Source: Dyella sp. A6
GTDB lineage: Bacteria; Pseudomonadota; Gammaproteobacteria; Xanthomonadales; Rhodanobacteraceae
Direction: 5' to 3'
Assembly (NCBI RefSeq): GCF_036320485.1
Contig: NZ_CP132911.1
Coordinates: 2,418,001-2,482,000, forward strand
DNA: 64,000 nt
Position numbers and translations under genes: made by a program. Shown piece after piece: positions 1-64,000 of this stretch. A model generated the notes under the pieces. It worked only from the letters and a program-made list of their open reading frames with translations, had not been told where the DNA came from and did no database searches. Each line of letters begins with the position of its first letter. Positions within the stretch are counted from its first letter, which is position 1.

Positions 1-28
1 CCGTCCTTCGACAGACATCATTGAACCT

Positions 29-47
29 GTCGGACTTCTTTACAGAA
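29..47 (+). promoter_or_regulatory. Putative activator site upstream of PEP-CTERM gene 1
   Basis: The site reads TGTCGGACTTCTTTACAGA. It matches the pattern TGTCG-N5-CTTTAC that also occurs at 1171 and 2366 before the next two PEP-CTERM genes. It begins 79 bp upstream of the sigma-54-like element at 108, against 81 and 80 bp at the other two genes. The TGT...ACA ends give it weak dyad character. It is inferred to be the upstream activating sequence of an NtrC-type activator such as PrsR. Confidence 0.55.
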
Positions 48-68
48 CAGCAGATCGCGCCAAGACGC

Positions 69-84
69 TCGCACGCCAATTGCT
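69..84 (+). promoter_or_regulatory. Second sigma-54-like element before PEP-CTERM gene 1
   Basis: TCGCACGCCAATTGCT fits TGGCACG-N4-TTGCW except for C in place of the first G of the GG doublet. It lies 39 bp before the element at 108. Its 40-bp distance from the activator-like site differs from the roughly 80 bp seen at the other genes, so it may be a decoy or an alternative start. Confidence 0.3.
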
Positions 85-107
85 TGATATTCAAAGGCAC
101 TCAGGGC

Positions 108-123
108 TAGCACGCTTCTTGCT
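108..123 (+). promoter_or_regulatory. Sigma-54-like -24/-12 promoter of PEP-CTERM gene 1
   Basis: TAGCACGCTTCTTGCT matches the RpoN consensus TGGCACG-N4-TTGCW with one change (A for the first G). It is at the same distance from the TGTCG-N5-CTTTAC site as in the two following genes. Transcription would start near 135, leaving a leader of about 220 nt. Known context: PEP-CTERM genes are often controlled by RpoN with the PrsK/PrsR two-component pair. Confidence 0.55.
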
Positions 124-352
124 TCGTATTACATGCATTGCGCTGGGATGGCAGGTTTGTCCGTCAGATTCACAGGAGGCATGGCAGAGGATCCTGAATC
201 CATCCGCCAGATACCGCCAGAAAGTCGCAGTGGTTTGAGGTCAGAGATTTGCAGTGACCACGGGGGGACGCCAGGACGGCATGTGTATCGCTTCAAGCCG
301 GGTCGGCAATTCTTTAAACGAAGATCGATGAACCTACGGAATGAGCATTGCC

Positions 353-1075
353 ATGAAGACATACACCAAATCACTGCTTGCGATGTTGGCCGTACTCCTC
401 GGGAGTATCTGTTTCGTGGGGACGGCCTCGGCGACGGTCCTGGAGATGAACACGCTGTATGCGGGTGAGTATCCGGCGGCCCCGATCAGCGGTCCGGGCA
501 CGCCCTGGCTGACCGCTACGTTGAGCTACGGCGGGCCAAGCGCCACCCAAGGCCTCTACGACTACACGCTGACCATGCAGTCGTATCTCAGCAACAACGA
601 GTTCATCGGCGGCGCCAACAAGAATATCGGCTGGGCCTTCAGCCTGGCGAACATCCCCTACAGCATGGCCTTTGCTTCCGGTACGGCGGCCAATTCGACC
701 CGGACCAGCGGCATCCTGACCGGTTCGGTTCCGGGCACCTACAACCTGGCTTTCTATTGGAAAGCCAACACCTTCACGACCGATTCGTATGCCGTCTACG
801 CGATTGAAACCAGCACTGCGCCTACCAGCTCATTCTTCAAGATGACGGGTCTCGACGGGCTCTACTCGGCGGCGCACATCCAGGGCATCACGGGCACCAA
901 CCAGACCTGCAGCGTGTGGATCGTCAACGGCGGCACGTCGGGCTTCACACCCAGCCTGACCTCATGCGGGGCAACGAACGTGTCGGTTCCCGAGCCCTCC
1001 GAGCTGCCGCTCTACGCACTGGGTCTGGTACTTGTCCTCACCGGATGGTACGCAGCCAGAAGGCGTAGGCAGTAA
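353..1075 (+). CDS. PEP-CTERM sorting domain protein 1
   Basis: A secreted protein of about 240 residues. The N-terminus (MKTYTKSLLAMLAVLLG...ASA) is a typical signal peptide. The middle is rich in Thr, Ser, Gly and Asn, and no enzymatic domain was recognised. The C-terminus is a PEP-CTERM tripartite signal: VPEPSELPL, then a hydrophobic helix (LYALGLVLVLTGWY), then ARRRRQ. By family knowledge it would be exported by Sec, cut near the PEP motif by an exosortase and anchored or released as an envelope or biofilm-matrix protein. No exosortase is in the window. An alternative start lies at 341, but the one at 353 gives a cleaner signal peptide. It is followed by a terminator, so it is probably monocistronic. 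Confidence 0.88.
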   Translation: MKTYTKSLLAMLAVLLGSICFVGTASATVLEMNTLYAGEYPAAPISGPGTPWLTATLSYGGPSATQGLYDYTLTMQSYLSNNEFIGGANKNIGWAFSLANIPYSMAFASGTAANSTRTSGILTGSVPGTYNLAFYWKANTFTTDSYAVYAIETSTAPTSSFFKMTGLDGLYSAAHIQGITGTNQTCSVWIVNGGTSGFTPSLTSCGATNVSVPEPSELPLYALGLVLVLTGWYAARRRRQ

Positions 1076-1095
1076 TCTGATCCAATCTTCGATAC

Positions 1096-1134
1096 ATGAC
1101 GCCCCGTGCAACCGCCGGGGCGTCATTGTTTGTG
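1096..1134 (+). terminator. Rho-independent terminator after PEP-CTERM gene 1
   Basis: The inverted repeat ATGACGCCCCG / CGGGGCGTCAT (arms 1096-1106 and 1116-1126) is followed by TGTTTGT. It separates gene 1 from the promoter of gene 2. Confidence 0.75.
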
Positions 1135-1170
1135 CGCCCGTTCCAGCATGGAGGCGGATACGGCGTCATG

Positions 1171-1189
1171 TGTCGGAAACCTTTACGGC
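1171..1189 (+). promoter_or_regulatory. Putative activator site upstream of PEP-CTERM gene 2
   Basis: TGTCGGAAACCTTTACGGC is the second copy of TGTCG-N5-CTTTAC. It starts 81 bp upstream of the sigma-54-like promoter at 1252. Eleven positions are invariant across the three copies. Confidence 0.55.
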
Positions 1190-1251
1190 TAAGACAAATC
1201 CCAAAAGATCGCTCTTCCGAAATGCCAAAGCCTTTCAGACACTTAACATGA

Positions 1252-1267
1252 TGGCGCATATATTGCT
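1252..1267 (+). promoter_or_regulatory. Sigma-54-like -24/-12 promoter of PEP-CTERM gene 2
   Basis: TGGCGCATATATTGCT retains the diagnostic GG and GC doublets with 10-bp spacing. It ends 50 bp before the start codon at 1318. Confidence 0.6.
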
Positions 1268-1317
1268 TATTTTTTAGTCGGTTACAGCCTTCATCTGCCA
1301 ATAGAGAGGAGACCGCG

Positions 1318-2253
1318 ATGACATCGGTGGTTCGAAACTCTCGATTCGCAAGGTGGCTATCCGCCACGTTCATCGCCGCCGCCTTTCCCATGGCCGCCCA
1401 TGCCGTGGTGATCAACTACACATTTGATTCCAGCTTCGCCGGATCCGGAGCCAACGGCGCGGCCATGGAAGCAGCCTTCGGCCAGGCCGCCGCCTTCATC
1501 GAGGCCAATTACAGCAATCCGTCGAGCATCAACCTGGTAGTCGGTTACGGCTCGATCGACGGATCAGCGATGGGTTCTAGCAGCCTGGGCGAGAGCCTCG
1601 CCTACCTGTACCAGAGTGGATACGCCAAAGTCCGGAATGCGCTGCAGACACTGGGCACGCCCGGTTCGGGCAGCTTGCCGCAGACCGGACCAAGTGACCT
1701 TTTTGCAACCACCGCCGAGGCGAAGGCGCTGGGCCTGATACCCAACAGCACGGCCACAGACGGCTATCTCGGTTTCTCCAGCACTTATGTCTTCGACTAC
1801 ACCCCGTCCAATGGCATCACCGTGGGCAGCTACGATTTTTTCGGCGTCGCATTGCATGAAATAACCGAAGCCATGGGACGGCTGTCATTGAAGGACAGCA
1901 ACTTTCCATATCCGTCCGTCATGGACATGTACCGCTACAGCTCTGCCTCCGGCGACTACTTCTCGCTGAACGGCGGCGCGACCCCACTCGCCTACTTCAA
2001 CGGCATCTCGGGCTACGACCTAGGTGACTGGGCCTCGTCGGTCGGCCCCAATGCCTTCGATGCCGTCAATTCTTCCGGCCACCTGCTGCCGTTCGATCCG
2101 GTAGACCGCCAGTTGGTCGGCGCCCTCGGCTATGTGAGCACGACACAGAGCGTTCCCGAACCCTCGGAACTTCCCCTCTTCGCTATCGGCCTGATCACAC
2201 TGCTGGCCCTACTGCAGCGCGCCAGAGCAGAAAGAGGACGACGTCAGCTCTGA
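1318..2253 (+). CDS. PEP-CTERM metalloprotease-like protein (NF038122-type)
   Basis: A 311-residue exported protein. The start has a strong ribosome site (AGAGGAG, six bases before ATG), and a signal peptide ends near AHA (residue about 29). The core carries HEITEAMGR around residues 180-188. This resembles the zinc-binding HExxEvMGR motif of the NF038122 metalloprotease family, in which the usual second His is replaced. The C-terminus repeats the VPEPSELPL box of gene 1, followed by a hydrophobic helix and RARAERGRR. It is predicted to be sorted by an exosortase. Substrate is unknown; a role in matrix or surface-protein processing is inference. It has its own sigma-54-like promoter and appears to be a single-gene unit. 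Confidence 0.82.
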   Translation: MTSVVRNSRFARWLSATFIAAAFPMAAHAVVINYTFDSSFAGSGANGAAMEAAFGQAAAFIEANYSNPSSINLVVGYGSIDGSAMGSSSLGESLAYLYQSGYAKVRNALQTLGTPGSGSLPQTGPSDLFATTAEAKALGLIPNSTATDGYLGFSSTYVFDYTPSNGITVGSYDFFGVALHEITEAMGRLSLKDSNFPYPSVMDMYRYSSASGDYFSLNGGATPLAYFNGISGYDLGDWASSVGPNAFDAVNSSGHLLPFDPVDRQLVGALGYVSTTQSVPEPSELPLFAIGLITLLALLQRARAERGRRQL

Positions 2254-2365
2254 CGCGGACGTGCCCACAAACCCGGCCAATGATCCGGCATCGATCAAGG
2301 TGCTGGGCCAAGTTTGTACTGCCCTCACCACAGAAGCGGCGGATATCGCCTGCGCACGATTGTCA

Positions 2366-2384
2366 TGTCGACATTCTTTACAAA
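2366..2384 (+). promoter_or_regulatory. Putative activator site upstream of PEP-CTERM gene 3
   Basis: TGTCGACATTCTTTACAAA is the third copy of TGTCG-N5-CTTTAC, starting 80 bp upstream of the sigma-54-like promoter at 2446. It lies in the 364-bp gap between genes 2 and 3, where no other feature was seen apart from that promoter. Confidence 0.55.
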
Positions 2385-2445
2385 GCACACCAAAGAACTA
2401 GATGCATCACGCGATAAATAATTGATATGGAAGCAAACGATTAGC

Positions 2446-2461
2446 AGGCACGGAGCTTGCT
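2446..2461 (+). promoter_or_regulatory. Sigma-54-like -24/-12 promoter of PEP-CTERM gene 3
   Basis: AGGCACGGAGCTTGCT matches GGCACG-N4-TTGCT exactly after the first base, the best match of the three. It implies a leader of about 145 nt before the start codon at 2618. Confidence 0.65.
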
Positions 2462-2617
2462 GGAAGTCTCCTAAATTTTGGCTACAGCGGGAAAGCCAAC
2501 GAACAACCCGGTTGCCCGCAGCACCACAGAACATCAGCGTGCCGCCAGAGCGGAACGCGCTTTTCGCAACGCACGGCCACAGCCCCACCCGTGGCTCGTC
2601 AACCCAGGGGAAACACC

Positions 2618-3403
2618 ATGAAATTGAATTTGCCGCTATGGATTGCAGCGATGGGCCTGATGATCATTTCGTCAGGTGCCTCGGCGACGGTACTTCAAGA
2701 TAACTACGTCGGCTCCAACAGCCACGGCTATGGCGACGTAATCGCCAACTCCGGCGTCACCATGTTCAACGTGGACAGTCTGGGTTCGACCCTCAACGGT
2801 ACCCGGCTCACCGTCACCATCTACACGAACTTCGCCGGCAACGCAGGAGTGGATTCCCGCTACACCACCAACAACACCGGTATCGGATACGGCGACCTGT
2901 TCCTGTCAACAGGCTGGACGCCCAGTGGCTCCAATCCCTACACCACCGACAATGCCGCCAACGGCAACCACTGGACCTATGCGTTCTCGCTGGACAATCC
3001 GCTGAGCAACGCCGGCGGCAAAGGTACCGTCTACGCACTGGGCGCTGGCACGGCAAGCAACCACAACCCCGACGTGCTGCTGTCAGACCACTTCATCGAT
3101 TGCGGCAGCCATTGCATCTATCGCAACGGCCAGGCGGTTGCCGTGAACAAGAGCCTGGCGACGGCAACGAATACCACCGGCACATGGACGGTGGGCAACG
3201 GCTTCCTGAGCTTCAGCTTCGATACCTTGGGCCTCAACCTGGATACCAACGATCTGGGTTTCCACTGGACGATGTATTGTGGCAACGACGTCATCGAAGG
3301 CCAGGACGCACCAACCCAGGTGCCGGAACCGTCGTCGGTCTACATCTTTCTTCTCGGCTTGGCACTGGTCGGTGTAGGCGTGATGCGCCGACGCCGGGTG
3401 TAA
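2618..3403 (+). CDS. PEP-CTERM sorting domain protein 3
   Basis: A secreted protein of 261 residues starting at MKLNLPLW, with AGGGG placed seven bases before the ATG; an upstream in-frame ATG at 2591 lacks this. The signal peptide ends at SGASA. The body is Asn/Thr/Gly-rich, predicted beta-rich, with no recognised enzymatic motif. A Cys pair (DCGSHC) may form a disulfide. The C-terminus is VPEPSS, then a hydrophobic stretch (VYIFLLGLALVGVGV), then MRRRRV: a PEP-CTERM anchor signal. The function is unknown beyond exosortase-dependent surface or matrix localisation. Confidence 0.86.
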   Translation: MKLNLPLWIAAMGLMIISSGASATVLQDNYVGSNSHGYGDVIANSGVTMFNVDSLGSTLNGTRLTVTIYTNFAGNAGVDSRYTTNNTGIGYGDLFLSTGWTPSGSNPYTTDNAANGNHWTYAFSLDNPLSNAGGKGTVYALGAGTASNHNPDVLLSDHFIDCGSHCIYRNGQAVAVNKSLATATNTTGTWTVGNGFLSFSFDTLGLNLDTNDLGFHWTMYCGNDVIEGQDAPTQVPEPSSVYIFLLGLALVGVGVMRRRRV

Positions 3404-3468
3404 CGGGATCACATCCATCCGTCGATCCGCCGTCGAAATACGGCAGTTCCATTAGTGACAATGGGTCC

Positions 3469-3490
3469 GTGCCGACGTCGGTGTCGGCAC
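3469..3490. terminator. Hairpin between convergent genes
   Basis: GTGCCGAC and GTCGGCAC form a perfect 8-bp stem with a 6-nt loop between the end of PEP-CTERM gene 3 and the end of the M61 peptidase gene. There is no clear T-run, so its role as a terminator is only likely from its position. Confidence 0.35.
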
Positions 3491-3567
3491 TGCTTGTGGC
3501 AACAGGCGGCCCAGTGTCGCGACCACCCCACCAAGCGCGCGATCAGCTCGGGACCAGGCCGACCACC

Positions 3568-5493
3568 TCAGTTCGCTTTGGCCCTCGCGATGTCATCGAG
3601 GTAGTCGGGCGTACCGTTGACCCGCTCCAGGTGCGGGTACTTCAGGCCACCGTGATAGTCGACCTTGTGTGTGCTGTACGTGCCGACATACTTCACCGCC
3701 AGCTCGATCGGCGACGTGCCGCTCTGCGCCTGCCGGATGGCCGCCTTCAGCGCATCGCCGGTGAACTCGTTGCCGTTGACCGAGACCACCTTCATGCCCG
3801 GCACCAGGCCAGCCTTGTAGGCCGGGCCATTCCACTGCACGTCGCTCACCGTGCCGTCGTCGGACATCGTCATGCCGATCGAATAAGCCAGGTCGAGGCG
3901 GTGCCTGGACCGCGACACGGCCTGGTCGTAGGCGGAGGGCGCATTCGTGTACACCACCTTCCAGCCACCGCGTGCGATGCCGTGTTCCGGCAACACCTTG
4001 CCCGTGTAGTCCAGGCGCTTGCGCAGGAAGCTCGCCCAGTCGAACGGCTGCACCTGGTTCAGCGCATCCACCAGGTCGTGGAACGTGTAGGTGCGGGTGA
4101 CATAGCTGCCGTTGTCCATGCCGTAGAACAGCTTGGCGAAGTCGTCCAGCGACCGGCGATTGTGGCTGAGCTGGCGTATCTTCGTATCGACACCCAGCCA
4201 CAGCAGCTCGCCCTCGGGGTAAAAGTCCGTGCTACGACGGTAATTGCTCCAGTAGCTGCCATTGAAATACAGCAACTGAGCACTGGTCGCGGTGTCCTGC
4301 AGCGAGCGCCACGCGCGTCCGGTTCGGTAGGCCTGCGCGGCGTCCACCGACGCCAGCGATTCACGGAACTCGGCAGGCGTAAGCAGGCCCGAGCGCGCCG
4401 CCAGCACGACGGACCAGTACTCGGTCAGGCCTTCGTAGGCCCACACCATGTCCGATGGCTGCGGCGTATTGAACGCAGGCGTCCACATGTCGGCGGGGCG
4501 GCGGAATTTGCCGTTCCAGGAATGCGTGAACTCGTGCGGGATCAACGTGGCCGACGCCATGAACGCATCCGGATTCGTCAGGAAATCCGCACCCGCCATT
4601 TCCATGCTCGACTGGTGATGCTCCAGCCCGGTACCCGCGACATGGTCGGACACCGTCAGCAGCAGGTCGTAGTGATGGAAATGGTGCGAATGGAACAGCG
4701 CGTACAGCTGCTTCACCATGCGGCGGTATGCAGCCACCTGCGTGTCGCTGATCTGCACCGACGCCGCACTGTCGCCGACGATGTTCAGATGCACCGGCGC
4801 CGCGTCGCCAGGTGACAGATCGACGCGCTTGAAGTACTTGCCCGCGATCAGCGGCGAGTCGATGAAGTTGTTGAAACTCATCCGCTTGAAATGGATCGTG
4901 TCGCCCGACCGGCTCGTCACGTCCATGGCCGTGGCGAACTTCCAGCCCGTCGGCAACACCACCGTGGGCCGGATCGGAATATCGCGCGCGTAGTAACCGC
5001 TGGGATAGAACACCACCTGGGTCGGGTCCAGGTCGGCCAGATAGGGCGTGGACCACACCTCGTAACCGTACCAGGCACCCGGCCCGGGCGACAGGTACTG
5101 GAAGGAAAGGTTGATGCGCTCGATACCCTGCGGCACCGTTACATGCAGCGTGTACATGTCCACCACATCGCGCCGCCAGGGCAGTTGCCTGCCGTCCGCC
5201 GTGATGGTCAGGCCCGCGATATTGGCGATGGTGGCATCCGGCGCATGGTCGGGCAACGGCCACTTCGGGTAGTACAGCGTCAACGGGCCCGGTTTCACCG
5301 GAATCGTCTCGTGCATGCGGTAAATGCGATGCGGCGCATCGCGCAGATCCATCGTGATCGCCAACACGCCGGGATACGGCGTGTCCTTCGGCGCGGCAGG
5401 CGCCGACGCCTGCGCGGCACACACCACGAACACCGCACACGCTGCGACCAGTGCAAGCGCGTGGATGCCAAAACGAACCGATAGCGATTTCAC
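3568..5493 (-). CDS. M61 family metallopeptidase with PDZ domain
   Basis: A secreted zinc aminopeptidase of the M61 (glycyl aminopeptidase) family, about 641 residues. I chose the GTG at 5493 because it directly precedes a normal signal peptide (VKSLSVRFGIHALALVAACAVF...AQASA); longer reading adds 26 residues lacking signal character. The N-terminal beta domain is followed by the catalytic motif HEFTHSWNGK with the downstream Glu in YEGLTEYW, which give the HExxH-E zinc site. A C-terminal PDZ-like segment (about residues 535-610, GPAYKAGLVPGMKVVSVNG) is typical of the family. It is expected in the periplasm. The gene stands alone, convergent with the PEP-CTERM genes. Confidence 0.88.
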   Translation of the reverse strand: MKSLSVRFGIHALALVAACAVFVVCAAQASAPAAPKDTPYPGVLAITMDLRDAPHRIYRMHETIPVKPGPLTLYYPKWPLPDHAPDATIANIAGLTITADGRQLPWRRDVVDMYTLHVTVPQGIERINLSFQYLSPGPGAWYGYEVWSTPYLADLDPTQVVFYPSGYYARDIPIRPTVVLPTGWKFATAMDVTSRSGDTIHFKRMSFNNFIDSPLIAGKYFKRVDLSPGDAAPVHLNIVGDSAASVQISDTQVAAYRRMVKQLYALFHSHHFHHYDLLLTVSDHVAGTGLEHHQSSMEMAGADFLTNPDAFMASATLIPHEFTHSWNGKFRRPADMWTPAFNTPQPSDMVWAYEGLTEYWSVVLAARSGLLTPAEFRESLASVDAAQAYRTGRAWRSLQDTATSAQLLYFNGSYWSNYRRSTDFYPEGELLWLGVDTKIRQLSHNRRSLDDFAKLFYGMDNGSYVTRTYTFHDLVDALNQVQPFDWASFLRKRLDYTGKVLPEHGIARGGWKVVYTNAPSAYDQAVSRSRHRLDLAYSIGMTMSDDGTVSDVQWNGPAYKAGLVPGMKVVSVNGNEFTGDALKAAIRQAQSGTSPIELAVKYVGTYSTHKVDYHGGLKYPHLERVNGTPDYLDDIARAKAN

Positions 5494-5903
5494 CTGAGCC
5501 CCCCCCCTGTAACAAGCGATAGCCGTCGCATACGCAGCATGCGAGGAACTGCGCAACGGCGGTGGACACAAGCCTCAAGTGTGTACGTCACCGCACGGAT
5601 GGCGTCAACTTGCTTTGGAGGGGGCGAAGATCCTCAATCGTTTTACCGGTTCCGGCCGAGTCCGCATCCAGTCGATGTACATGCATTACGCGACCGAGAA
5701 GTGAGATGCGGTGCGGCGGGCGTGACATGCGTCCGCCGCTGTTGTTTCACTGCGATCAGCAGCCTGCTTGCTGCGTGATGTAAAGAACGAGGCCCGGTTC
5801 GCTCCCGCCATGAAATAAGTGAACCTGACTCAGCTATTTGTGGTCTGCCACTCGTGAAAAGTGCACTCTAACCCCTGTTTTCGCCCTCTATTTGCTCCCC
5901 CGA
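5494..5903. other. 410-bp intergenic stretch
   Basis: It lies between the M61 start and the reverse transcriptase stop. It should hold the M61 promoter on the minus strand. At 5843-5859 it carries a 17-nt sequence that recurs with two changes at 57345. Base composition shifts towards A/T near 5800, suggesting the edge of an acquired segment. No convincing gene was seen. Confidence 0.5.
5843..5859. repeat. 17-nt dispersed sequence, copy 1
   Basis: GTCTGCCACTCGTGAAA. The second copy at 57345-57361 reads GTTTGCCATTCGTGAAA (15/17). It lies 45 bp outside the stop codon of the acquired reverse transcriptase. It could be part of a dispersed repeat or mark an insertion edge. Confidence 0.35.
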
Positions 5904-7451
5904 CTACTCTGAGGAAGCCTTCACCGAAGTTGCTACGATGTGATTCAATGGCGACCCTTTGGCAAAATAGTCGAGCATGTAGTTGCGCTCGGCAAGCTTC
6001 AGCGTTCGCGTCCCCACAGCCGCCGCCCAAGCCGTCCAGTCCGAAGAGCCCGACTTGGGGATTTCACCTCGAATCTCCTTGAACCCGAAATCTTGAGTGG
6101 GTATCTCAAGAACTTTTGCACGAGCGATTCGCGCCTCCCCTGTCAAGTCATACAACTTGACCATCAAGTCGCCAAATTTGGCCGACTTAGCAAGTGACTC
6201 TTCGACGATATGAGCGAGCCAAAAAAGCTGGTACTCCAGTAGCGGCTCAGATTCCTCCAGAAACTTGAGAAGGACATCGGCCAACCCCTCCTTGTCATTG
6301 ACATGGGAACAGACTGCATGAAGCTGCTTGTACAAGTTCGGAAACCTTGCGAACAGTACCGGCAAATACTCGAGCATTGAATCGCTGTGCATTCTTAAGA
6401 TGTTTAGAATCACTTCCGCGTCTGATTCTTCCAAAGCATCGTCCTTCAGAAATGAAAGCAGCATTTCAACTTGTGCCACCGACAATTGATGCTCAACCTC
6501 AACCATCTCCGACGTCACTTCGACACCCGAGGCCGTCTCAATGAAGTCTTCAATCTCGACGACTTCCAGCAAACTCTTCTTAATCTCTGAGACCTTTGCG
6601 GCGACATCAGCCTGAAAGTCGTCAATTCCTGTCTTCGATGGATTCACGTTCAGAGCAAACTGACCGAGCAACTGCTGAATGGTAGTGAAATCCCGCAAAA
6701 GAACACCCATCGAGTCATCAAAGAGATAAAAATCATCCATAAAGCGAACTAACTGCGCGGACTTTAGCTGACCACTGAGGTCCACAAACTTCAGGAACTC
6801 GTTGCCGATCATCTTTGCGGGGAATATGCCTTGGGGAAGAAAATCCACACTCCGTCCAGCATTAATCTCGCGGGTAAACTGACCAAACGCCTCTCCATCT
6901 TCGGCCGACACACCATCTCGCGAGCTCACCCAGTGCGTAAGATCATGGTGATATATGGAGTTAAAGTATGCGGCAATATCGAATCGGATGTGGTGCTTGA
7001 ACTTGCCCCGACACTCACCCAAGGCGGCCTTAAATTCTCTATATGAAGAGTTAACAGGCACTGGTAGCCCGTCTTCGTATCTATAGCCAAACGAAAGGCG
7101 CTTGCCGCTCACCGCCTTTCGAAAGACTGACCTATTTCGATAGACGAAGTCGTATAAGAAGTACTCCGCCACCGGGTCAAGCTTGACTGTCCTCCGAAGA
7201 TGTCCTTTTGGCTTCGTAGCAAAGACGCGCTGCTGAGGAAGAAAGCAATACTCTTTGTCAGCCTTCGAAAGGACCTTTGAATAGATAAAGTCGCGCAGCC
7301 CAGCCTCGTTGAATTGAAGGACAATCGCGTTGGTCCGCAGGGGGAAGAGCGTCCCCGAGTAGTCCCAATGAATGAAATCCGCCACGCCCACGTGTGCCTT
7401 GGCCTTATTTTTCGGCAGAAGCTGCATCAAAGTCGCAATGATGTCATTCAC
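5904..7451 (-). CDS. Reverse transcriptase, probable phage-defence type (DRT/UG group)
   Basis: A protein of 515 residues from a GTG start, the first possible start after an in-frame stop; ATG at codon 9 is an alternative. RT motifs are clear: motif A RFDIAAYFNSIYHHDL (Asp158), motif B FLPQGIFPAKMIGNEFLKF (about 204-222), motif C RFMDDFYLFD (Asp239-Asp240, Phe replacing the usual Tyr) and LNVNPSKTGI (about 267-276). No maturase/X domain, HNH or integrase domain follows. Instead there are about 240 helical residues of unknown function. This architecture is that of 'unknown group' defence RTs (DRT systems), not group II introns or retrons. The exact DRT class cannot be fixed from motifs. The gene is visibly A/T-richer than its neighbours and stands alone, which indicates horizontal acquisition. 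No partner gene is present. Confidence 0.8.
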   Translation of the reverse strand: MNDIIATLMQLLPKNKAKAHVGVADFIHWDYSGTLFPLRTNAIVLQFNEAGLRDFIYSKVLSKADKEYCFLPQQRVFATKPKGHLRRTVKLDPVAEYFLYDFVYRNRSVFRKAVSGKRLSFGYRYEDGLPVPVNSSYREFKAALGECRGKFKHHIRFDIAAYFNSIYHHDLTHWVSSRDGVSAEDGEAFGQFTREINAGRSVDFLPQGIFPAKMIGNEFLKFVDLSGQLKSAQLVRFMDDFYLFDDSMGVLLRDFTTIQQLLGQFALNVNPSKTGIDDFQADVAAKVSEIKKSLLEVVEIEDFIETASGVEVTSEMVEVEHQLSVAQVEMLLSFLKDDALEESDAEVILNILRMHSDSMLEYLPVLFARFPNLYKQLHAVCSHVNDKEGLADVLLKFLEESEPLLEYQLFWLAHIVEESLAKSAKFGDLMVKLYDLTGEARIARAKVLEIPTQDFGFKEIRGEIPKSGSSDWTAWAAAVGTRTLKLAERNYMLDYFAKGSPLNHIVATSVKASSE

Positions 7452-7733
7452 GGAATCATTCCCGAGGCAGGTTCAAAAATGGATTTTGTTCAAAACGGAG
7501 CGGGGGCAGAGTGTAGATCTCCGCGCGAGGCGCGCCGTTCGTAGATTGAAGCAATGCCGCGCACTCCGCGCTTCTGACCAATTCACTTCTCACTCCCCCT
7601 GCTGCACCTGAGGGATTAGGCCCGATTCGTTGAGCACCTGCAAATCGCCGACACCCGGCCAAGGAAAAACGCTGGATCCCAGCTTTCGCTGGGATGACGG
7701 GCTTGAGGACCAACGCGAAGTTCGGCAGCTGCC
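7452..7733. other. Upstream region of the reverse transcriptase
   Basis: About 280 bp with no convincing ORF, on the 5' side of the RT gene (minus strand). It contains GC-rich inverted segments near 7520-7575 and a palindromic repeat at 7672. Several defence RTs use a structured non-coding RNA encoded beside the gene; this is the natural place to look for one, but I see no recognised RNA family. Confidence 0.35.
7672..7702. repeat. Dispersed palindromic repeat, intergenic copy
   Basis: The core is GGATCCCAGCTTTCGCTGGG, a hairpin of CCCAGC/GCTGGG with a short loop, flanked by CT and ATGACGGGC. It is the well-known proteobacterial repeat whose minus-strand translation gives [10 protein letters not shown] copy identical at 29 of 31 positions lies at 9891-9921 inside the IcmF gene. 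Confidence 0.8.
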
Positions 7734-7760
7734 AAAAAAAGGCCCGCCAAAGCGGGCCTT
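7734..7760 (-). terminator. Rho-independent terminator of the IcmF gene
   Basis: Read on the minus strand, AAGGCCCGC / GCGGGCCTT pair around a 4-nt loop and run into seven T. It begins 25 bp past the IcmF stop codon. Confidence 0.9.
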
Positions 7761-7784
7761 CCGACATGCGAAGCGACGGTCGCC

Positions 7785-10700
7785 TCACATATTCCGCCGA
7801 TACTCCCCACCCACGTCATACAGCGCGTGGCTGATCTGCCCCAGGCTATGCGTCTTCACCGCCTCCATCAGCGCATTGAACACATTCCTGCGCTCCCGCG
7901 CCGTGTTCTGAAGATACCCCAGCCCGTGCCCGTCGTGCTTCGCGGCAACGGCGGTTTCGTCCTCGACCACATGGGTGAGGCCTGTCTCGCCCACCGGCGC
8001 CAGCGCGTTGCGGGCTTTCTGGAAGGCCTGCACGTTGGCGATCTGCTGGCCCTTCTCTTCTTCCGTTGAACGAATTAGTTCGATCTCGGTGGCGATCTCG
8101 CCGCCGTGGTCCTTCGGCAGGAAGGTGTTGACGCCGATCAGAGGCAGACTGCCGTCGTGCTTCTTCTGCTCGTAGTACATCGACTCTTCCTGGATCTTGC
8201 CGCGCTGGTACATGGTGTCCATGGCGCCGAGCACGCCGCCGCGCTCGCTGATCGCCTCGAACTCCTTGTAGACGGCCTCTTCCACCAGGTCGGTGAGGGT
8301 GTCGACGATGTAGCTGCCCTGCCAGGGGTTCTCGTTGAAGTTGAGACCCAGCTCCTTGTTGATGATCATCTGGATCGCCACGGCGCGGCGCACGCTTTCT
8401 TCCGTCGGCGTGGTAATGGCTTCGTCGTAGGCGTTGGTGTGCAGGCTGTTGCAGTTGTCGAACAGCGCATACAGCGCCTGCAGCGTGGTGCGGATGTCGT
8501 TGAACTGGATTTCCTGCGCGTGCAGCGAACGGCCGCTGGTCTGGATGTGGTACTTCATCATCTGGCTGCGCGGGCTGGCACCGTAGCGGTCGCGCATGGC
8601 GCGGGCCCAGATGCGGCGGGCGACGCGGCCGATCACGGTGTATTCCGGGTCCATGCCGTTGGAGAAGAAGAACGACAGGTTGGGCGCGAAGTCGTCGATG
8701 TTCATGCCGCGCGCCAGGTAGTACTCCACGATGGTGAAGCCGTTGCTGAGCGTGAAGGCGAGCTGGCTGATCGGGTTGGCCCCGGCTTCGGCGATGTGGT
8801 AGCCGGAGATGGACACTGAGTAGAAGTTGCGCACCTTGTGGTCGACGAAGTACTGCTGGATGTCGCCCATCATGCGCAGTGCGAATTCGGTGCTGAAGAT
8901 GCAGGTGTTCTGCGCCTGGTCTTCCTTCAGGATGTCGGCCTGCACGGTGCCGCGCACGGTGCTGAGGGTGTGCGCCTTGATCTTCGCGTAGGTCTCGGCG
9001 TCCACCAACTGGTCGCCGGTGACGCCGAGCAGGCCCAGCCCCAGGCCTTCGTTGCCCTTGGGCAGCTCGCCGGAATAGCCCGGGCGCTGGCGACCGTCGA
9101 ACATGGCGGCGATCTTCGCTTCCGCCTCGGCCCAGCGCGCGGGGTCTTCCTTCAGGTACTTCTCGACGTTCTGGTCGATCGCGGTGTTCATGAACATCGC
9201 GAGGATGATCGGCGCCGGACCGTTGATGGTCATCGACACCGAACTGGTGGGCGCGCTGAGGTCGAAGCCGGAGTACAGCTTCTTCATGTCGTCCAGGGTG
9301 GCGATGTTGACGCCGGAGTTGCCGATCTTGCCGTAGATGTCCGGGCGCGGCGCCGGGTCTTCGCCGTACAGGGTGACCGAGTCGAATGCGGTGGACAGGC
9401 GCGTGGCGGCGCCGCCCTGGCTCAGGTAATGGAAGCGGCGGTTGGTGCGCTCGGGCGTGCCCTCGCCCGCGAACATGCGGGTGGGGTCCTCGCCGGTGCG
9501 GCGGTACGGGTACACGCCACCGGTGTAGGGGTAGTGGCCCGGCAGGTTCTCGCGCATCAGGAAGCGCAGCTGGTCGGCCCAGCTTTCGGTGCGCGGCGGC
9601 GATACTTTGGGGATCTTCTGGTGGCTCAGCGATTCGCGGTAGTTCTCCACCCGGATCGTCTTGTCGCGCACCTTGTATTCGTTGACCTCGGCGGTGACCG
9701 ACTCGCGCAGCGCAGGCCAGTCGCGCAGCAGGTGCACGGCCTCGCTGGAGAGTTCCTTCACGGCTTCATTGTAGCGCTGGCGAAGGGTCAGCAGGGAGCG
9801 GTCGACGACTGGCGCGGAGCCATGCTTGTGCTCGTCACCCCAGCGCATGCTGGGGTCCACTGACTTGGCATCTTGACCATCGGAAGGAAACTGGATCCCA
9901 GCCTTCGCCGGGATGACGGGCGCGGGGTTCGGGACGGACTGCAACGTCTGGCTGTCGTACAGGTCCAACGGACGCGGCAGCGCCGCGTCGTCCAGTTCCT
10001 TCAGCGCTTCGTAGTAGTGCTGTGCCTTGCCGGCGGCTTCGGCCATCTGCTCGATGCCGCTGTTGATGCCGCGGCCCTGTTCGGCAATCTCGGCCAGGTA
10101 GCGCACGCGGCTGCCGGGAATCAGCACGGTGGCGCGCGGTTCCTTCAGCGCGGTGTCGACCTGCGGCGTCCACTTGTCCGCCGGCAGTGCCAGCTTGTCG
10201 CGCATCAGCCGGCACAGGTTGGCGAACATCCAGGTGACGCCCGGGTCGTTGAACTGGCTGGCGATGGTGGGGTAGACCGGCACCTCGTCGTCGCTCATGG
10301 CGAAGGCATTGCGGTTGCGCTTCCACTGCTTGCGCACGTCGCGCAGCGCGTCTTCGGCGCCGCGCTTGTCGAACTTGTTCAGCACGACGAGCTCGGCGAA
10401 GTCGAGCATGTCGATCTTTTCAAGCTGGCTGGCCGCGCCGTAGTCGCTGGTCATCACGTAGCTGGCGAAGTCGACCAGGTCGACGATCTCCGAGTCGCTC
10501 TGGCCGATGCCGGCGGTCTCGACGATCACCAGGTCGTAGGCCTGCGCCTTGAGGAAGCCGATGCAGTCGTGCAGCACGTCGTTGGTGGCGGCGTTCTGGC
10601 GGCGCGTGGCCATGGAGCGCATGTAGACGCGGTGGCTGCGCAGCGCGTTCATGCGGATGCGGTCACCCAGCAGGGCACCGCCCGAACGGCGACGGGTGGG

Positions 10701-11447
10701 GTCGACCGCCAGCACCGCGATGCGCATGCCGGGGAAAGCCTGCAGGAAGCGCAGCAGCAGCTCGTCCACCACCGACGACTTGCCGGCGCCGCCGGTACCG
10801 GTCAGGCCCAGCACCGGGGTCTGCTTGCCGGCCAGCGCCCATTCCTTGCGCAGGTGCGCCAGCGAGGTCTCGTCGACATGGCCTTCCTCGATGGCGGTGA
10901 GCATGTGGCCCACGCCGATCTCGTCGGCGATGTCCACGCTGGCAGTCGGCGCGGCCTGCCCGGCTTCGCCTTCGGCGCGACGCTCGACGGCGGCGCGGGT
11001 GCGCACCATCACGTCCTCGATCATTTCGACCAGGCCCAGCTTCATGCCGTCGTTGGGGTGGTAGATGCGCTCGACGCCGTAGGCCTGCAGCTCGCGGATC
11101 TCTTCCGGCGTGATGGTGCCGCCACCGCCGCCGAACACGCGGATGTGCGCGGCGCCTTTTTCCTTGAGCATGTCCACCATGTACTTGAAGTACTCGACGT
11201 GGCCGCCCTGATAGGACGACAGCGCGATGGCGTCGGCGTCTTCCTGCAGCGCGGCGCGCACCACGTCTTCCACCGAGCGGTTGTGGCCCAGGTGGATCAC
11301 CTCGGCGCCCTGGCTCTGGATGATGCGACGCATGATGTTGATCGCGGCGTCGTGGCCGTCGAACAGGCTGGCCGCGGTGACGAAGCGCAACGGATGGGTC
11401 TCGCGCCGGGGAGTGCTGGCGGGAACGTGCTGGGCGGGCGAGCTCAT
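7785..11447 (-). CDS. icmF: Fused acyl-CoA mutase/G-protein chaperone (IcmF)
   Basis: A cytoplasmic adenosylcobalamin enzyme of 1220 residues joining three parts. First is a B12-binding domain (about 15-150, FDGHDAAIN and [12 protein letters not shown]). Second is a MeaB-like GTPase chaperone (about 205-450: [13 protein letters not shown]-loop, [13 protein letters not shown]). Third is the large mutase domain (about 580-1220, [12 protein letters not shown] and [13 protein letters not shown]). By family it interconverts isobutyryl- and butyryl-CoA or related branched acyl-CoAs. The start MSSPAQHVP at 11447 has GGAG at correct distance; upstream in-frame codons look non-coding. The linker at about residues 505-540 contains extra sequence encoded by a palindromic repeat insertion. 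It is monocistronic, with a strong terminator. Confidence 0.92.
9838..9921. repeat. Palindromic repeat cassette inserted in frame in icmF
   Basis: There are two hairpins: CCCCAGC/GCTGGGG at 9838-9855 and the GGATCCCAGCCTTCGCCGGG repeat within 9891-9921. On the minus strand they encode the out-of-place peptides [11 protein letters not shown] and DPSMRWGDE in the linker between the GTPase and mutase domains. The reading frame stays open. The second unit matches the intergenic copy at 7672-7702 in 29 of 31 positions. Confidence 0.8.
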
Positions 11448-11730
11448 GGTGGGGACTCCGTAAACATCGTGGGGATAGCCCCGTGATTGTAACGGCGCGG
11501 CTGTTGCAGACTCTGATGCAGCGCGGCATACGCCGACGCATGCAACGCGGCGTTGGCGCCGTAAAAGACCCGCAAGCCAGCCGCGGCACCGCGCCGCCAC
11601 AGGGTGCCATTCCTTCCCGCGCACCGCGACGCTGGCTGAACGGATCGCCGGCATGCCGGTCAACACGCGCGGCGGTGCCACGTTCTCCGCACTGCACGCC
11701 GCCATCGCGGCGATGAAAGGAGAACACACC
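11448..11730. other. 283-bp divergent intergenic region
   Basis: It lies between the divergent icmF and YXWGXW-type genes and must hold both promoters. No repeat, RNA or clear operator was recognised. The AAGGAG ribosome site at about 11717-11722 belongs to the rightward gene. Confidence 0.4.
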
Positions 11731-12072
11731 ATGATGATGCGCCTTCCCCGCAAGCTCGCCCTGATCGCCGGCCTCGCCATCGCCTTCGGCGGCATGGCCT
11801 ACACCCAGCCCGCCGCCGCCCAGGTGCATGTCGGCGTGGGTATCGGCATTGGTATCGCGCCGCCACCGCCGCGCGTCGAGCGTCTGCCGCCGCCGCGTGC
11901 GGGTTTCGTCTGGGCGCCCGGCTACTGGCGCTGGAATGCCCGCTGGCACCGGCATGTGTGGGTCACTGGCCACTGGGTGCGCGTGCGCCGCGGCTACCAC
12001 TACCGCCCGGCCCACTGGCAGCGCGGCCCGCGCGGGCAATGGCACTTCCGTCCCGGCCACTGGGTGCGCTGA
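11731..12072 (+). CDS. Small secreted basic protein with YXWGXW-type repeats
   Basis: 113 residues from ATG at 11731, preceded by AAGGAG; upstream in-frame ATGs lack such a site. The signal peptide ends at PAAAQ. The mature part begins with a Gly/Ile/Val stretch and a Pro run, then repeats of the type [40 protein letters not shown]. These Trp/His/Arg-rich repeats define the YXWGXW family of small periplasmic or envelope proteins. The function is not established. It stands alone and ends in a strong hairpin. Confidence 0.8.
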
Positions 12073-12077
12073 ACCGG

Positions 12078-12110
12078 CACGGGGTCCGCCACCAGGCGGC
12101 GGACCCCGTG
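12078..12110. terminator. Bidirectional hairpin between convergent genes
   Basis: A perfect 13-bp stem (arms 12078-12090 and 12098-12110, CACGGGGTCCGCC and its complement) with a 7-nt loop, between two convergent stop codons. There is no long T-run on either side. Confidence 0.65.
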
Positions 12111-12114
12111 ACAT

Positions 12115-12861
12115 TCAGCCCGTGGCGGCGAGCCCGATCCCGCTGTCCGCCGCCTGCGGCTGGCAGCCTTTCACCATGCTGCGGTAATCGCGCGGGGTCA
12201 TGCCCACGGTCGCCTTGAACTGGCGGGCAAAGGCGCTCTGGTCGGCAAAGCCGCAGGCCAGGCCGACGCCGGCAATGCGCTCGTCGCCATGCAGCAGGCG
12301 CATCGCCTCCTCGATCCGCAGCTTGGTCAGCCACTGCTGCGGCGTCACCTGGAAGACCCGCCGGAAATGCCGCTCCAGCTGCGCCACCGAAAGGTTCGCC
12401 AGCTTGGCCATGGTGTGCACGCGCACCGGCTCGGCGTAATGCGTCTGCAGGTAGTCGAGCACCTGGCGCAGGCGGTCATAGGTGGGATGACGGCCATCCG
12501 GCTGCCCCAGGTCGCGCGAGATGCCGACCACGCCGCGCACCTGGTTGCGCTTCACCAGTGGCCGCTTGCAGGTCAGGCACCAGCCGGACGAGCGATTGGG
12601 AAAAATGTGGACTTCGAGCTGGTTGTCGATGGTTTCGCCGGCCAGCACGCGACGATCCTGCATGGTGTAGGAACCGCCCATGCTGGACGGAAACAGGGCA
12701 TCGGCAGTGCTGCCTATGATCTGGTCGCGGCGCTTGAGCCCGAGCCGACGGATCAGGGTCTGGTTGGCATGCGTGTAACGCCCGCCGTCGTCCTTGACGA
12801 AGAAAACGACGTCCGGCAACGCGTCGAACAGGTGCTCCAGTTCATCGGCTGAAATTCTCAT
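12115..12861 (-). CDS. PAS domain AraC-family regulator of the hydroxyproline operon
   Basis: 248 residues. The N-terminal PAS sensor (about 5-120, [29 protein letters not shown]) is followed by a C-terminal AraC-type double helix-turn-helix (about 145-235, [37 protein letters not shown] and [24 protein letters not shown]). It is transcribed divergently from the hydroxyproline operon, whose first gene starts 180 bp away, so local control is likely (inference). AraC-type regulators, such as LhpR in Pseudomonas, control the same pathway elsewhere. A PAS sensor is unusual there; the ligand is unknown. Confidence 0.88.
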
Positions 12862-12886
12862 CGTCGCAGCCCCGTCACGGCTTGTG

Positions 12887-12938
12887 GTTGCAATGCAACA
12901 AATCGCTGTGAGTCGAACATAGCATGCAAATCAGTGCA
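12887..12938. promoter_or_regulatory. Candidate operators in the divergent regulator/operon gap
   Basis: There are two dyads: GTTGCAATGCAAC at 12887-12899 and TGCA-N6-TGCA at 12925-12938, both based on TTGCA/TGCA halves, 26 bp between starts of the TGCA-like cores. They sit between the divergent regulator and epimerase genes. Their role as AraC-regulator sites is inferred from position only. Confidence 0.35.
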
Positions 12939-12964
12939 TTGCGCAAGACCCGGGCGGGCCATTT

Positions 12965-12989
12965 CGACTATGCCGAATTCCGCATCCAA
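12965..12989 (+). promoter_or_regulatory. 25-bp motif shared with the GH127 operon, copy A
   Basis: The core is TGCCGAATTCCGCATCC, preceded by CGACTA. The same 25 bp with one change (A to T in the centre) occurs at 26310-26334 before the GH127 gene. The centre is a near-palindrome (TGCcGAATTCcGCA). It lies 52 bp before the epimerase start. It could be a common operator; a general dispersed repeat is the alternative. Confidence 0.45.
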
Positions 12990-13041
12990 GCCTCCCAACG
13001 TTTTCTATACTGGAACGACCCTGCGAGCCAGCATGGACGGC

Positions 13042-13983
13042 ATGCAAACCATCTCCGTCATCGATTCGCACACAGCCGGCGAACCGACCCGCGTCGTCAT
13101 CGGCGGGTTTCCCGACCTCGGCCCCGGCTCGCTGGCGCAGTGCCGGCAGGTTTTCCGCGAACGCCATGATGCATGGCGCAGCGCGATCGCCTGCGAACCG
13201 CGCGGCTCGGACACCATGGTCGGCGCGCTGTTGCTGCCGCCGCGCGACCCCGATGCCTGCGCCGGGGTGATCTACTTCAACAACGTGGGTTACCTGGGCA
13301 TGTGCGGGCACGGCACCATGGGCGTGGTGCGCACGCTGGCGCACCTGGGCCGCATCGGCCCCGGCCGGCACCGGCTGGAGACCCCGGTGGGCACGGTCGG
13401 CGTCGAGCTGCATGACGACGGCCGCATCGTCATCGACAACGTGGAAAGCTACCGCCACCGGCAAGGTGTCACCGTCGAGGTGGCAGGCCACGGCCCGGTC
13501 ACCGGCGACATCGCCTGGGGCGGCAACTGGTTCTTCATCATCTCGCAGGCGCCGGTACCGCTGACGCTGGCCAATGAACGCGAGCTGGCGGCCTACACCA
13601 TGGCGATCCGCGAAGCGCTGGAGCGCGCCGGCATCACCGGTGCGGATGGCGCCGAGATCGATCACATCGAGGTCAACGGAGCGTCGCCCGAAAACCCGGC
13701 GGTGGCGCGCAACTATGTGCTGTGTCCGGGCATGGCCTACGACCGCTCGCCCTGCGGCACCGGCACCAGCGCCAAGCTGGCCTGCCTGGCCGCCGACGGC
13801 AAGCTGGCGCCGGGCCAGGTGTGGCGGCAGGAAGGCATTCTGGGCACCGTGTTCGAAGGCAGCTATCAGCCGGGCGAACGCGGCGTGCTGCCGCGCATTG
13901 GCGGCCATGCGTACATCACCGCGCAGGCGCAGCTGCTGATCGACGACGCCGACCCGTTCGCCTGGGGCATCCGCGCCGGATGA
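13042..13983 (+). CDS. lhpA: 4-hydroxyproline 2-epimerase
   Basis: 313 residues, proline racemase superfamily. It converts trans-4-hydroxy-L-proline to cis-4-hydroxy-D-proline, the first step of hydroxyproline breakdown. The two catalytic cysteines are present: Cys88 in MCGHGTMG and Cys238 in [10 protein letters not shown]. Both being Cys rules out the Ser/Thr-type dehydratase paralogues. The N-terminus [19 protein letters not shown] is that of the family; ATG at 13033 is an alternative three codons upstream. It is the first gene of a tightly packed operon and overlaps the next gene by 4 bp (ATGA). Confidence 0.92.
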
Positions 13984-15107
13984 CGACCCATGGCGCCAGC
14001 TACGACCTGATCGTGGTCGGTGCCGGCATCGTCGGCTGCGCCTGTGCCGAGGCCGCCTCGGCCGAGGGCCTGCGCGTGGCGGTGGTGGAACCGGCGGCGA
14101 TCGGCGGCGGCGCCACCGCGGCGGCGATGGGCCACCTGGTGGCGATGGACGACGACCCCGCCGAGCTGGCACTGACCAGGTATTCGCTGCGTTTCTGGGA
14201 CGCCTATGCCAATCTGCCGGCCGCCGAGTTCAGCCGCTGCGGCACCTTGTGGGTGGCCAGCAACGACGACGAATGCGCAGCCATCGCCGGCCGCATCCAG
14301 CGACTGGCCGCCGCTGGCGTCCATGCCGAGCAACTGGACAGCAAGGCACTGCACGAAGCCGAACCCGAACTCGTTCCCGGCCTGGCCGGCGGCATGCTGG
14401 TACCGGCCGAGGGCGTGGTCTATCCGCCGCGCATGGCACTGCACCTGCTGGGCAGCGCGCAGGCACGCGGCACCCGGCTGTATGCCGGCCGCCGCGTGGT
14501 CGCCCTGCACGACGACGGCGCGACGCTCGACAACGGCGACCGCCTGCACGGCCCGGTGCTGGTGGCGGCAGGCTGCGCCACCCCGACCCTGCTGCCGCAG
14601 TTGCCCGTGCGCGGCCGCAAGGGGCATCTGGTGATCACCGACCGCTACCCCGGCCTGGTGCGACACCAGGTGCTGGAGCTTGGCTATGCCGCCAGCGCGC
14701 ATGGCAGCGACCGCAGCAGCGTTGCCTTCAACGTGCAGCCGCGACCGACCGGGCAGATCCTGATCGGCTCCTCGCGCGAGTTCGACGCCACCGACGACAG
14801 CGTTTCGCGGCCGTTGCTGCGTCGCATGCTGGCCCGCGCCTTCCATTTCATGCCCGCGCTGGGCGAGCTGCAGGCGGTGCGCGTGTGGACCGGATTCCGC
14901 CCGACCAGTCCCGATGGTCGTCCCTACCTGGGTGCCGTCGACGACCGCGACCGATGCTGGGTCGCGACCGGCCACGAGGGTCACGGCGTCACCACCGCGC
15001 TGGGCAGCGCGCGCCTGCTGGTCGACCTGATGCTGGGGCGCACGCCGGCGATCGACCCGACCCCCTACGCCCCCTCGCGGGTGATGGCGCAACAGGTGAC
15101 CGCATGA
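13980..15107 (+). CDS. D-hydroxyproline dehydrogenase, FAD (DAO-type) subunit
   Basis: 375 residues of the D-amino-acid oxidase-like FAD oxidoreductase family. The dinucleotide motif is [19 protein letters not shown] at the N-terminus, and the C-terminal [16 protein letters not shown] and [18 protein letters not shown] segments are FAD-contacting in this family. With the next two genes it forms the three-subunit dehydrogenase that oxidises cis-4-hydroxy-D-proline to 1-pyrroline-4-hydroxy-2-carboxylate (LhpBEF type in Pseudomonas). Its start overlaps the epimerase stop and its stop overlaps the next start (both ATGA), so translational coupling is expected. Confidence 0.88.
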
Positions 15108-15346
15108 AGCCGGTCGTGCTGTACGTCAACGGCCAACCGTTGCAAGTCGCGGCGGGCATCAGCGTGGCCGCCGCGGTGGCCCACATGCAGCTGGCCCTGC
15201 GTCGCTCGTGCAGCGGCCAGCCGCGCGCACCGCTGTGCGGCATGGGGATCTGTTTCGAATGCCGCGTCAGTATCGACGGTGTGGCCCAGCAGCGCTCCTG
15301 CCAGGTGCTGGTGCGCGACGGCATGCAGGTCCGGACCGATGTCTGA
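15104..15346 (+). CDS. D-hydroxyproline dehydrogenase, small [2Fe-2S] subunit
   Basis: 80 residues. Four cysteines in the pattern C-x8-C-x4-C-x2-C (SCSGQPRAPLCGMGICFEC) match the ferredoxin-like gamma subunit found with HcnA/SoxA-type multi-subunit amino-acid dehydrogenases. It would carry electrons between the FAD subunits. It overlaps the preceding gene by 4 bp and the following one by 8 bp, supporting a 1:1:1 complex. Confidence 0.88.
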   Translation: MKPVVLYVNGQPLQVAAGISVAAAVAHMQLALRRSCSGQPRAPLCGMGICFECRVSIDGVAQQRSCQVLVRDGMQVRTDV

Positions 15347-16637
15347 GCCGCGACACTACGACGTGCTGGTGGTGGGTGCCGGCCCGGCCGGGCTGAGTGC
15401 CGCCCGGACTGCCGCCGGACACGGTGCCCGGGTCGGCCTGGTGGACCTGCAGCCGCGCGCGGGCGGCCAGGTGTGGCGGCACGACGTGGCGCATGGCGCA
15501 CCGCGTGCCGCGCGCCAGGCCATCGACCAGCTCAGTGCCGCGGGCGTGGAACTGCTGACCGGCACCCAGGTGGTCGATGCGGAAGCCGGCTGCCTGCGGC
15601 TGGAACGCGGCGACACCACTTTCGACGCCAGCTACTGCGACCTGATCCTGGCCACCGGTGCGCGCGAACTGCTGCTGCCGTTCCCCGGCTGGACCCTGCC
15701 CGGCGTCACTGCCGCCGGCGGCCTGCAGGCACTGGCCAAACAGGGCTTTCCGGTAAGCGGCCGGCGCGTACTGATCGCCGGCAGCGGCCCGCTGCTGCTG
15801 GCGGCGGCGGCCACCCTGCGCCGGCATGGCGCGCAGCTGCTGGGCATCGTCGAACAGGCGCCACGCGCGCAGGTGATGCGCCTTGCCCGCCAGCTCTGGC
15901 GCTGGCCCGCGCGGGCCATGCAGGCATTGCAACTGCAGCTGCAGCTGGCCGACGTGCCGCGCTACTACGACAGTTGCGTCACCGCGGCGCAGGGCCACGG
16001 CATGCTGGAAAGCGTGGAACTGCAGGACGCCGCCGGCACCACCCGGCAGCTGGCCTGCGACCTGCTCGGCGTCGGCTTCGGCCTGCTGCCCAACGTGGAA
16101 CTGGCCGCCCTGCTCGGCTGTGCGCTGGACCCCGATGGCGCGCATCAGCGGGTACGCGTGGACGCCATGCAGCGCACCAGCACCGCACACATCTATGCCG
16201 TGGGCGAAGCATGCGGCATTGGCGGCCTGCACAGCGCCCGGCTGGAAGGCGCGATCGCTGCCCACACCGCCTGTGGCCACGCCACCAGGGCACAGGCCCT
16301 GCTCGAACAACGCGATCGCGCACGCCGCTTCGCCGTCGAACTGACCCGCAGCTTCGCGCTGCAACCGCGCGTGCGCCAGCTGGCCCGGCCGGACACCCTG
16401 GTGTGCCGCTGCGAGGATGTGCCGCTGGGCGCGCTCGACGGTTTCGGCGACGCGCGCGCCGCGAAACTGGCCACGCGCTGCGGCATGGGCGCCTGCCAGG
16501 GTCGCATCTGCGGCGCGGCGCTGGCCGAACTCGGCCACTTTCCCCGCGGCCACGGCCGCCCCCCTGTTTTCCCCGCACGGCTGGCAACGCTGGCCGCCGT
16601 TTCTGGATCCTGCGAACACCACGGAGCCTGTTCATGA
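15339..16637 (+). CDS. D-hydroxyproline dehydrogenase, NAD(P)/FAD-binding subunit
   Basis: 432 residues of the HcnB/SoxA-alpha-like pyridine nucleotide-disulfide oxidoreductase family. It has the FAD motif VVGAGPAGLSAARTAAGHG, a second nucleotide motif (VLIAGSGPLLLAAAATLRRHG) and a C-terminal BFD-like [2Fe-2S] domain with CRCEDV...CGMGACQGRICG. Together with the two genes before it, it makes up the membrane-linked D-hydroxyproline dehydrogenase that feeds electrons to the respiratory chain. It is coupled to the next gene by an ATGA overlap. Confidence 0.87.
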   Translation: MSEPRHYDVLVVGAGPAGLSAARTAAGHGARVGLVDLQPRAGGQVWRHDVAHGAPRAARQAIDQLSAAGVELLTGTQVVDAEAGCLRLERGDTTFDASYCDLILATGARELLLPFPGWTLPGVTAAGGLQALAKQGFPVSGRRVLIAGSGPLLLAAAATLRRHGAQLLGIVEQAPRAQVMRLARQLWRWPARAMQALQLQLQLADVPRYYDSCVTAAQGHGMLESVELQDAAGTTRQLACDLLGVGFGLLPNVELAALLGCALDPDGAHQRVRVDAMQRTSTAHIYAVGEACGIGGLHSARLEGAIAAHTACGHATRAQALLEQRDRARRFAVELTRSFALQPRVRQLARPDTLVCRCEDVPLGALDGFGDARAAKLATRCGMGACQGRICGAALAELGHFPRGHGRPPVFPARLATLAAVSGSCEHHGACS

Positions 16638-17539
16638 GCAATGCCACTTTCTGGCGCGGTGTCATCCCCGCCATCACCACGCCCTTCACCGCCGATGACG
16701 CGATCGACCACGAGTTCCTCGGCCGCCACGCCAACTGGATGGTGGACGCCGGCTGCACCGGCATCGTGCCGCTGGGTTCGCTGGGCGAAGCCGCCACGCT
16801 CGACTTCGACGACAAGGTCGCGATCCTGCGCACCCTGGTCAAGGCGCTCGACGGCCGCGTGCCGGTGATCCCCGGCATCGCCGCGCTGTCCACCCGCGAA
16901 GCGGTGCGCCTGGCCAAGGCCGCCGCCGAGATCGGTTGCGGCGGCCTGATGGTGCTGCCGCCGTACGTGTATTCCACCGACTGGCGCGAGATGAGCGCAC
17001 ACGTGCGCGCCATCATCGAGGCGACCGACCTGCCGTGCATGCTGTACAACAATCCGGTGGCCTACCGCACCGACTTCCAGCCCGAGCAGATCGCCGAGCT
17101 GGCCGCCGCCTACCCGCAGCTGCAGGCGGTCAAGGAATCGTCCGGCGACGTGCGTCGCTTCGCTGGCATCCGCGCGCTGCTGGGCGATCGCCTCGACCTG
17201 CTGGTCGGCATGGATGACGCCATCGTGGAAGGTGCCGCGATGGGCGCTACTGGCTGGATCGCCGGCCTGGTCAACGCTTTCCCCAAGGAGTCCGTGGCGC
17301 TGTACCAGCTCGCCACCGGCAACGGTGCCGATGCCGCCATGCCGCTGTACAGCTGGTTCCTGCCGTTGCTGCGGCTGGACACCGTGCCCACCTTCGTGCA
17401 GCTGATCAAGCTGGTGCAGGCCCAGGTCGGCATGGGCAGCGAACAGGTACGCGCGCCGCGCCTGCCGGTTGCGGGCGCCGAGCGTGACGCCGCGCTGCGC
17501 GTCATCGAACACGCCCTCAGCAACCGCCCGGAGGTCTGA
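16634..17539 (+). CDS. 1-pyrroline-4-hydroxy-2-carboxylate deaminase (DapA superfamily)
   Basis: 301 residues with a TIM-barrel aldolase fold of the dihydrodipicolinate synthase superfamily. The Schiff-base lysine is K167 in AVKESSGD, and GSLGEAATLD is the substrate-binding loop. In hydroxyproline pathways this family member (LhpC/HypD) deaminates and dehydrates pyrroline-4-hydroxy-2-carboxylate to 2-oxoglutarate semialdehyde. Its position between the dehydrogenase and the semialdehyde dehydrogenase makes that role nearly certain. Confidence 0.9.
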   Translation: MSNATFWRGVIPAITTPFTADDAIDHEFLGRHANWMVDAGCTGIVPLGSLGEAATLDFDDKVAILRTLVKALDGRVPVIPGIAALSTREAVRLAKAAAEIGCGGLMVLPPYVYSTDWREMSAHVRAIIEATDLPCMLYNNPVAYRTDFQPEQIAELAAAYPQLQAVKESSGDVRRFAGIRALLGDRLDLLVGMDDAIVEGAAMGATGWIAGLVNAFPKESVALYQLATGNGADAAMPLYSWFLPLLRLDTVPTFVQLIKLVQAQVGMGSEQVRAPRLPVAGAERDAALRVIEHALSNRPEV

Positions 17540-17541
17540 GC

Positions 17542-19134
17542 ATGTCCAGCATGGCTCCTGTCCTGATTGCCGGCAGCTGGCGCCAGGCCAGCGATGCCAC
17601 CGGCCACTTCAACGCCGAGAACCCGACCACCGGCGCCGCCATCGCCGGAGACTTCCCGGTCTCCGGCGCGGCCGACCTGGAGGCTGCGCTGAGTGCCGCC
17701 GTCGACGTCGCCGCCGAACTCGCGGCGACGCCGCCGGAACGCATCGCCGCGTTTCTCGAGGCCTATGCCGATGGCATCGACGCGGCTGCCGATGAACTGA
17801 TCGAACTGGCCCACGCGGAAACCGCACTGCCGCGCGAGCCGCGTCTGGCCAAGGCGGAACTGCCGCGTACCAGCGGCCAGCTGCGCCAGGCCGCCGCGGC
17901 GGTGCGCGGCTACCGCTGGACACAGCCGGTGATCGACACCGCCGCCGGCCTGCGCTCGCACCTGGCACCGCTGCACAAGCCGGTGCTGGTGTTCGGGCCG
18001 AACAATTTTCCGTACGCCTTCAATGCCATCGCCGGCAGCGATTTCGCCTCGGCCATCGCCGCCCGCAACCCGGTCATCGCCAAGGCACATCCCTCGCATC
18101 CGCACACCAGCCGGCGACTCGCCGAGATCGCCCACGCCGCGCTGCTCGCCACCGGCCTGCCGCCGGCCGCGGTGCAGATGCTGTATCACTTCGACAACGA
18201 GCCCGGCCTGCGCCTGTGCGGCGACAGCCGTCTTGGCGCGATCGGCTTCACCGGCAGCCGTGCCGGCGGACTGGCGATCAAGGCCGCCGCCGACCGCGCG
18301 GGCATTCCGGTCTATGTCGAGCTGTCCAGCGTGAACCCGGTGTTCATGCTGCCCGGCATCCTGGCCGAACAGGGCGAGGCTCTGGCCGGCGAGTTCTTCG
18401 CCTCCTGCACCATGGGCAGCGGCCAGTTCTGCACCAACCCGGGCGTGGTGACCGTGCCGACCGGCGCGGACGGCGACGCCTTTGTCGAAGCGGCACGCCA
18501 GCGCTTCGCCGCCGCCTCGCCGTCGGTGGTGTTCTCGCGCGGGGTGCTCGATCACCTGGCCAGCAACGTGGACGTGCTGCGCGCCGCGGGCGCGGACTGC
18601 CTGGCCGGCGGTGCGCGCGGCAACGGTCCCGGCTACGACTACCAGCCGACCCTGCTCAGCGTCGACGCGGCAACCTTCCTGCGCAACCCGGCCGCCCTGC
18701 AAACCGAGGCCTTCGGCCCGACCAGCCTGCTGGTGCGCGCCGCCGACATCGACACCATGGTGGCGCTGGCCGCTGCCTTCGAGGGCAACCTCACCGGCAC
18801 GCTGTACCGCGCCGCCGACGGTCGTGACGACGCGGCCTGGCAGCGCGTGGCAGCGGCGCTGCGGCCGCGTGTCGGGCGCCTGATCGCCAACCGGATGCCG
18901 ACCGGCGTCGCGGTCAGTCCGGCGATGAACCACGGTGGCCCCTACCCCAGCACCGGTCACCCTGGCTTCACCGCGGTCGGCATGCCCGCGGCGATCCGTC
19001 GCTTCGCCGCCCTGCACAGCTACGACCATGTGCCCGACCCGCTGCTGCCGGCCGAGCTGCGCGACCGCAACCCCGGCGGTGTGCCGCGTCTGGTCGACGG
19101 GCACTGGAGCGACGCCGACCTGGAGACGGCATGA
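17542..19134 (+). CDS. 2-oxoglutarate semialdehyde dehydrogenase (NADP+)
   Basis: 530 residues of the aldehyde dehydrogenase superfamily. It carries the catalytic Cys in GSGQFCTNPG, the general-base Glu region VYVELSSVNP and the cofactor segment GPNNFPYAFNAIAGSDF. The long form with these variant motifs is typical of the 2,5-dioxovalerate dehydrogenases that finish hydroxyproline (and arabinose) catabolism by making 2-oxoglutarate. It starts two bases after the preceding stop and overlaps the next gene by 4 bp. Confidence 0.9.
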   Translation: MSSMAPVLIAGSWRQASDATGHFNAENPTTGAAIAGDFPVSGAADLEAALSAAVDVAAELAATPPERIAAFLEAYADGIDAAADELIELAHAETALPREPRLAKAELPRTSGQLRQAAAAVRGYRWTQPVIDTAAGLRSHLAPLHKPVLVFGPNNFPYAFNAIAGSDFASAIAARNPVIAKAHPSHPHTSRRLAEIAHAALLATGLPPAAVQMLYHFDNEPGLRLCGDSRLGAIGFTGSRAGGLAIKAAADRAGIPVYVELSSVNPVFMLPGILAEQGEALAGEFFASCTMGSGQFCTNPGVVTVPTGADGDAFVEAARQRFAAASPSVVFSRGVLDHLASNVDVLRAAGADCLAGGARGNGPGYDYQPTLLSVDAATFLRNPAALQTEAFGPTSLLVRAADIDTMVALAAAFEGNLTGTLYRAADGRDDAAWQRVAAALRPRVGRLIANRMPTGVAVSPAMNHGGPYPSTGHPGFTAVGMPAAIRRFAALHSYDHVPDPLLPAELRDRNPGGVPRLVDGHWSDADLETA

Positions 19135-20336
19135 GCGGACAGATCGGCGGACTGGACCCGGCACGCGCACTGGACGGCCTGGCGGCCTGGGCGACGCCGG
19201 CGGCACCGATCGATGCCGACGAATACGGCCGCCGCCATGAGCAGGCCCGCCGCCTGCTGCGCGAACACGGCGCCGATGCCCTGCTGCTGACGGCCGGCAC
19301 GTCGCTGCGCTACTTCAGCGGCATCGGCTGGGGTGCCAGCGAGCGGCTGGTGGCGCTGCTGCTGCCGCTGCACGGCGAGCCGGTGGCGATCTGCCCGGCC
19401 TTCGAAACCGGCTCGCTGTCGCACGCACTGAAGGTGCCGGCCGCGCTGCATACGTGGGAAGAACACGAGGACCCGCAGCAGCTGGTCGCCGCCGCGCTGC
19501 GTGCAGGCGGCGGCAGCACGCTGGCGCTGGACCCGCAGGCGCCGTATGGCGTGGCCAGCCGCCTGCGTGAGGCGCTGGACGGAGGCCGGCTGATCGATGC
19601 CACCCCGATCATCGACGGCTGCCGGCGCTGCAAGTCGGCCGCCGAACTGGCGTTGATGGAACAGGCCACCGCAATGACCCTGGAGGTGCACCGGCGTGCC
19701 GCGGCGATGCTGCACGAAGGCATCGGCACCGACACCGTGGTGCGCTTCATCGACGCCGCGCACCGCGCGCTGGGCGCCGACAACGGTTCGACCTTCTGCA
19801 TCGTGCAGTTCGGCGAGGCCACCGCCTACCCGCATGGCATTCCCGGCGTACAGCACCTGCGCGAAAACCAGCTGGTGCTGATCGACACCGGCTGCACCGT
19901 GCAGGGCTATCACTCGGACATCACCCGCAGCTACGTGTTCGGCCGCGCGGAGGCGGAGCAGCAACGCATCTGGGATCTGGAACAGGCCGCGCAGCGCGCC
20001 GCGTTCGAGGCGGTACGCCCCGGAGTGAGCTGCGAGAGCATCGACCACGCCGCGCGCAAGGTGCTGGAAGCGGCCGGACTCGGACCCGACTATCGCCTGC
20101 CCGGGCTGCCGCACCGCACCGGCCACGGCTGCGGCATGGCCATCCACGAAGCGCCCTACCTGGTACGCGGCGACACCACCGCGCTGCAGCCGGGCATGTG
20201 CTTCAGCGACGAGCCGATGATTGTGGTGCCGGGCCGCTTCGGCATCCGCCTCGAGGACCACTTCCACGTCACCGACGACGGCGCGGCCTGGTTCACCCAG
20301 CCCTCGCCCGCCATCGACCAACCCTTCGCCAGCTGA
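19131..20336 (+). CDS. M24 Xaa-Pro peptidase (prolidase-like)
   Basis: 401 residues, creatinase/prolidase fold. The metal ligands are present: Asp in DTGCTVQGYHSDITRSY (two Asp), His in HRTGHGCGMAIHE, Glu in FSDEPMIV and Glu in GIRLEDHFHV. M24B enzymes cleave Xaa-Pro (and Xaa-hydroxyproline) bonds. Coupled by ATGA to the hydroxyproline genes, it is well placed to free hydroxyproline from di- or oligopeptides (inference). No signal peptide, so cytoplasmic. Confidence 0.88.
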   Translation: MSGQIGGLDPARALDGLAAWATPAAPIDADEYGRRHEQARRLLREHGADALLLTAGTSLRYFSGIGWGASERLVALLLPLHGEPVAICPAFETGSLSHALKVPAALHTWEEHEDPQQLVAAALRAGGGSTLALDPQAPYGVASRLREALDGGRLIDATPIIDGCRRCKSAAELALMEQATAMTLEVHRRAAAMLHEGIGTDTVVRFIDAAHRALGADNGSTFCIVQFGEATAYPHGIPGVQHLRENQLVLIDTGCTVQGYHSDITRSYVFGRAEAEQQRIWDLEQAAQRAAFEAVRPGVSCESIDHAARKVLEAAGLGPDYRLPGLPHRTGHGCGMAIHEAPYLVRGDTTALQPGMCFSDEPMIVVPGRFGIRLEDHFHVTDDGAAWFTQPSPAIDQPFAS

Positions 20337-20352
20337 CTCCGAGAAGACTGCC

Positions 20353-22125
20353 ATGCCCATGCTGATGCTCAGCCTTGCCTGCGCCGCCGGCCTCGCCGCT
20401 GCCACACCCGCCCATGCGCTGCCATCGCCGGATGCCAGCTTCAAGGCGCTGTACACGCGCGAGTGGAACTGGCGCCAGGCGCAGTTCGCCGACGACGAGG
20501 ATTCCAGCTCGGACGAACCCGCCGCCCACCTGCCGCATGTCGACGCCGCCACCCAGGCCAGCCGGCAGGCGTACTGGCAGCAGGTGATGGACCAGCTGAA
20601 GGCGATTCCGCGCGACAAGCTGAGCCCGGCCGACCAGGTCAACTACGACGTCTACACCTACCAGATCCGCACCCTGCTGACCGACCAGAAGTACCGCACC
20701 TGGGAAATGCCCTTCAACAGCGACACCGCGTTCTGGAGCGACCTCGGCTTCACCGCGCGCAGCCATATCCGCGATGCGCAGGGCTATCGCAACTACCTCA
20801 GCCAGCTCAGCGAGATTCCGCGCTACTTCGGCGAGCAGATCGACAACATGCGGATGGGCCTGGCGCGCGGCTTCAGCCAGCCCAGGGTGATCCTGCAGGG
20901 TCGCAACGACTACATTGCCGGCATCGCCGATGCCACGGGCGAGAGCAACCTGTTCTACACCCCGTTCCGCAAGATGCCCGACAGCATCCCGGCCAGCGAG
21001 CAGGCCGCACTGCGGGCACAGGCGCTGAAGGAGATCGAGGCCGACGTGATCCCGGCCTACACCCGCCTGCTGCACTTCATGCGCGACGTGTACGCGAAGC
21101 AGGCACGCGATTCGATCGATGCCTATGCGCTGCCCGACGGCAAGGCCTTCTACCAGTCGCAGATCTACGAATACACCACGCTGGACATGACCCCGCAGCA
21201 GATCCACGCGCTGGGACTGAAGGAAATGGCGCGCATCCACCAGGAGATGCTCGACACCATCAAGCAGACCGGCTTCAAGGGCAGCTTCGCGCAGTTCCTG
21301 CACTTCCTGCGCACCGACCCGCGCTTCTATGCCAGGACGCCGAAGGAGCTGCTGATGGACGCGGCGTGGATCGCCAAGGAAGTCGATGGCGTGGTCGGCC
21401 AGTACATCGGCCACCTGCCGCGCGAGCGCTTCGCGATCAAGCCGGTGCCGGCGGACCTGGCACCGTTCTACACCGGCGGCCGCGGCGGCCCCGGCATCTA
21501 CCTGGTCAACACCTACGACCTGCCCGCGCGGCCGCTGTACTCGCTGCCGGCGCTGACCCTGCACGAGTCCTCGCCGGGACATGCGCTGCAGATGCCGCTG
21601 GCGGCCGAGTTCACCTGGCTGCCCGACTTCCGCCGCTACAGCTACATCTCCGCCTACGGCGAGGGCTGGGCGCTGTACTGCGAATATCTCGGCCAGGAGA
21701 TGGGCATCTATAAGACGCCCTACCAGCGCTTCGGCTATCTCAGCTACCAGGCCTGGCGCGCGGCACGGCTGGTGGTGGACACCGGCATCCACGCCATGGG
21801 CTGGACCCGCAAGCAGGCACAGGACTACATGCGCGAGAACACCGCGCTGGCCGATCACGAAATCGAGACCGAGGTCGACCGCTACATTGCGTGGCCCGCG
21901 CAGGCGCTGTCCTATTACCTGGGCGAAATGGCGATACGCGACGATCGTGCCAAAGCCGAAAAGGCACTGGGCGCGAAGTTCGACATCCGCAACTTCCACG
22001 ACGCGGTGCTCTCCACCGGCTCGGTGCCGCTGCCGGTGCTGAACGCGCGGATCGACCGTTTCATCGCCGATGGCGGCAAGTCGCCCTACGCCGACGACAG
22101 CCACTGCAACTGCGCCACCCACTGA
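20353..22125 (+). CDS. DUF885 family secreted metallopeptidase
   Basis: 590 residues with a short signal peptide (ending PAHA). The DUF885 signature HESSPGH and YGEGWALYCEYLG provide the HExxxGH zinc site and its Glu partner. Members are thought to be M32/M3-like peptidases. It lies 16 bp after the prolidase gene, so it probably belongs to the same transcript, and could trim proline/hydroxyproline-rich peptides in the periplasm. The substrate is inference. Confidence 0.82.
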   Translation: MPMLMLSLACAAGLAAATPAHALPSPDASFKALYTREWNWRQAQFADDEDSSSDEPAAHLPHVDAATQASRQAYWQQVMDQLKAIPRDKLSPADQVNYDVYTYQIRTLLTDQKYRTWEMPFNSDTAFWSDLGFTARSHIRDAQGYRNYLSQLSEIPRYFGEQIDNMRMGLARGFSQPRVILQGRNDYIAGIADATGESNLFYTPFRKMPDSIPASEQAALRAQALKEIEADVIPAYTRLLHFMRDVYAKQARDSIDAYALPDGKAFYQSQIYEYTTLDMTPQQIHALGLKEMARIHQEMLDTIKQTGFKGSFAQFLHFLRTDPRFYARTPKELLMDAAWIAKEVDGVVGQYIGHLPRERFAIKPVPADLAPFYTGGRGGPGIYLVNTYDLPARPLYSLPALTLHESSPGHALQMPLAAEFTWLPDFRRYSYISAYGEGWALYCEYLGQEMGIYKTPYQRFGYLSYQAWRAARLVVDTGIHAMGWTRKQAQDYMRENTALADHEIETEVDRYIAWPAQALSYYLGEMAIRDDRAKAEKALGAKFDIRNFHDAVLSTGSVPLPVLNARIDRFIADGGKSPYADDSHCNCATH

Positions 22126-22148
22126 CCAGACCGGAGCGGAGCCCGACG

Positions 22149-23717
22149 ATGCCAGCGAAAGGATCCTTCCACCGCGAGCTCGGCCTGACCGACCTCACCT
22201 TCATCGGCCTGGGCGCCATCTTCGGCTCCGGCTGGCTGTTCTCGGCCAGCCACGTGGCGGCCATCGCCGGCCCCGCCGGCATGCTGTCGTGGCTGGTCGG
22301 CGGCGGCGCCGTGCTGCTGCTGGGCCTGGTCTACTGCGAACTGGGCGCGGCGCTGCCGCGTGCCGGCGGCGTGGTGCGCTACCCGGAGTACTCGCACGGG
22401 GTGCTGCTGGGCTCGCTGATGGCCTTCGTCACCCTGATCGCCTTTTCCAGCCTGATCGCGATCGAGACCGTGGCATGCCGGCAGTATGCCGCCGCGTGGT
22501 TTCCCGCCCTGAGCCGCGACGCGGCCGGCGATCCCACCGTGCTGGGCTGGCTGGTGCAGCTGGCCCTGCTGGCGCTGTTCTTCGGCCTGAACTACTTCAG
22601 CGTCAAGACGTTCGCCAAGGCCAACAACCTGGTCAGCGTGTTCAAGTTCGTGGTGCCGCTGCTGGTGATCGTGGTGCTGCTACTGCACTTTCATCCGCAG
22701 AACATGCACGCGCACGGGTTCGCGCCGCACGGCTTCGCCGGGGTGGAAGGTGCGGTGTCGGCCGGCGGCGTGATCTTCGCCTATCTGGGGCTGACCCCGA
22801 TCGTCTCGGTGGCCAGCGAGGTACGCGAACCGCAGCGCACCATCCCGATCGCGCTGATCCTGTCGGTGCTGCTTTCCACCGCGATCTACCTGCTGCTGCA
22901 ACTGGCTTTCCTGGGCAGTATTCCGGCGCCGCTGCTGGCGCATGGCTGGGGTGACATCGGCACCCTGTTCTCGCTGCCCTATCACGACATCGCGCTGGCC
23001 CTGGGGATCGGCTGGCTGGCCGTACTGGTGGTGTGCGACGCTGTGATCTCGCCCAGCGGCACCGGCAACATCTACATGAACGCGACGCCGCGGGTGGTCT
23101 ATGCATGGGCACGCAGCGGCGCGTTCTTCCCGTACTTCGCGCGAATCGATGCCGGCTCGGGCATCCCGCGCCCGGCGCTGTGGCTGAGCTTCGCGCTGTC
23201 GGTGTTCTGGACCCTGCCGTTCCCGTCGTGGCAGGCGATGATCAACGTGGTGTCGGCGGCGCTGGTGCTGAGCTATGCGATCGCACCGATCACCGTCGCC
23301 GCACTGCGCCGCAACGCACCCACGCTGGAGCGGCCGTTCCGGGTCCGCGGCATCAGCGTACTCGGACCACTGTCGTTCATCATCGCGACGCTGATCGTGT
23401 ACTGGTCGAACTGGCAGACCGTGTCGTGGCTGCTCGGCCTGCAGATCGCCCTGTTCGCGGTGTATGCGCTGTACCGCCTGCCCTCCGCCGAAGGCCGCGC
23501 CCGGCTGCGCGACGAAGCCGCCGGCAGCTGGTGGCTGGTGGTGTACTACGCCCTGCTCATCGCGCTGTCCTGGCTCGGCACCTTCGGCGGCCGCGGCAGT
23601 CTGGCGCAGCCCTGGGATTCGCTGGCCGCGGCGCTGGTCGGCCTGGTCATCTACCACTGGGGGGCACGCAGCGGCCTGCCCGCCCACCGGCTGGACCTGG
23701 GCTCCGACAACGACTGA
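22149..23717 (+). CDS. APC-family amino acid permease
   Basis: 522 residues, about twelve to fourteen membrane helices. The N-terminal LTFIGLGAIFGSGWLF is the unwound helix-1 motif of the amino acid-polyamine-organocation superfamily. It is last in the hydroxyproline operon, 23 bp after the DUF885 gene, so the likely cargo is hydroxyproline, proline or a small peptide breakdown product (inference). A GC-rich hairpin follows. Confidence 0.88.
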   Translation: MPAKGSFHRELGLTDLTFIGLGAIFGSGWLFSASHVAAIAGPAGMLSWLVGGGAVLLLGLVYCELGAALPRAGGVVRYPEYSHGVLLGSLMAFVTLIAFSSLIAIETVACRQYAAAWFPALSRDAAGDPTVLGWLVQLALLALFFGLNYFSVKTFAKANNLVSVFKFVVPLLVIVVLLLHFHPQNMHAHGFAPHGFAGVEGAVSAGGVIFAYLGLTPIVSVASEVREPQRTIPIALILSVLLSTAIYLLLQLAFLGSIPAPLLAHGWGDIGTLFSLPYHDIALALGIGWLAVLVVCDAVISPSGTGNIYMNATPRVVYAWARSGAFFPYFARIDAGSGIPRPALWLSFALSVFWTLPFPSWQAMINVVSAALVLSYAIAPITVAALRRNAPTLERPFRVRGISVLGPLSFIIATLIVYWSNWQTVSWLLGLQIALFAVYALYRLPSAEGRARLRDEAAGSWWLVVYYALLIALSWLGTFGGRGSLAQPWDSLAAALVGLVIYHWGARSGLPAHRLDLGSDND

Positions 23718-23731
23718 CCACCCGACTCTGA

Positions 23732-23752
23732 CCCGGCGCCAAAGTCGCCGGG
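23732..23752 (+). terminator. Hairpin after the hydroxyproline operon
   Basis: CCCGGCG / CGCCGGG stem with a 7-nt loop, 15 bp after the permease stop. There is no T-run; it may be a weak or Rho-assisted end of the operon. Confidence 0.4.
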
Positions 23753-23859
23753 CATGCGCGCCCCCGGTCCGCCATCGAGCGGCAGGCCGGGCTTCCGCCG
23801 GGCGCGACAGACCTGTCCGACAGGCGGGCGATGGCGGATCGTCCGCAGGAGTTTGAAGC

Positions 23860-26214
23860 ATGGACCGTCGCCGCTTTCTGCAAGGCATGGCCACCACCGC
23901 AGCCGTCGGTCTGGCGGCCGGGCGCCCCGGCCGGGCCGGCACCCCCGACGCAACGGCCACGCGTGCCGCGCCACCGCCGATACGCATTCCCAGCGCGCAG
24001 GCGCAGCTCGCCGGGAAGCAGGCGATCGCACGCTTCAGTCAGTCCGGGCAGGACTGGCAGGTGCTGGAAGACTTCAGCCATCCCGACGGCGCGCTGGCCC
24101 TGGTCTGCGGCGACCAGGCCTGCGTGCTGGCCAAGCGCACCGAAGCGGCCTACAGCGAGGCATCCACGCCGTACTTCGGCATGCGCCAGGCCGATATCGC
24201 CCTGGCCGGTGCCGACCTGCTGGCCGACCACCTGCTGAGCCACGGCGAGCCCGACGAGGCGCAGGTACGCCTGGCTGCACCACCGGTGGCCTCGCAGCTC
24301 AACCCGGCGGACTACTACGGACGCCTGCCGTGGACCAGTTTCGTCGGCACCCGCCAGTGCTCCGACACGATGCCGGTGTATACCGCCGGCAGCACGCGTA
24401 CCTACCACGCCGAGCAGGTGTTCGCCGAACTGCACGACGCGGAAAAAGTGGCGCGTCGGCGCGAAGGCCTGCTCGGCGGCTGGCTGCCCGCGGTACACAA
24501 GGTGGTGCCGCTGGACGACGGTCGCTGGTACGACGTACTGGTCTTCGCCGACGTCGATGCCGACGACCGTTTCGTGGTGCAGACCTGGCATCGCACCGCT
24601 CTGGTCGAACACGGCCGGATCAGCCGTGTCGTCTACGGCCACAGTTACCCCAGCTACCCGCCGCGCCGCGAACCGCCGGCGGCCGCCGACTTCTATGCCG
24701 CGCTGCTGCGCTTCCACGATGCCTGGCAGGCCGAACTGGCCGGCGCGGCGGCGACCTCGCTGCCCGTGGCCGGCTGGGACGACATGCCGCGCTTCGCCTT
24801 CGCACGCGAGCTGGTGGTGCGTCCTGGCGGCAGCTACCCGAAGTACGGCGCCGTGGACCGCGACTACTACGGCAACGAGTACGACGGCTTCCAGGACACC
24901 TTCACCAGCTCGCTGTACGCCAACCTGGAATGGGGCCGCTTCGAGCAGGCGGCGGCGGTCCTCGACGAATACTTCACCGACTTCGTCTACGCCGACGGCC
25001 TGATCAACATGCGTGGCCCGGAAACCGGCCAGTACGGCCTGACCCTGTCGCTGCTGGCGCGCTACCTGCACTACACCGGCGACCGCGCGCTGCTGCTGAA
25101 GCACCGCGAAAAGATCCAGGCCACCGCCACGTTGCTGGTGCAGCTGCACGACGAAAGCCTGAAGCTGCCCGATACCGCGCCGGGCCATGGCCTGATCCAC
25201 GGCTGGAACGAATCCGATTCCTGCCTGTTCCCCGACCCCAGCCTGTGGTGGAAGCCGTACTACGCCAACAGTGCGATGGCGGCCCGCGGACTGGCCGACC
25301 TGGCCGCCGTATGGCCGTCGCTGCAACCCGGTGCTGGCGCACAGGCCGCCGACTGGCAACGCCGCGCGAGGATGCTTCGCACGCAGACGGAGCACACGCT
25401 GCGCGCCAATGTCCGCCATGATCTGAGCCCGCCGTATGTCGGCCCACTGCCCGGGGTGAGCTTGACCTTCCGAGAGTCGCTGGCCCACGAACATCCCAGC
25501 GAACAGCAGTGGCCGCACCGCGCGTACGCCGAACTGCTGCAGGCCGACGTGCTGCCGGACGAACTGGCCAACCTGGTGATCGACTGCATGCGCGGCCATG
25601 GCGCGACCAGCATCGGGGTGGTCGCCAACATCGGCCCGGTCGATCCGCATGCGCGCGACATCCTGGGTTTCATCTCCTACGGCTATGCGCAGCAGTTGCT
25701 GCGGCTGGACCGCATCGACGAGTACCTGCTGTTCCTCTACGCGCACCGCCACCATGTGCACACGCCGGGCGGCTGGACCGCGGGCGAGGTGACCGGACTG
25801 GATGGCAGCATGCCGCTGTTCTGCATGCCCGCGCAGATGACCATTCCACTGCTGCTGCGCTGGATGCTGGTCAGCGAGGACAGCGCGGGCGACACGCTGT
25901 ACCTGGGCCGTGCGATACCGCACGCCTGGCTGCACAGCGGCACGTCCATCGCCTGCAGCGCATTGCCCACGCGCTGGGGCAAGACCGGGTTCGCTCTGCA
26001 ACTGCAGGCCGACCGGCACCATCTGCACGGACATGTGGACATGCCACCGGACGCACCCGACAACGCCTGGCTCAGCCTGCGCCTGCCACCGGGCCGGCAA
26101 TGGCGCGAAGTGCGTGCCGACGGACGCGTGCTCGAAGCACATCCACGCGGCGACCGCTTCAGGTTGCCGCGACATGCCACCGGACGACTGACGATCGAGG
26201 CCGCCCTGGCCTGA
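23860..26214 (+). CDS. Tat-exported (alpha/alpha)6-barrel hydrolase-like protein
   Basis: 784 residues. The N-terminus MDRRRFLQGMATTAAVGLAAG is a twin-arginine signal. The middle (about 340-620) has features of six-hairpin glycosidases: EYDGFQDTFTSSLYANLEWGRF, DGLINMRGPETGQYGLTLSLLARYLHYTGD and GLIHGWNESDSC. The C-terminal part is predicted beta-rich. I cannot assign a CAZy family. Its place before the GH127 gene suggests a periplasmic glycosidase acting on the same polymer. It starts 142 bp after the permease, beyond a hairpin. Confidence 0.65.
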   Translation: MDRRRFLQGMATTAAVGLAAGRPGRAGTPDATATRAAPPPIRIPSAQAQLAGKQAIARFSQSGQDWQVLEDFSHPDGALALVCGDQACVLAKRTEAAYSEASTPYFGMRQADIALAGADLLADHLLSHGEPDEAQVRLAAPPVASQLNPADYYGRLPWTSFVGTRQCSDTMPVYTAGSTRTYHAEQVFAELHDAEKVARRREGLLGGWLPAVHKVVPLDDGRWYDVLVFADVDADDRFVVQTWHRTALVEHGRISRVVYGHSYPSYPPRREPPAAADFYAALLRFHDAWQAELAGAAATSLPVAGWDDMPRFAFARELVVRPGGSYPKYGAVDRDYYGNEYDGFQDTFTSSLYANLEWGRFEQAAAVLDEYFTDFVYADGLINMRGPETGQYGLTLSLLARYLHYTGDRALLLKHREKIQATATLLVQLHDESLKLPDTAPGHGLIHGWNESDSCLFPDPSLWWKPYYANSAMAARGLADLAAVWPSLQPGAGAQAADWQRRARMLRTQTEHTLRANVRHDLSPPYVGPLPGVSLTFRESLAHEHPSEQQWPHRAYAELLQADVLPDELANLVIDCMRGHGATSIGVVANIGPVDPHARDILGFISYGYAQQLLRLDRIDEYLLFLYAHRHHVHTPGGWTAGEVTGLDGSMPLFCMPAQMTIPLLLRWMLVSEDSAGDTLYLGRAIPHAWLHSGTSIACSALPTRWGKTGFALQLQADRHHLHGHVDMPPDAPDNAWLSLRLPPGRQWREVRADGRVLEAHPRGDRFRLPRHATGRLTIEAALA

Positions 26215-26274
26215 CCATCCCTGCCCCCAGATGCCGGATATTCACCCCAACAGGTGACGATAAACATAACCAAA

Positions 26275-26286
26275 TAGACGTCTAGA
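26275..26286. promoter_or_regulatory. Overlapping palindromes upstream of the GH127 gene
   Basis: TAGACGTCTA (26275-26284) overlaps GTCTAGAC (26279-26286) in an unusually A/T-rich stretch. It looks like a dimeric repressor site. The half-sequence AGACGTCT equals a MetJ box, but no methionine gene is nearby. Function unknown. Confidence 0.3.
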
Positions 26287-26309
26287 CACCTATTACATGG
26301 ACACATCGA

Positions 26310-26334
26310 CGACTATGCCGTATTCCGCATCCAA
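26310..26334 (+). promoter_or_regulatory. 25-bp motif shared with the hydroxyproline operon, copy B
   Basis: The core is TGCCGTATTCCGCATCC, preceded by CGACTA, identical to 12965-12989 at 24 of 25 positions. It lies 130 bp before the GH127 start. Confidence 0.45.
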
Positions 26335-26464
26335 CACCGGCAAATGACACAAGACGTATCGAGCATGTAACGGCAGGATGAAAGCATGGGGTCACACCCG
26401 TTCCATACGCCAGTGGTGACGTCACCACGTGTCCCACGGCCATCCAACATGTTGGGGGAGCAAC

Positions 26465-28420
26465 ATGCACGATGCGGAAAACCATCGCAGGCGATTCATC
26501 AAGGGCACGGCCACTGTGCTGGCTTCTGCGTTTGCGGTGCCTGCTGCGCGTGCATTCGTTCCCGACACGGCAGGCACCAGCGCGACCTCCACGAATGATG
26601 CCGTAGCCTCGCGAGAGCAACCGGTGAAGCGCATGCACGGTTTCAGCCTGAACCAGGTGCGCCTTCTCGACAGCGAGTTCGCCACCCAGGCCGAAATCAA
26701 CCGTCGCTACCTGCACAGCCTGCCGGTTGACCGTCTCGCCCACAACTTCCGTCTCCAGGCAGGCTTGCCCAGCCAGGCCAGGCCGCTGGGTGGCTGGGAA
26801 AAGCCCGACTGCGAACTACGCGGCCATTTCAGCGGCGGCCACTACCTTTCCGCGGTGGCACTGGCCTATGCCAGCCATGGCGACACCGTACTGAAGGAAC
26901 GCGGCGATGCACTGGTAGCCATCCTCGCTGCCTGCCAGCAGCCGAACGGCTATTTGAGCGCCTTCCCGGAAAGTTTCTTCGACCGTCTCAGCCGCGGCCA
27001 GAAAGTCTGGGCGCCGTTCTACACCATCCACAAGATCCAGGCCGGCATGCTCGATATGTACCAGCATGCCGGCAACGCACAGGCGTTGAAGGTAGCCACC
27101 GGTATCGGTGACTGGTTGGTGCACTGGCTCAACGGGTTTTCCGATACCGAGATGGCGCATATCGAGAAGACCGAGTTCGGCGGCATCAACGAGTCGATGT
27201 ACAACCTGTACGCGATCACCGGCAACGGTCGCCACCTTGAAGCCGCGCACCGCTTCGACCAGGCATCGCTGCTCGATCCGCTGGCGGCCCATCGCGACGA
27301 ACTGAAGGGACTGCACAGCAACACGCAAGTGCCCAAGATCATCGGCGCCGCCCGCCGCTACGAGCTGACCGGCGAGCCACGCTACCGGCGGATCAGCGAG
27401 TTTTTCTGGGAAACGGTGACCGGCGAACGCACCTATGCCACCGGCGGCTCCAGCAACGACGAGTTCTGGAAGACCGGCCCGGGCGACCTGAAAGGCCAGC
27501 TGGGCCTCTACGCCGCCGAGAGCTGCGTGGCCTACAACCTGCTCAAGCTGACCCGTCACGTATACGAATGGAACGGCGATCCGCGCGCCTTCGACTACTA
27601 CGAGCGCACGCTCTACAACGCGCGCCTGGGCACCCAGGACGAGAACGGCATGAAGCTGTACTACTACCCGCTGCAGGCCGGCGCCAACAAGTACTACAAC
27701 ACGCCATTCGATTCGTTCTGGTGCTGCACCGGCACCGGCGTGGAAGAGTTCGCCCGCTTCAACGAAAACATCTATTTCCGCGAAGGCACGGACCTCTACG
27801 TTAACCTGTTCATCCCCTCGGAACTCGACTGGCCGGAACAACAGCTCAAGCTGCGCCAGGAAACCGGTTTTCCGCGTGAGCCGCGGACCCGGTTCGTGCT
27901 CGCGCTGGGCAAGCCCATCACGATGGCGCTGAACCTGCGCATTCCCGAGTGGATCGGTCCCGACGCCGCCGTGCGGGTGAATGGCGAGACGCTGGATGTC
28001 TTCGCTTCGCCCGGCAGCTACCTCACCCTGCGCCGCGAGTGGCGCGACGGCGACCGCATAGAGCTGGACTTGCCGATGACCCTGCGCAACCAGCCACTGC
28101 CCGGCGACGACAGCCTGCGCGCGGTGCGCTACGGACCGCTGGTGCTGGCCGCACAACTGGGCGGCAAGGGACTGACCCATGCCATGCAGTACGCGGGCAT
28201 GTGGGCGGCGCCGGACCCTGAACCCAAACCGCAACCGGCGCCGCGCGTGGCGATGACCTCGCCGCGGCAGATGGACTGGCTCAAAGCCGCCGACACGCCA
28301 CTGAGCTTCACCGCCAGCACCCTCCACGGCGAGCTGCCGGTGGTGCCGGTCAACCAGATCAAGCACCAGCGCTACGCCGTGTACTGGCAGACCGAAATGG
28401 CTGCCGCCGGCGAAAGCTGA
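26465..28420 (+). CDS. GH127 beta-L-arabinofuranosidase
   Basis: 651 residues from ATG at 26465, preceded by GGGGGAG. It has a twin-arginine signal (NHRRRFIKGTATVLASAFAVPAARA). The catalytic zinc-cysteine set of HypBA1-type enzymes is present: Glu352 and Cys354 in AESCVAYN, Cys420-Cys421 in FWCCTGTGVEEFARF (the first is the nucleophile by homology). Known family members release L-arabinofuranose from beta-arabino-oligosaccharides linked to hydroxyproline in plant extensins. A Tat export signal places it in the periplasm. The GH121 partner (HypBA2) seen in some bacteria is not in the window. Confidence 0.87.
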   Translation: MHDAENHRRRFIKGTATVLASAFAVPAARAFVPDTAGTSATSTNDAVASREQPVKRMHGFSLNQVRLLDSEFATQAEINRRYLHSLPVDRLAHNFRLQAGLPSQARPLGGWEKPDCELRGHFSGGHYLSAVALAYASHGDTVLKERGDALVAILAACQQPNGYLSAFPESFFDRLSRGQKVWAPFYTIHKIQAGMLDMYQHAGNAQALKVATGIGDWLVHWLNGFSDTEMAHIEKTEFGGINESMYNLYAITGNGRHLEAAHRFDQASLLDPLAAHRDELKGLHSNTQVPKIIGAARRYELTGEPRYRRISEFFWETVTGERTYATGGSSNDEFWKTGPGDLKGQLGLYAAESCVAYNLLKLTRHVYEWNGDPRAFDYYERTLYNARLGTQDENGMKLYYYPLQAGANKYYNTPFDSFWCCTGTGVEEFARFNENIYFREGTDLYVNLFIPSELDWPEQQLKLRQETGFPREPRTRFVLALGKPITMALNLRIPEWIGPDAAVRVNGETLDVFASPGSYLTLRREWRDGDRIELDLPMTLRNQPLPGDDSLRAVRYGPLVLAAQLGGKGLTHAMQYAGMWAAPDPEPKPQPAPRVAMTSPRQMDWLKAADTPLSFTASTLHGELPVVPVNQIKHQRYAVYWQTEMAAAGES

Positions 28421-28633
28421 ACCCGCGAGCGCGTCACGCGCGCTCAAAACACCTGCGGCAAGGCCCGTTACGGGTCTTGCCGGGGGACGACGGCACCGGG
28501 CCCGGTGCGCCGCGCTTGCGCGAACGATGTCCCTCAAAGAGCTATCTGCGGCGTCTCCCCGCAGCTTTCGCGTGCCCCGCAATCGCCCCACGCCCCAACG
28601 CTCCGTCAACCCCACCCCGCTGAGGAAACGTCT

Positions 28634-31570
28634 ATGTTTATGGACAAACGCGATACCCGAATCCACGCTTCTCCCTCCATCGCCTCCCGACATGCGCGCC
28701 GGGCGCTGAGCCATGCCATCCACGGCGCCTTGATGTTGTTCCTGCTGGCCGGCACCGGCACCCTGCATGCCCAGGACAACGGCACGACCGATACCAGCAG
28801 CAAAGGCGCTGACGTCAAAAAGGCGAAGAATCTGGAAGCCGTCACCGTCACCGGTTCGCGTATCCGCCGTGTCGACGTCGAGACAGCCAACCCCGTGGTC
28901 ACCCTCGACCGGACCGCGATCGAGGACACAGGCAAGCCGACCCTGGGCGACCTGGTGCAGGAGCTGCCCTCGATCGCGGGCAACGCCACCAACCCCTATA
29001 CCAACAACGGCGGCGGCACCGGCGCATCCACCGTCTCGCTACGCGGCTTGGGCGACAAGCGCACGCTGATCCTGGTCAACGGTGTGCGCCTGGCCTACAA
29101 CGACATCAATGCGATTCCCGCCAGCATGATCGAGCGGATCGAAGTCCTCAGCGACGGCGCCTCGGCGGTGTACGGCTCTGACGCGATCGGCGGCGTGGTG
29201 AACTTCATCCTGCGCGATCATTTCGACGGCGTGCAGGTATCCGGCGATTACGGCACCAGCTCGCGCAGCGATGCCAACCGCCGCAATTTTTCCATCACCG
29301 CCGGCCACACCGGCAGCAACTACAGCGTGATCGGCGGTCTTTCCCGCAGCAGCATCGATGCGTTGTCCGCCGGCTCGCGCAGCTATTCGAAGGACGCGCT
29401 CTACCTGATCGACGGACAGACGGTGAAGGAAGGTTCGTCGGCGACCCCTTATGGCTCGATCAGCTTCAATGACGGCTCGGCGGCATCCACCGCACTGGCG
29501 ACTGCCAACGGGTGCTCGCGGGTCACGCTCAACCATGGCGTCAGCGGCACCGCCAGTGCCGGCGATTTCCACTGCTACAACTCCAGCAGCGACTCGTACA
29601 ACTACCAGCCCTACAACCTGCTGCAGACACCGCAGAAGCGCACCAACGCATTCCTGCTGGCCAAGTACCAGATCAGCGACAACGTCTCGGCCTACCTCAA
29701 CACGTACTTCAGCCAGACCAAGTCCTCGTCGGTGATCGCGCCCGTCCCGATCTTCGCCAACGGCGACAACTTCCTGGTTTCGGCCAACAGCTACTACAAC
29801 CCGTTCGGGGTCAACTTCGGTACCGACCGCAGCACCGGCACCTCGTACAACGACCTCAACACCCGCCTGACCGTGCTCGGCAACCGAAGCTACGAATACA
29901 CCACCGACAACCTGCAGGTGAATCCGGGCCTGCGCGGCAACTTCGGCGACAGCTCCTGGCAGTGGGATGCCGACATCAACTACGGTCGGGTCAGGCAGAC
30001 CTCGATCAACTACGGGTTCCTGAACTACGCCAAGTTCGAGCAGGCCATCGGCCCCTCGTTCATGGATACCGACGGGGTGGTCAAATGCGGCACCCCCGGC
30101 AATGTGATCAGCAGTTGTACGCCGCTGAACATCTTCAACATCAACGACGCATCCAACCTTTCCACGCTGCAGTCGATGGTGGTCAACCCCAGGTTCAGCA
30201 GTGTCTATACCGTCAAGCAGGTGGAAGCCAATGCCAACGGCGACCTGTTCGATCTGCCTGCCGGTACGGTCAGCCTGGCCACCGGACTGTCGTATCGAAA
30301 GGAAAGCACCTCGAGCCAGGCCGATGCGCTGTATACCGCGGACGAGAACGGCCTGTGCGGCGTGATCGAATTCTGCGCCTCGAACCTGGCCGGCAGCTTC
30401 AACGTCAAGGAAGCCTATGCCGAGGCGCTGGTGCCGCTGCTGGCCGATCTGCCGGGCGTGCGCTCGCTGAACATCACCGTAGGCACGCGCTGGTCGGACT
30501 ACAGCACCGTGGGCAGCAAGACCAACAGCAAGCTGGCGCTGGAATGGCGCCCGATCGACGACCTGCTGCTGCGCGGCACGGTGTCCCAGGTATTCCGTGC
30601 CCCGAACACCAGTGAGCTGTATGCCGGCGTGGCCGGCGACGCCGCCACCGTCAACGATCCCTGCAACGGTTACACCGGTGGCCATGCGGCAGCCTGCGCC
30701 AACGTACCCACCAACGGCAGCTATCAGCAGGCCGACGGCCAGATCTCCGGCAAGGTCTCGGGTGCCGTGGTGGCCGGGTACCAACTCAAGCCGGAGACCG
30801 GTCGCTCGTATGACTTCGGCTTTGTCTATGACCCGCACTGGCTGGAAGGCCTGTCGGTGAGTGTGGACAACTGGCGGATCGACCTGCAGGACACGATTTC
30901 CACGGTGTCCGCGCAGACCGTGCTCAACCAGTGCTACGCCAACTCGGCCAGCGCGTTCTGCGCCCTGATCCACCGCAATGGCAATGGCACGATCAACTAC
31001 GTCGCCGAGCCGACGGTGAACCTTGGCAAGCTGTGGGTCGCCGGCACCGATTTCTCGGCCAACTACAAGTTCGCCAGGACCGACTACGGCCGCTTCATCG
31101 CCAGCCTCAACGGCACCTACATGAAGCGCTACGACATCAACCCGGACACCACCGACCCCAGTTCGGTGGTCATCCGCAACGCCGGCATCTACACCTATGC
31201 CTACGGCAACTTCCCGCGCTGGCGCGGCCTGGGAACGCTAAGCTGGGCACGCGGCCACTGGAGCGCCTCCTGGCAGATGCGCTACATCGGCAAGACCCAG
31301 ATCGGCAGCTCCGACCCGGCCCAGGGCCTGTCCGCCGATTACGATATAGCCAATGCCGTGCGCAAGATCGGTGCGGTCGTCTACCACAACCTTCAGGTGG
31401 GCTACGACTTTGCCCGCTGGCATACCAAACTCCAGCTGGGTGTGGACAACCTGACCGACAAGCAACCCTCGCTGTACTACGCCAACAATGTCACCAACGC
31501 CAACACGGATGTCGCCACCTACGACCTGCTGGGGCGTTATTACTGGATGCGCGCCACGGTGAAATTCTGA
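28634..31570 (+). CDS. TonB-dependent outer-membrane receptor
   Basis: 978 residues from ATG at 28634 (GAGG site). A long N-terminus with a signal sequence (HGALMLFLLAGTGTLHA) is followed by a TonB box region (LEAVTVTGSRIRR), a plug domain (about 65-200, KRTLILVNGVRL, EVLSDGASAVYGSDAIGGVVNF) and a 22-strand barrel ending in aromatic residue F (VKF). It lies between two glycosidase genes, 213 bp after GH127, so it most likely imports arabinosylated or galactosylated oligosaccharides or glycopeptides. No STN signalling domain, hence not a transducer. Confidence 0.92.
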   Translation: MFMDKRDTRIHASPSIASRHARRALSHAIHGALMLFLLAGTGTLHAQDNGTTDTSSKGADVKKAKNLEAVTVTGSRIRRVDVETANPVVTLDRTAIEDTGKPTLGDLVQELPSIAGNATNPYTNNGGGTGASTVSLRGLGDKRTLILVNGVRLAYNDINAIPASMIERIEVLSDGASAVYGSDAIGGVVNFILRDHFDGVQVSGDYGTSSRSDANRRNFSITAGHTGSNYSVIGGLSRSSIDALSAGSRSYSKDALYLIDGQTVKEGSSATPYGSISFNDGSAASTALATANGCSRVTLNHGVSGTASAGDFHCYNSSSDSYNYQPYNLLQTPQKRTNAFLLAKYQISDNVSAYLNTYFSQTKSSSVIAPVPIFANGDNFLVSANSYYNPFGVNFGTDRSTGTSYNDLNTRLTVLGNRSYEYTTDNLQVNPGLRGNFGDSSWQWDADINYGRVRQTSINYGFLNYAKFEQAIGPSFMDTDGVVKCGTPGNVISSCTPLNIFNINDASNLSTLQSMVVNPRFSSVYTVKQVEANANGDLFDLPAGTVSLATGLSYRKESTSSQADALYTADENGLCGVIEFCASNLAGSFNVKEAYAEALVPLLADLPGVRSLNITVGTRWSDYSTVGSKTNSKLALEWRPIDDLLLRGTVSQVFRAPNTSELYAGVAGDAATVNDPCNGYTGGHAAACANVPTNGSYQQADGQISGKVSGAVVAGYQLKPETGRSYDFGFVYDPHWLEGLSVSVDNWRIDLQDTISTVSAQTVLNQCYANSASAFCALIHRNGNGTINYVAEPTVNLGKLWVAGTDFSANYKFARTDYGRFIASLNGTYMKRYDINPDTTDPSSVVIRNAGIYTYAYGNFPRWRGLGTLSWARGHWSASWQMRYIGKTQIGSSDPAQGLSADYDIANAVRKIGAVVYHNLQVGYDFARWHTKLQLGVDNLTDKQPSLYYANNVTNANTDVATYDLLGRYYWMRATVKF

Positions 31571-31582
31571 TCCATCGCGTCA

Positions 31583-31608
31583 AGGCGGCCGGCCATGGCC
31601 GGCCGCCT
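31583..31608. repeat. 26-bp perfect palindrome between receptor and glycosidase genes
   Basis: The arms read AGGCGGCCGGCCA and its exact complement, with no loop. It starts 12 bp after the receptor stop and ends 17 bp before the next start codon. It may stabilise the 3' end of the receptor message or attenuate read-through. Confidence 0.55.
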
Positions 31609-31625
31609 CGGGAACCCATAGCAAA

Positions 31626-33215
31626 ATGACAGTACGAACCTGCGTCCGCCCCCTGCTGGGCGTCCTCCTGGCGGCCTCGGCCTTTTTGGCCCAGGCCGGC
31701 GAGCCTCCGCAACTGGTCCATCACGATGGCCGTTTCGCCCTGATGGTGGACGGCCGGCCATTCACCGTACTGGCGGCGCAGCTCAACAACTCCAGCGCCT
31801 GGCCGGACGTGCTCCCGGAAGTCTGGCCCGCAGTCGAGGCCGTGCATGCCAACACCGTCGAGGCACCGGTGTACTGGGAACAGTTCGAACCCCGGCCGGG
31901 CCAGTTCGACTACACCAACATCGATGCGCTGGTCACCCAGGCCCGCGCTCACCACGTGCACCTGATCCTGCTGTGGTTCGGCACCTGGAAGAACGGCCAG
32001 ATGCACTACGTGCCCACCTGGATCAAGGACGACCCGACGCACTACCCACGCATGCTGGACGCCGATGGCCAGCCGATCGAAGTGCTCTCGCCCTACTCGG
32101 CCGCCAACCTGCAGGCCGACCGCACGGCCTTCGTCGCGCTGATGAAACACCTGCGTGCGATCGACGGCGACCGCCATACGGTGATCATGGTGCAGGTGGA
32201 GAACGAACCCGGTGCCATCGGCACCGTGCGCGACCACGGCGCTGCCGCCGACCGCGCGTTCGCCGGCCCGGTGCCGACGACGCTGGCACAGGCGCTGCAC
32301 AAGCCGGCCGGTTCGTGGCGCCAGTTGTTCGGCGCCGATGCCGCCGAAGCCTTTGCCGCCTACGGCATCGCCGATTACATCCAGCAGGTGGCGGCCGCCG
32401 GCAAGGCGGTGTATCCGCTGCCGATGTACGTCAACACCTGGCTGCGCTACAAGGGCAAGCACCTGCCCGGGATCGACTACCCCAGCGGCGGCGCCACCTG
32501 GAACGTGCTGGACATCTGGAAGGCGACGGTGACCTCGATCGACCTGATCGGCACCGACCTGTACACCGACGACTATCACGAGTTCACCCGCGTGGTCGGC
32601 CAGTACCACCGCCCGGACAACCCGAGCTGGATCTCGGAAACCGGCTTCGAGGCGGGCACGGCGAAGTTCCTGTTCTACATCCTGGGCAAGGGCGGCATCG
32701 GCTTTTCCACCTTCGGTGTCGACGGCCACGACACCGACGCTGCCGGCAAGGCAGCCAGCCAGGCCTATGCGCGCAACTACGGGGCCATCGGCGCGATCGA
32801 CCGCATCGTGGCGTCAGCCGCCTATGAGGGACGTCTGCAGGCCGTGGTCGAGCAGCGCGGCCAGCCGAAGCGCGTGTTGCGTTTCGGTCACTGGCGGATC
32901 GATGTGTCGTTCGGCGCGCCAGCCTGGGGCGACGCACCGCCGATCCTGGCCGGCAACCCGCACGACAACGGCCACGTGCTTGTCATACAGCTTGACCCGC
33001 ACACCTTCCTGGTCACCGGCTTCCATGCCCGCGTCGAGTTCAAGCGCACGGCGCAGGACGGCCGCCGCGGCCAGCTGTTGCGCGTCGAGGAAGGCGATTT
33101 CGAGCATGACGGTCGCTGGCATTCGCGTCGCTGGCTCAATGGCGACCAGACCGACTACGGCCTGAATTTCGGCGACGACAGCCGGCTGCTGAGGGTCACG
33201 GTCGGCAGCTACTGA
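31626..33215 (+). CDS. GH35-like beta-galactosidase (DUF5597 type)
   Basis: 529 residues with a Sec signal peptide (ending LAQAGE). A TIM-barrel domain carries YWEQFEPRPGQFDY, the acid/base motif MVQVENEPGA and the probable nucleophile Glu in PSWISETGF. The C-terminal part resembles DUF5597. Related enzymes are beta-galactosidases. Arabinogalactan proteins carry galactan chains on hydroxyproline, so this suits the neighbouring GH127 and hydroxyproline genes (inference). It is followed by a terminator. Confidence 0.83.
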   Translation: MTVRTCVRPLLGVLLAASAFLAQAGEPPQLVHHDGRFALMVDGRPFTVLAAQLNNSSAWPDVLPEVWPAVEAVHANTVEAPVYWEQFEPRPGQFDYTNIDALVTQARAHHVHLILLWFGTWKNGQMHYVPTWIKDDPTHYPRMLDADGQPIEVLSPYSAANLQADRTAFVALMKHLRAIDGDRHTVIMVQVENEPGAIGTVRDHGAAADRAFAGPVPTTLAQALHKPAGSWRQLFGADAAEAFAAYGIADYIQQVAAAGKAVYPLPMYVNTWLRYKGKHLPGIDYPSGGATWNVLDIWKATVTSIDLIGTDLYTDDYHEFTRVVGQYHRPDNPSWISETGFEAGTAKFLFYILGKGGIGFSTFGVDGHDTDAAGKAASQAYARNYGAIGAIDRIVASAAYEGRLQAVVEQRGQPKRVLRFGHWRIDVSFGAPAWGDAPPILAGNPHDNGHVLVIQLDPHTFLVTGFHARVEFKRTAQDGRRGQLLRVEEGDFEHDGRWHSRRWLNGDQTDYGLNFGDDSRLLRVTVGSY

Positions 33216-33318
33216 CAATCGCCGCATGCCGCGCCCGCGCACCGGCCTGCGGGCCGGTGATGGTGCGGCGCAAGCTGTTGCCTCCGTCGGTGGAGGACTA
33301 CAATGCACCCCGTCCACG

Positions 33319-33352
33319 AACCGCCATGCTCCGCCTGGCGGTTTGTTTTTTA
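33319..33352 (+). terminator. Rho-independent terminator
   Basis: AACCGCCA / TGGCGGTT stem (33319-33326 and 33336-33343) followed by TGTTTTTT. A second hairpin CCTCC-GTCGGT-GGAGG precedes it. It ends the glycosidase locus. Confidence 0.8.
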
Positions 33353-33461
33353 AGCACAATCAAAGAGTTGAAGGTGCGTACACGGACATGCCAAGGCATG
33401 CACGCGCTGCGTAGTACCGCCCTCCTTCGGGCACTCCATCCACGACGTTATCCGTATCCCC

Positions 33462-34562
33462 ATGATCTTTGAAACCATCTCCCATACCGACCACGAGCAG
33501 GTTGTTTTCTGCCACAACCGCGACGCCGGCTTGAAGGCCATCATCGCGATCCATAACACCGTGCTGGGCCCCGCACTGGGTGGTCTGCGCATGTGGCCGT
33601 ACAAGACCGAGCAGGATGCCGTGAACGATGTGCTGCGCCTGTCGCGCGGCATGACCTACAAGAACGCCGTGGCCGGGCTGAACCTGGGCGGCGGCAAAGC
33701 GGTGATCATCGGTGACCCGTCGAAGGACAAGTCCGAGGCGCTGTTCCGCGCGTTCGGCCGCTTCGTCAACACGCTGGGCGGCCGCTACATCACCGCCGAG
33801 GACGTCGGTATCGACGTCAACGACATGGAATACGTGTACCGCGAAACCGAGTACGTGACCGGCGTGCACCAGGTGCATGGCGGCTCGGGCGACCCGTCGC
33901 CGTTCACGGCCTACGGCACCCTGCAGGGCCTGATGGCCACGCTGCAGTTCAAGTACGGCAGCGAGGACGTGGGCAAGTACAGCTACGCGGTGCAGGGCTG
34001 CGGCCACGTCGGCGGCGAGTTCATCAAGCTGCTGCGCGAGCAGGGCGCCAAGGTGTTCGTCACCGACATCAACAAGGAAGCCGTGCAGCGCTGCGTGGAC
34101 GAGCTGGGCTGCGAAGCGGTGGGCCTGGACGAAATCTACGACGTGGACGCCGACGTCTACGCGCCGTGCGCGCTGGGCGGCACCGTCAACGAGCAGACCA
34201 TCGACCGCATCAAGGCCAAGATCATCTGCGGCCCGGCCAACAACCAGCTGGCCACCGACGCGATCGGCGACGAGCTGACCCGCCGCGGCGTGCTGTACGC
34301 ACCCGATTACGCGGTCAACGCCGGCGGCGTGATGAACGTGTCGCTGGAGATCGACGGCTACAACCGCGAGCGTGCGATGCGCATGATGCGCACGATCTAC
34401 TACAACCTGGGCCGCATCTTCGAGATCAGCAAGTCCGAAGGCATCCCGACCTACAAAGCAGCCGACCGCCTGGCCGAAGAACGCATCACCGCGATCGGCA
34501 AGATCAAGCTGCCGCACATGGGCAACGGCACCCGCTTCCAGGGTCGCATGCGCGGCCAGTAA
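33462..34562 (+). CDS. Leucine dehydrogenase
   Basis: 366 residues of the Glu/Leu/Phe/Val dehydrogenase family. It reversibly deaminates leucine and other branched-chain amino acids to 2-oxo acids with NAD+. The substrate-binding GGLR and catalytic Lys in LGGGKAVI are present, as is the nucleotide motif VQGCGHVGGEF. It is single, flanked by terminators. Products would feed the isovaleryl-CoA dehydrogenase and methylcrotonyl-CoA carboxylase encoded further on. Confidence 0.93.
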   Translation: MIFETISHTDHEQVVFCHNRDAGLKAIIAIHNTVLGPALGGLRMWPYKTEQDAVNDVLRLSRGMTYKNAVAGLNLGGGKAVIIGDPSKDKSEALFRAFGRFVNTLGGRYITAEDVGIDVNDMEYVYRETEYVTGVHQVHGGSGDPSPFTAYGTLQGLMATLQFKYGSEDVGKYSYAVQGCGHVGGEFIKLLREQGAKVFVTDINKEAVQRCVDELGCEAVGLDEIYDVDADVYAPCALGGTVNEQTIDRIKAKIICGPANNQLATDAIGDELTRRGVLYAPDYAVNAGGVMNVSLEIDGYNRERAMRMMRTIYYNLGRIFEISKSEGIPTYKAADRLAEERITAIGKIKLPHMGNGTRFQGRMRGQ

Positions 34563-34586
34563 GCGGACCAGCCAGCCATGCTCCCG

Positions 34587-34620
34587 ACGAGCCCGGCCAT
34601 GCGCCGGGCTCGTTCGTTTC
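34587..34620 (+). terminator. Rho-independent terminator after leucine dehydrogenase
   Basis: ACGAGCCCGG / CCGGGCTCGT stem (34587-34596 and 34603-34612) followed by TCGTTTC. Confidence 0.7.
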
Positions 34621-34651
34621 ACGCCGGCCGTCACGCATTCGCGCAGGCGGC

Positions 34652-34677
34652 TTCAATCGACCGGCAAGCCTGCTAAA
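34652..34677 (+). promoter_or_regulatory. Possible sigma-70 promoter of the pigment cluster
   Basis: TTCAAT and TAAACT are separated by 16-17 bp just after the leucine dehydrogenase terminator. Only moderate similarity to the consensus. It would give a leader of about 150 nt before the small ORF at 34836. Confidence 0.3.
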
Positions 34678-34689
34678 CTGCGGGCACAA

Positions 34690-34835
34690 AAGATGTGCAA
34701 GGCTTTGCCGGCAAAGGCAAAGCTGCGATCAGGGGGCCCGTTTCGCGGGCAGCCGGCACGGCCGGTGTCAGGCAGATCCAGCGGTAACCGGGATATCCGC
34801 GCCCAGGGCCTTTTGCGCCCGATGCACGGAGGCCC
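34690..34835 (+). other. Structured leader of the pigment cluster
   Basis: This stretch contains several inverted repeats: CTTTGCCGGCAAAG near 34703, GCCCG/CGGGC near 34736-34752, and GGGCC/GCGCCC around TTTT near 34805-34820. It has no gene. It could form a regulatory 5' leader; it does not match a riboswitch class that I can confirm. Confidence 0.3.
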
Positions 34836-34892
34836 ATGGCTGACTGCGGCACGCAGTATTCACCAAGGCAGGAACAGGTAGAACCGTTATGA
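34836..34892 (+). CDS. Possible leader peptide coupled to the first ACP gene
   Basis: An 18-codon ORF, MADCGTQYSPRQEQVEPL, with the strong ribosome site GGAGG four bases before its ATG. Its TGA overlaps the ATG of the acyl carrier gene (ATGA), while the ACP gene itself has only a weak site. The layout is that of a translationally coupled upstream ORF. Coding is not proven. Confidence 0.4.
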   Translation: MADCGTQYSPRQEQVEPL

Positions 34893-35158
34893 GCAGCATC
34901 ATGGAAGCAGGGATTAGCGACGAGGAGATTCTGGACAAGCTCCGCGACGTGCTGCGCGACACCTTCGAGATCGATCCTGCCCGGGTCACCCCCGGCGCCC
35001 ACCTGTTCACCGACCTGGAACTGGATTCCATCGACGCGGTGGACCTGGCGATCCAGGTGCAGGAAATGACCGGCATGCGGATCAAGCCGGAGGACTTCAA
35101 GAACGTACGCACGGTGGGTGACGTGATCGCCACGGTGCACGCCCTGCTCGAGCGCTGA
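34889..35158 (+). CDS. Acyl carrier protein 1 of the aryl-polyene cluster
   Basis: 89 residues with the phosphopantetheine attachment motif LELDSIDAVDLAIQ (Ser in DSID). Small acidic helical protein that carries the growing polyene chain. It is the first cistron of the pigment cluster; a second ACP is encoded at 43300, matching the two-ACP arrangement (ApeE/ApeF) of aryl-polyene systems. Confidence 0.9.
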   Translation: MSSIMEAGISDEEILDKLRDVLRDTFEIDPARVTPGAHLFTDLELDSIDAVDLAIQVQEMTGMRIKPEDFKNVRTVGDVIATVHALLER

Positions 35159-35171
35159 CGCCGCACGCGCC

Positions 35172-35942
35172 ATGCGCCCCGACGCTCGTTTCGCGCCCTG
35201 CGCGCTGATCCCCATCTACAACCACGGCAGCACCATCGCACGCACCGTCCAGGCCCTGCGCACGCATGGCCTGCCGGTACTGGTGGTGGACGACGGCAGT
35301 GACGCGGCCACACGCGCGATCCTCGACGGCCTGCTTCGCGACGAGGCCGGCATGACCCTGATCCGTCTGCCGCACAACCAGGGCAAGGGCTGTGCCGTGG
35401 CGGCCGGCCTGCGGGCGGCGCATGCGGCCGGCTACACCCATGCGTTGCAGATCGATGCCGACGGCCAGCACGACACCGCAGACGCACCGCGCTTCATCGC
35501 CGCCGCACAGCACTGCCCGTCGGCGCTGGTCTGCGGCTGCCCGGAGTACGACGAAAGCGTGCCGCGCGGGCGCCTGTACGGGCGCTACGTCACCCACGTC
35601 TGCGTGTGGCTGGAAACCCTGTCGCTGGCGATCCGCGACTCGATGTGCGGCTACCGCGTGTATCCGCTGGATACCGCCTGCGCTGAACTCGACCGTGCTC
35701 CGGTGCCGGCACGGATGGACTTCGACACCGAAATCGCGGTTAGGCTTCACTGGCGCGGCGTGCCGGTGCGCAACCTGCCGACCCGGGTGATCTACCCGGA
35801 AAACGGCTTGTCGCACTTCCGCATGCTGCGCGACAACCTGCGCATCAGCGCGATGCATACGCGTCTGCTGCTGGGCATGCTGCCCCGTGCGCCACGCCTG
35901 TTGTGGCGCCATGTTCGTGGAGACCAACCATGCGACGTCTGA
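35172..35942 (+). CDS. Family 2 glycosyltransferase of the aryl-polyene cluster
   Basis: 256 residues, GT-A fold. It has the nucleotide-sugar segment VVDDGSD and the metal-binding DADGQHD. The sequence resembles polyprenyl-phosphate or dolichol-phosphate sugar transferases without the C-terminal membrane helices. In pigment clusters such an enzyme is thought to attach a sugar during assembly of the membrane-anchored pigment. The acceptor is unknown. It overlaps the next gene by 13 bp. Confidence 0.87.
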   Translation: MRPDARFAPCALIPIYNHGSTIARTVQALRTHGLPVLVVDDGSDAATRAILDGLLRDEAGMTLIRLPHNQGKGCAVAAGLRAAHAAGYTHALQIDADGQHDTADAPRFIAAAQHCPSALVCGCPEYDESVPRGRLYGRYVTHVCVWLETLSLAIRDSMCGYRVYPLDTACAELDRAPVPARMDFDTEIAVRLHWRGVPVRNLPTRVIYPENGLSHFRMLRDNLRISAMHTRLLLGMLPRAPRLLWRHVRGDQPCDV

Positions 35943-36559
35943 TCGCCCCGCTGCTGCTCTGCATCCTGCTGCTTGTCGGGGTGCTGCCGCCCGGCCATGC
36001 GGACGGCACCGACCAGCCACTGCTGCAGCAGATTTTGACCGGGTTGGCGCGCCACCACGCCGTGCGTGCCGACTTCGTGCAGACCCGCTCCAACCCGGCC
36101 CTGGCCAGACCCCAGACCAGCCACGGGCAGCTGCTGTTCGTGCTGGGCCACGGCATGCTGTGGCAGACCGTGGCACCGTATGCGGAAACGCTGGCGTTCA
36201 CCGGCACCCGGGCGGCGCGCATCGACGCGCAGGGGCGCGCGCAGCGCATGCACGACGCGCGCGGCGTGAGCCAGATCTCGCAGATGCTGCAGGCGATGCT
36301 GGCCGGCCACGTCGACACCGTGCGCCGCCAGTTCGACATTTCCGCCAGCGGCACCGCCTCGGCCTGGACCCTGCGACTGGTGCCGAAGCAGGAGCGCGTG
36401 GCGCGCGTGCTCGGCAGCATCGTGCTGAGCGGCGACGCGTTCCTGCAGGACATCCGCATCGCCATGCGCGATGGCGGCGGTACCGACATCCGCTTCAGCC
36501 ACAGCCGCGATGCAGCCCGCTTCAACCCCCTGGAAAAACAGGTGCTCGGCCTGCCATGA
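35930..36559 (+). CDS. LolA-like outer-membrane lipoprotein carrier
   Basis: 209 residues with signal peptide (MRRLIAPLLLCILLLVGVLPPGHA). The rest matches the LolA-related fold seen in aryl-polyene clusters (VRADFVQTRSNPAL, LWQTVAPYAETLAF). It probably shuttles the lipid-like pigment across the periplasm with the MMPL exporter that follows. ATG at 35930 with GGAG upstream is chosen over 35903. It is coupled to the next gene by ATGA. Confidence 0.87.
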   Translation: MRRLIAPLLLCILLLVGVLPPGHADGTDQPLLQQILTGLARHHAVRADFVQTRSNPALARPQTSHGQLLFVLGHGMLWQTVAPYAETLAFTGTRAARIDAQGRAQRMHDARGVSQISQMLQAMLAGHVDTVRRQFDISASGTASAWTLRLVPKQERVARVLGSIVLSGDAFLQDIRIAMRDGGGTDIRFSHSRDAARFNPLEKQVLGLP

Positions 36560-38952
36560 GTCCGCGTCTGACGCTTCGCGCCGGGGCCTTCGCCGTCGCG
36601 CTGCTGCTGATTGCCGCTCTGGGCGCATGGCTGCTGTTCGGACGCGGCCGCCTGCCGATCCAGACCGACCTGCTGGCGATGCTGCCTGCCACCGAACAGC
36701 AGCCGCTGGCGGAAGCCGCGGTACAACGGCTGGCCCACGCCAACGGCGACCGCATCGTGCTGCTGGTGGAGAACACCGATGACCGTCGCGCCAAGGCGGC
36801 CGCCCGTGCGCTGGGCAAGGCGCTGACGCCGCACAAAGTGTTCCGCTCGGTGCTGGCCGAACTGCCGCCGTTCGACCTGAAGCAGATGGTCGCGCCCTAT
36901 CTGGCGCACCGCTTCTTCCTGCTGTCGGATACCGACCGCGCCGCAATGAACGCGCCCGGCTACGATCCGGCACAGGCGCTGGCGCAGCGACTGAACGCGC
37001 CCTTCGTCGACGGTGTGGGCACCACCCTGCAGGACGATCCCTTCGGCTGGCTGCAGCACTGGCTCGGCACCCAACCGTGGAGTCGCTCGCCGCTGCTGCC
37101 GGAAGACAATCTGCTGGTTGCGCACACTGGTGGCCGCACCGATGTGCTGGTCACCGCCACGCTGGCCGGCTCGTCCTACGACGACAGCGTGCAGCAGCGC
37201 GTGCTGGCCGCCGTGGACGATGCGGCCCGCCGGATCGAGCACGACCAGCCCGGCACCCGTGTGCTGCGTACCGGCGCGGTGTTCTATGCCGCCGCCGCGC
37301 GCGCCGGCGCGGAGCACGATGTGCACCTGGTCGGTTGGATCTCCACCTGCGGCATCGCGCTGCTGCTGATCGGCATGTTCCGCTCGCCCGGACCGCTGCT
37401 GCTGGCGTTCCTGTCGACCGCCGCGGGCGTGGTGTTCGCCACCGTGGCCAGCCTGCTGGTGTTCGGCCAGATCTACCTGCTGACCCTGGTGTTCGGTGCG
37501 GCCCTGTTGGGCGAGGCGGTGGACTATTCGATCCAGTACCTCACCGCGCGCGCCAATGCCGGCCCCGGCTGGCAGGCCGCGACCGGCCTGCGTCAGGTGC
37601 GTCCGGCGCTGCTGCTGGCGCTGGCCACCTCGCTGTTGGGCTATGCCCTGCTCGGGCTGGTACCGTTTCCCGCTCTGCGCCAGATGGCAGTGTTCGCGAT
37701 GAGCGGCATGCTGGCGGCCTGCCTCAGCGTGTTCTGGCTGCTGCCGGCACTGCTGCAGCGCCCTGCCGGACCGCTGTCGGCCGCGCCGGTACGCTGGGCG
37801 CTGGCCCTGCAAAACGGCGTCGGCCGCGCCAGCCGGGGACCGCGCGGCGTGCTGCTGGCCGTCGGCTTGCTGCTGCTGGCGCTTCCCGGCTGGTACCGGC
37901 TGAGCCACGACGACGACGTGCACCTGCTGATCTCGCCGCCGCCCTCGCTGGTACAGCAGGAACACCGCATCCGCGAAATCGCCGGCATCGGCAACAGCAG
38001 CCAGTTCTATCTGGTACAGGGCGCCGACACCCAGCAGACCCTGCAGCGCGAAGAGGCACTGGAACAGCGGCTGCAGGCGCTGGTGCATGACAATCGCCTC
38101 GACGGCTGGATTGGACTGGCCGGCATGGCTCCTTCGCGTACCCGCCAGCAGGCCGATCACGCGCTGCTGGCACATGCTCTGTTCGCGCATGGCGCCAGCG
38201 CCAGTGCGGACGATGCGACCGTCCGCGCCCGTCTGCAGACACTGCTGGTCGCCGGTGGGCTGCGCGCCGATGCAGCGGCAGCCTATGCCGATGCGTGGCC
38301 GGGCTCGCCGCTTAACTTCAAGACCTGGCTGGCATCGCCGATGGCCACGCCGTTCCGTTATCTGTGGATGGGCTGCGGCCGACACGGTTGCGGCTCCATC
38401 GTGCTTCCACAGGGCGACCCCGGCGATGCCCGGCTGCGCCGCGCCGCCGCTGGCCTGCCCGGCGTAACCCTGGTCGACAAGGCCGCCAGCGTGTCGCGCC
38501 TGTTCGGCCGCTATCGCCGCTACGCCAGCATGTGGCTGCTTGCGGCGATCGTGCTGATCGTGCCGGTGTTCGGCTGGCGCTATGGCTGGCGGCGCATGCC
38601 GCGCGTACTGGTGCCACCGGTGCTCGGCATGGCGCTGGCGCTGGCCACGCTGGGTTACCTCGGCCAGCCGCTGACCCTGTTCCACTGGATGGCGCTGATG
38701 CTGGTGCTGGGCGTGGGCGCCAACTATGCGGTGTTCCTGCACGAGGGCGAACCGCACACCGCACACCGCCCCGGCGCGATGTACGCCAGCGTGCTGCTGT
38801 CGGCGATCACCGCCCTGCTTTCGTTCGGTCTGCTGTCGCTGAGCTCGATGCCTGCGTTGCGGGATTTCGGGCTCACGCTGTTGCTGGGGATCGGTTTCAC
38901 AGTGTTGCTGGTGCCGGCGAGTCGGCATCCAGGCGGGGAGGGGGCGACGTGA
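36556..38952 (+). CDS. MMPL/RND-family exporter of the aryl-polyene cluster
   Basis: 798 residues, two repeats each with one N-terminal helix, a periplasmic domain and five to six helices (about 260-400 and 660-795). The motif GEAVDYSIQYLTAR in the first repeat and GVGANYAVFLHEGE in the second are typical of the MMPL class. It is expected to extract the aryl-polyene lipid from the inner membrane. Its end marks a break before the next unit. Confidence 0.88.
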   Translation: MSPRLTLRAGAFAVALLLIAALGAWLLFGRGRLPIQTDLLAMLPATEQQPLAEAAVQRLAHANGDRIVLLVENTDDRRAKAAARALGKALTPHKVFRSVLAELPPFDLKQMVAPYLAHRFFLLSDTDRAAMNAPGYDPAQALAQRLNAPFVDGVGTTLQDDPFGWLQHWLGTQPWSRSPLLPEDNLLVAHTGGRTDVLVTATLAGSSYDDSVQQRVLAAVDDAARRIEHDQPGTRVLRTGAVFYAAAARAGAEHDVHLVGWISTCGIALLLIGMFRSPGPLLLAFLSTAAGVVFATVASLLVFGQIYLLTLVFGAALLGEAVDYSIQYLTARANAGPGWQAATGLRQVRPALLLALATSLLGYALLGLVPFPALRQMAVFAMSGMLAACLSVFWLLPALLQRPAGPLSAAPVRWALALQNGVGRASRGPRGVLLAVGLLLLALPGWYRLSHDDDVHLLISPPPSLVQQEHRIREIAGIGNSSQFYLVQGADTQQTLQREEALEQRLQALVHDNRLDGWIGLAGMAPSRTRQQADHALLAHALFAHGASASADDATVRARLQTLLVAGGLRADAAAAYADAWPGSPLNFKTWLASPMATPFRYLWMGCGRHGCGSIVLPQGDPGDARLRRAAAGLPGVTLVDKAASVSRLFGRYRRYASMWLLAAIVLIVPVFGWRYGWRRMPRVLVPPVLGMALALATLGYLGQPLTLFHWMALMLVLGVGANYAVFLHEGEPHTAHRPGAMYASVLLSAITALLSFGLLSLSSMPALRDFGLTLLLGIGFTVLLVPASRHPGGEGAT

Positions 38953-39268
38953 TCCCGATGGCGACTGCCCGTCAGCTGACGGTGCGATGTGAGACCGGTC
39001 TTGCCCCACCATGGCACTTCGAGTCGCCCCGTGCAGGAAGCAGAGCGGTTTCGACCGCCTGCCGGCGGCCGAGTCACCTTCTCTTGCTTGCCCACGCCGC
39101 CGCTCCCGGCGGCGGCGCGGGCCGGCAAAGAAAGGGGGTTCGGGTCGCGGCAGTGGCTCGAAACCGCGCTGTCCATTGCGACAACGCAAACGCGTCGAAA
39201 GTCCTGGCACACAGAAGCACCACGACTAATCCAACAAACCTGATTTCACCGACAAGGATGCCGCCCCC
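38953..39268. other. 316-bp gap inside the pigment cluster
   Basis: The only gap in the cluster. It holds a GC-rich hairpin CGCCGCCG-CTCC-CGGCGGCG at 39095-39114 and several short overlapping ORFs without gene-like character. It probably contains the end of the first transcript and a promoter for the ketosynthase genes. Confidence 0.45.
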
Positions 39269-40492
39269 ATGAAACGTGTCGTCATCACCGGCATCGGCGG
39301 TATCACCGCGCTGGGCCACGACTGGCCGACCATAGCCGCACGCCTGCGCGAGGGTCGCAATGCCGTACGCAGGATGCCCGAATGGGATTATTTCGACGCG
39401 CTGAACGGACGCCTCGGCTGTCCGGTCGACGACTTCAAAGTGCCGTCGTGGCCGCGCCAGAAAACCCGCTCGATGGGCCGTGTCTCGCAACTGGCAGTGG
39501 CCGCCAGCGAGCACGCACTGCGCGATGCGGGACTGCTGGACGAGGTGTCGATCCGCGATGGCCGCATGGGCGTGGCGTATGGCTCCTCCGGCGGTAGCGT
39601 CGCACCGATCCGGGTGATTGGGCGCATGCTGGAAACCGGCTCGATGCAGGGCGTCACCGCCACCAGCTACATCCAGATGATGGCGCATACCACGGCGGTG
39701 AACGTGGGCGTGTTCTTCGGCCTGCAGGGGCGCATCATTCCCACGTCCAGTGCCTGCACGTCCGGCAGCCAGGCGATCGGCTACGGCTACGAGGCGATCC
39801 AGCAGGGCAAGCAGACGCTGATGCTGTGCGGTGGCTCCGAGGAGCTGTCGGGACCGGGTGCAGCGGTGTTCGACACGCTGTTCGCCACCAGCACACGCAA
39901 CGACGAGCCGCAGCTGACCCCGCGTCCGTTCGACCGCGCGCGCGATGGACTGGTGGTCGGCGAAGGCGCCGTCACCCTGGTGCTGGAGGAGTACGAACAC
40001 GCCAGGGCCCGCGGCGCGACGATCCACGCCGAGATCGTCGGCTTCGCCTGCAATTCCGATGGCGCACACATCACCCAGCCCAGCGCCGGGACGATGGCGG
40101 TGGCGATGCGCCTGGCGCTGGCCGATGCGAATCTGCCGCCGTCGGCGATCGGCTACGTCAGCGCCCACGGCACCGCCACCGATCGTGGCGACGTGGCGGA
40201 AAGCCACGCCACCCATGACGTGCTCGGCCCGCAGGTGCCGGTGAGCGCGATGAAAAGCTATGTCGGGCACACCCTGGGTGCCTGCGGCGCGCTGGAATCG
40301 TGGTGGGCGATCGAGATGATGCGCGCGGGCCGTTTCGCGCCCACGCTCAACCTGGACCAGCCCGACCCCGACTGCGCCGAACTGGACCACATCACCGGCA
40401 GCGAGCGCACCATCGCCACCGACTGCGTGATGAACAACAACTTCGCCTTTGGCGGCATCAACACCTCGCTGATCTTCAGGGCCTGCGACTGA
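39269..40492 (+). CDS. Beta-ketoacyl-ACP synthase 1 (elongating)
   Basis: 407 residues, FabF-like thiolase fold. The Cys-His-His triad is intact: Cys163 in SSACTSGSQA, His in SAHGTATDRGD and His in SYVGHTLGACGALE. It would catalyse malonyl condensations of the polyene chain, probably paired with the chain-length factor encoded two genes on, as ApeO-ApeC do. It overlaps the next gene by one base. Confidence 0.9.
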   Translation: MKRVVITGIGGITALGHDWPTIAARLREGRNAVRRMPEWDYFDALNGRLGCPVDDFKVPSWPRQKTRSMGRVSQLAVAASEHALRDAGLLDEVSIRDGRMGVAYGSSGGSVAPIRVIGRMLETGSMQGVTATSYIQMMAHTTAVNVGVFFGLQGRIIPTSSACTSGSQAIGYGYEAIQQGKQTLMLCGGSEELSGPGAAVFDTLFATSTRNDEPQLTPRPFDRARDGLVVGEGAVTLVLEEYEHARARGATIHAEIVGFACNSDGAHITQPSAGTMAVAMRLALADANLPPSAIGYVSAHGTATDRGDVAESHATHDVLGPQVPVSAMKSYVGHTLGACGALESWWAIEMMRAGRFAPTLNLDQPDPDCAELDHITGSERTIATDCVMNNNFAFGGINTSLIFRACD

Positions 40493-41739
40493 TGCGCCTG
40501 GTCGATGCCAACGGCCTGCCGCGGGTGGTGGTCACCGGCACCGGCTCGCTGTCCTGCCTTGGCGCGGGCAACCACGCGCTGTTCGACGGGCTCCGCCACG
40601 GACGCTGCGGACTGCGCAGCATGGCCGGTTTCGCCGCGCTGGACCTGCAGGCACGGGTCGGCGGCCCGGTCGACCTGGCCGGACTGCCGGAGCCGCCGCG
40701 CAAGCTGCGCCGCTTCCTGGCCGCACCGGGTCTGTACGCCTGGCATGCATTGAACGAGGCGCTGGCGCAGGCCGGCCTGACGAACGAACGGCTGCAGCGC
40801 GACGACTGCGGTCTGGTGCTCGGTGGCGGTGCCGCCCTGAGCGAACACGAGGCGGCTCTGGACAGCCATCGCGCCCGCGGCGTCGGCCGGCTCTCGCCGT
40901 TCATCGTGCCGCGCGGCATGAGCAGCGCGCTGTCGGCCAGCGTGGCGCACGCCTTCGGCATCGGCGGTATCAGCCTCACCATCAGCTCGGCCTGCACCAG
41001 CAGCGCGCATGCGATCGGCCAGGCGATGGAGCTGATCCAGCTCGGCCGCCAGCAGGTAGTGATCACCGGCGGCGCCGAGGAACTGCACGACAGCACCGCG
41101 ATGTGGTTCGACGCGATGCATGCCTTGTCGCCACAGCACGATCCCGCCCTCGCCTCGCGCCCCTACCACCCCGGGCGCGACGGCTTCGTGCTGGCCGCGG
41201 GTGCCGGCGTGCTGGTGCTGGAATCGCTGCAGCACGCGATGGCGCGCGGTGCCGTGGTACTGGCCGAGCTGGCCGGCTACGGCAGCGCCACCGACGCCGC
41301 CAGCATGGTCGGCCCGGGTGCCGACGGCATCACCCGCGCGCTGCGCCAGGCGATCGACCGCGCCGGCACCCTGCCCGGCTACATCAACACGCATGCCTGC
41401 TCCACGCCGCAGGGCGACCTTGCCGAGTGGCAGGCGATCCGCACCGTGTTCGCCGAACGCGATCTGCCAGTGCCGCCGCTGTCGTCGATCAAGGGCCTGA
41501 TCGGTCACGCACCCGCCGCCGCCGGCGCGCTCGACGCGATCGCCAGCCTGCTGATGATGCAACACGGCATGCTGCTGCCCGGCCGCGTGCCGGTACCACG
41601 CGACGAGGCGTTCGCCGACGCCCCGCTGCCGGATGCGCCACGCGCGTTGCCGCTGGACAGCGTACTGTCGGGCAACTTCGGTTTCGGCGGCAGCTGCACC
41701 GCCCTGCTGTTCCGGCGCTGCGCGGAGGCGGATGCATGA
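40492..41739 (+). CDS. Beta-ketoacyl-ACP synthase 2 with altered HGTxT motif
   Basis: 415 residues. The active Cys168 lies in SSACTSSAHA and the second His in IKGLIGHAPAAAGA. The first His motif reads NTHACSTPQGD instead of the usual HGTxTxxxD, so the Gly is replaced by Ala and the following Thr by Cys, while the His itself remains. Likely still active, perhaps with special substrate. Coupled by overlaps on both sides (TGATG before, ATGA after). Confidence 0.88.
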   Translation: MRLVDANGLPRVVVTGTGSLSCLGAGNHALFDGLRHGRCGLRSMAGFAALDLQARVGGPVDLAGLPEPPRKLRRFLAAPGLYAWHALNEALAQAGLTNERLQRDDCGLVLGGGAALSEHEAALDSHRARGVGRLSPFIVPRGMSSALSASVAHAFGIGGISLTISSACTSSAHAIGQAMELIQLGRQQVVITGGAEELHDSTAMWFDAMHALSPQHDPALASRPYHPGRDGFVLAAGAGVLVLESLQHAMARGAVVLAELAGYGSATDAASMVGPGADGITRALRQAIDRAGTLPGYINTHACSTPQGDLAEWQAIRTVFAERDLPVPPLSSIKGLIGHAPAAAGALDAIASLLMMQHGMLLPGRVPVPRDEAFADAPLPDAPRALPLDSVLSGNFGFGGSCTALLFRRCAEADA

Positions 41740-42536
41740 TCGACATACGCATCGACGACTGGCGCGGCTGGGCGCCGGGGCTGGAAACGCCGGCGGCGTG
41801 GCAGGCCTGGGCCGAAGCCCCGCATGTCGTGCACGACGACGGCCAGCTGCAGCCGGCCTGCGCGTTCCTGCCCGCCATGCAGCGCCGCCGCCTGAGCCGG
41901 CTGGCGCGCATGACGCTGGAAACGGCATGGCCGCTGTGCGGCGAACACGAGCAGTTGCCGTTCGTGTTCGCCTCGCGCCACGGCGAAACGCCGCGCACGC
42001 TGGCCCTGCTCGGCGACATCGCCGACGGACAGCCGCTGTCGCCCACCCGCTTCGGCCTGTCGGTGCACAACGCGATTGCCGGACAGTGGTCGATCCTGCG
42101 CGGCCAGCATGGCGAATCTACCGCCATCGCGGGCGAGGCCGACGTGTTCGAGCATGCGGTGCTGGAAGGCGCCCTGCAGCTCGCCGCGGGCGCGCCGGCA
42201 GTGCTGGTGGTGGTGGCCGAGGAACTGCCGCCCGCGGCCTACGCGCAGTGGATCGACGACGTGCCGTTCTCCTATGCTGTGGCCCTGCGAATGGGGAACG
42301 TCGGACAACCCGACGGCGACGCGGCCGGCAACGACGCGAGCGGCCGCAGCCGGGCAAGCGGACTTGGCCGGGCGAGCGGATCGGGCTGGCGGCTGCAGCA
42401 GGCGCGCAACACGACGGGTGGCGCGCCCTGCGCATGGCCGCATGCACTCGACTTCCTGCGCGCACTGCTGGTTCGACAATCGTCACTGGAACACCTATGG
42501 AAGGCACGCCGATGGAACTGGCAACAGCGGACCTGA
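41736..42536 (+). CDS. Beta-ketoacyl synthase chain-length factor
   Basis: 266 residues, shorter than a ketosynthase and lacking the Cys-His-His triad. FASRHGETPRTLALLGDIADGQPLSPTRFGLSVHNAIAGQWSI is the signature region of the ApeC-like chain-length factor family (first half of a thiolase fold). It should dimerise with the elongating ketosynthase and set polyene length. The C-terminal 50 residues include a low-complexity Gly/Ser/Arg stretch. It overlaps the following acyltransferase by about 25 bp. Confidence 0.85.
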   Translation: MIDIRIDDWRGWAPGLETPAAWQAWAEAPHVVHDDGQLQPACAFLPAMQRRRLSRLARMTLETAWPLCGEHEQLPFVFASRHGETPRTLALLGDIADGQPLSPTRFGLSVHNAIAGQWSILRGQHGESTAIAGEADVFEHAVLEGALQLAAGAPAVLVVVAEELPPAAYAQWIDDVPFSYAVALRMGNVGQPDGDAAGNDASGRSRASGLGRASGSGWRLQQARNTTGGAPCAWPHALDFLRALLVRQSSLEHLWKARRWNWQQRT

Positions 42537-43303
42537 ACCCGCGCACCGACGCATGGGCGTGGCGCCTGTTAGCCACCGGCGCCAGCTTCGTGCTGTTCGG
42601 GCTGGGCGGGCTGCTGCTGCGCCTGATCATCCTGCCGGTACTGGCCTGCCTGCCCGGCGACGCCGTCGCGCATCGCCGTCGCGCGCGTGCCGCGATCAGC
42701 CGCGCATTCCGCCTGCACGTGTGGTTCATGCAGCGCAGTCGCGTGCTGGATTTCCGCATCGAGGGCGCCGAGCGGCTGGGCCGCCCCGGCCAGATGATCG
42801 TGGCCAACCACCCGTCACTGATCGACGTGGTGTGCCTGATCGGCCAGGTCCCCGACGCCAACTGCGTGGTGAAGGCCGGCCTGTTCGGCAATCCCTGCAC
42901 GCGCGGACCGGTGCATGCGGCGCAATACATCAGCAACGACGGCAGCATGAACATGCTCGAAGACGCTACCGGGGTGCTGCGCGAAGGCCAGTGCCTGGTG
43001 GTGTTTCCCGAAGGCACGCGCACGCAGCCCGGACAGGCACCGGTGTTCCATCGCGGCGCGGCCGCCATCGCCCTGCGCGGCGCCCGTACGATCACCCCGG
43101 TATTTATCACCGTCGAACCGACCACGCTGACCAAGGCCGAGCCCTGGTACCGCATACCCGCACGCCGCGTGCAGGTATGCCTGCGCGTGGGCCAGGATAT
43201 CGATCCCGCCACCTTCACAGCCGACGCGCCGCTGCCGATCGCCTCGCGCCGGCTCAACGACCATCTGCACCATCTATTTCTCAGGGAGCTCGCCGCCTCG
43301 TGA
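42512..43303 (+). CDS. 1-acyl-glycerol-3-phosphate-type acyltransferase
   Basis: 263 residues with an N-terminal membrane helix (FVLFGLGGLLLRLIILPVLACL). The PlsC motifs are present: NHPSLIDV (H-x4-D) and VVFPEGTRT. It probably transfers a fatty acyl group in building the lipid anchor of the pigment. I chose the ATG at 42512 (GGAAGG upstream); 42497 is possible. The next gene starts with GTGA at its stop. Confidence 0.86.
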   Translation: MELATADLNPRTDAWAWRLLATGASFVLFGLGGLLLRLIILPVLACLPGDAVAHRRRARAAISRAFRLHVWFMQRSRVLDFRIEGAERLGRPGQMIVANHPSLIDVVCLIGQVPDANCVVKAGLFGNPCTRGPVHAAQYISNDGSMNMLEDATGVLREGQCLVVFPEGTRTQPGQAPVFHRGAAAIALRGARTITPVFITVEPTTLTKAEPWYRIPARRVQVCLRVGQDIDPATFTADAPLPIASRRLNDHLHHLFLRELAAS

Positions 43304-43587
43304 ATGCCGTCAACGACCACGCCGCGCTGGAACAGGACATCGCCCGGCTCATCATCGACACGCTGAATCTGGAAGACCTGCAGCCTGCCGACATCTCGCC
43401 CGACCAGCCGCTGTTCGGCGATGGACTGGGGCTGGACTCGGTGGACGCGCTGGAACTGGCGCTGGCCCTGCAGAAGCAGTACGGCATCCGTGTCGAGTCC
43501 GACGCGAAGCATGCACGCGAGCACTTCGCCACCGTCGCCAACCTCGCCCGCTACGTCGCCAGCCAGCGGCCCCCATGCGCCGACTGA
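43300..43587 (+). CDS. Acyl carrier protein 2 of the aryl-polyene cluster
   Basis: 95 residues from a GTG start overlapping the preceding stop. The phosphopantetheine motif is LGLDSVDALELALAL. Second carrier of the cluster. It overlaps the following membrane-protein gene by 13 bp. Confidence 0.9.
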   Translation: MNAVNDHAALEQDIARLIIDTLNLEDLQPADISPDQPLFGDGLGLDSVDALELALALQKQYGIRVESDAKHAREHFATVANLARYVASQRPPCAD

Positions 43588-44123
43588 CTTCCATCCTGCT
43601 GCCGCTGATCGGCGTGCTGTATCCGTTCGTCGTCTACTTCGGCATGGAGAAGGTGGCGCCGCCGGTGTTCGCGCTGGTGCTGGGTGCGATCTGGCTGATC
43701 CGCGCGCCGGCCCTGCTGCGTGAACCGGGCGGACGCTGGATGGTGGCGGTGGCGCTGACCTACTGCGTGCTGCTGGCGGTCACCGGGGAAGCGCGGCTGC
43801 TGCGCTGGTACCCGACCCTGATCAGCGTGTTCCTGCTGGCCACCTTCGGCCTCAGCCTGGTCTACGGCCCGCCCATCGTCGAACGCATCGCGCGCATGCG
43901 CGAGCCCGAACTGCCGCCGGAAGCGGTGCCGTACACGCGCAAGGTCACCCAGGTCTGGGTCGGCTTCTTCGTGTTCAACGGCCTGGTCTCGGCCGCGCTC
44001 ACGCTGTGGGCGCCGCTGACCTGGTGGACGCTCTACAACGGCCTGCTCGCCTATTTCATCATGGGCGTGCTGTTCGTCGGCGAGTGGCTGCTGCGCCAGC
44101 GCATGCGGAAGCGCTTTGCATGA
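43575..44123 (+). CDS. COG4648-type membrane protein of the aryl-polyene cluster
   Basis: 182 residues, about five to six membrane helices with few polar residues (LLPLIGVLYPFVVYFGM, VFALVLGAIWLI, VWVGFFVFNGLVSAALTLW). Homologues occur nearly always in aryl-polyene or pigment clusters. The function is unknown; a membrane partner for acyl transfer is possible. Confidence 0.8.
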   Translation: MRRLTSILLPLIGVLYPFVVYFGMEKVAPPVFALVLGAIWLIRAPALLREPGGRWMVAVALTYCVLLAVTGEARLLRWYPTLISVFLLATFGLSLVYGPPIVERIARMREPELPPEAVPYTRKVTQVWVGFFVFNGLVSAALTLWAPLTWWTLYNGLLAYFIMGVLFVGEWLLRQRMRKRFA

Positions 44124-44476
44124 ACCCACCGCGCGAGGCCGAGCTGCTCGACGACCGCCAGGACGCCGGCGTGCACACGCTGCGCCTGCGCATCCCGCCG
44201 ACGTTGGCCCACTTCGATGGCCACTTTCCGCAGGCGCCGGTGCTGCCCGGCGTGCTGCAGGTGCAGTGGGCACTGGCGCTGGCCGCGCCGCGCTTCGGCA
44301 TCGCGTCCCGCTGTCGCGCGATGGAGGCGCTGAAGTTCCAGCGCCTGATCCGCCCCGGCGAGGTGGTGGAACTGGAACTGCGCATGGATCCCGCACGCGG
44401 CAAGCTGCATTTCGTCTACCGCGTCGACGGCACCCATTGTTCGTCGGGCCGCCTGCTGGTGGAGTCCACAGAGTGA
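44120..44476 (+). CDS. ApeI-like 3-hydroxyacyl-ACP dehydratase (hotdog fold)
   Basis: 118 residues, FabZ-related. The active-site region is HFDGHFPQAPVLPGVLQVQW (His in GHFP; family Glu/Asp replaced by Gln in the helix). It removes water from hydroxyacyl-ACP to make the conjugated double bonds, probably together with the second dehydratase at 47834. Coupled by ATGA before and GTGA after. Confidence 0.87.
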   Translation: MNPPREAELLDDRQDAGVHTLRLRIPPTLAHFDGHFPQAPVLPGVLQVQWALALAAPRFGIASRCRAMEALKFQRLIRPGEVVELELRMDPARGKLHFVYRVDGTHCSSGRLLVESTE

Positions 44477-45459
44477 ACGCCACGCGCATGCAGGAACCGC
44501 ACTGGGCCGCGCAGAAGGAGCGCGGCAGCTTCGCGCTGATGCGGCTGACCGCCTTCGCCATACGCTGCTTCGGCCGACGCCCGCTGACCCCGGTGCTGTA
44601 CCTGATCGTGCTGTACTTCTTCGTGTTCGGGCGCCGCGCGCGGCGTCACGTCCGGCAATACCAGACCTATCTGGCCGAGTGGAGCGGACGCCCCGAACTG
44701 CGCCCCACCACCCGGCGCGTGTTCGGCCAGTTCATGGCCTTCGCCGACAGCCTGCTCGACCGCCTCGACGTGTGGCGCGGCAAGCTGGGCATCGCCCAGG
44801 TGCAGCTGCACGACCCGGGCGACGTGCGCGGCAAGCTCCGTCAGAGCCTGCACGGCGGGCGCGGGCAGATCCTGGTCTGCACCCACCTGGGCAACCTGGA
44901 CGTGTGCCGTGCGCTGGCCGAGATGGAGGAACAGGTGCCGCTGAACGTGCTGGTGCATACCCGCCACGTGGCCCATTTCAACCAGCTGCAGAGCGAGGCC
45001 GGCGACCGCCAGCTGCGGCTGCTGCAGGTCAGCGAGATGGATGCGGCGCTGATGCTGGACCTGTCGCAACGGCTGGATCGTGGCGAATGGCTGGCGATCG
45101 CCGGCGACCGCGTGCCGCTGAACGATGGCCGCCGTGTCACGGTGGATTTCCTGGGCCATCGCGCCGCGTTCCCGCAGGGACCGTGGCTGATGGCAGGCCT
45201 GCTGCGTTGCCCGGTGAACCTGATGTGCTGCCTGAAGATCGGCGGCCGCTACCAGATCCGGCTCGAACCGTTCCTGGACTCGGCCGACTGGATACGCGGC
45301 CAGCGCGAACAGACCATTGCCGGATGGGCGCAACGCTACGCCGAGCGTCTTGCCCGACTGTGCCTGCTGGCACCGCAGCAGTGGTTCAATTTCTATGCCT
45401 ACTGGCAACCCGACGGGGAGGATCATGCGGATGCGAACCCGCGGCGTGCTGCACGTTGA
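44473..45459 (+). CDS. LpxL/LABLAT-like acyltransferase
   Basis: 328 residues from a GTG overlapping the preceding stop (ATG at 44488 is an alternative). It has an N-terminal membrane segment (PLTPVLYLIVLYFFVFG), the motif VCTHLGNLDVCRA (H-x4-D variant of lysophospholipid acyltransferases) and GDRVPLNDGR. In pigment clusters such proteins are annotated as glycosyltransferase- or lipid A-like acyltransferases. It probably adds an acyl group to the lipid part. Confidence 0.84.
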   Translation: MNATRMQEPHWAAQKERGSFALMRLTAFAIRCFGRRPLTPVLYLIVLYFFVFGRRARRHVRQYQTYLAEWSGRPELRPTTRRVFGQFMAFADSLLDRLDVWRGKLGIAQVQLHDPGDVRGKLRQSLHGGRGQILVCTHLGNLDVCRALAEMEEQVPLNVLVHTRHVAHFNQLQSEAGDRQLRLLQVSEMDAALMLDLSQRLDRGEWLAIAGDRVPLNDGRRVTVDFLGHRAAFPQGPWLMAGLLRCPVNLMCCLKIGGRYQIRLEPFLDSADWIRGQREQTIAGWAQRYAERLARLCLLAPQQWFNFYAYWQPDGEDHADANPRRAAR

Positions 45460-45880
45460 CAGCGAAATCGTGGTGCCGTTCTACGACGTCGATTCGATGG
45501 ACGTGGTGTGGCACGGGCACTACGTGAAATACCTGGAAGTGGCGCGCTGCGCGCTGCTCGACCACATCGGCCACAACTACACGCAGATGAAGGCCGAGGG
45601 CTACATGTGGCCGGTGATCGACGCGCAGCTGCGCTACGTGCGCCCCGCCCGCTTCGGCCAGCGCCTGCGCGTGCGTGCCGAACTGGTGGAATGGCAGAAC
45701 CGGCTGAAACTGCACTACCTGATCAGCGACGCCGCCAGCGGCGAGCGCATGACCCGGGCCAGCACCGTACAGGTCGCCGTGCGGCTCGCCGACGGCGACA
45801 TGCAGTTGGTCTCGCCCCCCGGCTTCGTCGAGGCGGTGGAGCGCTGCATGGCCGGTGTCATTTCCGGCGATCATTCGTGA
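45431..45880 (+). CDS. Acyl-CoA/ACP thioesterase (4HBT family)
   Basis: 149 residues, hotdog fold. The motif YDVDSMDVVWHGHYVKYLEVAR carries the catalytic Asp of 4-hydroxybenzoyl-CoA thioesterases. It may release or proofread stalled chains, like ApeK. ATG at 45431 lies nine bases after GGAGG; ATG at 45425 is only three bases away. The next gene begins with GTGA at its stop. Confidence 0.86.
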   Translation: MRTRGVLHVDSEIVVPFYDVDSMDVVWHGHYVKYLEVARCALLDHIGHNYTQMKAEGYMWPVIDAQLRYVRPARFGQRLRVRAELVEWQNRLKLHYLISDAASGERMTRASTVQVAVRLADGDMQLVSPPGFVEAVERCMAGVISGDHS

Positions 45881-46647
45881 TCGTGACGATCAAAACGTTT
45901 GATACGACATCCATGACCTACGCCAGCGCCACCTATGTCGAAGAAACCCGCATCGGTTTCCGTTTCCTTGCCACGCACACCTGGCAGCACCATGTGCTGC
46001 GCGTGGCGATCAACGACCTGCGGCGCCTGCCCGGCGAAGCACTGCCGCAGGGCGGCACCCTGCTGGATGCCGGCTGCGGCCAGGGCAAGTCGTTCCGGCT
46101 ACTGCGCGAGGCATTCGCGCCTGCGCAACTGATCGGCCTGGACGCCGATCCGCACAGCCTGGCGTGCGCCCGGGCGGAGGCGCAACGCGAAGGTATCGAC
46201 GTACGGCTGATCGCCGCCGACTGCGCGCGGATCGACCTGCCCGATGCCAGCGTCGACGTGCTGTTCTGCCACCAGACCTTCCACCACCTGGTCGAACAGG
46301 AAAAGGCGCTGGCCGAATTCTGGCGTGTGCTGAAGCCGGGCGGCTGGCTGCTGTTCGCCGAGTCCACCCGGGCCTACATCGATACCTGGGTGATCCGCTG
46401 GTTCTTCCGTCACCCGATGCATGTGCAGAAGAGTGCCGACGAATACCTGGCCATGGTGCGCGCGCAGGGCTTCGTCTTCGACGACGCGAACGTCTCGCTG
46501 CCCTACCTGTGGTGGAGCCGCGCCCGCGATTTCGGCCTGCTCGAACGGCTGGGCCTGCGTGCGCCGCCACCGCCGGGCCAGCGCGAGGAAACCCTGGTCA
46601 ACGTGGCCGCACGCAAACCGCTGCCCGAGCCGGAGTGCGCCACGTGA
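45877..46647 (+). CDS. Class I SAM-dependent methyltransferase
   Basis: 256 residues. SAM motif I is LLDAGCGQGKSFRLL (about 65-80), with motif II-like VDVLFCHQTFHHL and WRVLKPGGWLLFAE. It likely methylates the aryl head group or ring, as in flexirubin- and xanthomonadin-type pigments (inference). The GTG start overlaps the thioesterase stop; ATG at 45913 is an alternative. Confidence 0.86.
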   Translation: MIVTIKTFDTTSMTYASATYVEETRIGFRFLATHTWQHHVLRVAINDLRRLPGEALPQGGTLLDAGCGQGKSFRLLREAFAPAQLIGLDADPHSLACARAEAQREGIDVRLIAADCARIDLPDASVDVLFCHQTFHHLVEQEKALAEFWRVLKPGGWLLFAESTRAYIDTWVIRWFFRHPMHVQKSADEYLAMVRAQGFVFDDANVSLPYLWWSRARDFGLLERLGLRAPPPPGQREETLVNVAARKPLPEPECAT

Positions 46648-47837
46648 GCAGCGCGTATCTCAACGCTCTTGGCGTGACCTGCACGCTGGGCAGCGGCAAG
46701 GCTGCGGTGGCCGCGGCACTGTTCGCCGGCGACACCGGCAACCTGCGCGCCGAAGCGGGCTGGATTCCCGGCCATGCGCCGCCGATGGGTGCGGTGCGCA
46801 CGTCACTGCCGGCCATCCACGCGCCGTGGTCGGACCACCGCGACAACCGCTGCAACCGGCTGGCCCTGGCTGCGGCGCAGGAGCTCGAGGCGGATATCCG
46901 CGCGGCGATCGCACGCTTCGGCAGCGACCGCGTCGGCGTGGTGATCGGCACCAGCACCGGCGGCATCGAGGAAGCCACCACCGGCGTGGCCGCGTGGCGT
47001 GAGCACGGCCGCTGGCCCGACGACTACCGCTATGCCCACCAGGAACTGGCCGGCCCAGCCGAGTTCCTGGCCGAATGGCTCGACCTGGCCGGCCCCTGCC
47101 ATGTTATTTCCACCGCGTGCACCGCCGGTGCACGCGCCTTGCTGAGTGCGCGACGGATGCTGGATGCCGGTCTCTGCGACGCTGTGCTGTGCGGTGGGGT
47201 GGACACGCTGGCCCGGCTGCCGCTGAACGGCTTCCACGCACTGGAGGCGATGGACCACGAACGTTGCAAGCCGTTTGCGCGTGAACGCCGCGGCATCAAC
47301 ATCGGCGAGGCGGCGGCGCTGTTCCTGATGACCCGCGAGCAGGGCCCGGTGCAACTGCTGGGCGGTGGCGCCAGTTCGGATGCCTACCACATGTCCGCGC
47401 CCGACCCGGACGGAAACGGTGCCGTCGCGGCAATGCGTGCGGCCCTGCAGGACGCGCAGCTGGCGCCGGAACAGATCGACTACCTGAACCTGCACGGCAC
47501 CGCCACCGAGCACAACGACCGCATGGAAAGCCGCGCAGTGGCCGAGGTGTTTCCGCACGGCGTGCCCTGCGCTTCCACCAAGGCGCTGACCGGCCACACG
47601 CTGGCGGCGGCCGGCGCGCTGGAAGCCGCGTTCTGCTGGCTCAGCCTCACCGACGAATCCGCTGCGCGCCGCCTGCCGCCGCAGGTCGCCGACGGCGAAA
47701 CCGACCCGCAGCTGCCGGCGCTGCATTTCGTGCGCGTGGGTGACCGTCTCGCCGCGGGCCGTCCATGCCGGCTGATGAGCAATTCGTTCGCCTTCGGCGG
47801 CAACAATGCCAGCCTGATCCTGGGAGACGCCGCATGA
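46644..47837 (+). CDS. Beta-ketoacyl-ACP synthase 3 of the cluster
   Basis: 397 residues. Cys159 (STACTAGARA), His in LHGTATEHND and His in TKALTGHTLAAAGALEA give a complete triad. It resembles the ApeR-like ketosynthase. It may start the chain or serve early elongation. GTG start overlaps the methyltransferase stop; next gene is coupled by ATGA. Confidence 0.88.
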   Translation: MSSAYLNALGVTCTLGSGKAAVAAALFAGDTGNLRAEAGWIPGHAPPMGAVRTSLPAIHAPWSDHRDNRCNRLALAAAQELEADIRAAIARFGSDRVGVVIGTSTGGIEEATTGVAAWREHGRWPDDYRYAHQELAGPAEFLAEWLDLAGPCHVISTACTAGARALLSARRMLDAGLCDAVLCGGVDTLARLPLNGFHALEAMDHERCKPFARERRGINIGEAAALFLMTREQGPVQLLGGGASSDAYHMSAPDPDGNGAVAAMRAALQDAQLAPEQIDYLNLHGTATEHNDRMESRAVAEVFPHGVPCASTKALTGHTLAAAGALEAAFCWLSLTDESAARRLPPQVADGETDPQLPALHFVRVGDRLAAGRPCRLMSNSFAFGGNNASLILGDAA

Positions 47838-48307
47838 GCGCGCCCGCCTATCCGCCGCTCGACACGTTGGTGCCGCATGCCGGCAACATGGTCTTGCTCG
47901 ACGCGGTGATCGAAGGCGACGACGAACATATCGTGTGCCGCCGCACGGTTCGCGCAGACGGCCTGTTCGAGGACGCGGAAGGGCTGCCGGCCTGGGCCGG
48001 CGTGGAACTGATGGCGCAGGCCGTGGCCGCCTGGGCCGGTCTGCAGGCGCAGCGCGAAGGCCAGCCCGTGCGGCTGGGCTTCCTGCTCGGCACCCGGCAG
48101 TACCATTGCGACGTGGACGGCTTCGCACCCGGTACCGAACTGCGCGTGGAAGCAGTTCGCAGTTTCCACGACGCCAACGGCATGGGTGTGTTCGCCTGCC
48201 GCATCGATGCACCCGGCGGCCATGCCGAAGCGCGCCTCAATGTCTTCAGTCCGCCCGATCCGGACGCTTTCTTCGCCGCCATCGCGGGAGGTCCCCCACA
48301 TGACTGA
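47834..48307 (+). CDS. ApeP-like dehydratase (hotdog fold)
   Basis: 157 residues. The N-terminal VPHAGNMVLLDAVIE is characteristic of the ApeP/3-hydroxylacyl-ACP dehydratase family, and AGVELMAQAVAAWAGLQ is the active-site helix with Glu. It probably forms the working dehydratase with the ApeI-like protein. It overlaps fabG by 8 bp. Confidence 0.87.
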   Translation: MSAPAYPPLDTLVPHAGNMVLLDAVIEGDDEHIVCRRTVRADGLFEDAEGLPAWAGVELMAQAVAAWAGLQAQREGQPVRLGFLLGTRQYHCDVDGFAPGTELRVEAVRSFHDANGMGVFACRIDAPGGHAEARLNVFSPPDPDAFFAAIAGGPPHD

Positions 48308-49028
48308 CACCATCCTGGTCACCGGTTCCAGCCGCGGGATCGGCCGTGCCATCGCGCTGCGCCTGGCCCGTGCCGGCTACGACCTGATCCTGCACTGCCG
48401 CTCACGCCGCGACGAAGTGGAAGCGGTCGCCGACCAGATCTGCCTGATGGGCCGCGATGCGCGCATCCTGCAGTTCGACATTGCCGAACGCGAAACCTGC
48501 CGTGCCGTGCTGGAAGCCGACATGGAAACCTATGGCGCGCCCTATGGCGTGGTGTGCAACGCGGGACTGACCCGCGACGCCGCCTTTCCCGCGCTCAGCG
48601 ACGAAGACTGGGACCGCGTGCTGCGCACCAATCTCGACGGTTTCTACAACGTGCTGCACCCGCTGGTGATGCCGATGATCCGCCGCCGTGCGCCGGGACG
48701 CATTGTCTGCATCGCCTCGGTCTCCGGGCTGATTGGCAATCGTGGCCAGGTCAACTACAGCGCGTCCAAGGCGGGTGTGATCGGTGCCGCCAAGGCACTG
48801 GCGGTGGAACTGGCCAAGCGCCAGATCACCGTGAACTGCGTGGCGCCGGGGCTGATCGACACCGACATGCTGGACGATGACGTGCCGGTCAGCGAGATCC
48901 TCAAGGCCATACCCGCGCAGCGCATGGGCACCGCCGAGGAAGTCGCCGCCGCCGTGCAGTTTCTGATGAGCCAGGACGCAAGTTACGTGACCCGCCAGGT
49001 CCTGGCCGTGAATGGCGGGCTGTGCTGA
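48300..49028 (+). CDS. 3-oxoacyl-ACP reductase (FabG/ApeQ-like)
   Basis: 242 residues, short-chain dehydrogenase. It has TGSSRGIGRAIA (NADP binding), the Ser-Tyr-Lys catalytic set (SVSGL, YSASKAG) and NAG in VCNAGLTRD. GGGAGG before the ATG is a strong ribosome site. It makes the hydroxyacyl intermediate for the dehydratases. Last gene of the cluster core. Confidence 0.92.
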   Translation: MTDTILVTGSSRGIGRAIALRLARAGYDLILHCRSRRDEVEAVADQICLMGRDARILQFDIAERETCRAVLEADMETYGAPYGVVCNAGLTRDAAFPALSDEDWDRVLRTNLDGFYNVLHPLVMPMIRRRAPGRIVCIASVSGLIGNRGQVNYSASKAGVIGAAKALAVELAKRQITVNCVAPGLIDTDMLDDDVPVSEILKAIPAQRMGTAEEVAAAVQFLMSQDASYVTRQVLAVNGGLC

Positions 49029-49060
49029 ACCGTTTGACCCAACCCAAGGAGAACCATCGC

Positions 49061-49504
49061 ATGAATGCAAAGACCCTCGGCCTCGCCGCCCTGCTGATCG
49101 CCACCCTGCCCACCGCCGTGTTGGCCAAGGACAAGACGGTCCACCTCGCGTTCGAACATGCCGTCCAGGCCGGCATGCAGAGCGGCAAGCTGGACGGCAG
49201 CGTGACGTTCTACCTTGCCGGCAACACACCGCATGGACGGGTCAGCGTGGTCAACGACAACATCACCACGCACAAGAAGACCAACGCCTTCGGCAAGTCC
49301 GACCAGACCAGCTGCGACTGGGCCATGCAGTCGGCGCTGATCAGCCTGCAGGCGGCGGCCAAGGCAGCCGGTGCCAATGCGGTGACCGACATCGTCAGCG
49401 TACAGAACGGCCAGACCTACAGCGACCCGAAGAACTACGAATGCCGCGTGGGCTTCCTGATGTCCGACGTGGACCTGAAGGCCAAGCTGGCCAAGGTGCA
49501 CTGA
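49061..49504 (+). CDS. Small secreted protein of unknown function
   Basis: 147 residues from ATG at 49061 (AAGGAG upstream). Signal peptide MNAKTLGLAALLIATLPTAVLAKD. The mature part has three Cys and the segment AAAKAAGANAVTDIVS. Similar small proteins are often labelled 'excinuclease ATPase subunit' in databases, a label with no support in the sequence. It follows fabG by 32 bp, so probably the last cistron of the pigment transcript. Confidence 0.75.
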   Translation: MNAKTLGLAALLIATLPTAVLAKDKTVHLAFEHAVQAGMQSGKLDGSVTFYLAGNTPHGRVSVVNDNITTHKKTNAFGKSDQTSCDWAMQSALISLQAAAKAAGANAVTDIVSVQNGQTYSDPKNYECRVGFLMSDVDLKAKLAKVH

Positions 49505-49586
49505 GCCCCCGGCCGGCGCGGGCAATCGCTCGCGCCGGCCGCACGATGCGACGCTCGCGGCCCCGCCCTTGGCGTATCCTCGCAGC

Positions 49587-51752
49587 GTGAGCATCCCTTC
49601 CCTTTTCGTCTCCCGCTGGCGCCGCATGCTCGGCTCCGACCGCTTCGCCGAATGTCTGCGCGTGCTGCTGTCGCTGGGCGGCATCGTGGCCTACAGCCTC
49701 GCGTCCGGGCACATCACCCAGTCGGTGCCGCTGATGCTGGGCGCGATCGCCTGCGCGCTGGCCGAAACCGAGGATCACTGGCGCAACCGGCTCGGCACAC
49801 TGCTGCTGACCCTGGCCTGTTTCGCGCTGGCCGCGCTGGCCGTGGAATGGCTGCTGCCGTTCCCCTGGGCGTTCGCCCCGGCGCTGGCGCTGATCACCTT
49901 CCTGCTGGTGATGCTGGGTGCGGCCAGCAGCCGCTACAACACCATCGCCGGCGCCACACTGATCCTGGTCGTCTACGCGATGATCGCCAGCGACGCGGTC
50001 GGCAGCCGCAGCGGCTTCCTGCGCATGCCGCTGGAACTGCTCGCTGGTGCCGCCTGGTACGGCGTGCTGTCGCTGGTGTGGAGCGCCCTGCTGCCGCAGC
50101 AGGCGGTGCGCCATGCGCTGGCCCGGTTGTTCGAGGCGCTGGCGGATTATCTGGATGCCAAGGCGGCGCTGTTCGCACCGGTGCGCGGAGTGGATCGCGG
50201 GGCACTGGCACTGGCGGCGGCACGGCGCAACGAGAGTGTGGTGCAGGCACTCGACGACATGCGCATCCTGCTGATCGACCGGATCGGCAACCGCCGTCCA
50301 CGCGGTGCCACGGCACAGCGGCTGGCGCTGTATTTCATGGCCCAGGACATCCACGAGCGCGCCCATTCGGCCGTGCATCCCTACGACGAACTGGCGCACT
50401 CGCTGTTCCACAGCGACGTGCTGTTCCGCTGCGAATACCTGCTGCGCCGGCAGGCCGGCCAGTGCCGCCAGCATGCCGACCACCTGCGGCTGCGCGGCCC
50501 GTTGCCGCAGGACGATCGCGCGCACGAGGCACTGGACGACGTACGCAGCGCGATCGCCGAACTCGGCCGCCAGCCGGTACCGCCGACGCCCGCCATCCGC
50601 CAGGCGCTGGATGCGCTGTATCGCAACCTGGGCGCGATCCAGCGGCTGCTCGACCACGAAGCCGCAGCGAGTGTGCCCGAGCAGCACAGCCGCCACCCGC
50701 TGCAGGACCCCGCCCCCCAATCGCTGGCCGAGGGCTGGGCGCGCATCCGCCTGCAGCTGACGCCGCAGTCGTTCCGCTTCCGTCATGCGGTGCGTCTGGC
50801 GCTGGCCTTGCTGGCCGGCTATCTGGTGCTGCTTGCACTGCATCCGCGCAATGGCTACTGGATCATCCTGACCACCGTGTTCGTGTGCCAGCCCAGCTAT
50901 GCCGCCACCTACCGGCGGCTGTCCGAACGTGTCGCCGGCACCGTGGCCGGCCTGGTGCTCGGCTGGGCCGCGCTGCGGCTGATGCCGCCCGGCCCCTGGC
51001 AGTGGCCACTGGTGGCGATCACCGGGATGGGCTTCTTCGCGTTCCGCCTGCGCCGATATGCCGCAGCCACCGCTATGATCACCGTATTCGTGGTGCTGTG
51101 CTTCAACCAGCTCGGCTACGGCGAGACCGTGATGTGGCCGCGACTGCTGGACACGGTCGCCGGCGCGCTGATCGCCGCGCTGGCGATCCGCTTCGTAATG
51201 CCCGACTGGCACGGGCGGCGGCTGCGCCTGGTGCTGGCCGACGCGATCCGCAGCGACGCGGACTACCTGGCACAGATCCTGGCGCAGTACGCCCACGGCC
51301 GGCACGATGACCTGGCCTACCGCATCGCCCGGCGCGATGCGCACAACGCCGACGCCAACCTCAGCGGGGTCGCCTTCGCCGTGCTGCGCGAGCCAGGACA
51401 ACAGCGCGATGGCGACCTGCTGCTGCGCTTCCTGGCCGCCACCCACGCCCTGCTCGGCCACCTGTCGGCGCTGGGCGCGCACCGGCAGATCATCATCGCG
51501 TCCGGCGACGACACGCAGGTCGGCAGCGCCGGCGCGCAGGTCGTCGAGGCCCTGCGACAGCTGGCCCGACACCTGCAGACCGCTGAACCGACACGCTGGG
51601 CGGACATGCTTGCCGCACCTGGCGGGGAGCTGGCCGAACCGTCATCGTCGACCGGCGAGACCGCCCGGCTGGTGCTCGGACAACTGACCCTGATCGCCGG
51701 GCAGTGCCGCCGCGTGGCGCAGCTGGCGACCGAAATCGGCGACCGGCGCTGA
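49587..51752 (+). CDS. YccS/FUSC-family membrane protein
   Basis: 721 residues from a GTG start. There are two hydrophobic blocks, about 25-165 and 395-525, each with five or six helices, separated by soluble helical regions, the usual FUSC (fusaric acid resistance-like) or YccS/YhfK layout. The second block includes [34 protein letters not shown], the family signature. Probably an exporter or envelope protein of unknown substrate; position after the pigment genes may be accidental. Confidence 0.85.
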
Positions 51753-51837
51753 CGATGCCCATGCTGCGACGCATGACATTGCGTCGCGGCTGCCCGGCTA
51801 TCATTACGGGCTGACCCGCCACCCCACGGAATTTCGC

Positions 51838-52995
51838 ATGCGCCCGTTCCCGCTCGGAGAAGACCTCGACCTGCTGCGCGACAGCGTGCACGCCTTTGCG
51901 GAAAAGGAGATTGCTCCCCGCGCCACGCAGATCGACCACGACAACCTGTTTCCCGCCGACCTGTGGCGCAAGTTCGGCGAGATGGGTCTGCTCGGCATCA
52001 CCATCCCGGCCGAGTACGGCGGCAGCGGCATGGGCTTTCTGGCGCACATGGTGGCGATGGAGGAAATCTCGCGCGCGTCCGGCTCGGTCGGCCTGTCCTA
52101 CGGCGCGCACTCCAACCTCTGTCTCAACAACATCTTCCACAACGGCAATGAGGCGCAGCGGCAGAAATACGTGCCCAAGCTGAGCTCGGGCGAGTACGTG
52201 GGCGCACTGGCGATGAGCGAACCGGGCGCAGGCTCCGACGTGGTCGGCTCGATGAGCTGCAAGGCCGAGCTGAAGGGCGACGTGTGGGTGGCCAACGGCT
52301 CCAAGATGTGGATCACCAACGGTCCCGACGCCGACGTGCTGCTGGTCTATATGCGCACCGCGCCGCGCGCGGCCGGCAGCCGCTGCATGACCGCCTTCAT
52401 CGTCGAAAAGGGCATGAAGGGCTTCAGTACCGCGCAGAAGCTGGACAAGCTGGGCATGCGCGGCTCGAACACCTGCGAGCTGGTGTTCGACAACTGCGAG
52501 ATTCCGGCGGAGAACATCGTCGGCGAGGTGAACGAAGGCGTCCGCGTGCTGATGAGCGGCCTGGACACCGAGCGGCTGGTGCTCTCGGGCGGCCCGATCG
52601 GCCTGATGCAGGCGGCGCTGGACCTGACCCTGCCCTACGTGCGCGAGCGCAAGCAGTTCAACGCGCCGATCGGCACCTTCGAGATCATGCAGGCCAAGGT
52701 GGCCGACATGTATACCGCGCTGCAGTCCTCGCGCGGCTTCGCCTACATGGTGGCACAGCAGTTCGACGCCGGCACCAAGTCGCGCGTGGACCCCGCCGCC
52801 TGCCTGCTCAACGCCTCCACCAATGCGGTGAAGGTGGCGCTGGAAGCGATCCAGTCACTGGGCGGCAACGGCTACATCAACGAGTTCCCTGCCGGCCGCC
52901 TGCTGCGCGACGCCAAGCTGTACGAGATCGGCGCCGGCACCAACGAGATCCGCCGCATGCTGATCGGACGCGAGCTGTTCCACGGCAAGGCGTAA
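51838..52995 (+). CDS. ivd: Isovaleryl-CoA dehydrogenase
   Basis: 385 residues, acyl-CoA dehydrogenase fold. It oxidises isovaleryl-CoA to 3-methylcrotonyl-CoA in leucine breakdown. The catalytic base is Glu245 in [14 protein letters not shown], the position that distinguishes isovaleryl- from short-chain acyl-CoA dehydrogenases. [12 protein letters not shown] and [18 protein letters not shown] are family signatures. The MCC beta gene of the same pathway is 5 kb on. Confidence 0.92.
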
Positions 52996-53046
52996 GCAGG
53001 CGGGCGCCCTGCCCGCAACGGGACAGGATGCCGACTGCCGACGGCC

Positions 53047-55884
53047 TCAGAACCGCCAGCGGTAGCTCAGCGCGACCTGCCTGGCATGCAGGTGCTGGTC
53101 CACCTGCTGCCGGTAGTCCAGCGCAAGGTCGGCACGCGGGGTGGCCTGCCAGTCCAGCCCGAGGCCGGCTGCACCGCCGTAGCGTGACAGGCCGATACCG
53201 TCGACCGGTGCCCACTGCTGCAGCCCGGTGAAGCTGGCGTCCAGCACGTCGCCCTGAACCGCGAAAGCCCTTTGCCACAGCAGGCTGCCATGCAGGCTCA
53301 GGCGGCTGCCGTCGGGCAACATCCACTGGTGCGTGGCGCGCAGGCCCGCCCCGGCCTGCCAGCGTTGCACGCGCTGGGTGCCTGCCATCAGGCCGAAGCC
53401 ATAGCCGCCGCCTTCGGTGAAGCCGTCGAGACGCAACCGCGCATACTGCAGGTCGAGGTAAGGCGTCAGGCGCATGCCTCCCAGTTCCAGGCGATAGCCA
53501 CTCTCGCCGTAGGCCACCTGGTACTGGCCGTGGCTGTAGCTGGCCACCCCGGTCGACGCGCCGCCAAGGGTCAGCCGCCGCTGCATGTCTTCACGGTAAC
53601 TGCCCATGCCGACACGCCCCATGGCGTACCACGAGCCCTGCAGCATGCCGCCGTAGAACATGCCTTCCAGCGCCCGGCTGCTGCCCTGGTTGGCACTTGC
53701 GGCGAGCCGGCCCAGCCCATGGCTCTGGCCGATGGCATAGCCGATCACGCCCCGACTGCCGATGCGGCTGTCGCTGCCGACCAGGTTCCCGCCCAGGTCG
53801 AAACCGACATCGCCGTAGCCGCTGCGCGAAAGGGTGCCGTGGTCGCCGAAACTCTGCGTCCAGCCGCCGACATGGCCGGCCAGTTCCGGCGCATCGAGCA
53901 GTTGATCGAAACGCTGCGACAACGCGCGGGTATCGGCATCGATCGCTTCGAACGCCATCGTGGCGCTGGCCGCGTGCAGCTGGCCGGAAAGGCTTTCCAG
54001 CGACTGCTGCATTACCGCCGTGGACACCGCATGCTGCAGGCTCGCCGCGCCGGCGATGAAGGCGCTGCTCGCCGCCGGCGTGCCGCTGGCCGAGCCCAGC
54101 AACTGGCTGTTGATCTGGGTGAACGCATTCTGCGTGCGCTGGGCGGCGCTGAAGCTGGCGGCGGTGTAGGTCAGCCCCTGGATCGCGCTCAGGTTCACCT
54201 GCTGCACGTCGAGCCAGGCGTCGTTCGCGTCGTAGTTGATGGTGGCGGTCAAGGCCACGCTGGTCGAGGTATCCAGGGCGCTGAAAGTCCCCGTGAGTCC
54301 GCCTTTCGCGGTCAGCACGTCGGTATGCGAATTCACGGTGTAACCGGCGTCGGCGCCATAGACATACAGGTCACCGCCGGAAAGCGTGGCGTTACCGTTC
54401 ACCTCCAGCGCCGAACCCAGCGAGACAGCCAGCCGGCCGGTAGCACCCTGCTGCACGTAGTTGCCGTTGATGGTGACATTGCCGCCACCGACCACCAGCG
54501 CGCCGCTGTTGTTCACGTTGCCGCCGATGTTGTGGGTATCGCCAAGCGTGCCCTGGGCGGCGATGTCGACGCTGCCGGCCAGCGACACCGCGGTAAGCGT
54601 GCCCCCCTGCACCTGGGTCAGGCCGGTATAGCTGGAAGGTTGGGTGAGATTGAGCGTGCCGGTGCCCTGCTTGATCAGCCCGCCACTACCGGAAATCGGG
54701 TTGTTCCAGCTCGATACGCCGCTGAAGTTGACGGTGACATCGCCCCAGTTGAACTGCTCGGGTCCGTTCACCGCCTTGCCCACGTCCAGCTCGCCGTAGC
54801 CGAAGGTGGGGTTGGGTTGCGAGCCGCCCAGCGGGTCGGCGGTGCCGAGCAGGGTCTGCCGTACCAGGTCGTTGCTGAAGTACGGGTAGGCCTGCCAGAC
54901 CAGCGCGGCGGCGCCGGACACCTGCGGCGCCGCGAACGAGGTGCCTTCGACGATGTAGTAGCTCGGGTTGGTGGTGGTGCTGGTGGTGTTCTTGTCCAAC
55001 ACGATGACGTCGCCCGGTGCGGCCAGGCAGTAGTCCATCGCGATGCCGCACTTGTTGGAGTACCCGTCGAGCTGGGTGGGGTCGTTGCTGTTCACTGCCA
55101 CCGCCACCAGCCAGCCCTGCTCCAGGTCCGCCGCCTGGCTGAGACTGGGCAGGGCCGCGATGGTGCTCGGGTTGGCCTGTGAGTCGTTGCCGGCAGCGAA
55201 CACCACCAGCCCGTTGTGGTTGAGCACGAAGTCGGCGTAGGCGTCGTGGAAGGCCTGGGTCACTGTGGTGTCGGTGCTGGACCAGGTGATGCCGCCCCAG
55301 GAATTGTTCATCACGTTCACGCCGGCACTGATCAGGTCTTGGTTGACCTGTGCGAAGAACTGCGCGTCGGTGGTGCTGACCTGCGAGGGAGGCGTCGAAC
55401 CGTTGTCGCTGGGTGCGTTGTCGCTGATGATGCGCGCGGACACCAGGTTCGCGCTGGGCGCGATGCCGCCCGGGAAACTCGCCCAGGCCGCACCCGCGGC
55501 GATCTCCGATACCCAGGTACCGTGACCGACCACGTCGTCGATCGTGGTGTTGTTCTGGGTCGAGTCGACGTAGATCAGCTCCTGCGAGACCCGTCCGGCC
55601 ACCGTGGGGTTGCTGCGCATGATGCCGCTGTCCACCACGCCGATGGTGACACCGGCGCCGGTGTAGCCCTGGTCATGGGCGGCATAGGTATCGGTGAGCG
55701 CAAGCTGGGCATCGACTGGCGGCTGCGTGACGCTGCTCGACGAAGAAGGGTTCGAGCCGGTGGAGCTGCTGGAACCCGACTTGACCCCGCCGCTCCCGCC
55801 CCCACCGCAGGCGCTCAAGGCCAGCGAAATCGCCACGGCCAGCCATGCCTTCTGGCCGCCGACACCATGCATCAGCTTCTTCAT
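53047..55884 (-). CDS. S8 serine protease autotransporter with lipoprotein signal
   Basis: 945 residues. The N-terminus has a lipobox (LALSAC, Cys about 26) followed by a Gly/Ser linker, as in NalP/SphB1-like surface-tethered proteases. The subtilisin domain (about 65-385) has Asp in GVVDSGIM, His in GHGTWVSE and Ser in GTSFAAPQ. A passenger linker of beta-helix repeats (GTLNLTQPSSYTGLTQVQGG) leads to the C-terminal autotransporter barrel (about 670-945) ending in W-R-F. It probably cleaves and sheds surface proteins. It is transcribed against its neighbours. Confidence 0.9.
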   Translation of the reverse strand: MKKLMHGVGGQKAWLAVAISLALSACGGGGSGGVKSGSSSSTGSNPSSSSSVTQPPVDAQLALTDTYAAHDQGYTGAGVTIGVVDSGIMRSNPTVAGRVSQELIYVDSTQNNTTIDDVVGHGTWVSEIAAGAAWASFPGGIAPSANLVSARIISDNAPSDNGSTPPSQVSTTDAQFFAQVNQDLISAGVNVMNNSWGGITWSSTDTTVTQAFHDAYADFVLNHNGLVVFAAGNDSQANPSTIAALPSLSQAADLEQGWLVAVAVNSNDPTQLDGYSNKCGIAMDYCLAAPGDVIVLDKNTTSTTTNPSYYIVEGTSFAAPQVSGAAALVWQAYPYFSNDLVRQTLLGTADPLGGSQPNPTFGYGELDVGKAVNGPEQFNWGDVTVNFSGVSSWNNPISGSGGLIKQGTGTLNLTQPSSYTGLTQVQGGTLTAVSLAGSVDIAAQGTLGDTHNIGGNVNNSGALVVGGGNVTINGNYVQQGATGRLAVSLGSALEVNGNATLSGGDLYVYGADAGYTVNSHTDVLTAKGGLTGTFSALDTSTSVALTATINYDANDAWLDVQQVNLSAIQGLTYTAASFSAAQRTQNAFTQINSQLLGSASGTPAASSAFIAGAASLQHAVSTAVMQQSLESLSGQLHAASATMAFEAIDADTRALSQRFDQLLDAPELAGHVGGWTQSFGDHGTLSRSGYGDVGFDLGGNLVGSDSRIGSRGVIGYAIGQSHGLGRLAASANQGSSRALEGMFYGGMLQGSWYAMGRVGMGSYREDMQRRLTLGGASTGVASYSHGQYQVAYGESGYRLELGGMRLTPYLDLQYARLRLDGFTEGGGYGFGLMAGTQRVQRWQAGAGLRATHQWMLPDGSRLSLHGSLLWQRAFAVQGDVLDASFTGLQQWAPVDGIGLSRYGGAAGLGLDWQATPRADLALDYRQQVDQHLHARQVALSYRWRF

Positions 55885-56118
55885 ATGCCGATCCCCTCAC
55901 CCATCCATCCCTAGTCGCGGTCGGTCGACGAGACAGCCCATGTCGCCGGCTCCTTGCACCAGTCTGGCATAACCGCAGCCCGCCGGCGTAATCGAAAAAT
56001 AGGGCAATTCGTACCCGATGAACGGCCTGATGCCGTTTGCCCGGTCCCGGTGCGGGCTGCGATAATCCAAGAGTTTCACGGGCGCAGCCCGTCCCTCACG
56101 TTCATGCGGAGATCCCCC

Positions 56119-57303
56119 ATGTCGGACGTCAATGTTGTCATCGCCGGTGCCAAGCGCACCGCCATCGGTTCCTTTCTCGGCCAGTTCACCGGTGTCCCCA
56201 CGCCGAAGCTGGGCGCCACCGCCATCCAGGCCGCGCTGGAGCAGTCCGGCATCGCCGCGGGCGAGGTCAGTGAAGTCATCATGGGCTGCGTGCTGCCCGC
56301 CAACCTGGGCCAGGCCCCGGCGCGTCAAGCCTCGCTGGAGGCCGGCCTGCCGGTCGGCACCGGCTGCACCACCATCAACAAGGTGTGCGGCTCGGGCATG
56401 AAGGCGGTGATGCTTGGCCACGACCTGATCAAGGGCGGCTCGGCGGCAGTGGTGGTCGCCGGCGGCATGGAGTCGATGACCAACGCGCCGCACATGGTGC
56501 AGGCCCGTACCGGTATCCGTTACGGCAACGGCGAACTGGTCGACCACATGGCGTGGGACGGCCTCACCAACCCCTACGACGGCAAGGCCATGGGCGTGTT
56601 CGGCGAGCTGTGCGCCGACAAGTTCCACTTCACCCGCGAGGACCAGGATGCCTTCGCGATCGAATCGGTGAACCGCGCCAAGGCCGCCCAGCAGTCGGGC
56701 GCCTTCGCCGGCGAGATCGTGCCGTTCACCGTGAAGGGCCGCAAGGGCGACGTGGTGGTGGATACCGACGAACAGCCGGGCCGCTCCGACGTCAGCAAGA
56801 TCCCCACGCTCAGGCCGGCCTTCCGCAAGGAAAACGGCACCATCACCGCGGCCAGCTCGTCCAGCATTTCCGATGGCGCCGCCGCGATGGTGCTGCTCTC
56901 GGCCGACGACGCCAAGGCACGCGGCGTGACCCCGCTGGCCCGCATCGTGGCCCACGCCACCCATTCGCAGGAACCGGAGTGGTTCACCACCGCACCGGTT
57001 GAAGCCATTCAGAAAGTTCTGAAAAAGGCTGGCTGGACGGTCGACGAAGTGGACCTGTTCGAGATCAACGAGGCGTTCGCCGTGGTGGCAATGGCGCCGA
57101 TCAAGGCACTGGGCATTCCGCACGCCAAGGTCAACGTCAACGGCGGCGCCTGCGCGCTGGGTCACCCGATCGGCGCCAGCGGCGCGCGGCTGATCGTCAC
57201 CCTGCTCAATGCCCTGAAGACACGCGGCCTGAAGCGCGGTGTAGCTTCGCTGTGCATCGGCGGCGGCGAAGCCACCGCCATCGCGGTCGAATGCCTGGAT
57301 TGA
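56119..57303 (+). CDS. Acetyl-CoA C-acetyltransferase (thiolase)
   Basis: 394 residues. The two catalytic cysteines are in NKVCGSGMKAV and the C-terminal SLCIGGGEATA, with His in ACALGHPIGASGA. GGAG lies upstream of ATG at 56119. It interconverts acetoacetyl-CoA and acetyl-CoA, either the last step of leucine breakdown or ketone metabolism. Confidence 0.93.
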   Translation: MSDVNVVIAGAKRTAIGSFLGQFTGVPTPKLGATAIQAALEQSGIAAGEVSEVIMGCVLPANLGQAPARQASLEAGLPVGTGCTTINKVCGSGMKAVMLGHDLIKGGSAAVVVAGGMESMTNAPHMVQARTGIRYGNGELVDHMAWDGLTNPYDGKAMGVFGELCADKFHFTREDQDAFAIESVNRAKAAQQSGAFAGEIVPFTVKGRKGDVVVDTDEQPGRSDVSKIPTLRPAFRKENGTITAASSSSISDGAAAMVLLSADDAKARGVTPLARIVAHATHSQEPEWFTTAPVEAIQKVLKKAGWTVDEVDLFEINEAFAVVAMAPIKALGIPHAKVNVNGGACALGHPIGASGARLIVTLLNALKTRGLKRGVASLCIGGGEATAIAVECLD

Positions 57304-57344
57304 TGACCGGCGCTCAGCCGTCTGGATTACCCGTCTGGCAGTTT

Positions 57345-57361
57345 GTTTGCCATTCGTGAAA
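57345..57361. repeat. 17-nt dispersed sequence, copy 2
   Basis: GTTTGCCATTCGTGAAA, 15/17 identical to 5843-5859 by the reverse transcriptase gene. It is in the intergenic region after the thiolase gene. Confidence 0.35.
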
Positions 57362-57479
57362 GCCGGATAACCGCCTTGTTGATTTCCCCCGGAACAGGCC
57401 GCGAAACCTGTGGCGTGTTACGGGGGAAAGCGCTTTAATGATCGGGCCATTCGGCATTCCACGGCTAAGGAGATCCACC

Positions 57480-57833
57480 ATGAAGTTGACGCGTACCCTT
57501 CTCGCCTCTGCGTTCGTTGCGCTGCTGGCGGCTTGCAGCAACGGCGCGCAGAATTCTGCGCAGGAAGCCCAGAAGTCGGCTGACCAGGCGCAGCAGGCTG
57601 CCGACCAGGCACAGAAGGCTGCTGCCGCTGCACCGACCACCGCTTCCACTGCCGCCGCTCCGGCTGCTGCCCCGGCCTCGACCGCCCCGGCTCCCGCCTC
57701 CACGGCTCCGTCCGCTGCCGACGCCATGAAGTCCGCTGCCACCAGTGCCGCCAGCGCTGCGAAGGACGCCGCCGGCGCCGCCAAGGACGCTGCTGCCAAG
57801 GCCAAGGATGCGATGAAGAGCTCGGGCAAGTAA
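57480..57833 (+). CDS. Small Ala-rich lipoprotein
   Basis: 117 residues. TAAGGAG precedes the ATG. The signal ends in a lipobox (LLAAC, Cys19). The rest is of low complexity: Ala/Gln/Lys heptads, an Ala/Pro/Thr hinge, then [19 protein letters not shown], which is likely a helical or coiled-coil stalk. Probably an outer-membrane or periplasmic structural lipoprotein. No homologous function recognised. A clear terminator follows. Confidence 0.8.
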
Positions 57834-57858
57834 TCGACCCGGCATCCCACGCACACGA

Positions 57859-57888
57859 ATCGGCCACCTCCGGGTGGCCGATTTTTTT
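57859..57888 (+). terminator. Rho-independent terminator after the lipoprotein gene
   Basis: ATCGGCCACC / GGGTGGCCGAT stem with a short loop and a T7 tract. Confidence 0.9.
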
Positions 57889-58059
57889 ATGCGTGTCTGC
57901 CAGAGCGGAACAGGCCTGCGACATGAGACATGTGCCAGCCCGGAAGCCTGTCGCCAGACGACGTGCAGTCGTCACGCCCCCCTTCTTTGCGGCGGTGCGT
58001 TTTGGCCCGCCCGTAGCCACCGGTATCATCGCAGTTTTATTTTGCACGGCAGACTGTCC

Positions 58060-59667
58060 ATGAGCGTGATCGCCTCGCAGATCGATCCCCGTTCGCCCGA
58101 GTTCCAGACCAACCAGGCGCAGTTGCGCGTTCTGGCCGACGACCTGCGCGACGAGATGGCGCGCACGGCGGAAGGCGGTGGCGCCAGGGCACGTGACAAG
58201 CACGTGGCGCGCGGCAAGCTGCTGCCGCGCGAACGCATCCGGGCACTGCTCGACCCCGGCTCGCCGTTCCTGGAGCTCTCGCCGCTCGCCGCGCATGGCA
58301 TGTACGAGGGCGCCGCCCCTGCCGCCGGCATCATCACCGGCATCGGTCGCGTCAACGGCATCGAAGTAGTGGTGGTGGCCAACGATGCCACTGTGAAGGG
58401 CGGCACCTATTTCCCGATGACGGTGAAAAAGCATCTGCGCGCGCAGGAAGTGGCGCTGGAGAACCGCCTGCCCTGCATCTACCTGGTCGACTCCGGCGGC
58501 GCCTTCCTGCCGCTGCAGGACGAGGTGTTTCCGGACAAGGAACACTTCGGCCGCATCTTCTACAACCAGGCGCGCATGTCCGGCCTGGGCATTCCGCAAA
58601 TCGCGGTGGTGATGGGCTCATGCACGGCCGGCGGCGCCTACGTGCCGGCGATGTGCGACGAAACGGTGATCGTGCGCGAGCAGGGCACCATCTTCCTCGG
58701 CGGCCCGCCGCTGGTGAAGGCTGCCACCGGCGAGGTGGTCGATGCCGAGACACTGGGTGGTGCGGACGTCCATACGTCCATTTCCGGAGTAGCCGACCAC
58801 TTCGCCGAGAACGATGCCCACGCGCTGGTCATCGCGCGCGACATCGTCGCCAGCCTCAACCGCAGCAAGTCCATGTCGCTGGCGCTGCGCGAGCCCGCCG
58901 AACCGAAGTACCCCGTCGAAGAGCTATACGGCGTGATCCCGCAGGACACGCGCCGGCCGTTCGATATCCGCGAGGTGATCGCGCGCATCGTCGACAGCTC
59001 GGAGTTCCACGAGTTCAAAGCGCGCTACGGCAAGACCCTGGTCTGCGGTTTCGCGCACATCCACGGCTACCCGGTGGGCATCGTCGCCAACAACGGCATC
59101 CTGTTCGCCGAGAGCGCGCTCAAGGGCGCGCACTTCATCGAGCTGTGCAACCAGCGCAACGTGCCGCTGGTGTTCCTGCAGAACATCACCGGCTTCATGG
59201 TCGGCAAGAAATACGAGCAGGCCGGCATCGCCAAGGACGGTGCCAAGATGGTGACTGCGGTGGCCTGCTCGCACGTGCCCAAGTTCACCGTGGTGATCGG
59301 CGGCAGCTTCGGCGCGGGCAACTACGCCATGTGCGGCCGCGCCTACGGCGCGCGCTTCCTGTGGATGTGGCCGAACGCGCGGATCAGTGTGATGGGCGGC
59401 GAACAGGCCGCCAGCGTGCTGGCCACGGTCAAGCGCGACGGCATCGAAGCGGCCGGCAAGCAGTGGAGCGCCGACGAGGAGGACGCCTTCAAGGCACCGA
59501 TCCGCGAACAGTACGAACGCCAGGGGCATCCGTATTACGCCAGCGCGCGACTGTGGGACGATGGCATCATCGACCCAACCGATACCCGCCGCGTGCTGGG
59601 GCTGGCGATCTCCGCGTCGATGAACGCGCCGATCGAGCCGCAGCGCTACGGCGTGTTCCGCATGTAA
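58060..59667 (+). CDS. Methylcrotonyl-CoA carboxylase, carboxyltransferase (beta) subunit
   Basis: 535 residues, with the two crotonase-like carboxyltransferase halves. [16 protein letters not shown] and [38 protein letters not shown] are the signatures of methylcrotonyl- (rather than propionyl-) CoA carboxylase beta subunits. It carboxylates 3-methylcrotonyl-CoA in leucine catabolism. The biotin-carrying alpha subunit is not in the window, so it is encoded elsewhere. Confidence 0.91.
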
Positions 59668-59709
59668 GCAACGAAAGACTTCGGCACCGCCACAGGAACT
59701 ACCCAACGG

Positions 59710-61401
59710 ATGATCGTCGGCATCGATCTTGGCACCACCCACTCGCTCATCGGCTGTTACGACGAAGGCGGCCCGCGCCTGTTCGCCAACCCGCTGGGCA
59801 GCCTACTCACCCCCTCGGTGGTGGCCATGGACGACGATGGCCATGTGCTGGTCGGCCAGGCCGCGCGCGACCGTCTGGTCAGCCATCCCGGCCAGGCCGT
59901 CGCCAACTTCAAGCGCTGGATGGGCAGCGCCCGCGAAACCCGCCTGGGCGATCGGCTGTTCCGCCCCGAAGAGCTTTCGGCACTGGTACTGCGCGCGCTG
60001 CTGGACGACGCGCAGAATGCCCTTGGCGAACCCGTGCGCGAAGCGGTGATCAGCGTGCCGGCGTATTTCTCCGACGCGCAGCGCAAGGCCACCCGCACCG
60101 CCGGCGAACTGGCCGGCATCCGCGTCGAACGGCTGATCAACGAACCGACCGCCGCCGCGCTGGCCTACGGCCTGCAGGAGCGCCCGGACGGGTCCCGTTT
60201 CGTGGTGTTCGACCTCGGTGGCGGCACCTTCGACGTGTCGGTGCTGGAAATGTTCGAGGGCGTGGTCGAGGTGCATGCCAGCGCCGGCGACAACTTCCTC
60301 GGCGGCGAGGATTTCCTGGACGTGCTGGAAACCGCCTGCCTCGGCGACCTCGGCCTCGGCGCCGACACGTTGTCCGCTGCACAGCGCGGGCAACTGCGCC
60401 GTTGGCTGGAAACCGCCAAGCGCGAGCTGAGCCAGCGCACCGAGGTCCAGGTCGGCGGCCAGCTGGGCGAGCGTACGGTCGAATGGCGCATCGACCAGGA
60501 CCGTTTCGCCCGGCTCGCCGAGCCGTTGCTGCAACGCATGCGCACCCCGCTGGAACGCGCGATGCGCGATGCCCGCCTGCAGCCCGAGCAGATCGACGAG
60601 ATCGTGCTGGTCGGCGGCGCCAGCCGCATGCCGATGATCGCCCGCATGGTCTCGCGCATGTTCGGCCGCCTGCCGCTGCGCCACCTGCATCCGGACGAGG
60701 CGGTCGGGCTGGGCGCCTGCGTCGCCGCGGGCATGAAGGCGCGCGACCAGCATCTGGACGAAGTGATCCTGACCGATGTCTGCCCGTACACCCTGGGCAC
60801 CGAAGTCGCGCGCCGCGATGGCGAGGGACAGCTGCAGTCGGGCTTCTTCCACCCGATCATCCATCGCAACAGCGTCGTACCGACCAGCCGCGAAGAAGCG
60901 TTCTGGCCCACCCACCCGCAACAGAAGACGCTGCGCCTGAACGTCTACCAGGGCGAAAACCCGATGGTGACGAACAACATCAAGCTCGGCGAACTGCAGG
61001 TGGACATCGACCCGAGCCTGCCCTCGGACCAGAACGCGGTGAACCTGCGTTTCACCTATGACGTGAATGGCGTACTGCAGGTCGAGGCCACGGTCCAGGC
61101 CACCGGCAAACACTACGAGCTGCTGCTGGAACGCAACCCCGGCCAGCTGCTCGACCCGGAACAGGTCCGTCAGCGGCTGGCCGCGCTGGCCGAACTGAAG
61201 GTGCACCCGCGCGACAAGCAGGAAAACATCGCCCTGCTCGCCCGCGCCGAGCGCCTGTACGAGGAACACCTGCAGGCACGCGAGCAGTTGCAGGGCTGGA
61301 TCGCCCGCTTCCGCGCCGTCATCGAGACCCAGGACGACATGCTGATACGCGAACACCGGCGCGAGTTCGGACACGCCCTGGACGCGCTGGAACAGGCCTG
61401 A
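59710..61401 (+). CDS. hscC: HscC-like Hsp70 chaperone
   Basis: 563 residues. The actin-like ATPase domain has GIDLGTTHSLIGCY, NEPTAAALAYGLQ, VFDLGGGTFDVSVLE and LVGGASRMPMI. The substrate domain is shorter than in DnaK and the C-terminal lid ends early without the EEVD-like tail. This matches the HscC (YbeW) subfamily. It overlaps the next gene by one base (TGATG), which encodes its probable J-partner. Confidence 0.88.
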   Translation: MIVGIDLGTTHSLIGCYDEGGPRLFANPLGSLLTPSVVAMDDDGHVLVGQAARDRLVSHPGQAVANFKRWMGSARETRLGDRLFRPEELSALVLRALLDDAQNALGEPVREAVISVPAYFSDAQRKATRTAGELAGIRVERLINEPTAAALAYGLQERPDGSRFVVFDLGGGTFDVSVLEMFEGVVEVHASAGDNFLGGEDFLDVLETACLGDLGLGADTLSAAQRGQLRRWLETAKRELSQRTEVQVGGQLGERTVEWRIDQDRFARLAEPLLQRMRTPLERAMRDARLQPEQIDEIVLVGGASRMPMIARMVSRMFGRLPLRHLHPDEAVGLGACVAAGMKARDQHLDEVILTDVCPYTLGTEVARRDGEGQLQSGFFHPIIHRNSVVPTSREEAFWPTHPQQKTLRLNVYQGENPMVTNNIKLGELQVDIDPSLPSDQNAVNLRFTYDVNGVLQVEATVQATGKHYELLLERNPGQLLDPEQVRQRLAALAELKVHPRDKQENIALLARAERLYEEHLQAREQLQGWIARFRAVIETQDDMLIREHRREFGHALDALEQA

Positions 61402-62885
61402 TGTCAACAGGCCTGATGTCGCCCTTCGAGCAACTCGGGCTGCCGTCGGACGCCGACGAGCGCATGGTCAAGCGCGCCTACGCGCAACGCCTGCGCCACA
61501 CCCGGCCCGACAGCGACCCGGAAGGCTTCCAGCGCCTGCATGCGATCTACCAGGCCGCACTGGCCGTATGTCGCGAGCGGCCACCACAACCAACCCCGGC
61601 ACGCGCCATCGAACCCGTGACCGAGCCGGCAAGCATCCTCCAGGCAACGGCCGCACCCGCGACGCCGCCGACACCGCCGCTGATGCCGAGCCCCGCTCCC
61701 CTGCGCGCCGAACCGGCCCGGCCTGCCGTGCCGACGCCATTTCCCTTCGAACGCTTCTGCAACGAGCTGCTGACCATGGCCGATGCCGGCGATGCACCGC
61801 AGCTGCGCGCCTGGCTGGACGAACAACCGGCACTGTGGTCGCTGCGACTGAAGGCGCAGGTCGGCCACGAACTGTTCGCCCGGCTCTACCGCGACGCGCC
61901 GCCGATGCCGGCAGCATGCCTGGACACGCTGCTGGCGTTCTTCGACATGAACCACGCGCGCTCCGGCCACGACCCGCTGGCGCTGCAACGCCTGCAGCGC
62001 CGCATGCAGCTGGCCTGGGAACTGCAGCCGGCCCATCGCGACGCCCTGGCCACCCGGCTGGGCATACGTGGATGGAATACCCGCGGACGGGAGCGGCGGC
62101 GGCTGGATCGCCAGCTGCAGCAACTGGAACGCCCCTTCCATTGGACCGGCGCGATTCCCACCGCGCTGTGGCCGAATGCCGCCAGCCGGCTGGCGCGGCT
62201 CATCCTGCAATTGAGCCTGCAGCACCCGCGGGACCTGCCGTCCGTGTGCGACAGCAAGCAGGTACGGTTCTGGCTGGAGGCCGCGGATCGTCGCCAGGTA
62301 AGCAAGCCGCGGCTGATCCTGGGCGGCATCCGCTGCATCGCGACCCTGCTGGGTAGCCTGCTGCTTGGTCTTTTGCTCGGCGTGCTGACCCGTCTTCCAC
62401 CCGAACGCTTCGCCTTCGGCGCCCTGGAATTCACCGTCGGCGCGGCCTTCGTACTGTGCCTGATCTGGGCCGCATGGATGGCCCTGCTGCCGCTCGACGA
62501 CTGGCATGCGATGCCGGAGCACCAGCCGGCCCGCTGGCCGTGGCTCAACCTGTTGCTGGTACCCGCGCTGTGCGGCGTCGGGTTGGCCGTATGGATACCG
62601 GCCGGGCACAACCCGCTGGCCATGATCCCACTGGTCGCCGCCGTCTGGCTGGCACTGCGGCGACTGGCCCGAAGAAACATCACCAGGCCCGGCTTCAGCC
62701 CGCGCCTGATCTGGGTCGCGCTCTACCTTGGCGCCGCGGTGCTGAGCAGCCTCTCCGGCAACCACGGCCAGGACAACGAATTCGCCAGCTACACCTACCT
62801 GCTCGCCGTGGCCGCGACGATTATGTGGTGCATCGACCTGTGGCGGCATCGCCACGTGCTGCGCATCCGCCGACGCGCCGCCTGA
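61401..62885 (+). CDS. Membrane J-domain-like protein, partner of HscC
   Basis: 494 residues. The N-terminus (SPFEQLGLPSDADERMVKRAYAQRLRHTRPDSDPEGFQRLHAIY) is a degenerate J-domain; TRPD replaces the usual HPD, as in DjlB/DjlC-type proteins that work with HscC. A Pro/Ala-rich linker (about 55-115) follows, then a helical domain and about five membrane helices in the C-terminal half. It may tether HscC to the inner membrane. It starts within the HscC stop. Confidence 0.8.
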   Translation: MSTGLMSPFEQLGLPSDADERMVKRAYAQRLRHTRPDSDPEGFQRLHAIYQAALAVCRERPPQPTPARAIEPVTEPASILQATAAPATPPTPPLMPSPAPLRAEPARPAVPTPFPFERFCNELLTMADAGDAPQLRAWLDEQPALWSLRLKAQVGHELFARLYRDAPPMPAACLDTLLAFFDMNHARSGHDPLALQRLQRRMQLAWELQPAHRDALATRLGIRGWNTRGRERRRLDRQLQQLERPFHWTGAIPTALWPNAASRLARLILQLSLQHPRDLPSVCDSKQVRFWLEAADRRQVSKPRLILGGIRCIATLLGSLLLGLLLGVLTRLPPERFAFGALEFTVGAAFVLCLIWAAWMALLPLDDWHAMPEHQPARWPWLNLLLVPALCGVGLAVWIPAGHNPLAMIPLVAAVWLALRRLARRNITRPGFSPRLIWVALYLGAAVLSSLSGNHGQDNEFASYTYLLAVAATIMWCIDLWRHRHVLRIRRRAA

Positions 62886-62924
62886 GCAGCGGCTGCGGCC
62901 GGCACGACTTCGGCGAACCGGACG

Positions 62925-63235
62925 TCAGCGACCGTGCTGCTTCGGGCGCGGCGAAAACTGTAGCGGATAGACGGCATCGCGCACCGCCGTCGGTGGCTTC
63001 GGCCCGCAGGCACCACAGGTGGAACAGCCATCGGCACAGCTGCCGGTGGCCTGTTTCGGCTGCAGCCGTCGTGCCAGCGCGTGGGCCAGGCGCGAACGTC
63101 CCGGCCGTCCCAGGCGGATCGACGCCGCCGCCAGCCAGCGGCTGGTGACTTGCGGCGCCAGCTTGCGCAGCGCGACCAGCACGGCCGCCACCACGATCAG
63201 GCCGACCACTACATACTGGATCAGCAGGCCGGTAC

Positions 63236-63239
<4 letters not shown>
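62925..63239 (-). CDS. Small Cys-rich membrane protein next to FeoB
   Basis: 104 residues. One N-terminal helix (IQYVVVGLIVVAAVLVAL) and a C-terminal cluster C-x3-C-x2-C-x2-C (SCADGCSTCGACG). Small proteins with this layout follow feoB in many Xanthomonadales (DUF6587 type) and may bind iron or an Fe-S cluster to assist transport (inference). ATG overlaps the FeoB stop. Confidence 0.75.

Positions 63240-64000
<761 letters not shown>

Follow-up and report, generated by a model that had tools for sequence, protein, structure and literature searches.

Plant walls store nitrogen in glycosylated form as hydroxyproline-rich glycoproteins, and the usual chains linked to the hydroxyproline (Hyp) of these proteins consist of three or four arabinoses. 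Conversion of Hyp to alpha-ketoglutarate by an epimerase, a dehydrogenase, a deaminase, and an aldehyde dehydrogenase is an established pathway. Several described systems resemble parts of the locus reported here. Excerpts of two papers present XeHypAA, XeHypBA2, and XeHypBA1 of Xanthomonas euvesicatoria (GH43, GH121, and GH146), which likewise act on Hyp-linked arabinose; the activity of XeHypBA1 on Araf-beta-Hyp is proven (PMC6085000, PMC10850190). In the excerpt of the first, the products of XCV2729-2728-2724 degrade Hyp-arabinosides, the species is reported to be unable to use L-arabinose, and an adjacent prolyl oligopeptidase gene is a pseudogene. Its authors suggested that the enzymes may now be useless, and why the species keeps them was a question posed in 2018 (PMC6085000). 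Bifidobacterium longum also has a cluster for Hyp-arabinoside degradation, HypAA-HypBA2-HypBA1 with an ABC transporter (PMC7263609, in part), and the arabinobiosidase is named in two further papers (PMC7933510, PMC10145562). On the catabolic side, portions of two reports on 4-Hyp operons and HypR regulons describe an epimerase and following enzymes like those predicted here, as well as Alteromonadales Hyp operons in which collagenases, prolidases, and a TonB transporter point to an upstream protein source (PMC5343134, PMC4113996). Finally, the Xanthomonas xyloglucan utilization locus, as described in part of its report, also brings together TonB receptors, a GH35 enzyme, and other glycosidases (PMC8245568).

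We analyzed a 64-kb stretch of DNA (the window) from Dyella sp. A6, contig NZ_CP132911.1, whose genome is 3.72 Mb. Positions 12115-33215 likely form a two-unit locus for feeding on plant hydroxyproline-rich glycoproteins of the extensin type. The first unit is a Hyp operon (13042-23717), and it is followed by exported glycosidases with a TonB receptor (23860-33215). Profile and domain searches, together with inspection of N termini, recovered every element that the initial annotation had named. Its start at 12115 instead belongs to a minus-strand regulator, and the pathway proper begins later. That regulator (12115-12861, minus strand) is an AraC-family protein with a PAS_4 domain (PF12833, PF08448) and is divergent from the Hyp operon.

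Candidate genes for trans-4-hydroxyproline use, along with a prolidase, a DUF885 protein, and a permease, are present, all on the plus strand. The epimerase (13042-13983) exceeds the cut-off of its family model (NF010577, 451.6 bits against 442) and is the sole pathway enzyme placed at the family level. It is followed by an FAD-dependent D-amino-acid dehydrogenase-like subunit, the predicted D-Hyp dehydrogenase (13980-15107, PF01266), a 2Fe-2S subunit (15104-15346, PF13510), and an FAD/NAD(P) oxidoreductase subunit (15339-16637, PF07992). Next are a DHDPS-family protein that, with its operon position, is the predicted Hyp-pathway deaminase (16634-17539, PF00701) and a predicted alpha-ketoglutarate semialdehyde dehydrogenase of the aldehyde dehydrogenase family (17542-19134, PF00171; best solved matches 1eyy and 3v4c). 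The domains of the dehydrogenase, deaminase, and semialdehyde dehydrogenase fit these roles, but no NCBIfam equivalog scored over its cut-off. An M24 prolidase (19131-20336; PF00557, PF01321) matches the solved proline dipeptidase 4r60 (E 4e-177), and no signal peptide was seen at its N terminus; the enzyme is likely cytosolic. The DUF885 protein (20353-22125; PF05960, 516 bits) has a signal-peptide-like N terminus and is a predicted exported peptidase, where "peptidase" is an interpretation that we share with the initial annotation for a family of unknown function in Pfam. The unit ends with an APC amino-acid permease (22149-23717, PF13520). Gene order in this operon is largely constant among relatives.

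The second unit, also on the plus strand, includes a Tat-motif PF07944 glycosidase (26465-28420; 389.8 bits), a predicted beta-L-arabinofuranosidase. The presence of such an enzyme had been noted correctly, but it looks more like a GH146 than a GH127 enzyme. Its best solved relative is 5opj, which we take to be the GH146 enzyme BT0349 (327 bits), followed by 8k7y (207), 4qjy (95), 5mqo (61), and the GH127 enzyme HypBA1 (38). This placement is by match scores rather than by a tree, and the family labels of 5opj, 8k7y, and 5mqo are those we presume. GH127 proper was rejected for this protein because GH146-type chains score higher. Residues E333, E352, C354, C420, and C421 are kept in all 32 aligned sequences; their roles as acid/base Glu, nucleophile Cys, and Zn ligands follow part of a published account (PMC10850190) and were placed by hand on an alignment with solved chains. 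With its domain over the cut-off and these active-site residues, the protein belongs with the clan GH-P cysteine beta-L-arabinofuranosidases.

A TonB-dependent receptor (28634-31570; PF00593, PF07715) and a GH35 beta-galactosidase with a signal-peptide-like N terminus (31626-33215; PF18120, PF01301; 8faa, E 8e-221) complete the unit, and their Pfam domains agree with the initial annotation. The GH35 protein scores 497.3 bits with NF051902, slightly below the cut-off of 500. Its action could lie elsewhere than on the galactose of arabinogalactan proteins. Among relatives in the window's family, 4 of 13 loci include a GH27 alpha-galactosidase inside the block. A search of the window genome for the GH121 beta-L-arabinobiosidase gave no match at E 1e-60, so three- and four-arabinose chains may not be removable in this species. 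GH43 (PF04616) has four matches in the genome and none within the window; with both absences, the window genome appears to hold a reduced version of the locus.

The glycosidase unit might instead serve a plant polysaccharide, such as pectic arabinan, arabinogalactan, or xyloglucan, and stand beside the Hyp operon by history alone. Excerpts from two papers are consistent with this idea, in that BT0349 acts on arabinan pieces (PMC10850190) and a Xanthomonas GH35 enzyme has xyloglucan as its substrate (PMC8245568). We nevertheless consider this explanation unlikely, given the distribution of the locus in other genomes.

If the neighborhood were fortuitous, relatives should place the two blocks apart at random, as the initial annotation recognized. 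In 197 genomes of the family, 21 of 25 GH127-type matches lie 8.3-16.1 kb from a Hyp epimerase, and all 15 matches to a 784-aa protein of the second unit (unk784) lie 9.6-14.0 kb from it. Extending the search to 299 genomes of the order, unk784 is linked to the epimerase in a second family in 18/18 cases, and GH121, found in 16 of these genomes, is within 37.1 kb of the epimerase in 14 of its 16 matches. The linked set occurs in named genomes of Rhodanobacter, Luteibacter, and Dyella. In addition, G757, a genome from another class, combines similar genes within 17.7 kb; its 4-Hyp epimerase is of a different type. These counts, which recur in several genera and two families, rule out chance adjacency of the two blocks, and the linkage in two families plus the similar set in one other class also speak against a polysaccharide target.

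Exceptions do occur. One genome (G093) carries a GH127-type gene and the promoter box described below with neither an epimerase nor an AraC ortholog; this gene sits beside galactonate-type sugar genes, as a polysaccharide function might predict. No Hyp genes were present within the 17.9 and 13.9 kb examined around Bryobacterales relatives (L049 and L050) or within the 34 kb examined around unk784 of G625, just 8 kb of which is upstream. Furthermore, G068 has its GH121, GH43, and GH146 genes on a different contig from the Hyp locus, and the same is true of a 40% GH127-type match in G053. The epimerase was found in 71 and the GH127-type gene in 25 of the 197 family genomes, counts obtained with differing E limits. 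Because most Hyp operons of the family are in genomes without the GH127-type gene (loci L104, L107, and L113 lack the block), we regard the sugar-stripping part as an accessory block.

The two units have an 18-bp promoter sequence in common. Box 1 (CTATGCCGAATTCCGCAT, 12968-12985, plus strand) is 56 bp upstream of the epimerase ATG and scores 28.8 bits, whereas box 2 (CTATGCCGTATTCCGCAT, 26313-26330, plus strand) is 134 bp upstream of the ATG of the GH127-type gene and scores 22.4 bits. The matrix was trained on epimerase promoters of relatives only, with the window excluded. Box 2 is its second-best score in the window, and the next non-overlapping site reaches 9.8 bits. In simulations of 200 64-kb sequences, the top score was 22.33 bits, barely under that of box 2. 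A pattern fitting both boxes, composed after the two sites were known, matches the 3.72-Mb genome exactly at these two places and nowhere else. When three mismatches were allowed, a loose pattern gave no excess, since 59 window matches were observed and 58.8 were expected.

Among close GH127-type orthologs, 20/23 have a box of at least 19 bits upstream of the gene, and sites within these genes or behind them reach at most 10.1 bits. Weak sites precede the gene in G006 (16.3 bits), G133 (13.0 bits), and G092 (11.0 bits). The unlinked GH146-type genes noted above have boxes in reverse orientation, in G053 a 20.5-bit site about 330 bp ahead of the match and in G068 a weaker one of 18.2 bits about 416 bp ahead. 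No box was found in G757. The box also precedes the epimerase in all 20 fetched Hyp operons that lack GH127, a distribution that speaks against a unit devoted to polysaccharide. In 16 of these 20 operons an ortholog of the AraC/PAS protein adjoins the epimerase. Two genomes (G104 and G125) have the AraC gene on a separate contig, and both boxes persist there. From these sequence patterns, the common box likely switches on both units together, and the AraC/PAS protein is probably its reader. A scan of 22000-34000 was uninformative because it gave no sigma-70-like promoter by consensus and seven terminator-like sites against 6.2 expected.

The protein called unk784 (23860-26214, plus strand) carries the Tat motif RRRFLQG and matches the additional Tat hydrolase of the initial annotation. 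Its AlphaFold2 model (pLDDT 82.9, pTM 0.88) is (alpha/alpha)6-glycosidase-like, and we therefore refer to it as a predicted (alpha/alpha)6-barrel glycosidase. Searches of Pfam and NCBIfam gave no match. The best profile match among solved chains is a weak one, to 9vmj (called TeGH116) at E 0.29. Kinship with GH121 has no profile-level support, with a GH121 alignment of three rows; the absence of GH121 from the best 50 matches listed carries no weight. A relationship to the GH146-like enzymes was also rejected because the profile comparison matched the Tat motif only. No box precedes unk784 in the window (-1.4 bits), and 4 of 15 orthologs in the window's family have one of at least 19 bits. In the second family, a box is present in 11 of 13 unk784 promoters examined (weaker in G418, none in G404), a count made without G377 and with the near-identical G343 and G391 counted separately.

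Four Xanthomonas-type genomes have GH121, GH43, and GH146-type genes in the same locus. There the order is epimerase to permease, DPP4, GH35, unk784, TonB receptor, GH121, GH43, DPP4-like, TonB receptor, and GH146-type. The GH121 protein matches 6m5a at E 2.8e-200, gene order and a 791-aa frame of G343 fit XCV2729-2728-2724, and the window GH146-like enzyme shares 39% identity with the protein of G343 that is the likely counterpart of XeHypBA1. This Hyp-arabinoside-type GH121 and GH43 pair in Xanthomonadaceae is a further argument against a polysaccharide target. Thus, linkage in relatives, the common box, and the Xanthomonas-type gene set support the idea of combined glycoprotein use put forward in the initial annotation.

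It could be argued that the cell feeds on arabinose and galactose and that Hyp catabolism just clears a by-product, as homologous B. longum enzymes feed arabinose to the cell (excerpt of PMC6085000). We judge this very unlikely, since Xanthomonas-type genomes keep the locus even though X. euvesicatoria, per the same excerpt, cannot use L-arabinose, and since the Hyp operon is commoner than the GH127-type gene and often lacks it (the 71 and 25 genomes above, with their differing E limits). A role in plant contact, bypassing HRGP-based wall defense, rather than nutrition is extremely improbable. The excerpt does report that xehypBA2-AA is HrpX dependent and upregulated in infected plants, but single and triple deletions left disease and the nonhost response unchanged (PMC6085000), and the linked set is carried by the Rhodanobacter, Luteibacter, and Dyella genomes named above. 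The locus suggests that the Xanthomonas enzymes serve to make Hyp and peptide available as food.

For feeding on glycoproteins, we infer the substrate, induction, regulator, and glycopeptide import of the locus as follows. The TonB receptor would take glycopeptide pieces into the periplasm, where the Tat-exported GH146-like enzyme may take off the final Hyp-bound arabinose, unk784 may cleave a different part of the glycan, and galactose may be removed by GH35, plus GH27 in some relatives. The DUF885 protein, with DPP4-type peptidases in Xanthomonadaceae, would then cut the bared peptide. Hyp or small peptides would enter through the permease, prolidase would split X-Hyp dipeptides, and the epimerase, dehydrogenase subunits, deaminase, and aldehyde dehydrogenase would turn Hyp into alpha-ketoglutarate. 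The AraC/PAS protein would read the box before both units and switch both on in response to an inducer.

A broader proposal, which we hold to be evenly balanced, is that this is a conserved system dismantling extensin-type protein wholly, both sugar and imino acid, under one Hyp-responsive switch, that unk784 is the first member of a new family of glycosidases active on Hyp-linked glycan, and that the system is also the missing purpose of Xanthomonas HypAA/BA2/BA1. The locus would give a purpose to sugar-stripping enzymes that, in the excerpted report, are unneeded for disease and release arabinose that is unusable (PMC6085000). It also offers a testable regulon, in that one genome holds two exact copies of the box, and an uncharacterized family of glycosidase-like proteins for which the class of substrates to try is obvious. 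The gene combination can further serve as a marker for bacteria that feed on glycoproteins.

Genes predicted to use both halves of Hyp-glycoproteins lie side by side here, and no such bacterial locus was found in the literature searched. That search, which covered few subscription journals, turned up no report in which GH121, GH127, or GH146 shares a locus with Hyp catabolism. The XeHyp enzymes are described, in the excerpts, without a Hyp pathway, TonB receptors, unk784, or the box (PMC6085000, PMC10850190); compared with that set, the window species lacks GH121 (at E 1e-60) and a linked GH43. In the B. longum cluster sugar is the nutrient, and the excerpt does not mention Hyp catabolism (PMC7263609). 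The Xanthomonas xyloglucan locus has a polysaccharide target, and the word hydroxyproline is absent from the text (PMC8245568). HypR systems belong to the collagen side and have a GntR regulator, and glycosidases are not mentioned in the portions available (PMC5343134, PMC4113996). In contrast, the regulator adjacent to this locus is not HypR (GntR) but the AraC/PAS candidate, and the predicted source of Hyp is plant glycoprotein.

The window carries every component that the initial annotation had placed here: a predicted full 4-hydroxyproline (Hyp) pathway with prolidase, DUF885 protein and permease, beside a Tat glycosidase, a second Tat protein, a TonB receptor and a GH35 enzyme. On this complete chromosome of 3.72 Mb, the locus begins at 12115 with a minus-strand gene for a PAS-domain AraC regulator, and the Hyp operon follows on the plus strand (4-Hyp epimerase, three redox subunits, a DHDPS-family protein, aldehyde dehydrogenase, M24 prolidase, DUF885 and an APC permease). 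After the permease comes a plus-strand block encoding a 784-residue Tat-motif protein (unk784, 23860..26214), a Tat-motif PF07944 glycosidase of GH127 type (26465..28420), the TonB receptor and GH35. Downstream of GH35 lie genes for an ELFV-type dehydrogenase and then a GT2 protein. For this locus we infer the substrate, the direction of flow, glycopeptide import and induction. Elsewhere in the window, the minus strand encodes an M61 glycyl aminopeptidase-type protein (3568-5571) and a 1336-residue fusion of B12-binding, MeaB-type GTPase and acyl-CoA mutase domains (7785-11795), which we take to resemble IcmF.

Gene neighborhoods among relatives were then compared in 197 Rhodanobacteraceae genomes. 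Matches to the glycosidase (E ≤1e-60), unk784 (E ≤1e-10) and the epimerase (E ≤1e-40) were found in 25, 15 and 71 of these genomes, and thus, with these differing limits, the Hyp operon is the commoner part. The proposed association of the GH127-type gene with the epimerase was borne out, as the two share a contig in 21 of the 25 genomes at a distance of 8.3-16.1 kb, and unk784 lies within 14.0 kb of the epimerase in all 15. The four unlinked glycosidase matches are in G093, which lacks the epimerase, in G193, where the genes fall on two contigs, and in G053 and G068, where they are on other contigs. The last two are the only matches at 40% identity; the other 23 are at least 61% identical. 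Across the order, unk784 is present in 29 of 299 genomes, and in Xanthomonadaceae it is within 29.6 kb of the epimerase in 18 of 18. In three loci (L104, L107 and L113), the ELFV and GT2 genes directly follow a permease gene whose product is 26-27% identical to that of the window, whereas elsewhere, for example in G124, the block sits between the permease and ELFV genes as it does in the window. Judged from these two forms of the junction, gain or loss of the block has taken place at a single fixed site.

The two units also share a candidate promoter element. An 18-bp box, TTRTGCnRAWTTCCGCAT or a close variant, is located upstream of the epimerase in the loci of both families that cover this promoter, 56 bp before the epimerase ATG in the window and ~60-85 bp before the match start in relatives (the site in G404 is weaker, at 20.6 bits). 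A matrix trained on 20 promoters of relatives (13 distinct sites), excluding the window, gives two high scores within the 64 kb: 28.8 bits at 12968 and, ahead of the GH127-type gene, 22.4 bits at 26313. The next-best non-overlapping site reaches 9.8 bits. Best scores from 200 first-order Markov simulations, each of 64 kb, had a mean of 13.0 and a maximum of 22.33. A pattern fitting both window sites, written after these were seen, matches exactly at two places genome-wide and at one more with a single mismatch; its reversed control matches nowhere. The box precedes the gene at ≥19 bits in 20 of 23 close GH127-type orthologs (window included) and more weakly in G006 (16.3), G133 (13.0) and G092 (11.0), and scores inside or behind these orthologs do not exceed 10.1. 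Among the 47 family genomes with an epimerase and no GH127-type match, 20 were examined, and all have the box before the epimerase (≥20.5 bits). In Xanthomonadaceae, it precedes unk784 in 11 of 13 promoters examined. On the basis of this shared element, we take the box-bearing Hyp and glycosidase units as one putative regulon.

Additional boxes were observed in other settings. Sites before DUF885 in two genomes (G052:C1:157938, in L054, 20.9 bits; G136, L105 position 9326, 25.8 bits) suggest that DUF885 is a further member of the regulon. Downstream of a G032 (L106) Hyp operon that lacks the GH127-type gene is a different TonB receptor (26% identical), and two strong boxes at 6621 and 6755 (30.2 and 28.3 bits) stand ~300 and 430 bp ahead of this receptor. 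G093 has a GH127-type gene with a box (L052 / L044) and no Hyp operon, amid GH27, GH31, gluconolactonase, 2-keto-3-deoxy-galactonokinase and dehydratase genes, and this gene is possibly a relocated copy.

The AraC/PAS protein is probably the reader of the box, since it is present in 11 of 13 genomes checked and both exceptions (G082 and G093) also lack the epimerase. Two observations count against this simple reading: its gene is away from the epimerase in G104, G125, G022 and G069, and G093 retains a box before the glycosidase despite having no such protein.

The acid/base Glu, nucleophile Cys and zinc ligands of the PF07944 protein, with roles as given in parts of PMC10850190, are kept in all 32 aligned sequences. 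No family match was found for unk784. Its structure model (pLDDT 82.9, pTM 0.88) is close to many (alpha/alpha)6-type glycosidases at ~10% identity, a likeness that speaks to fold and not to activity. Solved structures exist for M24 and DUF885 relatives. Four of the 13 family loci examined (G006, G052, G078 and G106) carry a GH27 alpha-galactosidase gene within the block, which fits an extensin-type substrate because extensin serine bears alpha-galactose. Separately, a GH27 gene lies ~6 kb before the window (C1:2411644-2412597; L068:13007-14281), ~19 kb from the Hyp epimerase, and shares 53% identity with a GH27 located within the locus of a relative. A GH27 of G117 (51%; L109) adjoins the AraC gene.

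In a sample of 398 phylum genomes, unk784 was found in three: the window's own, G625 and G757. G757, from another class, packs a comparable set into 17.7 kb, with genes on both strands: its TonB receptor is 27% identical and its unk784 50%, and it also has a long PF07944 enzyme, DUF885, GH35, M24, a permease, and D-amino-acid dehydrogenase-like, DHDPS-like and 4-Hyp epimerase genes. This epimerase belongs to another NCBIfam type (NF010578, 496 bits against a cut-off of 376) and is 35% identical to that of the window, and a scan of the locus found no box. That a similar set recurs with another type of epimerase favors function over history as the explanation. In G625, unk784 is beside a weakly DPP4-like gene, with no Hyp genes in the 34 kb examined.

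Some Xanthomonadaceae carry a longer version. In G250, G343, G391 and G401, the locus spans 41-44 kb and runs AraC, epimerase to aldehyde dehydrogenase, M24, two DUF885, permease, DPP4-type peptidase, GH35, unk784, TonB receptor, GH121, GH43, a second DPP4-like gene, a second TonB receptor and a long-type PF07944 enzyme. G347 has most of this, with the last TonB receptor and long PF07944 gene swapped and with GH35 and the second DPP4-like gene unmatched. In G400 and G418, GH121 and GH43 were unmatched, and the Hyp genes are accompanied by GH35, unk784, TonB receptor and long PF07944 enzyme. The G401 GH121 protein matches solved HypBA2 (6m5a) with an E value of 2.8e-200. GH121 was found in 16 of 299 order genomes; 14 of these have it no more than 37.1 kb from the epimerase (the exceptions are G416, on two contigs, and G068, on another contig). 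The window species gave no GH121 match at E 1e-60, and GH43 is absent from the window, so its substrate may be partly trimmed chains, or unk784 may do the trimming.

According to passages of PMC6085000, the X. euvesicatoria enzymes XCV2729 (GH121), XCV2728 (GH43) and XCV2724 (construct to residue 791) degrade Ara4-Hyp to Hyp. Set against that published description, the G343 gene order and a 791-residue frame from the first ATG fit these three genes. Over 589 residues, the window PF07944 protein shares 39% identity with the likely XeHypBA1 counterpart in G343; its identity to that in G418 is 40%. The discussion of the same paper describes X. euvesicatoria as unable to use L-arabinose and disease as unchanged by deletions of the enzymes, and it mentions a prolyl oligopeptidase pseudogene adjoining the enzyme genes; the authors ask why the enzymes are present and suggest that the genes may be disappearing (PMC6085000). 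The paper's text contains none of the words epimerase, TonB and galactosidase. Because the Hyp pathway lies 21-37 kb from the Xanthomonas-type arabinosidase genes, we infer that the cell feeds on the imino acid and peptide, which would be the simplest answer to that question. For Latescibacteria, extensin use has been predicted from GH127 without a locus, as stated in parts of PMC4454575. Among published ideas, the nearest to a Hyp regulon that extends up to a protein source is the HypR regulon of Alteromonadales, which includes a collagenase, as described in portions of PMC5343134.
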